From positions 5,399,053-5,463,052 of the forward strand of contig CM055109.1 of assembly GCA_029204225.1 (NCBI GenBank): 64,000 nucleotides of DNA, written 5' to 3'. The notes beneath the pieces were generated by a model, which worked only from the letters and a program-made list of their open reading frames with translations, had not been told where the DNA came from and made no database searches. Shown in pieces: positions 1 to 64,000 of the stretch. Every line of letters starts with the position of its first letter. Position 1 is the first letter of the stretch. Position numbers and translations under genes: made by a program. Origin of the DNA: Diphasiastrum complanatum. Taxonomy: Eukaryota; Streptophyta; Lycopodiopsida; Lycopodiales; Lycopodiaceae.

Positions 1-2094
<2,094 letters not shown>

Positions 2095-2279
2095 TGTTTT
2101 GCTGAGCTTGAATTCTAATTCTAATATGAATCCGAAGAATGATAACAGGAGATTCAGTTGGCAGCAACTGTATGAACAGTAGGGCTTGTTTTGCAAAGCT
2201 TGAATTCTAAGTTTAATATGCCCTTAAAGAATTATAATAGGGCATTCAGTTTGTAGCGAACATACGAATGGTAGGGCTT
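2095..2279 (+). repeat. diverged tandem duplication, about 90 bp unit
   Basis: Two adjacent copies share the order: a TTTTGC block, the word GCTTGAATTCTAA, an AATATG block, a GAATTATAA-type block, ATTCAGTT, and a terminal GTAGGGCTT block. Copies run about 2095-2186 and 2187-2279. It is an imperfect local duplication with no coding content. Confidence 0.75.
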
Positions 2280-2338
2280 CTGTGTGGTCAATCACAAATA
2301 AAAGACTTCTGACAGGAATGTTCATAGACTTTACAATG

Positions 2339-3036
2339 GGAAAGTCTCAGTGTTTCCTCAAAACGGGACGTACGAAACGACCCCGTTTCGAAACACCGTT
2401 TCAGTGTTCGAAACGACTGAAAAAAAAATAAATAAATAACCAATTTTTTTTTTCTGAAATCGTGCAATAAGCTTTGTAGTATGTACTGGCAATGGGCATG
2501 AACAGATTCTCGCAACCTAATAACCTATCCATGACAGTATCAATAATTGACTGAGGAAAGTGACCATAGTCACCGTACACAGCTTCTCCTCTTGAAATTG
2601 CATTCTAATTTCTCTAGAGCATTCTCATGAAATTGGATGTATCTACTTATTACTAGACTGTCTATGACATCTGTAAACCCCAAAAACCGCGCCATAAGCT
2701 TTGTAGTATGTACTGGCAATGGGCATGAACAGATTCTCGCAACCTAATAACCTATCCATGACATTATCAATAATTGATTGAGGAAAGTGACCATAGTCAC
2801 CATACACAGCTTCTCCTCTTGAAATTGCATTCTCTAGAGCATTCTCATGAAATTGGATGTATCTACTTGTTACTAGACTTTCTATGACATCTGTAAACCC
2901 CAAAAACCCTCAAAAACACATTTTCAAAAAAAAAGAAAACCCTAAAAAAAGTTTCCCGTTTTGAACCTGAACCAAACGTTTCAAACGCGTTTCGAAACGA
3001 CATACGAAACGCGCCCATGAAACATTGGAAAGTCTC
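2339..3036 (-). mobile_element. non-autonomous Mutator-like element with captured exon, copy 1
   Basis: A 10-bp target-site duplication, GGAAAGTCTC, flanks the element at 2339-2348 and 3027-3036. The ends are inverted versions of an AATGTTTC-type terminus followed by stretches dense in GTTTCGAAAC-like palindromes and then T or A runs. No transposase is present. Inside is an exon-like segment present twice in tandem (about 2463-2688 and 2690-2905), read on the minus strand. A 9-11 bp target duplication plus long terminal repeats plus gene cargo is the known pattern of Pack-MULEs. The family assignment is inferred from that pattern. A second copy lies 570 bp away in opposite orientation. Confidence 0.75.
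2463..2905 (-). pseudogene. captured host-gene exon fragment, tandemly doubled
   Basis: Each unit encodes about 67 residues, including NAISRGEAVYGDYGHF and MDRLLGCENLF, preceded on the coding strand by GGGGTTTACAG, which looks like an intron 3' splice site. The unit nearer 2905 is open. The unit at 2463-2688 carries an 8-bp insertion (repeating TTCTCTAG-like sequence near 2610) that breaks the frame. I do not recognise the parent protein. The units are nearly identical to the copy at 3758-3957, so all derive from one capture event followed by duplication. There is no start or stop codon of a whole gene; it is cargo of the surrounding element. Confidence 0.7.
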
Positions 3037-3602
3037 AAGTCTGAATTGAGGGCAACTATGATCTATCCAGAATGGCATATCAAGCGTTGAAATTTGTTCC
3101 ATTGCTTAAAAGTAGGCGGGCACATCTACCCTAAAACAACAGTAGCAAGCTGCTAGTACATGCGGTCCTTAATAGCTGCTTCAAGAGAAGTCAAGAGAAA
3201 ACTTCATAGTATATAGCTGAGCACAGTACATAGAATCCAGAAAGTGGACTATAAATGGAAACTGTCAGAGGGAGCTCAACTTTCGCAATATGTTTCAAAA
3301 TTCTGACTTCGCAAAGAAGGTAACATTGACACTGACAACAAATTTTAACACAACAAAACACCCTGAACCTACCAAACTTGAGTGGCCCCAGCCCCATTGA
3401 GGTTTAATCAATAACCAAATATGAGCACTATCTTGTTTGAATCTTCAATCAAGAAGGAGATTCTTAAGACAAGTATCCTAAGCTGACAAGCTTTTAGAGA
3501 ACTCCTGATAAAAATGCTTTCATCTGTTACAAAACACAGAGTAGACTTCACATTGAGAATGTGGGACATATATCAGCCTTTTTTAAGGTAGAAAATTCAG
3601 AC
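3037..3602. other. spacer between the two MULE copies
   Basis: About 570 bp with no recognised gene. Minus-strand open frames here lack recognisable domains. Confidence 0.5.
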
Positions 3603-4084
3603 CTTCACCATCAACGTTTCATGGGCTCGTTTCGTACGTCGTTTCAAAACGCGTTTGAAACATGCATGAAACGTCTAGTTTAGGTTCGAAACGGGACATT
3701 TTTTTAGGGTTTTTTTTTTTTTGAAAATGTGTTTTTGAGGGTTTTTGGGGTTTACAGATGTCATAGAAAGTCTAGTAACAAGTAGATACATCCAATTTCA
3801 TGAGAATGCTCTAGAGAATGCAATTTCAAGAGGAGAAGCTGTGTACGGTGACTATGGTCACTTTCCTCAGTCAATTATTGATACTGTCATGGATAGGTTA
3901 TTAGGTTGCAAGAATCTGTTCATGCCCATTGCCAGTACATACTACAAAGCTTATGGAGTGATTTCGGAAAAAAAATTGTTTTTTTATTATTTTTTTTTTT
4001 TTACAGTCGTTTCAAACACTGAAACGGCATTTCGAAACGGGGTCATTTCATACGGCCTGTTTCGAGGAAACATTGTTCATCATG
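3603..4084 (+). mobile_element. non-autonomous Mutator-like element with captured exon, copy 2
   Basis: Same architecture as the element at 2339-3036 but inverted and with one exon unit. The left end begins AACGTTTCATGG near 3613 and the right end closes GGAAACATT near 4074. The flanking 10-mers CTTCACCATC (3603-3612) and GTTCATCATG (4075-4084) match at 7 of 10 bases and are read as a decayed target duplication. The termini contain repeated TTTCGTACG and TTTCGAAAC-like words. No transposase is present, so movement would have needed a helper elsewhere. Confidence 0.7.
3758..3957 (+). pseudogene. captured host-gene exon fragment
   Basis: Open over its whole length. The reading frame gives about 67 residues including YIQFHENALENA, RGEAVYGDYGHFPQS and MDRLLGCKNLFMPIAS. 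It is preceded by GGGTTTACAG, an acceptor-like site at 3748-3757, and ends at TTATGG before an unrelated T-rich arm. In the flanking terminal repeat the frame runs on artificially to 4236. The conserved reading frame, compared with the tandem units at 2463-2905, suggests a genuine protein origin, but I cannot name the donor gene. Confidence 0.65.
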
Positions 4085-4236
4085 GTAAGATACATTTCAG
4101 GGAACTGCCAAAGAGGATTGCATATGCCAGCTATGCACTATGGGGGAGACTGAGAATGAGGAGCATTTCATCTTTTGCTCTCCTATATGCTATGAGATCA
4201 AAGGGAGGTACGATGGTTTTTCTAGGGAGCAATTGA
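4085..4236 (+). pseudogene. LINE ORF2 C-terminal tail relic
   Basis: In the frame through 4130-4220 the translation reads as a zinc-finger-like tail: an LCT start, then ETENEEHFIFCSP and YEIKGRYDGF. The same motif ends the LINE relics at 9700-10020 and 30480-30640, where it follows the order C, H-x-IF-x-C, Y-x-IR-x-RY. Only the last 50 or so residues remain. The fragment starts immediately at the right edge of the Mutator-like element, so that element may have inserted into this LINE. Confidence 0.65.
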
Positions 4237-4288
4237 TTACTCTTTAAACTTTGATCTCTCACAAGGACAAAAATGTGTGATTTTGGAG

Positions 4289-4785
4289 TGTGACGATACA
4301 GCAGATGTCACAAGCCAGTCTCTCCAAGCTCATGAATCCTAGGAGCCAGTGTGTAGAATGAACCTCCCAACCATAGGCACCCCCCCTCTTTGAGTCCTTC
4401 TACCTGCTATTCCCGTCACTGGCACATGGCATCCACCTGTGGGTGATCAGTCCACTTGGCATGCATGGCCCCTGTGACCTGTGAATACTGAGTGACTCAT
4501 AGGGTACACCCTCGTGCCCCGCCAAAGACCTGTGACCCTCTTGGTCACCCCGACTACTTGCCGGCTAGCATCTCGTCACTGACGGCTAGGGTCCCGATGG
4601 TCAAGACACACCGCATCTCTGACAAGTTGTCAGACGGCTACACCGGGTCACTGCTCGTGACGCACTGGTCCCAACTTGGGACAGATGTCCTCCTCGGTCA
4701 CCGACCCTTGCCAATACTTGGCCTCAGGCCCTCTAGTGACCGGCCGTGCCAAGGTCATGATAGAGTCGTAACTGGACTCTTAACA
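4289..4785 (-). repeat. probable 3' LTR of minus-strand gypsy
   Basis: On the minus strand the gypsy polyprotein ends near 4812 and is followed by a purine tract (AGAGGAGGGAAGGA, 4800-4786), then TGTTAAGAG. That is the usual order of polypurine tract and LTR start. A plausible LTR end in TCACA lies at about 4289. The matching 5' LTR is absent because the element is truncated, so the boundaries are inferred. Confidence 0.45.
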
Positions 4786-4814
4786 ATCCTTCCCTCCTCT
4801 GGCAAGTCATCGGT

Positions 4815-7178
4815 CCTCGATGACAAACTCTGGGTAAGACTTCTGCAACGCCTATCGCGTCTCCCAGGTAGCATCTGACAACGGATGCCCTTTCTAGGTT
4901 ACTAGATACTCTTGAAGGAGACGATTCCGCAATCGTCGCTCCCTTTGATCTAGGATTCTATCTGGCCCATAACCTGTGGTGTCTTTCTCCTCAAGAGACA
5001 CTAGACCTTCCACCAGGCTATCGCCATCATGCAAACATTTCTTCAGTTTGCTAACATGGAATACTGGATGCACCTTGCATCCTACAGGTAGCTGTAGCTT
5101 ATAAGCTACTTGGCTCACCTTCTTAATAATCAACCATGGTCCACAATACCTAGGAGATAACTTGGCGCACTTTCCTGTGCGTAGCACCTTCGACTTCGAA
5201 GGGACTAGTCAATACACCCAATCTCCATTCTCAAATTCCCGATAGGTACGGTTCTCACGAGCATAACTCTCTGCCCTAGCTACAGCTTTGGACAAGTTAT
5301 CTCGTGCCAACTCTAGCTTCTGCTGCATCTGAGCCAAAAACTCTACAGCACTAGGTACCCTATGCGGAATCCCTATGATTGCAAGACTCAGTGGCCTGAA
5401 ACCATAATTGACCTCAAATGGACTCAATCCAGTGGACGCATGTCTCTTATCATTGTATGCGAACTCCAATAGAGGTAAATGCTTTACCCGTCTGTTTACG
5501 TACTACTCACATATGCCCTAAGCATATCTTCCAAGATCTGATTCACTCACTCTGTCTAACCATCCGTCTGAGGATACTCAGAGCTACTCATCCGCAATTG
5601 TGTTCCCAACTTGGCGAACACCTCAATCCAGAAATTTCCCGAAAACTTGGGATCCCTGTCAGAAACTATGGACTTCGGAAGACCATGTACTTGGAAAACC
5701 TGTCTACCACTACCATAACGGAATTGAATCCATTCTGGGTCTTGGGTAGCCCAACAATAAAATCCATAGAGATGCTTTCTCACCTTCATGTAGGTATCTC
5801 AAGTGGATGTAACAAGCCCGGAGGACTTACTCTCTCGGCCTTGTTCACCTGACAAGTCGTGCAACGCTGGACATACTCTCTTACATCCCGCTGCAATCGT
5901 GGCCAAAAGTAATGCCTTCTCAAAAGCTCACTGGTCTTATCAAACCAGGGTGCCTTGCGCAGGGACTATCATGGCATTCATGAAGTATCTTACGACGAAG
6001 ATCCTTCACGTCTGGCACGAAAACTTTTCCATTTCTCAATAACATACCATCCTTCACGGTGTATGTTAAATATGTATTGGTGTGTGCCTCTACAGAAGCG
6101 ACAGCCTTGACTGATTCTTCCGTTTGGTCGACTACCTTGCGCACATCAGGCCACACACGCTGACAATGCGGGTCCTTTTCTTGAGCCTTCTTAATCTCCT
6201 CCATGAGACCACTGTCAACCACAGTAAAGCTCATCTGATGCAGTATACGAGATAGTGCATCAGCGACCACATTTTCCTTCCCTCTTCGGAAGCGACTTTC
6301 CAAATGAAATTCCTGCATCAGCTCGGCCCACCGAGCTTGGTGGCCCTTCAAATATGGCTGAGTGCAAAAATACCTTCAAGTATGGTGATCTGTGTACACA
6401 TAAAACTCGGCGCCATATAAATAATGTCTCCACATCTTGAGCGCATGTATAATCGCATACAGCTCTTGCTCGTGTGTAGGATATCTCTGTTGAGCTGGTG
6501 TCAACTTCTTACTCTCAAAGGCTACTGGTCTACCCTCTTGGCTCAACACTGCACCTCCACTTGCATCCGTCTCTAGGTCAAAAGGTTTTTGGGTATCCAC
6601 AATCTTGAGAACTGGAGCCGTGGCCACAGACCCCTTCAGGTTCTCAAAACGTTGCTGAGCTTCAGCATCCCATCGAACCACAGTGTTACTTTTCCTTAAC
6701 TGGTCCGTTAAAGGAGCAGCTATCCAGGAATAATTCCTAACAAACCGCCGGTGGAATTTACAAAAGCCTAAGAAAGATTGTAATTGGCGTATATCGGCAG
6801 GCCTCGGCCACTTCTTAACCACAGCTACCTTGGCTGGGTCAACCGAAATACCCTCAGCTGTCACTACGTGACCCAAATACTCGACACGAGTCTTACACAA
6901 CTCTGTCTTCTGAGCATTGGCATACAAGACAGAAGCTTGTAACTTGCCCAAAACGGTCTTGAGATGAACCTCATGCTCCTCAACCGCTTTACTAAAAACC
7001 AATATCGTCAATAAAATTGACAACAAACTTGCCCATTTAGTCTCGCAAGACATCGTTCATGAGCATCATGAACGTGGCTGGGGCATTGGTTAAGCCAAAT
7101 GGCATAACCAAAAATTCATAATGACCGAAACGGGTCCGCCTCGGAAGGCCGTCTTCTGGACATCTTCATCTCGAATCC
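4815..7178 (-). pseudogene. gypsy pol remnant: RT, RNase H, integrase, chromodomain
   Basis: Reading from right to left: RT palm near 7175-7080 ([12 protein letters not shown], then after a frameshift [12 protein letters not shown]) and the catalytic region near 7030-6990 (FIDDILVFS, split by a frameshift). RNase H lies around 6600-6380, with DASGG and YTDHHT. The integrase HHCC zinc region is near 6050-5920 (HECHDSPCARHPG), the core near 5790-5560 (DRDPKFSG, SSEYPQTDG) and 5470-5400 (EFAYNDKRHAST). The C-terminal region is at 5187-4815, with KLSPRYCGPW, FHVSKLKKCL and TWE. In a live element it would encode the enzymes for reverse transcription and insertion. It is broken by at least two frameshifts and internal stops. 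Confidence 0.88.
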
Positions 7179-7179
7179 G

Positions 7180-8592
7180 CTATTTTTCCAACAAAACAAA
7201 ATTAAAAAAACCTTTTTTTTTTTTTGCGATTCTGGGTTCAGAATCGCGATTTGCCGCAACTATGGTTCAAACTTCACATGGTACACCAGGTATGTATACA
7301 TCTAGACAGTCTTGGTGGTTGATAGGATCTTGATTGAGGTTTATCTATTTGTTTAGTCTTGAGACTTTTATGAGTGATGCCTGCACTTCCATAGGAGAAA
7401 TACTTGATATATCACATGTACTCTTTTAATCTTATGTACTCACAAGACTTAATTAACCTTCTTTCTTTCTTTCTCTATCTTAATTTATCTTCTTTTCTGA
7501 TTTTTAACTAGCAATGGTGCACAAATCTCTACTTGCTGCAAAGAGGATCCTTCCTCTATGTCTTCACAACCCCTGTTTAATGCAAGTTGTTGGATTTTAA
7601 ACTAGCAAAACTTGGACTTTCAAAACAAGTTTACTAAACACGACTCTACCAATGAGAGATAGCACACATCATCATTAAGCATACACATAGGCTATACACA
7701 CACAACAAACTAAACATTATCAGATGCACAAATAAATTCAAGGTAATACTTGGATCTCCATTGACGTTTGAGGACCTTCACTTAACACAAGGTCTTCCAC
7801 CAAGAATTCTTAAATCATCCAAGCCATATTGGGACTTCTATGGAACAGAAAGATGTTGGTGCCAGGGAAAGCAATCCAGTAATAAGTAATAAACTGGACA
7901 AATGTTACTTCAAATCCCCCTGAATTTGTAAGAGCGACAGGCGTGCACATTCATGATGCTCTTCAATCAAATGATAGTGAGGCACGTTTCATCTATTCAT
8001 CATTGTCCAAAATCAACCCAAGAACTTTATGCCAAGAACTGAGCTTGAAAATCTATATGTATTTTTATGCATTTTTTGTAAGCTATAACAGCTGAATGGA
8101 GGAAAAGCATAGGATGATAATCCAATAAGATAAATCTCTTAAAGTGAGATTACAGCAAGTACAACATCAACAGTGGATAGTAATATAATCAGATAATGCT
8201 CAGGTTTCTCGTGAGCCTTCATTGATATTCCAATGCTGTAATCACATGTTTGAATGATGTTATTCCCTTGTTCATACCAGCTCAGATTATGAAAATTCAC
8301 TATAAAGCAAACACGAGCAATAAATTTATTTGATTGAAGAAAAAGCCCCAAAACCTCTTATAACTTCTGATTGTAATCTCCATCTGATCAAGAAATTTTC
8401 TTGAGAAACAGAAGCTGAATCCTATCCAACTGTTGAACTTTCAGTTGGATAGGCACTCTTTAAAATGATTCCATAATTAAAATAGAAATCCAAGGAGGTC
8501 AGAGAACTAGAACAAAATTTTCCACTTCTATGTTGAGAGAAAAAAAAAATGAAAGGATAGTAATCACAAAAGTTTGGTAACAGTTTCCATAC
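7180..8592. other. non-coding, probably MED8 intron 7 or 3' flank
   Basis: No recognisable exon, although the minus strand should carry the remainder of MED8 somewhere to the left of 8593. A block at 7220-7260 holds ATTCTGGGTTCAGAAT, a palindrome-rich end similar in style to the small elements elsewhere in the window. Confidence 0.5.
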
Positions 8593-8853
8593 ATGCGGAA
8601 GTGGTGGAGTTGCCGGCTGTCGCAGTTGCTGTAGAGCTTGCTGTTGCTTTTGCAGCTGCTGAACCTTTTGCCTTTGCAGAAGTGCGGCTTGATTCTGTTG
8701 CTGTTGACTCTGCTGTTGGGGGGAAGAAGCATTGAAATTTCCAGACCTGGGAGAATTCGTAAACGACATTGCAGAAGGCGGTGTGCCATTGATAGTTGCA
8801 CCTCCAAGTGCTTGCAAAGGTGATGGTATGGAGCCAAGCTGGGCTTGGGGACC
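8593..8853 (-). CDS. MED8: MED8 exon 7 (Gln-rich region)
   Basis: This exon supplies 87 codons in phase 0. It opens with GPQAQLGSIPSPLQ, passes MSFTNSPRSGNFNASS, then a Gln-rich run (SPQQQSQQQQNQ, LLQRQKVQQLQKQQQ) and ends LRQPATPPLPH. The acceptor is GATGCAG at 8854-8860 and the donor is CAT followed by GTATGG at 8592. Plant MED8 carries the same NSPRSG-then-polyglutamine transition. The Gln-rich part is expected to be disordered and to mediate contacts rather than catalysis. Downstream exons should continue a Gln-rich tail but were not found to the left. Confidence 0.85.
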
Positions 8854-9369
8854 CTGCATCAAAATAAAATAAACAATAATTATAAGTAAACAACCCCACT
8901 ATAAAAGCACAAAAGAAAGTATATGTACTGAAACAAGACCATCTTCCATGCAGGTTACATCAACACCTTTGCATTTCTTTGTACAAAAATTTCGCGCGTT
9001 GGAGACTCAACCTTCATGCTAATATGCAGAAATAGAGCACATGTCATTATGGAGACCTTCATGCATGCAATTGCTAGTGTTCCTTGCATGTATGCTACCT
9101 TTTATTTAAAATATTGTACTGGCTACTCATGAGATGTCTGATTCCTGGTCTTCTGATGGAACTGTTCACTACCTATATTCACCCAGTCAACAATCTGCCA
9201 CTCATACAAGGTCGCTCTCAATCAGCCCACCAGTTCAATGTGATTGGTTTATTGGAGCCATGAAACATACTTTTGAAAGCTCTCATTTTGTATGTTCCAA
9301 AATACTTCCATTTGCCAATTTCACTTATATAGCCTAAATTATACCAATAGTTCTTTATGCTCTTTGAAC

Positions 9370-10030
9370 ACGTTACGAATGATTCGGGCGACGCCGTCAA
9401 TTCCATGTCAAATATTATTAGTGGAGTTTGCAGTGTCACCACAACAAATCAAGGTTATCTTCTGGCTCAACACATATACAGAGAAAGTCACCACAATTGT
9501 TGACAAGAAGATGCAATATCTTCACGACAAAGATATGCGAATCTCATCAGTATATTAGGAGGTTCATATTTCACACAACATCCAAAGAGTGTGGCAGGGT
9601 TCATTGGGGGTCAAGCCTGAATTCTATCAAACTCCGGAGCGAGACACAATCTGATATTCCTCACTACCTAGACTCTGGATTATCGCATTGCCTCAAATTT
9701 ACTCTAGGACGCATTGCCTCAAATTTACTCTAGGACAGTTTCGAGTCTCCTCTCATCATCTACATGTGGAGACTAGACGCTTTCGTGGCACCCCATGTGA
9801 GAATAGGATTTCTCAATTGTGTACTGCAGACGAGGTGGAGACTGAGGAGCATTACATTTTTAGATGCCTTGCATTTTACAATATCAGAGGGAGATATCAT
9901 TGCCTCCTTCGTAATCCGCCACTCACTTTGTGTTCACTGATATCATATGAGGAGTCACATTGTGTCATCTTGATGATAAATGAGACACTCCTGCTTCGGA
10001 GTGAACTTTGCTTAATAGACTCTTAAGTTA
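9370..10030 (+). pseudogene. LINE ORF2 3' end relic in MED8 intron 6
   Basis: In shifting frames this gives GLSHCLKFTLG near 9680-9710, ETRRFRGTPCEN near 9770, then the zinc-finger-like tail LCTADEVETEEHYIFRC and YNIRGRYHCLLRN to 9915, ending LLLRSELCLIDS at 10023. The same order of blocks closes the minus-strand LINE at 29889-32480, so both belong to one family. A short piece of 21-23 bp (CATTGCCTCAAATTTACTCTAGG) is duplicated around 9687-9733. The fragment lies opposite in orientation to MED8 and is 5'-truncated, as LINE copies typically are. Confidence 0.75.
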
Positions 10031-10321
10031 GAAACATTATTAGAGGCGATGCAAAATATTCCCACCAAAGACCATCATAGAAATCAAAAACTCCCTAGTG
10101 CATCCTCCCAGCAGAGGGATGCTATTAGGAGAATTTTCTTTGACACGAGTGTGAATAAGGTTCGTAAAAGATAGTTTCAATACCATGTCATTATATATTG
10201 TATAGTAATCATGCATAAAAGACGCTTTATTATTCGTCCATAATGGATGAACGAAGAGCCATATGCATGAACTTTTGATGCATCAATTTTGAACTAAAAG
10301 ATCGAACACTAGAAGTGAGAC

Positions 10322-10395
10322 CTGCTGAGTTCCACCAGACCGAACAAAACCAGTCGTCAGTGCAACTGATGTTGGTGTTTTTGGGAGGCCACTAC
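10322..10395 (-). CDS. MED8: MED8 exon 6
   Basis: A 74-bp exon. With the G carried over from exon 5 it encodes GSGLPKTPTSVALTTGF and VRSGGTQQ and ends in phase 0. The acceptor is ATATGCAG at 10396-10403 and the donor CAGCAG|GTCTCA at 10321. The Ser/Thr/Pro-rich content fits the low-complexity linker between the conserved N-terminal half and the Gln-rich tail. It has no strong family signature by itself; the call rests on the splice sites and the fit of phases on both sides. Confidence 0.7.
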
Positions 10396-10851
10396 CTGCA
10401 TATAAGTAAAATGTGCAGAGATTTATTTCAAACTACTTCCAAAAAAAAGTTGAAACAACCTGTACTATTTTGCATGACCATTTAACATGCAAGGGAGCAG
10501 AAATCTATATCTTGCTCTGCTAGCTTTGCAGGATGATCATGAAAAACTAGACTATCTGATTTGAAGAATCTATGATATATGGTAATATGCTATCAAGGTG
10601 TAAGATAAACTGAAAAAATTCTATAGATATCAACATACAACACCCAAACAGTTACATCTGAAGCAGATAGGTGTTCAATGTGGTTATACTGTGTAGATTC
10701 CACATTCGTACTTAGCTGAAGTTAAACAAAACTCAAACAAAAACTATGTTAGACCAACCAGCATCCTTCCTGCTTAAGTGAAAAAATAGCAGCAGCTATT
10801 GTAACATTGGGTACTATGCACAGCAGTTTTTATGCATAGCTTCCATATCAC

Positions 10852-10965
10852 CTGAATCAGTGACTTGGAAAGAAGATGGAGCACTGTCTCCCATAGCAAA
10901 TGATGGAGCTAGATGTTGTGGTAGAGAACCGGATACCTGGCGTTGATCGGGAGATATCCGAAGTC
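10852..10965 (-). CDS. MED8: MED8 exon 5
   Basis: A 114-bp exon that completes the Gly codon begun in exon 4 and reads GLRISPDQRQVSGSLPQHLA and then SFAMGDSAPSSFQVTDS. The acceptor is GCTACAG at 10966-10972 and the donor TTCAG|GTGATA at 10851. The GLR-x-x-PDQRQ block directly after the NYGEG of exon 4 is a diagnostic plant MED8 junction, and the two pieces lie 10.6 kb apart. It belongs to the end of the conserved half of the protein. Confidence 0.88.
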
Positions 10966-11099
10966 CTGTAGCAAAGCAATAGAGCAGTATACAAACTCTA
11001 ATGTTATTCCTTGTAAAGATATGAATATCAGCAAGAAAGGAACAATTTCTCAAGGAAGAGCTACTAAAGTACACTAGGTGCCATAGAGCAAGCATTTTC

Positions 11100-13580
11100 T
11101 AAAATTGGACTTCTAAGGGACAAACTAACCCTAAAATGAGGGTTCCAAGAATTTCTTACTTTGAAACATTACCAACAAGACTCATTATCATGGAACAAAA
11201 AGTTCTTGACCAAGCTCAGTTAGAGTGTCTGGGTCCACTCAAGGTCATCAATCACCAACAAGCCTCGATGTGGAATTAAATCTTGGCGTGACCAATAATC
11301 TCGAACACTGGAGGGCCGGTCTACCATATTAGGACTATTCCATGCCCTTAACAGAATATGGCCGTAACAAACAACATGCACAATACATAGTAGTAGGAGT
11401 AACCATAGTATCAAATAAACCTTTCAAACCAACTTCCAGTTTCCAATTTGTGTTGTTCCCAGTTTGTTTTCAAGGGCTTGTGGTTTTTTTGATTATGAGA
11501 CCAACTTGGTCAAGAAATGGATCCTCAAAAGTGATAGTTTACAATTTGAGGGGGGGGCTATAGGTGAAGGAAAAACAATAAGCTATGTGACTTGCACCTA
11601 CTCTAGGGTGCTGATGATGTGGGTAGGGATGTTGTAACTTTGGGTCCATGCTATGCATGATGAAGTTGATGGTCTAAGATTTTGTGGTCGGACTCCATAG
11701 GGTTAATTCTCTCGTCTCCTTTGTTATGTTAGGTATTATCCTAGATGTATAATTGTATTAACGGACATGCCATTCTCATTTGAGATCTTCGTCCAAGTTA
11801 CGGCCAGCTGTTTTGTGCTAGTTCTTTCTATCTTCAAGTGGTGCTTTATGCCCTTGGGCTATGCTTGTTAGTCAGGCTTTGAGCAAGCAAAAGTGCTGAA
11901 ATGCAAATGTAAACTTTCCTTATTTTTTTCGTAAGGAAGTAGGAACTTCGTTTAATTTGCTTTGTTGTTTAGTGCTAGCCTTCATCATGACTAAGTCTGC
12001 CCTTCACCTTTGGAGAAATAATATGTTGGTCTTTCTATATGAAAGATAATGTGGTATGTTTGGGCATGTGTACTAGGGATGTCATATCATTTGGTTCATG
12101 CTATGCCTGATGAAGTTGATGGTCTAAGAAGTCATATAGTGATTGCCAACCAAGAACACCATTTGAACATCAATAGGCTGATCCTCAAGTAGATCATAGA
12201 TCAACCTTCCTTAAAAGTAATGAGTCTCTTACAAGAACTCTGAAGACTCTAGAATTCAAACTGTAAAATGATCTGTAGGATTCCTGCTATAATGTTTGGG
12301 GACCCTGGGAAAATTTTCCCATCCGCAAAACGGGAAAAGATACGTCATCACATTGTGGTAAAAGTTATCTAGAAAATGTCATATGACAGTCATATCAAAA
12401 TTTCATCAAATTCATCCATCAGATACTTGTAAAATTGTTACACAAATAATCAATAGCATATTATAGTCAATATAATCTTTAATTTGAATGACATGAATTT
12501 CAATTGAGCTTCATTAAGTTCTTTACACCTTGAAATTATCCAAAGACCAAATTTTTTGAGTCTAGAATAATAAAATGGATTAAGTCTTTACAGTGATAGT
12601 TACTGAATTGGAAACTTCAAACTCAAGTGGCTAGTACCTTCAATGTGCTGTAGCATCCGTAACTCCTTCCATCTCATCATCCAAGATTCCGAGTCTAAGT
12701 GTGCCCCCCAATGTATCTTCTTGTAGAAGGATCATTCAAGCAATCTATCTTAGGTTAGCATTCATAGAGATTAGGCCATTTGCCCCGAAATGGGCAAATT
12801 TACTCCAAAGCCTCTCACAAGGAGAGGAGTTGTATCCATGTCATATTTTCCTTACGAGTTGTTTATGGGCAGTGACTGAATAATTGAAGATCGTAATGGG
12901 CTCGTTACGTAGCTTTGCGCTTATAGACTTTGACTGCATGAATGGAACTATATTAACTTTATGCATTTAGGGAGAGAGAGGATAAATCCAACATGGATAG
13001 CGTCCGGAAGGTTGGACGGGAGGTGGTCACAGAGTCGTGAAGCAATATCTGCTGCAGCAAGGGGGTGTCAACAACATAGTGCTCCCACCATTCCACCCCT
13101 CACAAGAAATTTGTCTTCTTGAGCATGTTTCTAACATGTCATTTCCTTGTCCCTCCTATAAAAACAAAAGCTGGAATCTCAAATCTTGAATTTGATTTTT
13201 AGGTACCAGGTTACACAAAGTCTTTTCTGATGTAACCTCCACCTCTTGATCTGACTCCTATTTTTTGCCTTGAAACTCTTGATCAACTACGTGCCCTGCT
13301 GTGCTGCATGCATTGCATGTGCCTACTCTTGCACTTGAGCATTGACGAAGTGAGTAGGGACGTCATAGCATTTGGTCTGTGCTATACATGATGAACTTGA
13401 TGGTATGACACTTTTGCGGGTGGACCCCCATAAGGTTGAAGATTGCATGCTTCTTGTGCTATGCAAGGTAAAATTTTAAACATAATGTTGACATACGAAA
13501 GATAGCATCATCATATCATTATTATTTCTATTGAAACAACTTGGGATGATTGGGAGACATCTTGTGTTAAGCTAAGAGAC
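11100..13580. repeat. MED8 intron 4, with three dispersed copies of a decayed repeat
   Basis: No gene in this part of the intron. A recognisable word, ATGCTATGCATGATGAAGTT followed by GATGGTCTAAGA, recurs with changes at about 11615-11700, 12070-12140 and 13350-13440. Each copy is preceded by a TAGGGATGT-like block and two are followed by a GGTCGGACTCCAT-like block. They may be fragments of one older retroelement; I cannot name it. Confidence 0.6.
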
Positions 13581-13584
13581 AGAG

Positions 13585-13800
13585 ACATGCCAACCTTGTG
13601 CCATCGGACAAGAAGGTTTCAGATTACTAGACTCTACCGTGCAACATATTTTCACACTTACATTATTGAGGTGGACAAAAAGAAGAGGGAGAAAGTATGT
13701 TGTTGTTTTACAGACTTCCAAGCGACTTTTGGTATGTTCTATAATGTACGCTTTATTAAATACCTGCACAAGTTACAAGGCATCAGATTTAGTCAATATG
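13585..13800 (+). pseudogene. LINE RT palm fragment
   Basis: The plus strand encodes a segment containing YIIEVDKKKREKVCCCFTDF and then FGMFYNVRFIKYLHKLQGI. The K-rich stretch followed by CCF-x-DF and an F-x-x-V block matches the RT region after the finger domain in plant LINEs. There the usual sequence is VYCCFVDF-x-KAFD and the Asp is a metal ligand. Here the second half of that motif (KAFD) is degraded to QATFG. It is the part of the protein that is deleted in the LINE at 29889-32480. Stops follow shortly after 13850. Confidence 0.7.
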
Positions 13801-14104
13801 ACACATCATTAAAAAGTGGGGGACCTTTTTTACTTACGAAATGGTGTTAGAGGAAATTTTTTGCAGTGACAAAGTGAGTTTGGATGCCCAGTCTTCCGAA
13901 ACATTTTTGAGCTTAACATTAATGAGCATGAGACAATGATCAATCCTAATTGGGGGTGGGTGTTGATTGGGAGATATCTCCATTGCCTTTCTCTTGTACA
14001 AGGATAATGTGGTTTTGATCTCATTTCCTAAGGAAGGCCTATAGAGTCACATTGATGTGTTGCTTGAGTTTTTCTAGAGAGTGATTTGGAGGTGAATTTC
14101 AAAG

Positions 14105-14267
14105 ATGGTGCCTGCCTCTGTGACAGCCGCTGACCTTGTGGTAGCAGAGCGGCCTTTGCCTACTTTTCCTTGGTCTTCTTCATCCGAGACATCGACACTG
14201 CTGCCCTCTTCCTCATCTGACAAGATCTATGCAGCTGCAGAGGACCTATATTGTTATGCTAGAGATC
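14105..14267 (+). pseudogene. LINE ORF1 N-terminal part, cut by gypsy LTR
   Basis: An ATG at 14105 opens 55 codons without a stop: MVPASVTAADLVVAERPL, then a Ser-rich tract and IYAAAEDLYCYARDQ. The frame ends at the gypsy LTR boundary. On the other side of that element (from about 19030) the sequence resumes with a coiled-coil-like stretch, EVDALRLEVQQLKL. I infer that the gypsy split a single LINE ORF1. No homology to a known ORF1 N-terminus can be claimed for these residues, so the link rests on position and strand. Confidence 0.4.
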
Positions 14268-14712
14268 AATAAGCCTACAACCCGTATGTTAATTATGATT
14301 ATGAGGGGTTTGGAGCCCTCATGTGCATATGGTCATAATTAACGGTTGGAGGCCTAAACTCGTGATGGTGGATAATTATCGGTCTATCAATGAGTCATAA
14401 GGGAACTGGATGATGTGGCCCAGATAGGCTGCAGAGGTGTCCAGTGAGGTGTCACAGTGCGCTAGTAGTGGTGCATGGGCCTTGGAGGGTATAAGTATAC
14501 CCATTGGGCTCTCACTAGTGTATGCTTGATTGTGGTGCTAGTAGCTACATGCTGCTGGTATGACTCCTCTATCCCTTGTGAGTGATTGATCCATAGCTTG
14601 GGGGCTAGATCCGTAAGATCTAGGTTTGATTGGGTTGGTTTGTCCACTATCCATTTCCCTTGTGTTGCTTTGTTCCGGCTTGCTTGGCTAGTGCATCCTA
14701 GTTATGGGCTTT
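14268..14712 (+). repeat. 5' LTR (end-truncated) of nested gypsy
   Basis: Matches 18580-19024 over nearly its whole length with scattered substitutions. It carries a TATA-like GGGTATAAGTATACCC at about 14488, which would be the element's core promoter. It ends GGGCTTTACA at 14712-14716. Confidence 0.85.
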
Positions 14713-14716
14713 ACAT

Positions 14717-17099
14717 TGGAAAAATTTTTAGTTAAAACTATAAATTATTGTTTACCAAAAGGGAAACCAATGCGATATGCAATATACCGTCCTTTTAAGA
14801 CCGAGGAATTTGATAAAAGAAGATTCAACTACAAATCTCTAGTGGTTTTATGCACTTTAAATTCAACCCATTATAGAGCAATCCTAATTGAATAGTGGTT
14901 TTATGCACTTTAAATTCAACCCGTTATAGAGCAATCCTAATTGAAATATCTTAATCAAATTCGTTCTTAATTGAATTATTCCAACTCATTCTTCCCCATT
15001 TCTAAATTTGTCACTCAAGGCATGACCTACAATCCTTTTAGTGACCGTAGAGATTATGAAAAGGGGAGGTAGAAAACACGAGTTGGAATTTGTTCTATGA
15101 AGTTGGAATTTGTGCCAATTCTCGAGAACTTCATATAATACCGATTCCAAAAATTGATTTTGGACGATTAGATCAAGTAGTGGAGGGTTTTCCTAGAGGA
15201 AAAACTTGTGGTATGGGACGCAGGCAATTCCAAAGGGGAGATCTGAAACTAACTGGATCTAATTGACCATAGTATGGCCGTAAATCTAAATGATGCCAGA
15301 TACTATGGGTCATAAAAGGGTGTTTTGTCGAAAATTTGAGATATCGGTCATGACCCCTTATGGATATCTCAAATTCACAAAACCGGAAACCCGGCAAGCT
15401 ATTTCTTTATATTAAGAATATATTTGTGAACTTCTTACATTTCATGTCATTCCTTGGGAAGGTAATTTTTAGTACCCGTTGACCATGGACGATGTCACAT
15501 GAATGGCTAATGAAATCATTTTCTAAAAATCGTTTCTCTTATATAAATCTTCAATAAATCCTTTTCTGATTATACAGGTCAATTCTCTATAATGGTAACA
15601 AAGAAAATCTTAAGATAAGTCAAGACTTTCAAGATTTTTTTGCAATTCTTCTTTGTAGCTTCTCCTTGGGCATATCTAGACTGATATGCACCCCTTGGAA
15701 ACTCGTGCGGTTTCTTGTTAAAAGGGGGAGAAGTAGGAAGAAAAGAACGGAGAAACATCTATCAAGGATTCCAAGAGAAATCCATTACTTGAATAGTTGA
15801 CGACCTGTTTCTTGAATCAAGAACAATAGGATATTTTGATATTACAGAAATCCTCTATGGATTATAGTAGATATCTAGTTAGAAGATGTAAGAGAAAGAA
15901 ATTAGAAAACACTCTTGTGGTAGAAGAGTTGCTGATTACAAGTCCGATGATTTGTATCAAAACTAGGGAATTCTATTGTAAGATAGTGGTTTCTTGAAAC
16001 CTGTTCCTTGCTAGTTGTAATCACCTTGATCTTAGAGGAACTTGGATCCGTGAGTTGATATATTCATGTTAACAATATATTCTTTTGAGATCATCTTCCA
16101 TTGAGATTTTGGTTGTGAAATAGCACTCTTTGAGAAATATTTTTTCTTAGAGTTAACTGGGTTACAGGATTCTCAGTTAAGAAGTTGTTTATAGATTGGG
16201 TAAAAGATATGTAGAGATATGCTATGTAGTGAATCATTGTGATCATCATTCCTTTGCGCAAGTTATCAATCATGTGGATCTACAATGCATGCATAAACTA
16301 GTCGTTAAAACATAGGCATATTGATGAGAATTGTGTAGAGACAATTTCTCGCTAGGTAATAGTGATTTCTCAATGAGAATTGCTTATTGACCTACGTGGG
16401 ATTAGAATCAGATTGAATGTCGTGTCTTGGATCCACCCCTAGACATTCAAAAATTTTCTAAATCCAATATGACTAACCGAGTCAGAAGAGCTACTTCTGA
16501 GTTAGTTGTTTGAATCAACAATAAACCTCTCTTATGGATATTGTTGTTAAAATGTATGGCTTATAAGTCGCAACCTTCATGAGTCATTTTTGGATTCATT
16601 TAGAGGGTTTTTGTGCATAGAAACTTTTGGCCTTAATCTTTTCCCGATTGAAAAGGATGAATGCTATCCCGGAAAACTCAGGTAGAGTTGGATAGTGGAT
16701 GGTAGCCAAAATTCCGAGTTTCACATAATGAAGTTCCAGTGAATCTTAAGTTATTCTAGATTAGAACTTAAGAGTAAAATCCAGATGTATTCTAAATTGA
16801 ACCCAAACTTTGGGATGATACTTTGTACCATGTCTAGAGTAAGGACGTTTTGAGGATTACAATCCTTATCTAGGCACCGTAAGTGAGTTGGGTAAATCTG
16901 AAACTTTCCAGATGGAAAGGACTTTTTAAAACAACTCATGTCGTCTAAGAATTGTGACACTTTCTTATGGTAAGGTATCTTAAAAATCTGGTGAATTGTA
17001 ATGAAAGAATCATAACTCAGACTCTCGGGTATACTTGATCAATAAGAGAAGACTTAGTTCATGGTGAGATTACCCCAGATGAATAAATAGGATAGCGGA
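14717..17099. other. gypsy internal region, unreadable
   Basis: Between the 5' LTR and the integrase remains I see no gag, protease or RT motifs. At 14838-14944 a 54-bp piece (TAGTGGTTTTATGCACTTTA and onward) is tandemly duplicated. An open frame at 14704-14895 with YRPFKTEEFDKRRF and LVVLCTLNSTHYRAI reads like a real protein segment, perhaps from an organelle or another element, but I cannot identify it. The remainder is AT-rich and full of stops. Confidence 0.45.
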
Positions 17100-18434
17100 A
17101 TTTTGGTAGGGATTGGCCATCTTACCAAATCGACAATGTTTATTCAGGTAAAGACCACCAAGAAAGCATTTGATTTAGCTCAGGTATTTGTCGAGCATCT
17201 GTTTAAGCTTTACAGATTACCAAGTGACATCGTGAGCATTAGCGATTCGAAGTTCACCGGTCACTTTTGATCGGCGGTATTCGCTAAATTGGAGACGACT
17301 CTGAGCTTGAGTTATTCTAATCATCCCATCGACAATCTCATTGGGAAAAGTATCTGCCCTTGATTGAGTTTGCCTATAATAAAGTATCATGTTCTCTTAT
17401 TATTGAGTATAGGACAAGGATCCAAGGAATTATGATTAACAAATCATAGTTCGGATTCTAGTTTATACTTGGTCGTTTAAGAGAAGGGTTACCTGCGTAA
17501 TCAAAAGATCAGATGTGTGCACTTATCTTTTGATGGTAATCTCCTCAAAGAGGAAGTAATCCTTGATGGAGATTACTTGTTTCAAAAGTAAGCATTAGCC
17601 TACCAGTTATAGTGGTAAATGCTTATGTATGGTTTTGAGCCTAGATCACCCATTATGGTAGAGACTCATATGATCAAGTTTCAGAAGGTAGTGGGTTTCC
17701 TGCACGATATACAAGAAATGCTACAGATACCAAGAGAAAATGTCCAGTGTGCCCAGAATAGGGACCGACATTATGCTAATATGAAAAGATCGTCTCAAGA
17801 CTTTCAAGTGGGGGATTGGGTGTATTTGCGAATCCCAAAGGATTCTAGGGTAATGTGTACCGGCAAGCATTACAAATTGTCCCCTAGATATAGAGGATCG
17901 CATCTATATAATATAAAACGTTAGTGGGGCAGCGCTAACGCGTGAAGGGCAGCGTTACCGCTGCCCGGACGCCCCCCCCCCCCCCCCCTCGCGCTTTCCT
18001 GCACATGAGCAGCTCGCGCTGCCCGTCACAGCGTGACGGGCAGCATCAACTGCCCGGGACCCCCCCTCCCTTTTTTTCAATTTTTTTTCCCTCCCCTCCC
18101 ACACGGGCTCTTTGCCCACCTGCCCTGCCCGCCCAAAACGCATGCCCGCCTGCAAGTCTGCGGGCGCACATTGCTAGTTAGATCTTGAAAAAGATTGGAT
18201 CCTTAGCTTACTAGTTGGACCTAGTTGGACCTCCCGAAGGGAACTCAAGTACAGCCGGTTTTTCACGTAAGCCGACTCAAGAAGAGTCTACATGAAGGGG
18301 AGCATCTTGGTTCTGAAGACCAATTGGACCTGTTAGATGAATTATCAGGTGTGTCCCAAATTGAACCCGAAAAGATCTTGGATACAAGAACTAAACAATT
18401 GAGGAATCGTATAGTTACCGAGTATTTGGTTTGA
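17100..18434 (+). pseudogene. gypsy integrase and chromodomain-region remnant
   Basis: 17110-17340 encodes the integrase core with KKAFDLAQVFVEHLFKLYRL and DSKFTGHF before a stop; 17345-17400 continues with YLPLIEFAYNK. 17619-17920 carries the C-terminal half: MLMYGFEPRSPIMVE, RSSQDFQVGDWVYLRI and KLSPRYRG. After a GC-rich insertion the frame resumes at 18182-18434 with KKIGSLAY, FHVSRLKKSLHEGE, PEKILDTRTKQLRNR and EYLV. In a live element it would insert cDNA and bind chromatin. Stops, frameshifts and the insertion make it inactive. The chromodomain aromatic cage is not clearly preserved. Confidence 0.82.
17920..18181. mobile_element. GC-rich 250-bp insertion in gypsy integrase
   Basis: A strongly GC-rich block with a 16-base C run splits the gypsy reading frame exactly between KLSPRYRG and KKIGSLAY. 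Flanking GTTAG pentamers (17920-17924 and 18177-18181) may be a 5-bp target duplication. The word CAGCG and its complement recur, and the 5' end can fold (GGGCAGCGCTAACG with GGGCAGCGTTACCGCTGCCC). No open protein with recognisable content is seen. Type unknown. Confidence 0.55.
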
Positions 18435-18542
18435 TGGAAGGGTCGCACAGACAATGATGATTCCTGGGAACATGAAGGGCTTAAGGAGACAACTTCCCTA
18501 GCTTTAAGTTCTGAGGTCAGAACTTGCATAAGGGGGGAAGAA

Positions 18543-19024
18543 TGTCATGCCCACGATTGGTCTCGGATAGTATGTCTCATTAGGCCTACAACCCGTATGT
18601 TGATTATGATTATGAGGGGTTTGGGGCCCTCATGTGCATATGGTCATAATTAATGGTTGGAGGCCTAAACTCATGATGGTGGATTATTATGGGTCTATCA
18701 ATGAGTCATAGGGGAACTGGATGACGTGGCCCAGATAGGTTGTAGAGATGTCCAGTGAGGTGTCACAGTGCACTATTAGTGGTGCATGGGCCTTGGAGGG
18801 TATAAGTATACCCATTGGGCTGTCACTAGTGTATGCTTGATTGTGGTGCTAGTAGCTACATGCTGCTGGTATGACTCCTCTATCCCTTGTGAGTGATTGA
18901 TCCATAGCTTGGGGGCTAGATCCGTAAGATCTAGGTTTGGTTAGGTTGGTTTGTCCACCATCCGTTTCCCTTGTGTTGCTTTGTTGCGGCTTGCTTGGCT
19001 AGTGCATCCTAGTTATGGGCTTTA
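18543..19024 (+). repeat. 3' LTR of nested gypsy
   Basis: Begins TGTCATGCCC right after the polypurine tract and matches the 5' LTR from 18580 on. It contains the TATA-like GGTATAAGTATACCC at about 18797. It ends GGGCTTTATA, where the 5' copy has TTTACA. Confidence 0.85.
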
Positions 19025-19029
19025 TATAT

Positions 19030-20640
19030 ATACACCAAGAAAAGCTTTTGAAGGTTACTTGACGGCTGAAGTGGATGCTCTACGACTCGAAGTCCAGCAA
19101 CTCAAGCTATCAATCACGATGCTAATCTAGGATAATACGAACCTCAAACATATAGTCCAGCTATTAGAACGAATACCATCCCCAATGATGAGTAAAATCA
19201 ATGAGCTAGAGAGGCATATCAGTGAACATTAAAGAGGCTACAAAGACTTGGGCTTAAAAGAAGAAGGTAATACCACTCATATGTCCAGTGTCATTTCCAC
19301 CACCATTTCCGAGGAAATACGACGAGATTTCAAGGCTCTTCATGTTCGAGTTTGGGGTATTCTTGACACTCATGACACTTTGAAAGAAGCGAAATCCTTT
19401 CTAGAGACTACCTTTGTTTTAATACAATTGGAATGGACAATGCCTGGTGTACTAAGAAGGATAACACCACTCTTATTATTCGTTTCAAATCAAAAGAGCA
19501 GAGGATAGAAATTTTGAGGCTCAAAGCTAGATTGAAGGGCACATGGATTTTCTTAGAAGATAATCTTACTTATATCCAAGTGGAAGAGAGCAAGAAAATT
19601 TTTCGGGAGGCTAAGGCATCTGGTCGATTTGCCATTTATCGGGATGGTCAAGTTAGATACCTAGATCGTGGTCCATCTGTTTCTAGTGCTTAGGGAGTTG
19701 GGGTTCTTGGGTGTAGGAGCAGCCAGGGACCCCATCTACATAACCTATGTATTGGGTTATGAAATTGTAACAACATTCATTATTCAACAACGGCGGGAGA
19801 CTTAGCAGATTTCATCTTGCAGGGGGATATCCGTCTTTTCACGAAGACTCACAAGAGTCAGCAAAGGGGATTACCAAAGTTCCAAGGCTTCAGGTGGGCT
19901 TCAGTTTTTCGTCCAGAGACTAGTAGGGGACAGAGGTTCTCATGGGGTGGCATGCTTGCATAGAGATTCACTACAGCCTATCATTGATCTGGTTTGACAG
20001 GATGATCAAGCACGCTATATGTGCATCCGTTTTCTTGGTCAGAGTATTGGGCTTGACAAGGATGTGTATTTGGCAGTTTGCTTTTTTCCACCAATGTCTT
20101 CGGCTTTTGCTGATAGTATGGGTTCTCTGTATGTTGATCTTTCTTCAGATATTCTTCTTTACTCTGAGCATGGTCATATACTTCTGGCCAGAAACTTCAT
20201 TGCCAGAACTTCTTCTAGACAGATAGAGTTTCATATGATCACTAATGACCACTTTTGAGGATACATGCCTTGGACAATATAGATACGGGGATTGATAGGA
20301 TATCTGCACAGTTTTCCATATGATAGCCCACTCCATTCCCGAGCATCATTTCTCACTGTAGCACTTCATGCCGCTGCTTCCATTGCATTCCCAACCAAAC
20401 ATTGAAAATACTCCACGCGCCCAAAGGTACGTCATCTTCACCAGCCTTGGTATGATGATGTATGCAAATAACTCCACTTACACATCATCTAGCACAATCC
20501 TTACGATCTCCCCATCTTCTTAATATCAAACATTTATATGGTTACACGGAACTTGATTATGCCTTAGTATTTGGCCTCATGACTATCAGACGGATGAGTG
20601 GCATCGTTAGCATCATCATCCACCATCATGGCTTTCTTCA
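19030..20640 (+). pseudogene. LINE with coiled-coil ORF1 and endonuclease remnant
   Basis: 19040-19690 looks like ORF1: a heptad-rich stretch (DALRLEVQQLKLSI, SKINELERHISEH), a middle part with a frameshift near 19430, then a globular end IRFKSKEQRIEILRLKARL, WIFLEDNLTYIQ and GRFAIYRDGQVRYLDRG before a stop at 19690. That arrangement resembles the coiled-coil plus RRM-like plus C-terminal domain ORF1 of animal L1 rather than the zinc-knuckle ORF1 common in angiosperm L1. 19690-20260 gives endonuclease pieces: a degraded DARYMCIRFL-like block, VYLAVCFFPP, and GHILLARNFIARTSSRQ, where the usual GDFNAR has become ARNFIAR. 20340-20460 adds AAASIAFPTKH. It is truncated before RT. It shares its endonuclease with the LINE at 29889-32480. 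Confidence 0.7.
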
Positions 20641-21059
20641 TTAGGCAACCATTTCATACACATGCATACAAATAGTTTATTTTCTTGGTACAGCTCTCTT
20701 TATGAGCCTTGTTTAGTGATTTCACAGCTTAGAGATTCACGTATTAGTTGTTGTTATGATTGGTAGTAAATTTTCTTTCAGAATCGGAGACTTATGTATT
20801 TCAAATTTTGGTTTAACACACATTTGAGATGTACTATTAGTCTTATGTATCTTTTGATATTTCAAAGACATCAATTAATCTCCCTTTCTTTCTTTTCATG
20901 CATCGTGGGCTCATCTGGATTTTGTAATCTGCCTTAGTCTCCCATAACAGTTATGTCCATTAACTAAAAACCTCACCGAATATCACAAACTGCATCTATT
21001 CATATATCCCTGCATACTTGGGGGTTAGAATACATCTCGGTTATCTCCCCTAGCCGTCG

Positions 21060-21440
21060 CAAGTTTTAATCATAGAATTAATGAACCGTGTCCCGGTTCA
21101 CCACGGTTCCGAGAACCGTACGGTTCACAGAAAATTTAAGGGGAAACCGTGGTGAACGTACTAAATAATTGTGTCTGTGAAATCTGTGTCTGTGTCTTCT
21201 GTGAAATCTGCGTCTGTGGATTTTTACAGTTCTATTTTACAGTTCGAATTATCATAAACAGCCCAAAAACTGTAAAATGAGGGCCAAAAACTATTTTGGG
21301 GGGAAATTGGCAAAAGAAAAATTAATTAATTGCAGGAACCGTACCACGGTTCAATGAACCATGGTACAGTTCCTTCCACGGTTCCCAGGACCCACGGTTC
21401 TGGGAACCGTGGGTTCTATGGTTTCAATCGCCAATAAAGT
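21060..21440. mobile_element. small palindrome-ended element in MED8 intron 4
   Basis: Both ends carry ATCATAGAA or its inverted form ACCATAGAA followed by clusters of AACCGTGG, GGTTCACCACGGTTCC and CCACGGTTC in both orientations. The centre holds a TGTGTCTGTGAAATCTG tandem. It lies about 150 bp downstream of MED8 exon 4. No coding capacity. It resembles a MITE or non-autonomous MULE in structure; no clear target duplication was found. Confidence 0.6.
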
Positions 21441-21593
21441 AGCCTGTAGCTGTCAGCATCTTAACTTCAAAATATTATGGTCTATCAAAAAATTCTAGTA
21501 CTCCTCAATCCAAGAATGGGAAAGCCTCCAACATCTTTGAAATATGAAGTCTACAACACCTTCAAGAAGATTAGTGTCTGGTTTCATAACCAC

Positions 21594-21777
21594 CTTCACC
21601 ATAGTTTGCAGCATTTCGAAGTAGTTTTTCTTGTTCGATGACCTTTGCTGTGTGTGCTTTCTCCATGGTAGGAAACGAAACTGGACCTTGACGAGTTCCC
21701 AATCCATAAACTTTTCGAGTGTCAGCTAGCACTTTCTCTGCTATATCACAGGCAGATCTTACCATCTCTATTTTTTT
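21594..21777 (-). CDS. MED8: MED8 exon 4 (core helical region)
   Basis: A 184-bp exon, phase 0 at its start. It encodes KKIEMVRSACDIAEKVLADT, RKVYGLGTRQGPVSF, EKAHTAKVIEQEKLLRNA and NYGEG. The block VLADTRK-x-YG-x-GTRQGP is the clearest MED8 signature in the window. The acceptor TTTAACAG (21778-21785) and donor GAAG|GTGGTT (21593) are consensus-like. Reading on past the donor gives unrelated sequence and a stop, supporting the splice. Intron 3, separating it from exon 3, is only 103 bp. Confidence 0.93.
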
Positions 21778-21880
21778 CTGTTAAACAATTCAATCACATC
21801 CCTTAGCAGATATATTGCAAAAACAAAATACCAGAATGAGATTAAGCAGATGAAATTTGAAGGCATTGACACTAAGGTAC

Positions 21881-22005
21881 CTGCAGATATTCGGATTGTG
21901 CAGGTAGAGAAAGGTTAGATAAGCCTGATAGAAGTTTATCCCTTAACATAGACTCCTCCACTTCCATCTCAGGTAACAGTTTTGATGATAGCATAATAGG
22001 CAATA
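21881..22005 (-). CDS. MED8: MED8 exon 3
   Basis: A 125-bp exon completing an Ile codon begun in exon 2: ILPIMLSSKLLPEMEVEESM, then LRDKLLSGLSNLSLPAQSEY and LQ. The LP-x-MLSSKLLPEME block is highly conserved in plant MED8. The acceptor is ATTTGCAG (22006-22013) and the donor CTGCAG|GTACCT (21880). It ends in phase 0 and continues into KKIEMVRSACD of exon 4. Confidence 0.93.
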
Positions 22006-22929
22006 CTGCAAATTTATATGGAACATGTCATGAAGATTTGAGCATTCCATGATTGCACGTGACGTAGCTATGAAGTAGCTTAAAAATAAGTACCTCTCAA
22101 GTTTAATCCATGTCAAACGATAAAGTGATAGAAAGCACAAAACTTCCAGCTAAGAATAATGAGGCTAAATCTGCCATATGGTAACTCTCCACTATCTTGA
22201 TCTCCTAACTTGATCTCATCCAATAACAACGTGACTGAGAAATGCTCATTCATCAAGCTATTTTGTGATATTATACAGCCCTGTTGAGTTTGTTACGTGA
22301 GGCAGGCTTCCTATTCACTTTCTGATGTCAGGAATCGAACTAGTCCACGGCAGCAGACTTGTTGTGAAATTAAAATATATCCATATTGCCAAATTTGATA
22401 AAATAAAGTCAGAAATTTCATTAGATAAAGCTAAGGAAAAAACATACATGCAACAAAAAAATGTCAAAGTATCCCCATTAATACACTAAGATTAAAATAA
22501 TAATGATATCAACAGATGTTCCATCAACTTTACTAACACCAGACTTCCACAATGTTGCATCCATTGTATACAAACCTCAACACTCTATAACCAGTGCCGA
22601 ACCCTAGGGTGTGTTATTTAGAAACAGTTAGAGGGCAAGACAAAGCTAACGACATGAGTATCTACATAGATCAACATTCGTATAGAACTGGCAAGTGAGG
22701 TATGAATAACAAAAATTATTCGTAAGCATCTAAGTGGAGGTCAATTTTGGGAATATGCATGTTAAGTTGGGTACATGCATGTTGGGGCTTGGCGGGACAT
22801 TACCATACCATGTATATAGATCAGATTGATCTAGAGTAGGGAATAAGTGTGAAGGATTTGGCACCCTGCGTGTGTAAGTCCAACCCAGTGATCACATTGT
22901 TATTTCAAAAATAAATAGAAATAAAGGAG

Positions 22930-23040
22930 ACTTTTAGGCTATTTGCGGGACTATCGAATCGCCCGATTCGAAGTGATTCAAATCGGCTAGCCCGGTTCAA
23001 ATCATGAAACTATTCGAACCTTTTTTGTTTTGTTTTTTTT
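22930..23040. repeat. palindrome-rich block with poly-T
   Basis: GAATCGCCCGATTCGAAGTG, ATTCAAATCGGC, CCGGTTCAAATC and ATTCGAACC follow one another and lead into a T-rich run. The design is the same as the terminal arms of the Mutator-like elements at 2339-4084 but with different words. Only one end was seen, so it may be a truncated element. Confidence 0.45.
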
Positions 23041-23289
23041 TTTGTTTGCTTTCCTGTTGGGGGGGTTCTATCTGAGGAGACTAGTAGGAGGAGACTAGTA
23101 GGTTCTAGCATTAAACAAGTTACACTGGCTGGTGAATGTAGCAAGGTTACCAGGTAGCATGTACAATCCTGAGCACTGAGTCAGGAGTCGGGACTCGTGA
23201 AGAGTATCCAATTGACATATCCTTTTGAGTACTTGGCCTTGTATTCGAAGCAAGAGCATGGACAACTGAAAAGATAACCCATCCTTCAT

Positions 23290-24300
23290 GACATCCTCTC
23301 GTTTGGAGATACCGAAATATAATGGAGTCACCGATCCAATCAGATTTCTTAAGATATACGGAAGCTTGTGAAATCTATGGTGAAGTTAATCTAGAGGACA
23401 AGCTCAAGCTATTTCCAATGGCACTTACGGGACTAGCGCTAGATTGGTATTTCAATCAAACTCCACAAGAAGGCCATGATTGGGAATTAGTAAAAGTTGC
23501 CTTGATCACGCGCTTCAAGACAAGGAAGTTTCTCGAAGATCCATTCCTACTGCTGAGTAAGATCAAGATGGGAAAGAAAGAAATGGCCATAGATTATATT
23601 GAACGTATCAAACATCTCCAATCAATCCAGAAATGACTCCCGATCATGCCATGATCATGTGGTTTTTAGCCGGATTGCCGAAAAGCATCAGGCGTGAACT
23701 CAAGCAAAGGGAGCAGCATACGACGTTGCAACAAGCAATGGATGATGTAGTGTGAGAAGAAGGTGAGGAGTCTGATGATGAACCACATATTGGCATGTGG
23801 CCTTATACAGTTGGGCAAACTACCGCAACTTTTACCACCATTGCATCTACCAACATCAATGCAACTGCGGAATTGATGATAGATGAAATCGAAAAGTTTG
23901 GTCAAAAACAATAGACGCAGATGGAACAAATGCGAGCTCAATTTGATGCTAAACTAAAAGCATTAGAAGAACATCATGCTAAGATTAGCAAAGCTACTAA
24001 CAAGGTGATGCGACAAATAATCAGGAGAATGTGTGTGCGCAATCTATGTTCAAAGTTGAGCCAATTACATGGACAATTAAACCAGTTCCACAGAAAGGTA
24101 ATGATGATTCCTCAACAACAGATCACACAATGCAAGTGAGTGTTACACCTGCCAATGATCAAACTCTTGATACGGCCATTACACATGCCATCAACATGAT
24201 GAATGTGGCTTGGATTTCAACCGATCCAATCCCAGATTCCAATTGGTTGATCTTGGTTTTACTTTTCGATTTATACATGCAATGCGCAACGTTCTAGAAC
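23290..24300 (+). pseudogene. Ty3-gypsy gag remnant in MED8 intron 2
   Basis: Starts with IPKYNGVTDPIRFL at about 23308, shifts frame, then reads YTEACEIYGEVNLEDKLKLF, ALTGLALDWYFNQTP and LVKVALITRFKTRKF to a stop at 23635. The FPMALTG-x-A-x-DWY motif is typical of Retrotrans_gag capsid domains. The continuation to 24300 is a degraded linker with acidic and Gln-rich pieces. No LTR, protease or RT was recognised nearby, so it is a fragment on the strand opposite to MED8. Confidence 0.78.
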
Positions 24301-24970
24301 AATGCATTTTGATCACGTTCCGAAACAAGCATTCCAGAACAGTTTCAAGAAGGTGAAAAAAAACTTTAAAATACATCGCAAAAGTTCGTAAATTTTCAAT
24401 CAAATTATCAATGATCATTCACGCATGGTGTTTGATATTCTTACAGTCCAGACTCCAATTTATTATCATACTATACAATCATACACATTGAGCTGCCATA
24501 TAGAGTGACGAGTTATTCGATGACCACCTGCACTACATTTGCACCCCTACCTCGATGATTGTTGCATGTAGATGCTCATAAAAGAACACTCCTGACTCAA
24601 TAGAGCCAGATCCACACCCCTAAAAAATACAGTGCCCAAAGGACATGAAACCAAGATGCTGACAATAGGCCAATGCCTAATATCAATCCAACTATCAAAT
24701 AGAACACAATCATATGTGGCCCAAATATGTCATATGGGGCTGAGCTCTCCCAAGATGCATGCAAGCTCCTTCCTCAAACGGTGAGCGCACAGACCCTTGC
24801 AGGTGGGGGTTCTCCAAGTTGCATCACAAGTTGCCACGACAATCAATAGGCCCTCTCTCAACTGACTCCTCCAATGGAAATGCCTCTCCTATATATTTAT
24901 GGCCCTAATGCTACTGCTGATGGAGGCCATGATGGCCCTATCTCTCCAATGGAATCTGTGATGGGCCTAA
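24301..24970. other. non-coding intron sequence
   Basis: No gene seen. The stretch 24880-24960 holds GATGGAGGCCATGATGGCCC, related to the minisatellite at 29660-29790 on the far side of the LTR element. This suggests the element landed within or beside that sequence. Confidence 0.5.
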
Positions 24971-25411
24971 GTTATGGACTCGGCTCATAACATTCGCCGC
25001 GTCCATTTACATTTACTTTACTTTATGCATAAGCAAGGCTTGGGCCCTTTTTTACTCATTAGTGACACTTAGACTACATGGTTGGCCTTTGGCCTTATTA
25101 GTCATTATTAGGCCATTTGGACATATTACTGGAGAGTGGGGGCCTTCTTGGAGGGCGCACTATTTTCCCTCCCAGTTGGGCCCTAGCCACCGGAAGCTTC
25201 CTTTTAGGGCTTCTTCTTGGCTATAAGTAGGGAAACTGTGTCATTTGTTATTCAGCTAATGATATTGATCTCTCTCTCTAGTCTCCTTAATCTCTCTCTT
25301 TCCTGCTTTCTAGGGTTAAGTCTTGCTTATGTGCTGCTTTCATAGCTTAAGTCTTGCTTATGTGATGCTTTCATAGCTTAGCTCTAGATCAGTTGTGGCT
25401 CTAATCGTAAC
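24971..25411 (+). repeat. 5' LTR
   Basis: Matches 29144-29580 with few differences. It carries a TATA-like GGCTATAAGTAGGG at about 25220 and a CT-rich downstream region, as expected for the element's promoter. An internal pair of AAGTCTTGCTTATGTG copies lies at 25318-25365. Confidence 0.9.
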
Positions 25412-25412
25412 T

Positions 25413-25424
25413 TGGTATCAAAGC
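25413..25424 (+). promoter_or_regulatory. primer-binding site, tRNA-iMet type
   Basis: TGGTATCAAAGC two bases after the LTR end; the consensus is TGGTATCAGAGC, with one mismatch. It would prime minus-strand cDNA synthesis. Confidence 0.85.
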
Positions 25425-25449
25425 ACTTTCCTATGCACTACTTTTTCAG

Positions 25450-26130
25450 ATTTAGTAGAGGTTGTCCAGCGCCCTACTAACCCATCACTTTCGTCGATTT
25501 TTTCATCAGCTTTCCATCGTTTTTCCAGATTTGGTAGAGGCTGGCCAACGCCCTACGACCTTGTCACTTTCGTTTTGCTGCCCATTTCGTGGCTTGATTA
25601 GAGGCTGTCCAGCGCCCTACTTCATCACCATTTTCAGCGGTTTTCTCCATTTTTTTTCAGGTTATGTGCGGATTTTGGTAGCTACTGCCCAGCGCCCTAC
25701 TACCTTGCCACGGATTTCTCCACCGATTTGCTGTCCATTTTGCTGATTGTTTGGAGGCTGTTCAGCGCCCTACTTCATCTTTTCCATCATGTTGCAGGAC
25801 ATTTGTGGATCTTACTAGCTGCTGCCCAGCACCCATTTTCAGCTTGGATCTTCAGCTCTCTCTCTCTCTTTAGCCTCCTATCCAAAAATCACCCAATTCC
25901 GTAATCGTTTGCTATTCCAACTTGCCAAAATCCTGCAATTTGTTCATCGCTGCCCCAGCCCTTCCGACTTGTCACTTTCGCCTTTTATTTTATCCATTTC
26001 CAGCCATCTTTCACAGTTTATCAAAAGGCTCTCCATCGCCCATCCTCAACCACATTTCACGGAATTCCGATTCCGTTTGATATTCCAATTAGACATTTCC
26101 CTCCTAGCTGTCCAGTGCATTTTTACAGCC
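25450..26130 (+). repeat. leader repeat array with GTCCAGCGCCCTAC core
   Basis: The word GTCCAGCGCCCTACT recurs with variations at about 25463, 25548, 25608, 25690, 25763, 25828 and, more decayed, 25950-26115. The spacing is about 60-85 bp and each copy is preceded by a GTAGAGGCTG or GCTGCTGCC block. The array lies between the primer site and gag, i.e. in the packaged leader of the element. Confidence 0.75.
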
Positions 26131-26259
26131 TTCATTTTCACTTTTTCCATTTGCTGATTGCTGCCCTTTCTTAGTTGTGATAATATTGGTTTTAATAGAC
26201 TAATTTGGGGTGACGACAAGAGTCCGCTCCCTCAAGTTTTCGTCTATTCCTTCCACTAT

Positions 26260-27046
26260 CATTATGGCACATTCACCTACCCTGAGTGAAACTGTTCAGG
26301 AAAACTTATCCGATCAATTTCGGCGCATGGATGAAATCCTTTTTGGCCTCGTTCTTCGCTTCGATACAGTTATGACCGGCTTTCCTACTATGCAATCACA
26401 TATTGATTCTTTACAGCCTCATGGTCCTGGAAAAAGCTCCTGTCTTTCCTTCATTTGGGACTCCCCTCCATTTGGATTTCCATCTTCTTCTGCTAGTCAG
26501 CCTAGTGGTGGACCGTTCATTCCACCTAACCCACCTCCTGGTTTCTTTCCACGTCCCAGCCTCTCAGTGTTGAGGTTGCTCGTTCCCATTCTTTTCCCAA
26601 TCCTCAGATGATTCAGGGCTTGGATTATCGCATTGGTGATTTTTTTGGTCAGGCAGATTTCTACATCATTTCTCTGAAGCACTATGACATTATTTTTGGT
26701 GCAGCCTGGTTCTCTTCACTTGGTACTGTTGTTGTGGATCTCTCTCAGCACACCTTCCTTTACTCATGCTGGTCAGCATCATTCACTTGTTGGTACTAAT
26801 TCCCAGGGTGACTATCAATTGGTTACCGGGAAGCAGTTTATGCGTAGCCTGCCAAAGGCTCAGGATGCAGCTCTTCTTTCCATTCAGAGTACATCAATTG
26901 CTGCTTCACTTTCACCATTCGTGGGTCCTCTTCCTCAGGTTGATGCTCCTTCGGATTTACAGGTTGTTGTTGTGTGCCTTGTGCCTATATGCCTTGATTC
27001 ACAAATATTGTATTCAGTGGTCATTCCTGGTTTCATTGATATTTAG
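26260..27046 (+). pseudogene. gag-like and protease-end remnant
   Basis: 26264-26611 starts MAHSPTLSETVQENLSDQF and has a helical segment then a Pro-rich tail (PPNPPPGFFPRP), like a short gag. 26608-26760 in another frame reads DYRIGDFFGQADFYIISLKH, YDIIFGAAWFSSLG and VVVDLSQHTF, which fits the C-terminal half of a retropepsin (the D-x-I-x-G-x-x-W block). The catalytic DSG triad itself was not seen. One more frameshift leads to LVTGKQFMRSLPKAQDAAL until a stop at 27046. A live relative would encode capsid and protease. Confidence 0.65.
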
Positions 27047-29051
27047 GCCGTATACCTTGGTGGTATTTCTACTATTGCTTTTGCGCATACCTCAAATAGC
27101 CCTCCTGGTTCGATGCTTGGTGCAGTATCTTCTCCATTGGTCTCTATATCTCCATCTCTTGAGTCCGCTATGGCTGATGTTCCTGCTGATTTCTATGGGG
27201 TTCTTCACGGGGTCCACGTTTGATGGTTCCCTCGCTATTGGTGATCAGGTTGTATCTTCTTTCGCTTTACTCCATGGATCTCTGCTTGAGGTTTGTGAAC
27301 CACCTCATGATATTTCTACGGTTCCTTATATGATTCTTGCGCCTTTGGCCCTTACCGTTACACATTTTCCATCCGAGGATATTTGCGAGATGGTCACTAT
27401 TACTTATCTAGGGTATTTATATGTTGGGATCTTTCTGGATGAGTATACGGGCATCCTTCAGTCTCCTTGTGTTTCTACATATAGGTTTGCTGCAGTCCAT
27501 TCCGATGCTATGGATATATGGCATTCCTGGTTATTACGTATAGCTTGGTTTCCATTTGGACCTGTTGATTGGTGCTGGTTTTTCCATATTACTGATCGCC
27601 TATGGTGCGGATATCTCTATGATTATGCATGTGGCTCTCTATCTATTCCTTGGATTGTTGCTCATTGTCAGGCTTGGCATATCTTGATGGCTTGGGTTAT
27701 TGCCTCCATTCCAGCTATTGTTTGTCCAGGTGATCGTCAGATTCCTCGTCATTTCAGTTTGCTCCATATCGCTTGGTCTCCGATGCTGAGTTGCCACTTT
27801 GTTCTGGTTTTCCGAGGCCATCAGATTACCTTGAGAGAGTTCCTTCTCCTCTCTTGGATAGTTTTTGGGGACGTTGCCGCCATATACTTCAATATTGCTC
27901 ACATGTGCTTTGATACTCATTCCCAGCTACACGTGGATATTGATCCGATGCTTGCTACTGATGTTGGAGATCCTGTTCCTCGTTCCAGTGCATTTCTTCT
28001 ATTCCTCACTTGTGCGCCTGGTGTGTACTTTGGGATTACACTTGCGGCCAGTTCCGATGGGTCATCCGATTCTCCATCCGTTTTTGGTGTATCCTATGAT
28101 GGATTGGTATGTCCACATGAGGTCTTTCTGGATGAGTTTTTCGGCTACAGTTTTTCAATTGAGGCCTCTACTATTTCTAGATTTGTTGCTATTGTTTTTA
28201 TGCATCATGCCTTTTAAAATGATGCATTGATTTCTTGGACCTTCTTGAGCTTTTGGCATGCTGCTCTTCTCGTGATAGGGGCCTTGAAGGTACCATGTGC
28301 CATTGCTACTTCTCATTCATGGGCCTTATGGATACCTTGGGCTTTTGACCATGCTGGTGCACATTTCTCCATTTTACCTATCCTTTGTCAGGATGATCTC
28401 TTTATGATCCATGTTTCCTGGCATATCGCTTGCTTTTCCATGCTACTACAGCGTGCCTGTCATCCTGCTTATGTTCCTACTCCTTGGTGCTGGTCTTCCG
28501 ATGCTGTTATCTTTTCTTGGGGCACCTATATCACTAAGTTTGCACATATGGTTGATGGCTACATGTATGATGTGGCTATTCGCGATGAGTGTCCATCTCT
28601 TTTCCAGTTTTCTTATTGGCTTCCCGTTGCTAATGCAGTTCTACCTTCTCGGGCTTTTTGGATACCTTGGTATGATGTCCCTATCTTTTGGGCTGATCCT
28701 CTACTATCTTGGGCATTACGGATACCTTGGCATTCCTGGTTGCTGCTTGATCTTCTTCTGGTTCCTTGGCATTCTTGGTTGTTCCATATTGCTTGGTTTC
28801 AGATGACGCGGCCGAGATGTTCCCTTCGTCACCGTGATGTTGATCCTGAGCTGTTCCCTTTCTTACCAGCTGCCATTCACCAGGTTCGCCTTCACCATAG
28901 TCGCTGTTGCTGGCAGATTCAGCTTTTGGTCCAGATCGATGGTCGTCCTGTTGAGGAGGCCACATGGGAGCCTATTGATGTCTTTTATCATACACCATCA
29001 CTTGCGAATCAGGATCGTGCTCCTCCTGCACTTGTTGATTCCTCTACATAA
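26766..29051 (+). CDS. long Trp-rich open frames of unknown nature inside LTR element
   Basis: Two adjacent open frames (26766-28217, 483 codons; 28227-29051, 274 codons) fill the space where pol should be. The residues are hydrophobic and Trp-rich, with recurring pieces such as WHSWLL, RIAWF, RIPWHSW and WIPW. The underlying DNA repeats TTGGATACCTTGG and TTGGCATTCCTGGTT. The last 80 residues of the second frame include LLVQIDGRPVEEATWEP, which resembles the end of a gypsy chromodomain and may be genuine. The rest has no motif I recognise. The strand is poor in A, which lowers stop frequency, so the long frames may be a composition effect. Confidence 0.35.
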
Positions 29052-29143
29052 GATGTTGCTCTAGTTGTTGATGCACCAGGACTTGCTGTTGTTTGATCCA
29101 GTTTCTTTTTTGCAGTTGGGTCTTTTTTTTGGTGTCGAGGAGA

Positions 29144-29580
29144 GTTATGGACTCGGCTCATTACATTCACCGCGTCCATTTACATTTACTTTACTTTATG
29201 CATAAGCAAGCCTTGGGCCCTTTTTTATTCATTAGTGACACTTAGACTATATGGTTGGCCTTTGGCCTTATTATTCATTATTAGGCCATTTGGACATATT
29301 ACTGGAGAGTGGGGGCCTTCTTGGAGGGCGCACTATTTTCCCTCCCATTTTCCCTAGCCACCGGAAGCTTCCTGTTAGGGCTTCCTCTTGGCTATAAGTA
29401 GGGAAACTGTGTCATTTGTTATTCAGCTGATGATATTGATCTCTCTCTAGTCTCCTTAATCTCTCTCTTTCCTGCTTTCTAGGGTTAAGTCTTGCTTATG
29501 TGCTGCTTTCATAGCTTAAGTCTTGCTTATGTGATGCTTTCATAGCTTAGCTCTAGATCAGTTGTGGCTCTATTCGTAAC
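29144..29580 (+). repeat. 3' LTR
   Basis: Partner of 24971-25411; differs by scattered substitutions and small indels (for example TTCCC in place of CAGTTGGGCCC near 29340). It contains the TATA-like GGCTATAAGTAGGG at about 29390. Confidence 0.9.
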
Positions 29581-29659
29581 TCCCTACCACTACTAAACCA
29601 AGTCGTGATGCCCTACGACTGATGGAGGTTCACACGATCTGTCCCACCTCTGCCAATGA

Positions 29660-29790
29660 AGTCCATGATGGCCCTACTACTGATGAGCTAGGTCATGATG
29701 GCCCCACCGCTGATGAACTAGGCCATGATGGCCCCGCTGCTGCTATTAATGAACTAGGTCGTGATGGCCATGTGGCTGATGGTGAAATTT
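29660..29790 (+). repeat. minisatellite, 30-33 bp unit
   Basis: Four imperfect units built around CATGATGGCCCTAC or CATGATGGCCCCGC and GATGAACTAGG. In one frame each unit reads as HDGPTADELG. Related words occur at 24880-24960, left of the LTR element. Confidence 0.8.
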
Positions 29791-29888
29791 TCAGCACCCA
29801 TTTTGAGTCTTTTCTTCACCAATGTTTTCTTTGCTTTTTTTGGATGCTATAGTGTATTATTTTGAGTGAATTTTGATGCTAGTATTGG

Positions 29889-32480
29889 TTGTAGGGTTGC
29901 CAGAGAGAGACAGAAAGAAAGAAAGAAAGCTTTATTAATGTCTTTTCCATGCCAAAAGGCATATAAGACCAAAAGGAGTGTCAATGTATGTGATAACCAT
30001 GGGAGCGTATATAAGCGTCTCCAAGAAAAAAAAAACTATGCATAAAAGAGAAATGAGTAATATAACTGTAAACTACAAACTGCCAACTGTCCATAAGTGG
30101 GAGCAAGAGCTGCCAGGAGTAGAGTAGAGTAGAGTAGTATCAGATAGTGTCATATAGTGCTGCTGCTGAAAAAAGACGTAATACGAGCTGTATTAGGAGG
30201 TATGGACCGTCGCTGACGTCGTCTAGGAGGGCGAAAACTGTGTACTCTCGTAACAAGGCGAGAATGTGAACTGCTGCATGACTATGAGTGATACACTGTC
30301 TCTGACACCGGTGAGGTGGTATGTCATCGTCATCGTCGTCAGGACGTGTCCGTCTCCTGGTGAAGAAACACGTAATCTGAGCCTGAGAGCTAGGATGTGG
30401 CTGGTGAGCTGTCTGGTACATATCCCGGCGCAGCAAGACCATCTCTCGTATCATAAGTGCAACACAGCGAGAGTCCTCATATCCCATCAGTGCTCTGAGT
30501 GTAGTAGGCATGTCACGGAATAAACAATGATATCTCTCTCTAATCTCATAATATATGGGGCATCTGAAGATGAAATGCTCCTTGGACTCTATCTCATGTA
30601 GGGGACACAGCAGGCATAGTCTCTCCTCTCGTGGTGTACCCTGGAATCTACCTGTCTCAATAGCCAACTGATGTGAGGAAACTTTGAACTATCCCAAAGT
30701 GAAACGGAGACCGTGTGATAGTCCAGAAGACAAATAGCGTAAAACTGGAAGACCAGTAAACCTTTTCTTTCCTGTGTCTAGCTTCCTCGATGATGGTTCA
30801 GAGTGTGAATATGTGATATGTAGTGGAATAATGAGCGCGGAACCCTGCCTGACCCAAAGCATGTAATCTCCTGGACTCTGCTTCTGAGCTAACTGCAGAC
30901 TGGAGGATGACGCCATATATCTTCGCGAGGACATGTCCAATCATAATAGTGCGGTAATTACCAGGTACCATGGGGTCACCGTTTTTATGGATAGGATGTA
31001 TGATGTTGGTGCACCAAGAGGATGGGAAGCCCTCAACAACAGCATGGTTAAGGAGAGTGGATAATGTAGGGGCAAGGGTATCGAGGGCGTGAATCAGTAG
31101 CTCAAACTCAAGATCTTCAATGTCTCTGGTGCGGTGGGTTTTTAGCTTTTTGATTGCTGCCCGAACCAAGTCCGGGGTGAAGAAGGTGAAGTCTGAAGGT
31201 CGAGGAGAGATGGAGATGGGCGTATCAATGGGTATTGTGTAAAGCTGGGTAGCATAGTCAGTCCAAATATGTAAATCGTCCAGGAGAGGGGGACGGGCAC
31301 AAGGGATAAACTCATGCCAAAAGGCACCAGAGGAGGAGCTGTGAAGGAGGTTCACAAGACGGTTTCCTTCGAAGTCGTCATAGGCACGTTTTTTGCAACG
31401 GAGTGTGCGGTTGTACAATTGTCGTGAAGAGCGGAGGAGATGGCGTTCGTGGAAACGAGCATGTGTGACAGAGTGGTGAAGGGATCGGCATTCCGCGTCA
31501 TACCACGGCGGGTGGAAAGGTCGGGATGATCGTGGATGGACTGGTTGGTGTTTATGAGGTTTAGAGGGGAAAGCCAAAGTAGCCGCAGAGTGGAGACAGG
31601 TGGTGAGGAAGGCGGCTTGTGATTCCAGTGATTCACTGTGTGGAAAAGAGTGAAGTAAGGAGGTGAGGGATTCCTGGTAGAGTAGGATAGAGAGGGGATG
31701 GAAGGTGTATTTGGGTGCACGGGGAAGGATGGTGGACTGGTGTTGAAGTTGTGGTGGTGGAAGGTGGCCAGTAGCGAAGGATAGGAACGAATGATCAGAG
31801 AGGGTGGTATGGGAGATACGGAAGCTGTGAATGAGAGGAATGGATGACGGTGACCCCATGAGGTAATCAACCACACTATGACCGCCACTGTGAGGGTGAC
31901 ACGTATAGCTGCCAGAGTTAGGCCAGTGAGGTAGGCCATTATAAATGGCTAACTCATGTGCCTCACCAAACTGCAACAGGTACTCACCATATGAAGTAAT
32001 AGGTCCCGGTCCATCATCGGAGATCCTGGTGATCCCCAAGCTGTCACTATCCAAGGCATGAACTCGCAACTGATCTGTAGCATCATGGAACTGTCTGTCG
32101 TGAAGTTGTCCGGGCATTAAAATCCCCAATGAGGAAAATATGCCCCTGCTCTACAAATCTGATGATATCCACTGAAAGGTCCAAGTAAGGTGAGCCAACA
32201 CCCTCAGCAAAGCAGGAGGACTCTGGAGAAAAATAGCAGGCAGCAATGAAGACGTCCCTGTCCAAACCAATCGCTCATCCTGTGATACGAAGCCAAATAT
32301 ACCGTGCATGCTCATCATGCTTGACGAACTCAAACATCTGATGAAGGGACTCTCTGTAGAGACAAGCCACTCCTCCCAAACCATGGCCACTGGCTGATCT
32401 AGTCTCAGATCTGTATACTGATTCCCATCTGTAGAAGGGCGAAGGGGTAGGACTGTCCTACGGGCAGCACGAGGAGGGGC
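29889..32480 (-). mobile_element. internally deleted L1-type LINE in MED8 intron 2
   Basis: A minus-strand non-LTR element in the same orientation as MED8. The 3' end near 29889-29935 is a (CTTT)n tract next to AATAAAG; the 5' end lies near 32480, just inside a GA microsatellite. It contains endonuclease, the start of RT and a zinc-finger-like tail. The RT palm and thumb (about 300-400 residues in this family) have been deleted at about 30800. Confidence 0.82.
30200..32480 (-). pseudogene. LINE ORF2: endonuclease, RT start, zinc tail
   Basis: Right to left: endonuclease from about 32450 with VFIAACYFSPESSCFAEG, GHIFLIGDFNARTTSRQ (32270-32090) and, in the open 443-codon frame 30798-32129, GGHSVVDYLMGS and TLSDHSFLSF. 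Asn and Asp of GDFNAR and the SDH motif are catalytic in this nuclease family. Next come HPPWYDAECR and the RT opening KNGDPMVPGNYRTIMIGH with LGQAGFRAHYST. At about 30800 the frame jumps to GLSHGLRFTLG and ETGRFQGTPREE, then the tail CLLCPLHEIESKEHFIFRCP and YEIRERYHCLFRD. The FADD-type catalytic box is missing. Frameshifts occur near 32100 and 30750. It cannot be active. Confidence 0.85.
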
Positions 32481-32629
32481 CATCGTTGGCCAGAGAGAGA
32501 GAGGTCTGGCAGCGATGGAGAGAGGTGGCTGGCAGCGATGGATGAAGGGCTGGCAGCGATGGACAGGTGGACAGCAGGGTGAAGGCAGCGATGGACAGTG
32601 GAGGTGGAGGATCAGCAAGGGGGAGCCAC

Positions 32630-32633
<4 letters not shown>

Positions 32634-32676
<43 letters not shown>
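32634..32676. repeat. (GA)n microsatellite
   Basis: About 43 bp of GA directly upstream of the LINE endonuclease start. Confidence 0.97.
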
Positions 32677-32677
<1 letters not shown>

Positions 32678-32679
32678 AA

Positions 32680-34936
32680 TTGCATATTCCCAAGCCTCTT
32701 TTGGCATAAGTGGTCACTATGAGCATTCATGTGGTTAATGTGCATGAGGCCCTTTTCATTGTTTTTTCTAGGTGTAGGGTTTAGGGATTTAGGGTGCATC
32801 CATTGGCATTACCGTTTAGGGTTGGAAGCTTTTGAGGTGTGTTAGCTCCTTTTTCACCTATCCACTTTAAATGCACCTTCTAGCATTAGTTGGTCTCCAC
32901 ACACTCACTTTTTCCATCATCTATGTGCTACAATCAGCTTCTATAGATCACTACCTTGGCATAGAGTGCTCAACATCTCCTATTACTCTCTTCACAACCT
33001 CAAGATCTCCAAGAAAAGTGCACCCAACATTCACATTCCAAGGCAATTACATAAAAAATTTCCAATTTTTGTTTTCATCAACATTTTGGCATTTCGAACG
33101 TTGTTCTAGAATGCTAAGCACCTGCAACGTCATTCTAACGCAACATAGCATGCAATTAAAAAGTCAAAGGACCTAATATCAAAACAATAACATAGGATTC
33201 AATAAACAAAAGTTCTTAGCCAACCAGCACTGCTTAAGCCTCATCAGTACCCAAGCATAACTTGTTATGTGGGTTCCAAAAGAATTTGGATGCAGTTGGG
33301 TAGACCCAATCTTGACCGAGGAGTAAATGACTCTCCATTGATCAAATTGATTCTCATGACATGGGCATTGACTGATTCCTCTTCAAATCGATATCTTCAA
33401 TTGACTTTGACCCCTTAGGTTCAACATTCATGAAGTATTGGACAAGGGCTATGTGAGATTGATGGGATCCACACCTTTTGTCCACCTATGAAATTTTTTG
33501 CATATCTGAAAGAGATAGGAGGGAAGAAACTTGCTCATCTATTAGGGCTGAAACGCATGGTAAATATCTAGATAATAAGATTGATGTTGGACGATTTATA
33601 AGGTTATGAAAATCCACCCTTGTTCTTAGGGGGTGACTACATGCTGATCCAAAAATCTCCAAAATCGTAGATCTGTGCGCAAATAGCCAAATTTTGAAGT
33701 TGGCAATTTGACCATATTTCAGAATTTTCAGGGTCACGCATTTACAAGAGTTCTTAAGCACAAAAGGGCCCTATAAGAAATACTTGTAAAATGGAAGAAT
33801 TCGTCAAAATTAGAAAAATAAATACAAGAAGTGCATATCCACAATGATTACAATGCTAAACCGTTATGGTTACAACTATCTTTACAGTCATGGTTAACCA
33901 AGGTTTCCCTTGGCAGAAATCATCTCTCAAGAGAAAAGGGAGATGGGCAAATAGTGAAAAAGAAGAACGCCAACTACATTACACAGATTGAGCAAGCTCA
34001 ATAGAATGAGCGCTCGTAAAAAAATCGGATCAAAGACGCATACAAAAAAATGCTACATTTTGGCCAACACTTTACCAAGAATGGAAAAAGAGATCAGCAT
34101 GAAGCCTAAGATCATATTCCAAAAATAGATCAACGTGAAGAATAAGTTCAAAGTGACTCCAACCAATAATCATTTACCAAAGTCTGAAAGCACACTTTTA
34201 TTGTCAATCTATTTATATCAACAAAAACCTTCATTGCATATTTCAGTTGGAAGTAGAAGTACAATCAAGCAAAGGAAGGTCCACAATGGTGATTGCCCCG
34301 AGCTTTTCACATAATGGTTTGAAGATCCTTGAAAGAGATGGACAAAGTAGTTTATCAATGAACAAGTTGAATAGAACAAGAATAGAAGGAGCACAACCTC
34401 AAATTAGAGAAAAACAATGAAAAGGAGTTTAACGTTTTGCACAGGTCCATGACCACTCAAATAACTATAAGCAATGTGCATACGGTCTAACAAAGGTTCC
34501 TCACTTTCGCACTCTTCAAACTGGCAATGATTGAAGATAACAAACATTAACATTTTTTGTTTACAAAGAAAAGAGAATCCTCAAAACAATTCAATAAGAG
34601 TAACAAGACTTTGGAATATTAGCAAACAATCATGTTCTCATACCTTAAAAACATCTTTAAATAGTAACAATTTTATCAACGGTGCCCCTGATCTATAATA
34701 AATAGTCCATATCTTTCTTCCAAATAGAAAATCAGCTACATTCACGCACAGAGCTAATTTGAGATCTTTGTGTCAATTGATTTCCGAATTCAAACCAAGC
34801 TCACAAATTTATTATGAGGTCAAATATGAGCATTTGGTCTTTGACTTGAAATAACTGAATGAAAGTTTCACGATCAGTAAAAGATACATATAGTATATCC
34901 TGTCAATGTGATTAAAAAGGAACTAGAAATACTCAC
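32680..34936. other. MED8 intron 2, 5' part, no gene seen
   Basis: AT-rich, with stops in all frames. A few GTTCTAGAA words near 33100 resemble those near 24290, but no element could be delimited. Confidence 0.5.
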
Positions 34937-35061
34937 TTGGAGCATTTTCCACATTAACACTCTTGGGATAAGCCACAAACACTTTCAGCATAGGCTTGAT
35001 GTCCTCGACTAGATTTAGAAGCTCCATATTGACAATCGCAAATTGCCCCAGTACTTCAGAC
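34937..35061 (-). CDS. MED8: MED8 exon 2
   Basis: A 125-bp exon. With TG from exon 1 it reads WSEVLGQFAIVNMELLNLVE, then DIKPMLKVFVAYPKSVNVEN and AP. The W-x-x-x-LGQ-x-x-x-VN-x-EL-x-N-x-VE-x-I block is a conserved MED8 helix. The acceptor is ATCCATCAG (35062-35070) and the donor CCAA|GTGAGT (34936). It was too short to stand out as an open frame and was found by looking for the expected continuation. Confidence 0.92.
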
Positions 35062-37766
35062 CTGATGGATAAATACCCAACGCAAAGTAACTCTACAGGT
35101 CTAGAAACAATTGAACGCTATTAAAAGGTTATAAAATAAAGCTTTGTGATTTGGATTTATTGCAACTGTGATTATCTGGCCTGTTTGTGGATATTCGTGT
35201 GAACCATTGCTTCTTGGTGATGATAAAATTCAGGTTTGACATGTCAGAAGCATAGATCCCAGCCCTATGGAACAAACTCATCCCATGCAGACCATCATTT
35301 TTTATTTTTTACTCATCAACAAGTGAAAAAAATCATGGTGTTTGCGATACACATTTCACTTGTACATACAGAGTGAAACGTACTTTGATCAGAAGACACA
35401 AGTCATATCAATTCCAAATTTGTAACACTCAAATCAAGGATATAAATTCAATATTTATTGGATTCCAAGCACTCATATCAATTTCAGATTTGTCAAATTC
35501 AAAAACATTAGGTGGCCACTTCTGCTCAGCCGGCCAGTTTTTTCTATTGACAAGTGACAGTAATTCGATGCTCCCTATTTCTGACAGCAAAGTCAGAACA
35601 TCTAATACAGTTGCGCTGTAATAGCCATTTTCACTACCAGGCAACTTGCAAGTGTTCAGCTTTGGCGTGGATCTCTGCAGAGAGGGCATGCTTGGAAAGA
35701 GCAATAAGAGTCCGCTACCACTGGTAATGGCTGCATGCAATTTGACCAGCATGCAGAATACATGCATGTTAATGGCATGGCTTTCAGATCATTTTTCCCT
35801 TGTTGGACAGCAGCAGCAACATGCGAACAATTAGCCAATGACCTGGTTTGCAGCATAACAGAAATGCATGGCTACACAGTTGCATGGAAACTCACCAGCT
35901 GTTAAAAACAATCGATTTATTTGAATGGAGCTCATGAGTTTGAAGGGAGCTCATGAGCTGCTGAAATATGAGAGACCGAATGAGTTAAGGCCCCAAAGAA
36001 TGGAATGGGAGAACCCTAACCTCTCAAAGGGCACAGGCCAGACATTAGAGAAAGGCTGCACCTTATAGAGGATGCTTTTGCTTTCAGATTTTTCTTTACC
36101 AAAAAACGGGACTTAAGTTTCATATTGTTGGGCAGAATTTTGCTAGGACAAAAAATTCAGTTCATTGAGCTAGCATTAGTTTTGCACAGAATGAAAGATA
36201 CCAAACAAAGTCCGACTTTGCTCAATATTTTGGATATTTGAAATCATGACTGTCTGCAGTGAGTACCGGTAAGAGATTTTACAACCCTTTAGCTCCTTCA
36301 CTAAAGGGAGTACTAAAAGCCCAAACTTGGTGTAGATTCACAAATTTTTATGTAACACTCGTTGTTGTTCAGTAACAAAACATTCACCATAGTAAATGTG
36401 ATAATTTTGTAACTACCAAATATTATTGTGGAACTGAACGAATCCAATGTTACCAACTAGTGAACCGGATAATTCCAAAAGCTTGGGAGAATGTGAAAGT
36501 TTGGTATTTTTTTAGAAGGATTTCCGTTATAGTATGAGAATTGCAACCATGGAATTGCAAAACCAAGTTTGAAATGCATGTTGGGCATTAATTTGAGCAA
36601 TTTGCGGTAACAGTGATATTAATGGCCGGCAAGGTCTGCTAGCAATATCTGAGAAAGCTTAGTCTTAAGCGTAGTTGAAATGTTATAAAATCTCTTAATT
36701 AATTCTTGTTTTTCCTACAACAGAAACATAAACGCTTAGAGCGTATCTCAACAAACTCAATGAGGAGATAACAACAAATATAAGCAAGGACAAGGAGAGG
36801 AGTGAGAGGTGCAGGAGATGAAGTGGATTTGGAGAGAACAACAACAAAAATGGAAGGACTCGGACGAGAAAATGTAGAATGGGGAGGATGAGAAAAGTAG
36901 GAAACTTAGGATTTATGATCCTCATGTTGTAAGCATAGATGCATCGCGTTCAAAAACGCAGCGTCCCCATCACGTTAAGGAACAATGCGTGTCGGAAAAC
37001 GTTTCGAAATTTAGGGTCGTTTTTAGAGCAGAAGGTATTCTTGGGGTTTTCCTTTTAGATTTTTTAGGTGTCTTTTGGGGGGGCGGGGCTAGAAAGTATT
37101 AGAAAATAGTGATAGGTATTAGGTATTAGGATAATAAATTATACACATAGTTGCATCAAAACTAAGTTTGCGTTGCTACATTTTTAAATCGCACAAAACA
37201 TTGAATAACATTAAACAACCCTTGTAAATTTACACTATAGCTATAAGACTACTATTCATGCACCTAGAAGATGTTCTGACAGCTCAAGTCCTGTTGAGAA
37301 TCCTTTTACTTACTAAGTCGTAACTTGTTGCACATCAGGCAAGGTATTTTGTTCTTCAACACAAACAAAACAAAGCAACTATTGAAGCAAGCTTAATCCA
37401 AAGTGACAAGACTTAATCCTCATGAGGTTTGACTTCCTCTCTTGGTAGCACCCCATCCTCGACACTCTAGATTTTTACCGTGCAAGATTTGGCTTTGATA
37501 TCACTGAGAAGGCATGGCCAGGAGTCACTAACCTAACATAAATGCGCCACACACATTAAAATCCCTACATTTTGAAAGGTACTATTGCTCCTAGATTGCG
37601 TGCTTTTTAATCGGGTTCCACAAGTTGTAACACGTCGCTGTAAGATAGTGGCAAGGGAGATGGCATTACATAAGGAAGCAGGACAAAAGAAAGGAACATC
37701 GTACCTGAGAGAACCACAAAGGCCAACAATGTAGCAAGAAACCAACTCCTCAATACGAAAATCAAT
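35062..37766. other. MED8 intron 1, no other gene seen
   Basis: Mostly AT-rich. A 112-codon minus-strand open frame at 35429-35767 shows no domain I recognise. A block at 36950-37090 contains AAAACGTTTCGAAATTTAGG and a G run (37077-37087) and may be an end of a small palindrome-rich element. Confidence 0.5.
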
Positions 37767-37805
37767 GATACATGCGTAGAGGGAAGCGGTAGAGCTGAAA
37801 CTAAC

Positions 37806-38002
37806 CATTTCAGAGATGGATTTGTGTGAAATGAATGAATAATCCGCGAGAGTGCACTGTGCAGATCTTGCGTGCGTGTGCGGATGGAAGCAAAGTTGAG
37901 CTGCTGTAGCAAGGGCGCCATGTCCGCCCTGGCCCCCGGCGGCTGAGCTTGGCCTTGCACTGCTTGCCCCTGCGCCTGAACAGAAGCATTGTTCATCGCC
38001 AT
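37806..38002 (-). CDS. MED8: MED8 exon 1 (start codon)
   Basis: Encodes residues 1-65 and two bases of Trp66: MAMNNASVQAQGQAVQGQ, then a short Pro/Ala linker and LLQQLNFASIRTRTQDL, HSALSRIIHSFHTN and PSLKW. The Gln-Leu-Asn start and the run to a Lys-Trp resemble the first helix of plant MED8, which ends in PKW before the splice. The donor is AAATG|GTTAGT at 37805. A second in-frame ATG is at codon 3. Upstream is a CT repeat and then copia-derived sequence about 80 bp away. Translation starts in a GGCG-ATG context. Confidence 0.88.
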
Positions 38003-38010
38003 CGCCCGAG

Positions 38011-38011
<1 letters not shown>

Positions 38012-38044
<33 letters not shown>
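38012..38044. repeat. (CT)n microsatellite in MED8 5' UTR
   Basis: 33 bp of CT 10 bases upstream of the MED8 start codon (GA in the transcript). The duplicated copy at 39188 onward lacks it. GA-rich 5' UTRs can bind GAGA-binding proteins in plants; no direct evidence here. Confidence 0.95.
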
Positions 38045-38047
<3 letters not shown>

Positions 38048-38089
38048 TCTATGCCCCGCCTTTTGTTTGGAGGGCTCAAAATAAATTAA

Positions 38090-38216
38090 TTTCCGTTTTC
38101 TTTAGATCACCTTCATTATTTCTATCTATGTGGATCTTGATCCCAAGCCATTAATGAGCTTCTCCTACCTCTTGCCGAATTCTTGAGACACCATCCTCAT
38201 GGTATCTTTTATTAAT
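38090..38216 (-). pseudogene. copia RT sliver, inner duplicate
   Basis: The minus strand gives a degraded SQEF-x-x-x-x-x-EAH-x-WLGI-x-IHID, the region following the YVDD box in copia RT. It is the counterpart of 39260-39390. Confidence 0.6.
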
Positions 38217-38435
38217 TTGCACATATGAACCAATAACCACTTAAACTGGTCGATAAGAAAGGACCCCTACAAATTCATCATGGAGTACATTGCAGAGAGC
38301 TGAAAAGTTGAGAGCTTTGATGAAAAGCAAACATTGTAGTAATTACATGGATATCGATGTCTCTCATGCTCTAATATCGTGGAGTTCCCACGTGTTTGAA
38401 AGCTAATTGTTTTTTATATTCAACATTCACACATG
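38205..38435. repeat. dispersed 230-bp repeat, copy 1
   Basis: Matches 60838-61067 closely from GTATCTTTTATTAATTTGCA to TATTCAACATTCACACATG. It starts exactly where the copia sliver in the duplicated segment ends, so it may be part of a copia LTR or of the sequence that mediated the duplication. Confidence 0.8.
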
Positions 38436-38951
38436 AAAAAATTAGTAGAAAACTTGCAAAAACTTGACAAAGAATCTAAATAAACAAATTACGTGATAAA
38501 TTCTACCACGGTGGGACAAATTTTTTAGAGGCTTATCTCTAACTCTGAGGCCAAGGTAGGTTGGAATATGAAAGAAATATTGAAATTGTTCCAAAGTTGA
38601 TGTAAACTTCACTAAGAGTCTTCTTTTCGTTATTTCGAGTGTTTCAAAAAAGACTCAAGCAAGGTAGTTTGAGCTTTTGATGTTCAATGGTGTTCAATTT
38701 GTTGAGCTACATTCGTTTGTCTCATCCTACTAACATTGTCATAAGGGCGTTCAACTCTAGGCCGGTCCTCCAAAAATATGATTCAGCTTGATATCGTAAT
38801 TGCTTTAGCATGACGTGTATGGAAATAATCAAGGATAAATTGTTCTCTTCTTTGTGTGTGCGGGGAACAGTAGTCAAAGCAAGAAGGTTTTCATTCAGCA
38901 ATGTCCATGATTCGGATTAAAGTCCCCAAACAATGTTACAATCCAGGCACA
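38436..38951. other. spacer between MED8 exon-1 copies
   Basis: About 515 bp without a recognisable gene. Confidence 0.5.
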
Positions 38952-38990
38952 GATACATGCATAGAGGGAAGCGGTAGAGCTGAAACTAAC

Positions 38991-39187
38991 CATTTGGGAG
39001 ATGGATTTGTATGAATTGAATGAATAATCTGGGAGAGTGCATTGTGCAGATCTTGTGTGCGTGTGCGGATGGAGGCAAAGTTGAGCTGCTGTAGCAAGGG
39101 CGCCATGTCCGCCCTGGCACCCGACGGTTGAGCTTGGCCTTGCACTGCTTGCCCCCGTGCCTAAACAGAAGCATTGTTCATCGCCAT
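38991..39187 (-). pseudogene. MED8: duplicated MED8 exon 1 with nonsense codon
   Basis: Exactly the same length (197 bp) as the real exon 1, including a GTTAGT donor at 38990. Codon 9 is TAG in place of CAG, and several other codons differ (for example Gln11 to Arg, Ser50 region changed to HNALSQ). Initiation at a later Met would lose the first residues only, so a product is not strictly excluded. The nonsense codon and the intact neighbour make this a dead duplicate. The right flank runs straight into copia RT. Confidence 0.82.
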
Positions 39188-39259
39188 CGCCCAAGCCTCC
39201 CCGTATGTCCTGCCTTTTGTTTGGGGGGCTATGCGTTTTTTAGAGAATTAAAAAAATTT

Positions 39260-42130
39260 AAATTTTGTTTTCTTTAGATCACCTTTATTATTTTCTATCT
39301 ATGTGGATCTGGATCCCAAGCCATTAATGAGCTTCTCCTAGATATGTCTCGAATTCTTGAGACAACATCCTCTTGGTATCTTTTATCAATTCGATGTTGT
39401 TGTGTAATAGCAATCTATCATCCACATATAGTGCAATGATGATAAAAGATTATCGAACTTGAAATAGACATTGTAGTTTGTAGAACTTGGTTCGAATCCT
39501 CATTCGATAAGGAATGCATTGATTTGATAGAACTAGACTCTCAAAGATTGTTTTAGGCCATACAACGTGTTACGTCCACGTCCTCCACATAGGATTCGGC
39601 ATATTCATTGAACCAAAAGGAACATTAAGAATCTCAATGTAACCGAAGAAATACTGTAATAGATATCTGCTATCCATGTCAGAATTGGTAAGAAATATTT
39701 CATTCCTTCCAAAAGTTAGAAGTACTCTTGGTTATTCAGTCATTATAAAGAATCTCTTTATAATACCTAAAAAAGAATCCAAATTACCATATTCTTGTAT
39801 GAAACACATTTCAACTAAATCCTTTTGGAAATTCCAGGGATTTAACCCAAGTCCAATTACAACATACAAATGGTTCCATAACTGGATTATTATCTGACTG
39901 TCATGATTTTTCGCTTAGAATTTTCGATTCCTCAAACTCTAAATAAATGCTGGAGGAAAAAAACCAATTTCCAGAGACAGTTAAAAATAATTTCAAAGCC
40001 TAATTCCTAATTGTATTCTCACTTGCTATCTCTTATACATTAGGAATTCAAAATAGATTAACATAATTGGCTCACTTGATCAACCAATCATCTACCCTTC
40101 AGGTTTCACCTACTTCAACCCTTCCTGAATGTGGTTTAGGCTGAAAGCATCAGATTTGGTAAGGAAAAAAAATTAAATTTGAATCAACGGAATTTCTATC
40201 TACTGGTCATTCAGACTGTTTCGATTGTTCATTAGTTAAGTGTTGCACTCAACTACTGGCCAGAATGATTTGGGCAACGAAGCATGAGTTATCATGCATT
40301 TGGCAGACTCGACTAAGATCATGTTCTTTCTTTCTGCCAGTCCATTCGACTACGGAGAATATGAAACAACAAACTGATGCTTGAAGCCGATAGCCAAGCA
40401 GTAATCCTTGAATTCATTTGAGATGTATTCACCGCCATTGACACTCCTAAGAGCTTTGATCTTCTTGCTTGTCTACAACTCAGCATGAAGAACTGGAAAG
40501 CTTTATATATTGTGTTTCAACAAATATACATCAGTTCTTTTAGCATAGTCATCTATAAATCTAATAAAGTATTTAGCACCAAGTAGTGATGGTGTTTGCA
40601 TTGGGCCACATATATCAATATGTACAATGTCTAGCAAATCTCTAGATACATGTCCTTGATTTGACTTACATGGTCTTTTTGTCTGCTTATCTATGATACA
40701 ACTCTGGCAGACAGGAGGGTCGACAATTCGATAGTCAAAATCATGAACTGAAGAATGTCTAGACATGTTACCTATTGATACATGATTAAGGTGACCAAGT
40801 CTATAATGCCAAATAAATTCTTTATTGATAGATGTTGAACTGCTTAAAGCATAATCAATCACAAAGTTACAATGACTAAGCCTATAGATATATCCTTGTC
40901 TCTTTCCGAATGCAAAAACTTTGTTGCTTTTCTCAAAAATTTGACAAGAATCTATCTAAAACTCTACCCTATGTCCTAAATCTATAATTCTACTAACCGA
41001 CAACAGATTGGTCGTCAGGTTCGAGACATACAATAAATTTGGTATCAGCCTCAATAGTCCATTTTGAAAATTCAGTCTAACAGTATCTTCACCTTCGATT
41101 ACGTGTGATGTTATCTCTAAGGTGAACGAACTTCTTGGTGTTGTAGGCCGAATAGTCGATAAACCATTCTTGATGGCTTGTGATGTGTTGCGTTGCTCTA
41201 GAATCGAGGAGCCACTCTTCTGATTGTTCGACATGGTGATGGCTCACCATGAAGGCTTCATGCTTGTCATCGTCATCTTCTTGGATCTTTTGCTTTGTGT
41301 TTGCTGCATGGGCTTGTTGATCCAACTGTTTCTTTTTGTCGTCGTTGAACTTCAAGATTCGACAGTCCTGGATTTCATGATTCATCCTCTTGCAGTACTT
41401 GTAGAAGAACATTTTCTTGTTCTGAGCAGGTTGTTAATTTTGGATCTTCTGTGACTGTTTCTGATTGTCGTCGATTTGTCGGACAGCTCTCTTCTTCTTT
41501 GCTTCCTTGTGTTCTTCTTCGAGAATAATGCTTGCGAGTCATAGATGGAGGACGAGGATGATCCATTCCCTCTTGTTTTCTCTTATAGCAACATGATTAT
41601 GACTATGGACAATGTAATATCTGAGCATGTGAAAATCATCATTATCCAGTTTTCATATGAGTACGACAAGCTGGACAATAAGGTCATTACAGCGGCTGAG
41701 TCTTTGATCACTAAACCTATTGCAGCCATATGCTCCAATAGAGTCTTGAATTGATTAATGTGATTCTGAACATAATCACTTTCTGACATTTTGAGTGAGA
41801 AGAACTTTCTCCTCAGATGCATCCCTCACTTCGTATAGTGTATTCAATATGTCCCAAGCCTCTTTCGAAGATTAGGCTTGTTTGATGTGGCCAATCTATG
41901 TGTCGGAGATGTTAAGGCTGATCAAGGTGAATGATTTGCCAACCTTGAGCTTCCATTTGAAAATGGCTTGCTTATCAACATTGAGAAGTAGTTTGGTTCC
42001 ATCGACTATTTCCCAAGCTCCTTGGCCATCAATGTTGTTTCACTCAACTTTAACTATTGTGTACAAGTTTAATTTTACAACAGATCGTCATAAGCGATCT
42101 AAACTGAATGGAATCGAAACTCCTTTCAGG
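39260..42130 (-). pseudogene. copia A gag-pol remnant
   Basis: From right to left: gag start near 42035-41900 (DGQGAWEIVDGTKLL, FKWKLKVGKSFTLI), a further gag piece at 41822-41583 (YVQNHINQFKTLLEHMAA), and a zinc-knuckle-like CKRMNHEIQDC near 41400 that has lost its first Cys. The protease has LLDSRATQHI, the usual DSG being DSR. The integrase zinc region HYRLGHLNHVSIGNMSRH and CQSCIIDKQTKRPC lies at 40820-40650, and the core has HIDICGPMQTPSLLG and, to 40250, NGGEYISNEF and NGLAERKNM. RT pieces at 39650-39270 include VYGLKQSLRVWF and a degraded Y-x-x-M box. Many stops and shifts. It encodes a lineage different from the element on its right. Confidence 0.82.
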
Positions 42131-42330
42131 TCCGGATGGACACCGACAGGGCCGAGCAATTGGGTTGCTCTGATACCACTGATGGGAGGCTGTGACATTC
42201 CCAGAGATGAAGGCCGGATAGAGCCGACTTGGCAGGAGTAGCTACTACTACCAACTGTAGTCTAATTCTCTTCCAAGTCCCATATCGCTTCTGACGATCT
42301 GTTGTAAAATTAAACTTGTACACAACACAT
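42052..42330. repeat. inverted repeat around the copia A primer site
   Basis: The word GTGTACAAGTTTAATTTTAC and about 20 further bases (42056-42098) reappear inverted at 42287-42330. The left arm is in the internal region and the right arm in the LTR. The 190-bp loop holds the LTR end and the primer-binding site. Confidence 0.8.
42162..42178 (-). promoter_or_regulatory. primer-binding site, tRNA-iMet type (copia A)
   Basis: On the minus strand TGGTATCAGAGCAACCC follows the LTR end CATCA by one base. It shows that the LTR on its right also served as a 5' LTR for sequence on its left. Confidence 0.88.
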
Positions 42331-43216
42331 AATGTTGAGTAAAACGACAACGGAAAGATATCTACTACTAGCATGCATTCCAATATTGCAGATCATACAC
42401 ATTGCAAAACGGAGCATTGAAAATATCGCTTCTATTATCAGAACTGAATTTACAATATTTTTCTTGAGCGTTGTTTGTTTCCCAGATTAGCGCGTTGGCA
42501 CAAGAGAGATGTTCTCTTTCACAAATAATATGACTAGCTATTGCTAATATGTAAACTCACTCTAGAGCTCTCTCAAACTTTTACAATTCTGTCTATTCTG
42601 TTGTCCGTGACTATATCTGTGATCTCCTTCTTATGTGATCAATCTAGGGAACTGATTAAGTTAAAAGATCTAATGACAAGAAATGCATTAGGCTTAACCA
42701 AAACTGACTCTAGTTTTCCGTCATTGTCCTCCATGCATTAGTCGCCTTTTGCCCGTTTGCAGAGTGCCTTCATGTTGTAGACCATCACATTTTGCCAAAA
42801 GACACTTTCGCAATTTTAAGGGCAGTGTCGCATTTTCAAGGGCAATGTCGTTTTTTCAAGGGCACCTTCACTTTTATCTGGAAGGCATTTGGCGACAATG
42901 TCACTTTTTTCCAAAGGGCGAAAAACACGACAGTTGGCCAAAAAATATTTCCAAGGCATTTTTAAGACAGTGTCGTCTTTTTCTCAAAAATGCAAAAAAT
43001 GCGACAGTGTCGAGAGAGTTGGTAAGAACCATTTTCTAAGTATTTTGACTTAGCACTGTATTTTTCTCATAACCAAAAATTGCGAACTGTGCGACAAAAT
43101 AGTTCAAAAATGCAGACTGTGCAAAACATAGTTCAAAATGCAACAATTAGGAAAAACAACAAAGAAAAAACTAAGAAAAATAGGGCTTTGAAAGATAGAA
43201 ACTCTCAGTTTCTTCA
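42180..43216 (-). repeat. shared copia LTR (3' of B, 5' of A)
   Basis: A 1037-bp LTR matching 47595-48602. It begins TGAAGAAACTGAGAG and ends TCCCATCA on the minus strand. Short subrepeats (GTGTCG then TTTTTCAAGGGC) occur near 42820-42890, with one unit more than in the other copy. It is preceded by the purine-rich ACCGAGAGAGC after the copia B coding end and followed by a primer site. Confidence 0.88.
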
Positions 43217-46200
43217 GCTCTCTCGGTATTTTTTTTATTCCTAGGCTTGCACGCTGCTTCTCAAAAATTGCCTTGTCAAGAGGCTTCGTGAAGATATCAG
43301 CCACCATCTGCTTCGTTGGAACAAACTCGGTCTTCAGCCTGTCTTTCTCAACTAGATCTCTTATCAGATGACGTCTGATAGCAATGTGTTTTGTCCTAGA
43401 ATGAAACACTGGATCCTTTGTCAAATGAATGGCGGATTTGTTATCCATGAATAGTCAGCGGCTCGTTAAAGTTCTCTCCCAGTCCGTCAAGAAACTGCTT
43501 GAGCCATGTAAGCTTGTTCGCCATCTTGGCTGTTGCAACATACTCTACTTCGCAGGATGATTGCACAGTTATGGTCCTCTTCCATCTATACCGACTGCTA
43601 TGGCGCATCCTCCTGAGACGCTCTTGCAGTCATCTTTCAAGGATGCCCAGCTTGCATCGCTGTAGGATTTGATTTGGAATCGTTCATGCTGAGAGAAACA
43701 CAGCCCATAATCCTTCGTCTGTTGAAGGTATTACGGAATTTTTTTGGCATCTTCCACTGCGTAGGGCTTGGATTGATATTGAACTGGCTCATTCTGAAAA
43801 CTACATAAGCAATGTCAGGGCGTGTATTATCTGCCAAGTACATGAGTGATATGATCAACCTCCTGTAGGGCACGTTTTGCATGGCTTCCTGCCCTTCTGC
43901 ATTCTACGGACAATCATGTTTCGTCATAATCGTTTCAGACACCATTGATGTTTTAGCTCCCTTGTAGTCTGTCATTTGAAAATCATCTTCGTCGAGATCT
44001 TTGTAAAGTTGCAATCCTGGGTAGCATCTTGCTTCCCTTGGGTCTGATATTTCAAAATGCTGTGAAATATCACGTTTCACCTGAGCAATCAATTTGTCTC
44101 TTCTGGACAGGATCAAAGTGTCATCAACGTAGACAACAATGATTATGACTTTCCCATCTGTCACCTTTGTATAGACATTATAGTCGGCCATCAATGGTTG
44201 AAATCCTAAGGATCTAAGGGTGTGATCCTTCTTCTTATACCACTACCTAGCAGACTGCTCCAGTCCGTATATGCTTCTTTGCATTCAGCATACGTAGTTG
44301 GCAAAGCATGAGCAGATGAATCCTAGAGGTTCGTCCACGTAGATTTCTTCATTCAACTCGCCATGTAAGAAGGCGGTCTTTTTATCCATATGTGGATCTT
44401 GAGACTATATGCTACTGCGTATGCAAATATTAGGTGTATGGATTAATGCTTTACGACTGGAGAAAAGGTTTTAATATAGTCAACACCATACTTCTGAGAG
44501 AAACCTTTTGCTACCAATCTGGCCTTGTACTTTGGTACGTTGCCATCAGGTCCATAAGTGTATTTGAAAACCCATTTTCACTTCACAGTCTTCTTGTCTG
44601 CTGGTAATGGCTCCATATTCTAGACATTGTTCTGCTCCATAGAATTCACCTCATCTTCCATCGATTCACTTGTCCTTATCTAGACAGCTGATAGCTTTCT
44701 CATATGTTTGAGGTTCTTTTCCAAATCCACAAAACTCCTATGATATAGAGGCTGAGCTATCAAGTACAAATCTAATAGGTGCTCTTCTTTCTCTTGTAGA
44801 TCTTTTTGGAGAGTCCGTAGTCATATCGATGGCCTTGTCTTTGTCAAGTTTCTTGTCTTTGCTGACTACTGAATTGTGGTGAGTAGCGGGTGTCCTGGGT
44901 ATAGGATGTGCGTCTTGCTGCTCATCGTCTGAACAGTCACTCTGTCCATCTGGAATTTGAACATCTTCCTCCAGATGTTTAGGGTCTGCTCCCTCCGTAG
45001 ATGTTGGCAGGTCATAGTAGCCTCTGGTCAAGATTTCGTAGCCGACTAGATCTCCGTCAGCCATTGTCTTTGACTCATCAAATCCGACGTCTTTGACATT
45101 CTTGATCAGTCTGTTGTCAAACATGTAGATCCTGTAGTACGATGAGTGAACATCATGTCCTATGAAGAATCCCTGCTCCACCTTTTCATCCAACTTTTCT
45201 CTTTTCTGCTCTAGAATATGGGCATATGCGACACATCCAAAAATGCTGACATGTGTCAGACTTGGTTTGTTGTCCCACCAAACCTCATGTGGCATGGTAT
45301 GTGCAATATTGGATCTACTTGTCCTATTCTGCAGGTAGTTGGCTGCAGCTACTACTTCAGCCCATAAAAAATTTGATGCCTTTGAATAGGCCATCATGGA
45401 TCTCGCAGCTTCCATGCAAGTCTGATTTTCTCCTCTCTGCCACACCATTGTGTTGTTGTGTGTAGGCTGTAGTCTTCAAGTGAAGTATACATTTGCTAGT
45501 ACAAAACTCTGAAAAGTGTTTGGAGACATATTCTCCTCCTCTGTCCGTTCTTAGTTGTTTCACCCTTTTGTCATTTCTTAGCCCAATTCACGAACTCTAT
45601 GAATTTGTCCAGGGCATCTGACTTGTTGTGGATAAAGTACACAGCTGCAAACTTGCTGACAATAAAAGTGATGTAGTACTTTGAACCTCCCAGGGAGACC
45701 ACATCAAGCGGTCCATAGATGTCAGAGTGTACCAGTTCCAGGAGTTCTTTTGTTCTGAAAGAGTCCTTGGTGAATGGTATATGTGACATCTTGCCTTTGT
45801 TACAGGCATCGTAGGATTTCAAACATGCTGCATCTTTGATATTGACACTAGTGAATGCTCCGCTCCAGCTAGTGTTCTATAGAGCAATTGTATTTATGTG
45901 ATACAGCCTCCTGTGCCATATAATATCCATCGATTCGTTGATCTAGTGAGCTTACTTTGAAGGTACTTGCACCCTGAGGTAATACATGTTCTCCTTTCGC
46001 TTTCTTGTTGTGACAAATTGAGTGGTTTCAGATTCAACCACTTTGTAGGTATCGCCTTCAAAGGTGATTATTAGTCTTGCATCTACAATCTTAGCAATAG
46101 ATAGTAGGTCCTTATGAAGAGTGAGCACGTATAGAGTGTCATCGAGTCTTCTGTCCCTTCCTTTGGTGCTTAACCACATCACTCCAATTCCACTAACTTT

Positions 46201-47594
46201 GTGTCTAGAACCATCTCCCAAGATTATATATCTGGAAGATTTTGATTCTTGATAATCAGTGATCATGTGTTTTGTTGCCACAAAGTGTGACATTGAACCT
46301 GAATCAAAAATTATATGTTGTGTATCTGAAGTTGATGTCGCACAGACATCAACACACAAGTAAGCTGCTGGATTCTTGCCATTGTTGGCTCTCTCTTCAA
46401 CCATCTTGGAGGACTCGGGTTGCTCCATGTAGTATGAGTTATTGTTGTTCTCTCGTCTGCTCTGAGCTTCCTTGTTTCTGGGATTTTGGTGGCAGTCAAC
46501 GGCTGCGTGACCCTTTTTGGGATAGTGGATGCACTCTATCTTTGGATTGAGCCAACACTTGTCAACAATGTGACCTTCTTGTGTGCATCTCGTGCATGTC
46601 TTCTTCTCACCATTATGCTATCTCGGTTTATTTCTGCTCTTCCATTTGTCTTCTTTGGCTCCCTCTGACTGCTGCTTTCGATCTTGTCTTTGGTCTTACT
46701 CCCTCTTAGGCTTGAAATTATTCTTCTGCTTCTCTTTGTTGCCATAGAGAGCTTGATTAGAGTTATCCTTGTCATCAAGGTGTTCACGGGCTTCCACCTC
46801 TTCTCTGATCTCGATTACAGCCTTCTCAAGGGTCATCTGTGCATTTTTAGCAACCAATGTTCGCGTCGTCTGAAATGATCTTGGTAGAGCTCACAACAGG
46901 TATGTGAGCTGCTTCTGTGCTGAGACTACAGTCTCTATTCCGGAATTGTGTAGCGAGAGGAACAGGTCCTTCATTCTTTTGATGAAGGAGGTGAGGTCTT
47001 TACCATCCTATCTCAGATGGTAAAGAAGCATAATTTGGTCAGCTGATCTTCAAGAGGCATAATTTGGCTTCGTGACTTCGTTTGAAATCTGGTCAGCAAA
47101 TTATTCCACATTTCTCTCGCATTCAAGAGTGTGGCTAGATAAAGTGTCAAGTTGTCTTCGATGGAGAAAGATAGGATGGCTACTGCCTTGTCGTTTCTTT
47201 CTCTCCATTCTCGTAGCTCTTTTTCAGTGGTTGTGGGCATCTCTTCTGTGCCATCAACCTAGGGCCATAGACCTTCTCCTTTCAGTATGAGAAAAGTCTT
47301 CACCTTCCATGCTAGGAAGTTTGATCATGAGGAGCCAAGGATCGTGCAGATCTTTGATTGAATGCTGCTAATGGATGCCATAGCCTGAAGGAATCAGACA
47401 GGGCTCTGATAGAACCTTTTGGGCTCTGATACCACTGTTGTGAAACGAAACTCCTTTCGCTTCTGGATGGCGCCAACAGGGCTGAGCAATCGAGCCGAGC
47501 AATTGGGCTCTAATACCACTGAACGGAAAAGAAATTTCATTCGGGTCCGGATGGACGCCGACAGGGCCGAGCAATCGGGTTGCTCTAATACCAT
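43217..47594 (-). pseudogene. copia B gag-pol, nearly full length but broken
   Basis: From right to left: gag 47240-46870 (NAREMWNNLLTRFQTKS) and two zinc knuckles near 46590-46510 (CTRCTQEGHIVDKC; the second, CIHYPKKGHAAVDC, has Tyr for a Cys). The protease follows near 46330 (DSGSMSHFVA). Pre-integrase and integrase zinc region lie at 46000-45780, and the integrase core at 45770-45300 has VHSDIYGPLD, TDRGGEYVSKHFSEF and QQHNGVAERR. Its C-terminal part runs through LTHVSIFGCVAYAH to 44738. RT follows at 44700-43640 with the YVDDTLILS catalytic box at about 44125. RNase H is at 43448-43230 with DNKSAIHLTKDPVFHSRTKH and DIFTKPLDKA. The order gag-PR-IN-RT-RH defines Ty1-copia. Several frameshifts and stops separate the pieces, so it is dead. 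Confidence 0.9.
47421..47594 (-). promoter_or_regulatory. three tandem primer-binding-like sites (copia B)
   Basis: TGGTATTAGAGCAACCC lies directly at the LTR end (47577-47593). A second site, GTGGTATTAGAGCCC, is at 47505-47519 and a third, GTGGTATCAGAGCCC, at 47421-47435. Each is followed by a TCGGCC or TCAGCC, CTGTTGGCG or CTGTCGGCG and ATCCGGA or ATCCAGA block, so an 80-90 bp unit has been tandemly copied. Confidence 0.85.
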
Positions 47595-48602
47595 TGATGG
47601 GAGTCTGTGACGTTCCCGGAGATGAAGGCCAAATAGAGCTGACTTGGCAGGAGTAGCTACTGCTACTATCTACAGTCTAATTCTCTTCCAAGCCCTAGAT
47701 CACTTCTAACAATCTATAGTAAAATTAAACTTGTACACAGGAGATAATGTTGAGTAAAACAACAGCGAAAAGATATCTATTGCTAGCATGCATTCCAATA
47801 TCATAGATCATACACATCACATAACAAAGCATTGAGAAAATTGCTTCTATTATCATAACTAGATTTACAATATTTTTCTTGAGCGATGTTTGTTTCCCAT
47901 ATCAGCGCGTTGGCGCAAGAGAGATGTTCTCTCTCACAAATATTATGACTAGCTATTACTAATCTGTAAACTCACTCTGGAGCTATCTCAAACTTTTATA
48001 GTTTTGTCTATTCTGTTGTCCGTGACTATATCTATGATCTCCTTCTTATGTGATTAATCTAGGGAATTGATTAAGTTAAAAGATCTAATGACAAGAAATG
48101 CATTAGGCTTAATCGAAACTGATTCTAGTTTCTTGTTGTTGTCCTTTGTAGCCGCCTTCTGCCCGTTGCAAAGCGCCTTCACGTTGCAGACCTTCGCATT
48201 TTGCCAAAAGACACTTTTGTTATTTTAAGGACAGTGTCGCTTTTTCAAGGGCACCTTCGCTTTTATCTGGAAGACATTTGGCGACAGTGTCGCTTTTTCC
48301 TAAAGGGCAAAACGTGATAGTTGGGCAGTAAATATTTCTAAGGCATTTTTAGTGTCGCCTTTTTTTACAGAAATGCGAAAAATGCAACAATGTTGGGAGA
48401 GTTGGCCAGAATCATTTTCTAAGTATTTTGACTTAGAGCTGTATTTTTCTCATAACCAAAAATTGCGAACTGTGCGACAATATAGTTCAAAAATGCAGAC
48501 GGTGCGAAACATAGTTCAAAATGCAACAGTTAGGAAAAACATCAAAGGAAAAACTAAGAAAAATACTAAGGCTTTGAAAGATAGAAACTCTCAGTTTCCT
48601 CA
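47595..48602 (-). repeat. 5' LTR of copia B
   Basis: 1008 bp, TGAGGAAACTG at the minus-strand start and CCCATCA at the end. It has one subrepeat unit fewer than its partner near 48230-48260. Confidence 0.88.
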
Positions 48603-52798
<4,196 letters not shown>

Positions 52799-52799
52799 C

Positions 52800-53828
52800 T
52801 CGCGTCGTTTCATACATTCTCCATCTCTATATATTGGTTGCGTGACGCACATTTTAGAATGTGCGTTTGCATGTATCTTTCCTTTTTTTTGCTCTTCCAA
52901 AACGTTTTTTTTTAGTTAAAACAGTTTTAGGTCGGACGCATTCCTCTTTTTGAAATCTCACAAATCATGATCCTCGTTAATTTGTTTTTTTCTTGTCATA
53001 ATTGCATGTTTTTTTGTCTCCTTTCTAAAATGGCTATAGCAAAGTTAACAAAAAGAAAAAGCGCATCTATCTACGTCAAAGATTACCATCAATCAAAGAA
53101 AATATTGCAAGAACACTAATTTGTTGTGAATATATCAAGATGAGCATATGAGTCCAATCTCACAAGCATCGGGTAGTAAGTGGGCGCAATAGCTTGGATG
53201 AAAGTATTATATGAAAGAAGATTGCATTTGGTTATGTAATTAGCCAATCTTGTTGAGTCTGGAGGATCCATGAGACCGCAAGGCGATTTTCCAAGTGTGT
53301 AGTCACTGGTGTCGGATTGATGGTATCATTTGCCAGCACGTGGGGATTCCTTGTTTCTTTTCAGTCTCGTCATTAGCTCTCACTCGACGCTTCAAGCATT
53401 CGGATTTCATAATGTGACAGATATTTTTCAATTTGCGTTTCACTTTAGCTATTATAGGCTAAAATCGTGCGTCAACGACGATGATCTATTGTGAGTTGGC
53501 AGGGCTTCTTTATGAGTCACAACTAAAAATAAAAAGGTATCAAGAGAAAAATGTGCTGCAATCATCCGATATGGTTTATGTCACTCATGCCAAAAATTTC
53601 CTTCTAAACATTCTAAACAAATTTGCATCATGCAAATTTTTTTAGTCTTGTTGACCTGGTCGCCGGGTCGCCGACAAACCAAAGAAAATTTATCATATAT
53701 ATTAAAGATATTTTAGTGAGAGAGTGTAGTCATACCTTTGTCACACTACTTACCTAACCTGTATCACACTACCTACCTACCTACGTTCCAACGTTTAAAA
53801 AACAAGCATAAAAAAAGTTTTTTGTTGT

Positions 53829-53830
<2 letters not shown>
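52800..53830. other. non-coding, no gene seen
   Basis: AT-rich with poly-T runs. At 53750-53785 there are three CTAC units (CCTACCTACCTAC). Confidence 0.5.
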
Positions 53831-53832
<2 letters not shown>

Positions 53833-53903
<71 letters not shown>

Positions 53904-53921
53904 CTGTCTATCTCTCTCTCT
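53833..53921. repeat. (TC)n microsatellite, interrupted
   Basis: 67 bp of pure TC, then TGTGTCTGTCTA and a further short TC run. Confidence 0.97.
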
Positions 53922-53924
53922 GGG

Positions 53925-54210
53925 GAGGGGGAGGGAGGGGGCGTGGGGAGGGCGCAAGGAGGGCATTTGCGCTTAGAGAGGGCGCGTGAGGAGGGCACGG
54001 GGAGGGGCCCACATGAGGGGGCGCAGGGAGGGTGCATGAAGAGGGCACACGAGAGGGGGCACATGGAAGGCAAGCAGGGAGGGCACGCAGGGAATGCATG
54101 CAAGGAGGGCGCACAGGGAGGGCGCACGAAGAGGGCACACGAGAGGGGGCGTAGGAAAGGCAAGCGGGGAGGGCGTGCAAGGAATGCGCGCAAGGAGGAT
54201 AATCTGCAGA
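53925..54210 (+). repeat. G-rich minisatellite
   Basis: Built of GGGAGGGCGC and GAGGGCGCACGAAGAGGG-like units. The 85-90 bp segment from GAAGAGGGCACACGAGAGGG is repeated once (about 54040-54126 and 54127-54210). It opens with a G4-capable run (GGGGAGGGGGAGGGAGGGGG at 53921-53940). Confidence 0.85.
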
Positions 54211-54633
54211 AGAGAGGGTTAGCAGACCTAGTGTTGAGGATCCAGAAAGTAGAAGACGCGATTGTGGGCATATCGAGGCGGTGGGGGCATCAGCCATTTA
54301 TGTGCATGAAGAGACGAAGAGTTTGAGATGGAGAAGACGGTAGCAGAGAGGCTTGGGAGGGTAGGGATGAGGCAAAGTTTGTTTGGGAGGGCACATTATT
54401 GCACATGGATGTTCTGTCATTTCAGCTACAAGACATGTCATGTATAGCTTCTATGAATTTCGTAGCAAAATGTGCAATGTGCAGGTGAGAGCAGTTTTGG
54501 ACACTCCACAGCACCTCAAAACTCTTCCCCTGCAGTTTGGTTTGCCATTGGGAGATCTGCCCACGATCCAAGACTTAGGCCTGCATTTCACATGTGATGC
54601 CTACTGCCAACATTATTTCACCTTTTTATTTCT

Positions 54634-54830
54634 ATTGTGTCAGTTTTTTCATAAATTTTGTTTCTATGCACATTATGTACTATGGAAGGGGTCGGGCACA
54701 GGCCATTTTGCTCGGTTTGAATTTCCAGAAATTCTCAGGCGAGGCCCTATTGTGTCAGTTTTTTCATGAATTTTGTTTCTATGGACATTATGTACTATGG
54801 AAGGGGTCGAGCTCAGGCCATTCTCCCAGG
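54634..54830 (+). repeat. tandem duplication, about 115 bp unit
   Basis: TTGTGTCAGTTTTTTCAT, TTTTGTTTCTATG, ACATTATGTACTATGGAAGG and GGCCATT recur in order at about 54634-54712 and 54749-54830. Confidence 0.85.
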
Positions 54831-54932
54831 TAAGGATTTCCATAATTTTTTGGGCGAGGCTCGGAGGGGCCGAGCCTAAATTTTGTTGGAAAGCTGAACC
54901 GGGCATAATGGCTTGTGCCCGGGTGCCTTCCA
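54683..54932. repeat. foldback with GGAAGG...GCCATT arms
   Basis: GGAAGGGGTCGGGCACAGGC followed by CATTTTGC (54683-54711) is the inverse of GCATAATGGCTTGTGCCCGG followed by GTGCCTTCC (54903-54932), with a few mismatches. The centre has a GAGGCTCGGAGGGGCCGAGCC hairpin near 54855. Looks like a small inverted-repeat element. Confidence 0.7.
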
Positions 54933-55397
54933 TTGCGTAATGGGTACCTTAAATTTTTTCACATGTACATCATGAAGCATAATAGACAGTTTGACTTTGA
55001 TCGAACACTATGAACGTGCCATGTGGTAGTCGTACGGATGGGCAGCAAAAAAGTACAAAATCTACATTTGAAAGAAGCACATATATTTTTCTGCTTTTAA
55101 TCCGTTTAAAAATGAGCATAATATTCACAAGGTATCCATTACGTTTAACTTCTAAACCATGAACCTACATTTATTGGATGGTTGGTGATAGTTCAAATAA
55201 TATGGTTCATTAGGTGTTAGGCATGAAACCAATAAAAAAAGGTTATCAAGTGTATTGTGACTCCTTAGTAGAGTGCTCAAAGCATTTATGGTTTTGACTC
55301 TTTGAGGCTGTGGCTTGAGGTCATAAACTGAAGGGTAGGAGGGGCCCAAAATACCATACTTGCCCGATATTTGGGGACATTGCTTTATGGAAAGCTC

Positions 55398-56085
55398 AAT
55401 AAATTCCAATGAAGTGTTGTCTTGTGACTAGGTTAAACATTTGCCTTAGGAAAGCACATACATAGTGTTGTTTTGAACGCTTGTTTCCCAAAACTAAAAA
55501 GCCCTCTCCAAGATGGCACCACAAAAGGGAGCATTTTGTGCACCTCCTTATTCAAGGACTAGGGCTTAAATCTTATATTATATTTTAACAACATAAAAGA
55601 TATGAAAGTTTCATGAATATTATAATTCATGTCTCTAGTGCCTCAAGTATTGGTCTTATGAAGTATCATAGTTAGACATCATAGATTTAACAAATAGCAT
55701 TGTTGGACAACCATAGGTGCTATGACATTTGCCAAGCAGTTAGCTTGTTTAGACCTTGGAAAATCACATGGATGATTACTAATCGCCATCTAGTGCTTGA
55801 GCACCTCTGCTTTGCAAACAAAACATCAACCATAGAAACCAAAAGAGAACTAACTTCTAACATTCTTCCTTCATAACAATAAGTGTTGGATGAATTTTTA
55901 GAAGACTACATAAGTCGTGCCTCCAAGATGCAAGCCCAATAAATTCCAATGAAGTGTTGTCTTGTGACTAGGTTAAACATTTGCCTTAGGAAAGCACATA
56001 CATAGTGTTGTTTTGAACGCTTGTTTCCCAAAACTAAAAAATCCTCTCCCAGGTGGGATCACAAAAGGGAGCATTTTGTGACTGA
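55398..56085 (+). repeat. pair of 155-bp direct repeats
   Basis: AATAAATTCCAATGAAGTGT through GGGAGCATTTTGTG occurs at about 55398-55540 and 55930-56083 with very few differences. The spacing is 532 bp. No coding content. Confidence 0.9.
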
Positions 56086-56366
56086 TACTAGTATTGGGAT
56101 GAGGATGATGATTGACTTAGATCTAATACCAATGTTGGGAGAGGAGCGTAGCAAAATGATCACCTATCGATATTGACTAATACTAGTGTTGGGATGAAAA
56201 TGATGATTTCTGGTCCACCGATACCAGTGTTTGCAGAGAAAGGTGAAGAAGCTATTTGGAAGTTTGTTAGTCTACCCAATCTAAGACGGAATACTGGGTG
56301 TTTCAAAATAAATCTTGAAGTTTTCTCTAACTGTTAGGATTGTTTTCAAACAGTTATGATGAATCA

Positions 56367-56369
<3 letters not shown>

Positions 56370-56435
<66 letters not shown>
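56370..56435. repeat. (GT)n microsatellite
   Basis: 66 bp of uninterrupted GT. Confidence 0.98.
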
Positions 56436-56437
<2 letters not shown>

Positions 56438-56439
56438 AA

Positions 56440-59088
56440 TGAGTAGTTTGTTGTCGCTCTAAATGACAGTCTCTTAATAGGCGTCTGTGACAACTATTGA
56501 AGAAAGCTAAGTAATATGTGTCTGTGATAGCCTTTGCTATCTTCGATCAGAAAACTAATATTTCACACCATGAAAATAGATGGATACTAAGATGACAAAG
56601 GATAAAATAAGAGTAGATCTATACTCTCTGTCACACTCCAAAATCTCTATCCACAAAAATGATGAAGATGGCTTTGCCCAAGCCTCTGGAATTTTGCAAT
56701 AAAGCATTATTTTTTATACTACTAGATCTAATTAATTTCCCAAGAGTATAATTTCAGATAATTACACAAAAAAGTAGCACATGAGAATTCTCTATCCCCA
56801 ATGAAAATAAATGTCTCGTTACTCCATGAAAACAATTTGATGAAAAAAAATGCATTAATTCACATAGAAGAGTTCCAATTCAGATATCGAAAAAAAGAGT
56901 TCAACTCATCCAGTTATATTTCACCCAACGTCCTTAAGGAAGCAACGAACCGATTGTAACAAAACTTAGTCAGATAGGCATGGTAGAGTACTACATGCAG
57001 GTCAACACTATAAGTTAACTCCATATAGAAATCAAAGTTAGTGCATGAACATGTACATGTAATGGATGAGCGAGTTGATAAGGTCTCACTCGAGTTTAAC
57101 ACTAAACCTAACTCGTGTTTAATAACATATACTTGAGTCCAAACTCGAGACATGAGTTCATTTATGACATGCTTGAAAGTAAATCATGCTCTCATCATTG
57201 ATATTCCTCATCTCGAATAAGGGTGCAAGCACGCTTCATCCAACGATGTAGAATCACCTAACAATATTTGATGTAAAATTTCGAGACTCACATCTGATGT
57301 GGGATGATTTATTTTAATTAATCTCCTCAACACCGGACCAGTGTCCTTGGACACTAGTCAGTTACAAATACTTTTAACAATTTGGTTACACACTAACTCT
57401 CTCATAGTAATCAACAACGCTGCTGAAGGAGCAAAGAAGCTACAACCAAGTGCTACAAACAGGTAACAGATTCTTTGCATAACGTATGTTTTTTTGTTCC
57501 TTTTGAATCAAAGCTCAAGGAAATTAGAGGATCAACGCCTATCTTGGCTGAAGATTCAACAGTTTTCATAGCTAAGTACTATAGCTATTTCAATCATAAT
57601 CATTGATTCCAGATAGATGAATGACTACGGTGATTCCTATCTTTAATCGATTCTGACAACAATAGGTAGATATGTAGGAAAATGCGACATCAGCCTAGCT
57701 CAATTATCTTTCGTGTCTAGATCACAACGATGTGAATCAAGTCCAAAATATCGCAGATTTCTCTTAGATCAAATCTAGATGAATAAATCTAACGAGAACA
57801 ATTATTATTGATCAAAACTTGTACTTGCTGGTTTCACACGTGTGAAAACCTGTCAGAGTACGGACAGTAGGCTGAGAATAAAGTATACTAAGCTTAGAAC
57901 CCAATCAATGCATAAAAACACAAGACAAATAGAGAGAAAACACTAGAATTGCTCCAAAACCAAGATTTAGCTTCCATGTGAATTATGGCCAAATGAGCCA
58001 CCATATATACACAAGAGTTGATGCTTAATCAGCTGATTTGGCATGTGTGAGAGTGCCTACTCATAAAAGGATCCACCAATAATCATCAATATGGCACATG
58101 GACCAAGTTTCCTAGCTTATAGCCACCTCCCTTGATTTTAGGCAATTTTTCTAATTTATAGGGACTTGCACAAAAATCTACTACAAGTTGGATATCACCT
58201 ACTAATGATGTTTTCACACATGTGAGCAGTCCTTGGCATGTGTGAGATCACTCCTATCCATGTGAAATAGCTTTTCCTACCAATAAAATGATGTCAAGTG
58301 GCATATAGCTAGAAAACTAGATTTTGGCCATTTTAGCCACTAGATCTCAAACGAAATGGTATGTACAATCTATATGACTCATCTAAATGATAAATGCATT
58401 TATTTCACACGTGGGAATAGGCTCCACACATGTCTTATGATGATATTTACTACTCATAATGGTATTTGCAAGATATGATCAAGTTAGCTTTTGCCAATTT
58501 TAACACCATTAGCAACAACACACTTGCCAGGAGGTTGTCGTGAACTAGGAGTTTTGGTCTATTAGTGTTAAAGGTTGACATTTTTGAACTTGCAAGTTGG
58601 ATCTCTTGCGTGGACTTCTTGAAAATATGATGTAACTAAATTCTTTGATTTTGTAAGTTGTGAAAAGTTCCAAAAGAAAGAGTGATTGTTTTCAAAACTT
58701 CAAAATGCATTAGGTCTTCTGGTTCATCGATCAATTGCATGATTATTGTGAATTCAATTCTGATTCTGGTAGCACAAGAAAGGAAACAACAGATTGAATT
58801 CTTGCTATCTATCTTGAGTTCATGTTCAACAGCTCTTTGCAAGCCAACAACCTTTTTGAATTTAGTATTTGTCACATTCTATTTGGTTTTTCATGTTCTA
58901 GTTATATCTTGATGTGTAAAATTGATGTTAGAAATAGTGAAGCATCCAATTTGGACACTATTCTCTATATCAATTATGAAAGATACTTTAGAACCTTAGA
59001 AAGGAGATCTACACTTAGGATGGAGATCATTCCAAAGTTGGATCAAAGTAGTATGGTTAAAACGATGCCAAAACTAGTTGAAGAGGGA
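56440..59088. other. non-coding; probable decayed minus-strand LTR at 57800-58505
   Basis: No gene recognised. On the minus strand TGTTAAAATTGGCAAAAGCT starts at 58505. Further in are CACACATGCCAAATCA (shared with 62465 onward) and, near 57840, a TTTCACACGTGTGAAACC palindrome also found in altered form at 59520. These suggest related LTRs. No second border or target duplication was found. Confidence 0.4.
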
Positions 59089-59980
59089 GTGTGAGAGATT
59101 TCAACTAGTTTAGTCTAGTTTAGCCATATTTTGGTAAATTGTCAATACGAGGCCAAACTCATTCTAGACTTAGAGATAAACTTTTTGAAGTTATATTAGT
59201 TTAAAATACATTCAATAAAACTTTTTGAAAGTGTGGGAAAGTTGGTAGTTGAGTTTGAGAGAGATTCAAATTCGAATGTTGGGTACTTTGAATCTAGACC
59301 CAAAAATAGTAAGGTTATCATTTTGGAGGGAAAGCCAAGTGGCCAAATAGGGTTTGGACCTGATATAAAAGGAGAAAACTTGTGGAGAGACACATATTCT
59401 CTCTTCTCTCTCTCATTTCATCATTTTACATGGTTTTCTTTGGGTTCTACTACTCATTGGTGCACTCTCATGATGTTATCTTGCAACTCTATGTGTAGAA
59501 TGATTATTTATTGCTATTTTTGGTTTCACATGTGTGAAATACATTAGGGTACTGTAATTGTATGGACAGAAACTATATTTTATGTTTTGGTTCATGTTTG
59601 ATCAGTATCTCTTAGAGCTTGTATCTCATTTTGTATGTAGATGCTGATTTTTCTACATTGGCATGATTGTTGGTTTGCTCCTTATTGTAACCAAAGATTA
59701 GGGACATGGATTGAATTTTGAATGATCTGAAATCCTTCACAATATGTTCAATATGAGAATTGTCAAGATCAAATATCTTCATATTATTGTATGCTTAAAA
59801 CCACATCTTAACCGGTGATATTGGTCGCCGATTCATCGAATGTCTGTTGACAACCAGTTTTTGTACCAAGAACAATAAATGAGTTGAAATCATCTATAAT
59901 CACAACAATAAGCAGTCTCTTTGGAAAACGATAATCTTTTATGCTACATATCCATACTTTTAAGATAAGTATATCATGAC
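59089..59980 (+). repeat. candidate 5' LTR of a gypsy-type element
   Basis: Starts TGTGAGAGATTTC after GAAGAGGGAG and could end ATGACA before the primer site. It has a TATA-like TGATATAAAAGG at about 59360. No second copy was found in the window, so the borders are provisional. Confidence 0.4.
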
Positions 59981-59988
59981 ATGCTTAT

Positions 59989-60015
59989 TTTTGGCGCCAT
60001 TGCCAGGGATTGCTA
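59989..60015 (+). promoter_or_regulatory. gypsy-type primer-binding site and leader start
   Basis: TTTTGGCGCCATTGCCAGGG is close to the TTTTTGGCGCCGTTGCCGGG leader start typical of Athila/Tat-type gypsy elements in plants. It is followed downstream by a gag-like frame. Confidence 0.65.
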
Positions 60016-60274
60016 ATCTGTTGGATTTAGATGATTGTCAACTGAAACTGTAGGAAGCAGTTCAAGATCTGAGCATTTGGAAGAATACTGAAAGCTCCGT
60101 GAGGAGCTCTTCAAAAAACTTTAGCAATCTTTTCAATGCGGCACATTGTCTTTTGCCATATTAGGAAGCTGAAGCTTATTTCAATAATCTTGTCGATAAA
60201 CCCGAAAAAGTACCTGATCCAAAAATTCCTGATACTCCTAGCAATCAATCTCGATCCAAATCCTGAACCAGAAC

Positions 60275-60610
60275 ATGATCCAGATCCATAACGAACCTGA
60301 ACCTGAACTTGAACCTGATCCTGATCCAGAACCTGAACCAGAGATGGAACATCCTTCACCACGATTTAATTTCAGTTCAAAGATTAAGTACGACTACTTC
60401 AAGGGTACTTCTTCAAACGATGCTAACAGTTATGTCTCCCTGTTTGAATCAATTGCTACTTCTAACAATGAGGGAACGAATGCAGACAAGCTACATATAT
60501 TTTCTGGTCTACTGCAAAAACATGTCTGCATATGGTACAGTCAATTGGACCGTTCTACTGAAAACACCTGGGACCTGCTAAGAGTGTCAAAAATCAATGA
60601 GATTGATTAG
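60275..60610 (+). pseudogene. gypsy gag N-terminal fragment with Glu-Pro repeats
   Basis: An ATG at 60275 opens 111 codons: an acidic EP/DP repeat (EPEPELEPDPDPEPEPE) and then a capsid start, SSKIKYDYFKGTSSNDANSY, NADKLHIFSGLLQKHVCIWY and TWDLLRVS. The F-x-GTSS-x-D and ADK-x-x-x-F-x-x-x-L order is that of Retrotrans_gag. The EP stretch comes from a CCTGAA/CCTGAT hexamer repeat (about 60230-60345) that also extends upstream of the ATG. It stops at 60608 far short of a full gag (usually 400 residues or more). Confidence 0.75.
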
Positions 60611-60837
60611 AGATCAACTCCAATACCACGTTGGAAGCGATGAGTTATTAGGAATGGGTTCTAATAGAAACAGAAGGTTGATACCAAATCGAAAATTTGT
60701 AGGATAGCAGTGGAAGTTAAGCAACAGGTGGTTGCGGATTGGAAGCATGTCAGTTCGTAGCAAATAATCAAGACGAATAATTAGTAACAATGCACAATAG
60801 AACAAAACAATAGTGTAGAAAAAATTGCACTCTGATT

Positions 60838-61067
60838 GTATCTTTTATTAATTTGCACATATGAACCAATAACCACTTAAACTGGTTGATAAGAAAGGAC
60901 CCCTACAAATTCATCAATACATTGCATAGAGTTGAGAAGTTGACAGCTTTGATGAAAAGCAAACACTGTAGTAATTACATGGATATCGATTTCTCTCATG
61001 CTCTAATATCGTGGAGTTTCCACGTGTTTGAAAGTTAATTGTTTTTTATATTCAACATTCACACATG
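60838..61067. repeat. dispersed 230-bp repeat, copy 2
   Basis: Counterpart of 38205-38435, same orientation, with a few substitutions and small deletions. It starts 220 bp right of CCAATACCACG (60631), a possible reversed primer site, so the repeat may be LTR sequence. Confidence 0.8.
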
Positions 61068-61439
61068 GAACTAGCTGCGCAATTTTGTCCCGATTCGAGT
61101 CAAACAATCATTGTAAAAAGTGAAGTGCATGTCATAATTATAATTGATTTTTGTACTCGATTTATCTGCGTTTCATTTTTTATCTATGCATGTTTAATAT
61201 CGTTATTTTGTAGGTTAAAAAAACTTGCATTTTAAAAAGAGATATGAAATAACAAACTAGAAAAGCGTTATTTATGTGTTTAGTTATCATAGGAATGTGA
61301 TTTTCAAAACAGTATCTGTAATTAGATAGTTAGTAATTACAAAAATATGTTTTGCGATTTTTTTACAAGATAAAAACATTTCAATTGGAAGCTGATAAAG
61401 AACAATGTCGGAATTGGAACAATTACTAACTGATTATAT

Positions 61440-62400
61440 TTGTAAGTTAGTGGAGATGATTTAGAAGGTGTTGAGAAAACTAAGCTAGATCTATCCAAAG
61501 AGTTCAAGATGGTAGATCTCGGGCTTTTGCACTTCATTTTGGGTATGGAAATAATTAGATCTTTAGATTATGTCTTCATTTGTCAATCTAAGCATGCCAT
61601 TTCATTACTCAATAGATTTAACATGCATGGATGCAAGCATGTAGAGACTCCTATGGAGCATGATGTAAAAGTAACCAATAAAGAGGATGAAAGATCTTTC
61701 AAGGACATCACTCTTTATAGGCAACTTATTGGCTCCTTAATCTGGATAACCATAACAAGACCTGATATTTGCTGTAGTGTTTGAAAGCTTAGTCAAAATA
61801 TGCAAGATCCATTAGCTATCCATTGGAGATGTGCCAGATACATCTCAAGCACACTAGATTTTGGGATCCTTTATAGAGGTGAATCCATTAACTTGCATGC
61901 TTTTAGTGATTCAGATTTTGCAGGGGACAAGAAGGATAGAAAGTCAACAAGTGCTTTTGCAACTTTCATTGGAGAAGGTGTGGTTTCTTGGCTATCAAAG
62001 AAGTAAGAAACAATATCTCTTTCATCAACCGAGACCGAGTACAAGGCTCTAACAGCCACAACCAAGGAAGTACTATGGATCAAGAGGTTGCTTGAGGAGC
62101 TCAAAGTGATTAGATCAGGTGCCATTCCACTCATCTACAATGACAACATCTCATCCCAACACCTAGCATCCAATCCAATCCACCATGCAAGGAGCAAACA
62201 CATAGAGATTGCTCACCACTTTGTAAGAGAAAAGGTCCAAGCTAAGGAGGTCTCATTGGAGCATGTTTCATGTGAAGAATGCATAGCTGATATATTGACA
62301 AAGCCTCTTCAAAAGAATGTTTTTTTGAAGCTTAGATCAGCCCTTGGCTTAATTAGTAAATCTATGTTATCATCTAGAGGAGTATTGAAATTTCACAATT
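61440..62400 (+). pseudogene. copia C RT end and RNase H
   Basis: Plus strand. 61470-61784 reads LSKEFKMVDLGLLHFILGME, HAISLLNRFNMHGCKHVETP and YRQLIGSLIWITITRPDICC, the connection after the YVDD box. After one stop, 61800-62006 gives IHWRCARYISSTLDFGILYR and FSDSDFAGDKKDRKSTSAF. Then, after another stop at SKK, a frameshifted TETEYKALTATTKE follows. 62088-62340 reads IYNDNISSQHLASNPIHHAR, SKHIEIAHHFVREK and IADILTKPLQKNVFLKLR. RNase H acidic residues (SDSDFAG, TETEY, YNDN) are visible. The stops make it inactive. Upstream gag, integrase and RT palm are missing. A purine-rich AGAGGAG near 62377 may precede a 3' LTR. Confidence 0.88.
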
Positions 62401-62748
62401 CTAGCTTGACCAATTTTGGTCACATGCATTGTAATTGGCAAAATGGCCATGTAAATAGATGCCACACATGCCAAATCACATAGGATGCTTTCCAATAAGT
62501 TCATTCCTCATATTACATTGTGATAGCATCTTTGAAATGAGGTAAAAATGTGTTGGGATAGGCTAGAGAAATTCTAGGATCTAAAAATAGCATGTTTTAC
62601 ATTGTTTTTGGATCTTGAGATCTTGGCCCCAAGTTAGGTTGGATCCAATGACCTACTAGGTTAGATATTAGGGTTAGGGTATGAAAAGTTCAGAGGTGCC
62701 CTAATATGCTCAGATCCGAGCTTGAAATGTATAAATACATGATGGGAT

Positions 62749-62750
<2 letters not shown>
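62401..62750. other. possible 3' LTR start of copia C
   Basis: Contains CACACATGCCAAATCACA near 62465, shared with 58025-58050 inverted, and a TATA-like TGTATAAATACATG at 62727. Borders not established. Confidence 0.35.

Positions 62751-62822
<72 letters not shown>
62751..62822. repeat. (CA)n microsatellite
   Basis: 72 bp of CA with one GA interruption near 62792. Confidence 0.98.
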
Positions 62823-62825
<3 letters not shown>

Positions 62826-64000
62826 CGCCCTCGCTCTCCCTAACAAAATCTTCGGAAACCACGTCATAAATTATAATTATTTCAGGATACACTGAGAAAC
62901 ACACTGGTTCAGCTCAATATAGTGTTGGTTCACTCGAAACTTTTTAAAGATTCCTTCTGCATTAAAGTCATTATAGAGGAGTATTTTCATTACTACTCAT
63001 CTATATCATTCCATCAAATTATCAAGAAAAATCAAGTTTTTTTTCACTTCTATCATCATTGTCTTTTGGTGGCGAGTTTTAGCTATTGGATGTGAGTGTT
63101 CTTATGCATTAATTGCTTGGTTTGGAAGGTACTGAACCTAGTTACAGGTCTGAGAAGCTTTCTATACTTTACTTTGATTCATTTGATCAGATCTATGTGC
63201 CTAATGTGGAGTTAAATGCCAAATTTGCTAGTTTTGGTAACTAGTCTTGATTCTAGCTCATAGTTTGGATCTAGATCTTTTATTTGTGCATCCTCTATCA
63301 CTTTTAGGATTGACTGGGATTCATTTTGTTGTAAAATTTTGTCAACAACTGTGTATAATATGAGGTACAAGCATACACGTAATGTTCATATTATTTGATA
63401 ATATGGAACATCATTGGAATATGATAAAATACCATTACAACTGTTGTGATTATCATTACTAAACAGATCTATGGATGGAAATTGATAAAGTCAAAAGATA
63501 AAAAAGAGAAATAAAAGATGATTTTTGAGTAGTATGAAAAAGATGATTATATAACATTTTACTTTTGGTTATATGAAAATTCCATATTGTGCAGTACGTT
63601 TTCAAGTTGCGACATGGATAACAATTGAGGATAGGTGTAGACACCTGTAGTTCCCACAAGAATACCCCTGTTCTTACTTGGATGTTTTTGTGGATGGATG
63701 CAGGTGAGCTTATTCTCCTCAGGTTGATACGTACCACGTTTGGTATGGAAAGGAACTGTATGAGAACATTACGATTTGAATTATTTATGTAATGTGTGGT
63801 TAGCATTTTTTGTTGTTTAGTTTTGTTAGGTTTAAAAACACACACTCTTGGTTGGGAGAGGATTCCCCTCTGGTTACCAACGTATTGCTTATGGCTTTTG
63901 ATGTCTTTATACGCTAATATCTCGTATGGTGGTTTCTCTTTTTTCAGAACTATTCATGGCATACCGATTTAAAGAAATTAGGCTATGCTCTTCCTCATAT
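62823..64000. other. non-coding, no gene seen
   Basis: AT-rich. A 128-codon minus-strand open frame at 63459-63845 has no recognisable content. Confidence 0.5.

Follow-up and report, generated by a model that had tools for sequence, protein, structure and literature searches.

Gene model and identity of a predicted MED8 gene

The window, that is, the whole 64,000-nucleotide stretch of Diphasiastrum complanatum DNA that was analysed, carries on its minus strand the first seven exons of a gene predicted to encode the Mediator subunit MED8. Exon 1 (copy 1A, 37806..38002) begins with ATG, has an open frame and is placed by both the exon model and the Pfam Med8 profile. The exon model further gives exon 2 at 34937..35061, exon 3 at 21881..22005, exon 4 at 21594..21777, exon 5 at 10852..10965, exon 6 at 10322..10395 and the Q-rich exon 7 at 8593..8853. 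When recomputed, these seven exons of 74–261 bases comprise 1080 coding bases between 8593 and 38002, and the six introns separating them (2744, 12,931, 103, 10,628, 456 and 1468 bases, respectively) are all GT-AG and join the exons in phase. The resulting 360 codons contain no stop; the chance of such a run among random codons is about 3e-8 with equal codon use assumed, a figure to be taken as a rough guide, the exons having been chosen because they were open.

The 360-residue protein scores 31.4 bits against Pfam Med8 (curated cut-off 28.3), and its first 220 residues alone reach 30.5 bits, also above the cut-off. On the basis of this profile match, which the Diphasiastrum gene shares with plant MED8, the product is predicted to be a Mediator subunit. 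In Arabidopsis, MED8 is reported to interact with FAMA (PMC5841781). The assembled 608-residue protein gave no Pfam match, and a composition filter acting on its Q/N-rich tail is suspected as the cause. A genome search by Pfam family yielded a match neither at this locus nor in its controls and so carries no information. PDB sequences contained no MED8 relative (one chance match, E = 6.9), and scanning the window for Rfam families and tRNAs gave no hits. In a tblastn search of the whole 1.74-Gb assembly with the 360-residue protein, eight of the nine matches belong to this locus, namely the seven exons and exon 1B, a further copy of exon 1, while the remaining match reaches only E = 7.1; the search thus found no second MED8 locus.

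Four further exons extend the gene another 26 kb beyond the window edge. They were sought with an approximate plant MED8 C-terminus as the query. In the coordinates of C18 (window coordinate = C18 position minus 5399052), exon 8 lies at 5397393-5397328 (E = 0.004) and exon 9 at 5397217-5397014 (E = 1.8e-6), both by similarity. Exon 10 (5380667-5380601) was placed by a match with E = 5.5 together with its order, splice sites and phase, and exon 11 (5373326-5372917) by a match with E = 1.8 together with order, splice sites, phase and codon usage. All four are ordered and on the same minus strand, their introns are GT-AG, the phases join, and exon 11 ends in a stop codon. Intron 7 (10,251 bases) has its first 8.6 kb inside the window (1..8592, minus strand); a read-through of exon 7 to a stop at 8422 was not adopted, given the in-phase junction with exon 8. 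The full model comprises 11 exons and 608 codons over 64,138 bases from ATG to stop, and could have missed further small exons. Cut off after exon 9, with exons 10 and 11 left out, the gene still covers 40,041 bases.

Exon 11 contains 12 tandem eight-residue repeats, mostly of the form (S/N)LLNxxQ, which are noted here without a comparison sequence from other plants. Among the 12 units, pN/pS is 0.26 in the proposed frame and 1.14 and 1.98 in the two shifted frames. This frame is probably coding, because the units differ mostly at synonymous sites in that frame only. The Q-rich tail presumably resembles the MED8 tails of other plants, the comparison having been made with the approximate query alone.

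The exon coordinates, the lengths of introns 2 and 4, the phases and the 360 open codons are exactly those of an earlier note on this DNA. Its naming of the gene as MED8 is borne out by the profile score, and its view that the gene is intact over long transposon-bearing introns agrees with the open frame and the splice sites, now extended to 608 codons. A second complete MED8 locus, which it had named, together with absence of RNA, as counter-evidence, is what the tblastn search looked for and did not find. The gene does run for the "at least 29 kb" proposed there, but this is only about half of the 64,138-base model.

Mobile elements in the introns and the length of the gene

Recognised repeats make up about 38% of the gene. 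They are present, as the earlier note held, but its description of the gene as mostly transposon, a majority share, is not demonstrated. Instead of the at least eight mobile element remains that it counted in the introns, four elements can be defined inside 8593-38002: two with paired LTRs, one LINE-like stretch and one short relative of the latter, which by our own addition sum to 12.2 of 29.4 kb. The LTR element of intron 2 (24970..29581) has LTRs that are 96.4% identical and was assigned to the plus strand from a sequence after its 5' LTR that we take to resemble a primer-binding site. The LTR element of intron 4 (14266..19027, strand not given) has LTRs that are 95.1% identical. An exact target-site duplication could not be identified at either element. 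The LINE-like stretch of intron 2 (29902..32433, minus strand) appears endonuclease- and reverse transcriptase-like by eye, and its Pfam zf-RVT match has an E-value of only 0.13; related pieces are present in introns 6 and 9, the former being the short relative at 9712..9998 (strand not given). Within intron 7 are the remains of a Ty3/gypsy element (4310..7260, minus strand; RT_RNaseH_2, E = 1.9e-28; outer ends approximate, by eye) and a fold-back element (2348..4075, strand not given) with arms of about 345–375 bases that are 90% complementary. Paired LTRs, the gypsy RNase H and the LINE-like pieces mark these introns as enlarged by mobile elements.

Introns of at least 10 kb also occur in other genes of the same genome, at Adaptin_N and MCM loci. 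This control started from 57 Adaptin_N and 70 MCM profile matches, from which 10 and 33 rows, respectively, were discarded manually as lying on small contigs or as weak or isolated pieces. A script removed 4 more rows on small contigs, leaving 43 and 37. These group into 20 loci, of which 18 have at least two pieces, and give 51 gaps between neighbouring pieces with no more than 12 profile positions skipped; longer gaps that skip more positions, such as those of 37,534 and 25,288 bases, were left uncounted.

At 64,138 bases in the full model, and at 29.4 kb from the seven exons alone, the gene exceeds the 20 kb above which genes are called long by Guo et al., as quoted in PMC10487979. Published work describes 706 genes longer than 100 kb in Ceratopteris richardii, with transposons in introns (PMC9477723), DNA-PKcs genes of 107–794 kb in gymnosperms (PMC10419180), and MSH1 across green plants, which reaches 806 kb in Cycas and shows intronic transposons and partial gene duplications near the gene (PMC10487979). 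Those genes likewise combine a coding sequence of normal size with long introns, and there is no substantive difference from the 64-kb MED8 gene, which is short beside them. Its size is unremarkable for large plant genomes, since introns of at least 10 kb occur in other genes here and far longer plant genes have been published. No account of this gene's length was found among the titles and abstract openings of the literature matches listed, and no literature combining three of the four subjects MED8, octapeptide, Mediator and lycophyte was found.

The doubled exon 1 and its surroundings

Exon 1B (38991..39187, minus strand), a feature absent from the earlier note, lies 1185 bases upstream of 1A and is 93% identical to it over 248 bases. 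It has an in-frame TAG at codon 9, keeps its donor site and the frame after the stop, and has a downstream ATG at codon 28. With the stop codon excluded, the two copies differ at 8 synonymous and 6 non-synonymous sites (dN/dS 0.22; p 0.007–0.009 against neutrality). Transcription might begin upstream of or within 1B, making it an alternative first exon for a protein truncated to the codon 28 ATG or for a non-coding regulatory transcript, and the retained donor site, the frame kept after the stop and the 8 of 14 synonymous differences fit such a role; given the TAG, and given that constraint on 1A only would likewise bring dN/dS below 1, we consider it unlikely. We regard exon 1A as the functional first exon, and 1B is most probably dead.

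Both copies sit in duplicated blocks on the minus strand. Block A (37767..38217) holds exon 1A with its 5' flank and the start of intron 1, as well as 115 bases left over from a copia reverse transcriptase, and block B (38952..39391) is 85% identical to it, with gaps. A degraded copia element with Pol_BBD, gag_pre-integrs and RVT_2 pieces occupies 39275..41433 on the minus strand (outer ends approximate, by eye), and the copia remains stop about 100 bases short of the MED8 ATG. Between the exon copies lie two minus-strand patches, P1 (38434..38756), which is 98% identical to C18:5358430-5358752 (inverted), and P2 (38196..38438), which is 93% identical to window 60832-61070. These are the only other matches among those listed genome-wide, for P2 over most of its length, in a search that skips very common words. 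A reading of the DNA between the exon copies as a single dispersed transposon with a long target duplication was rejected, because, the ends of the duplicated blocks aside, only these two partial matches are listed; they involve different pieces, and each lies on C18 no more than 80 kb away. Inverted duplicated blocks are also common to both flanks of the gene.

The 5' patchwork and the exon doubling look like the product of old break repair. Templated filler DNA arises in plant double-strand break repair, and the short pieces seen here, with near copies close by and little overlap at the joins, are similar to it; the difference is that these pieces are 240–450 bases long and that one contains a coding exon. 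Misplaced haplotigs in the assembly are quite improbable as the source of the exon doubling and of the inverted duplication in the flanks. The assembly does have small contigs scoring equal or near-equal to chromosomal matches, as haplotigs would, but the local copies differ by 2–15% with large insertions and deletions, unlike those equal-scoring pairs. A more elaborate scenario, in which template-switching repair copied the MED8 promoter and first exon and put an inverted flank copy of about 20 kb beyond the gene, with the stop-bearing upstream exon still transcribed and tuning MED8 output, is a speculation to which we give poor odds.

Proposed history and significance

That the locus is a decaying pseudogene which has not yet gained a stop, the working gene being elsewhere in the plant, might be argued from the transposon load of the introns, the truncated copia some 100 bases upstream of the ATG and the stop in the second exon 1, but is very improbable given 608 codons open over 11 exons with splice sites kept, an apparently constrained exon 11 frame and no other MED8 locus found in the 1.74-Gb assembly. 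With a probability of roughly 0.9, this is a normal, intact, single-copy nuclear MED8 gene of about 64 kb, with introns enlarged by transposable elements and an exon 1 doubled by old repair, of which 1B is probably a relic.

For this intact gene, LTR, LINE-like and other insertions would have lengthened the introns and left the exons unharmed. Separately, an old repair of the gene's 5' end would have doubled exon 1, leaving a patchwork with near copies close by; this order of events is the one we infer. We also infer that MED8 is expressed from this locus: RNA polymerase II would transcribe the whole unit of about 64 kb, the spliceosome would take out the introns, and copy 1A, which adjoins the gene body, would serve as the first exon, the stop-bearing 1B being a probable relic.

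Neither the gene model nor the patchwork alters current understanding. The model is complete and checkable for what is apparently the only MED8 gene of this clubmoss, and the gene is a clear example of one whose reading frame stays open as its introns lengthen. The patchwork around exon 1, in turn, is a usable example of a local rearrangement that doubles a coding exon.

MED8 gene model and copy number

The seven minus-strand exons that an earlier note had assigned to MED8, the gene for Mediator subunit 8, were all found over the span it gave, from 38002 down to 8593. The six introns between them are GT-AG, and the exons join in phase into 360 stop-free codons. The encoded 360-residue protein matches the Pfam family Med8 with 31.4 bits against a cut-off of 28.3, and the first 220 residues give 30.5 bits. 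Exons 8-11 lie beyond the left edge of the window and were sought in the adjoining 50 kb, the query being a plant MED8 C-terminus. The matches to exon 9 (E = 1.8e-6) and exon 8 (E = 0.004) were accompanied by weak matches to exon 10 (E = 5.5) and exon 11 (E = 1.8), both accepted on the grounds that they agree with the other exons in order, strand, phase and GT-AG splice sites and that the reading frame closes with a stop. The last exon (C18:5373326-5372917, C18 being the contig that carries the window at 5399053-5463052) encodes a Q/N-rich tail in which an octapeptide, mostly of the form (S/N)LLNxxQ, is repeated 12 times in tandem. Variation among these 12 units is mostly synonymous in the proposed frame (pN/pS 0.26; the two frame-shifted readings give 1.14 and 1.98), and this bias supports the coding of exon 11 in that frame.

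The whole model comprises 11 exons and covers 64,138 bases, of which the 1827 coding bases (608 codons and the stop) make up 2.8%; counted only as far as exon 9, it measures 40,041 bases. Introns 1-10 measure 2744, 12931, 103, 10628, 456, 1468, 10251, 110, 16346 and 7274 bases, respectively. Pfam returned no family for the full 608-residue protein, perhaps owing to its biased tail.

When the 360-residue protein was compared with all six frames of the entire genome (5176 contigs, 1,744,706,496 bases), nine matches came up, seven to the exons, one to a further copy of exon 1 and one by chance (E = 7.1). This search revealed no second complete MED8 locus in the assembly; such a locus, together with absent RNA, is one result that the earlier note would have counted against its gene.

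Intron size and mobile elements

Intron size was compared with a control from the same genome, namely 51 gaps between neighbouring exons of Adaptin_N and MCM matches; the set takes in gaps with at most 12 profile positions skipped, and those with wider skips, which reach 37.5 kb, fall outside it. Gaps of at least 5 kb account for 7 of the 51 in the control vs. 5 of the 10 MED8 introns (Fisher p 0.019), and gaps of at least 10 kb for 3/51 vs. 4/10 (p 0.011). MED8 introns thus tend to be long for this genome without being unique in it. In the same control matches, small contigs such as C3078, C59 and C1703 score equally or nearly equally to the chromosomal loci; these and the like are probably uncollapsed haplotypes. 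Published work reports 706 genes >100 kb and 17,745 introns >10 kb in Ceratopteris (PMC9477723), a mean intron of 4.9 kb in a fern genome (PMC12868710), MSH1 genes reaching 805,861 bases, with introns reaching 101,025 (PMC10487979), and gymnosperm DNA-PKcs genes of ~107-794 kb (PMC10419180).

Intron 2 harbours an LTR element at 24970-29581, whose LTRs are 96.4% identical, as well as a LINE-like stretch (29902-32433), labelled by eye, for which Pfam gives only zf-RVT at E = 0.13. Intron 4 carries another LTR element (14266-19027, LTRs 95.1% alike), while gypsy remains and a fold-back element are found in intron 7. Neither LTR element showed an exact target-site duplication, and the two long plus-strand frames within that of intron 2 matched no Pfam family. 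A stretch of ~160 bases in intron 4 (11215-11381), perhaps a miniature element, has many genome copies at 90-94% identity. Upstream of MED8, a copia element (42103-48602) has LTRs of 1.1 kb that are 85.7% alike, and its frames are on the strand of the gene.

The gene had been described as mostly transposon. Its introns do hold mobile elements; however, the recognised repeats, including stretches recognised solely by recurring within the locus, make up 38% of the gene (24,530 bases). For a 3.2 kb section of intron 4 there are 4957 genome-match candidates, and the 40 that were scored cover ~0.8 kb of it. Taken together, these figures make "mostly" plausible without showing it.

Doubled exon 1 and the flanking inverted duplication

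The block 37767-38217, made up of copia remains, 5' flank, the open first exon (exon 1A, 37806-38002) and the beginning of intron 1, has a second copy at 38952-39391. The two are 85% alike with gaps, and 93% alike over 248 bases spanning exon 1. When the best 40 of 122 genome candidates were scored, only two of the matches listed, the local copies themselves, covered the whole block; the other 38 are confined to the copia remains that form its first 115 bases. The second copy (exon 1B, 38991-39187) has TAG at codon 9, and directly upstream of it lies an RVT_2 match (E = 2.4e-6) under the curated cut-off. Apart from codon 9, the two exons differ by eight synonymous and six other changes (dS 0.19, dN 0.042; p 0.007-0.009 against neutrality). 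This pattern fits constraint on at least one copy, which does not in itself prove the use of exon 1B.

At a threshold of at least 100 bases and at least 84% identity, the upstream region 38434-58869 and a downstream region from -40300 to -66986, left of the window (C18:5332066-5358752), have inverted blocks in common that are 87-98% alike, in the same order and mostly collinear. One block additionally matches in direct orientation, and upstream stretches 62383-62751, 63010-63344, 65314-65918, 68426-69004 and 71361-74102 have downstream partners out of the main block order. The downstream arm is devoid of 38757-43772, the part containing exon 1B. One tested block is part of a transposon family for which the genome gives 5701 candidates; its local partner is 91% alike vs. 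75-83% for the other scored copies (except a 70-base piece at 86%), which points to an origin of this block by local duplication.

The inner end of the inverted duplication falls between the exon-1 copies. Besides the ends of the duplicated block, the sequence there has two further partial genome matches among those listed: 323 bases (38434-38756) are 98% identical to C18:5358430-5358752, inverted, and 243 bases (38196-38438) are 93% identical to 60832-61070. These patches overlap by about five bases where they join, and the genome search gave no match for 38757-38951 (~195 bases). The difference between 98% and 93% argues against a single simple event. In our reading of this evidence, the patchwork may represent an old break repair through template switching.
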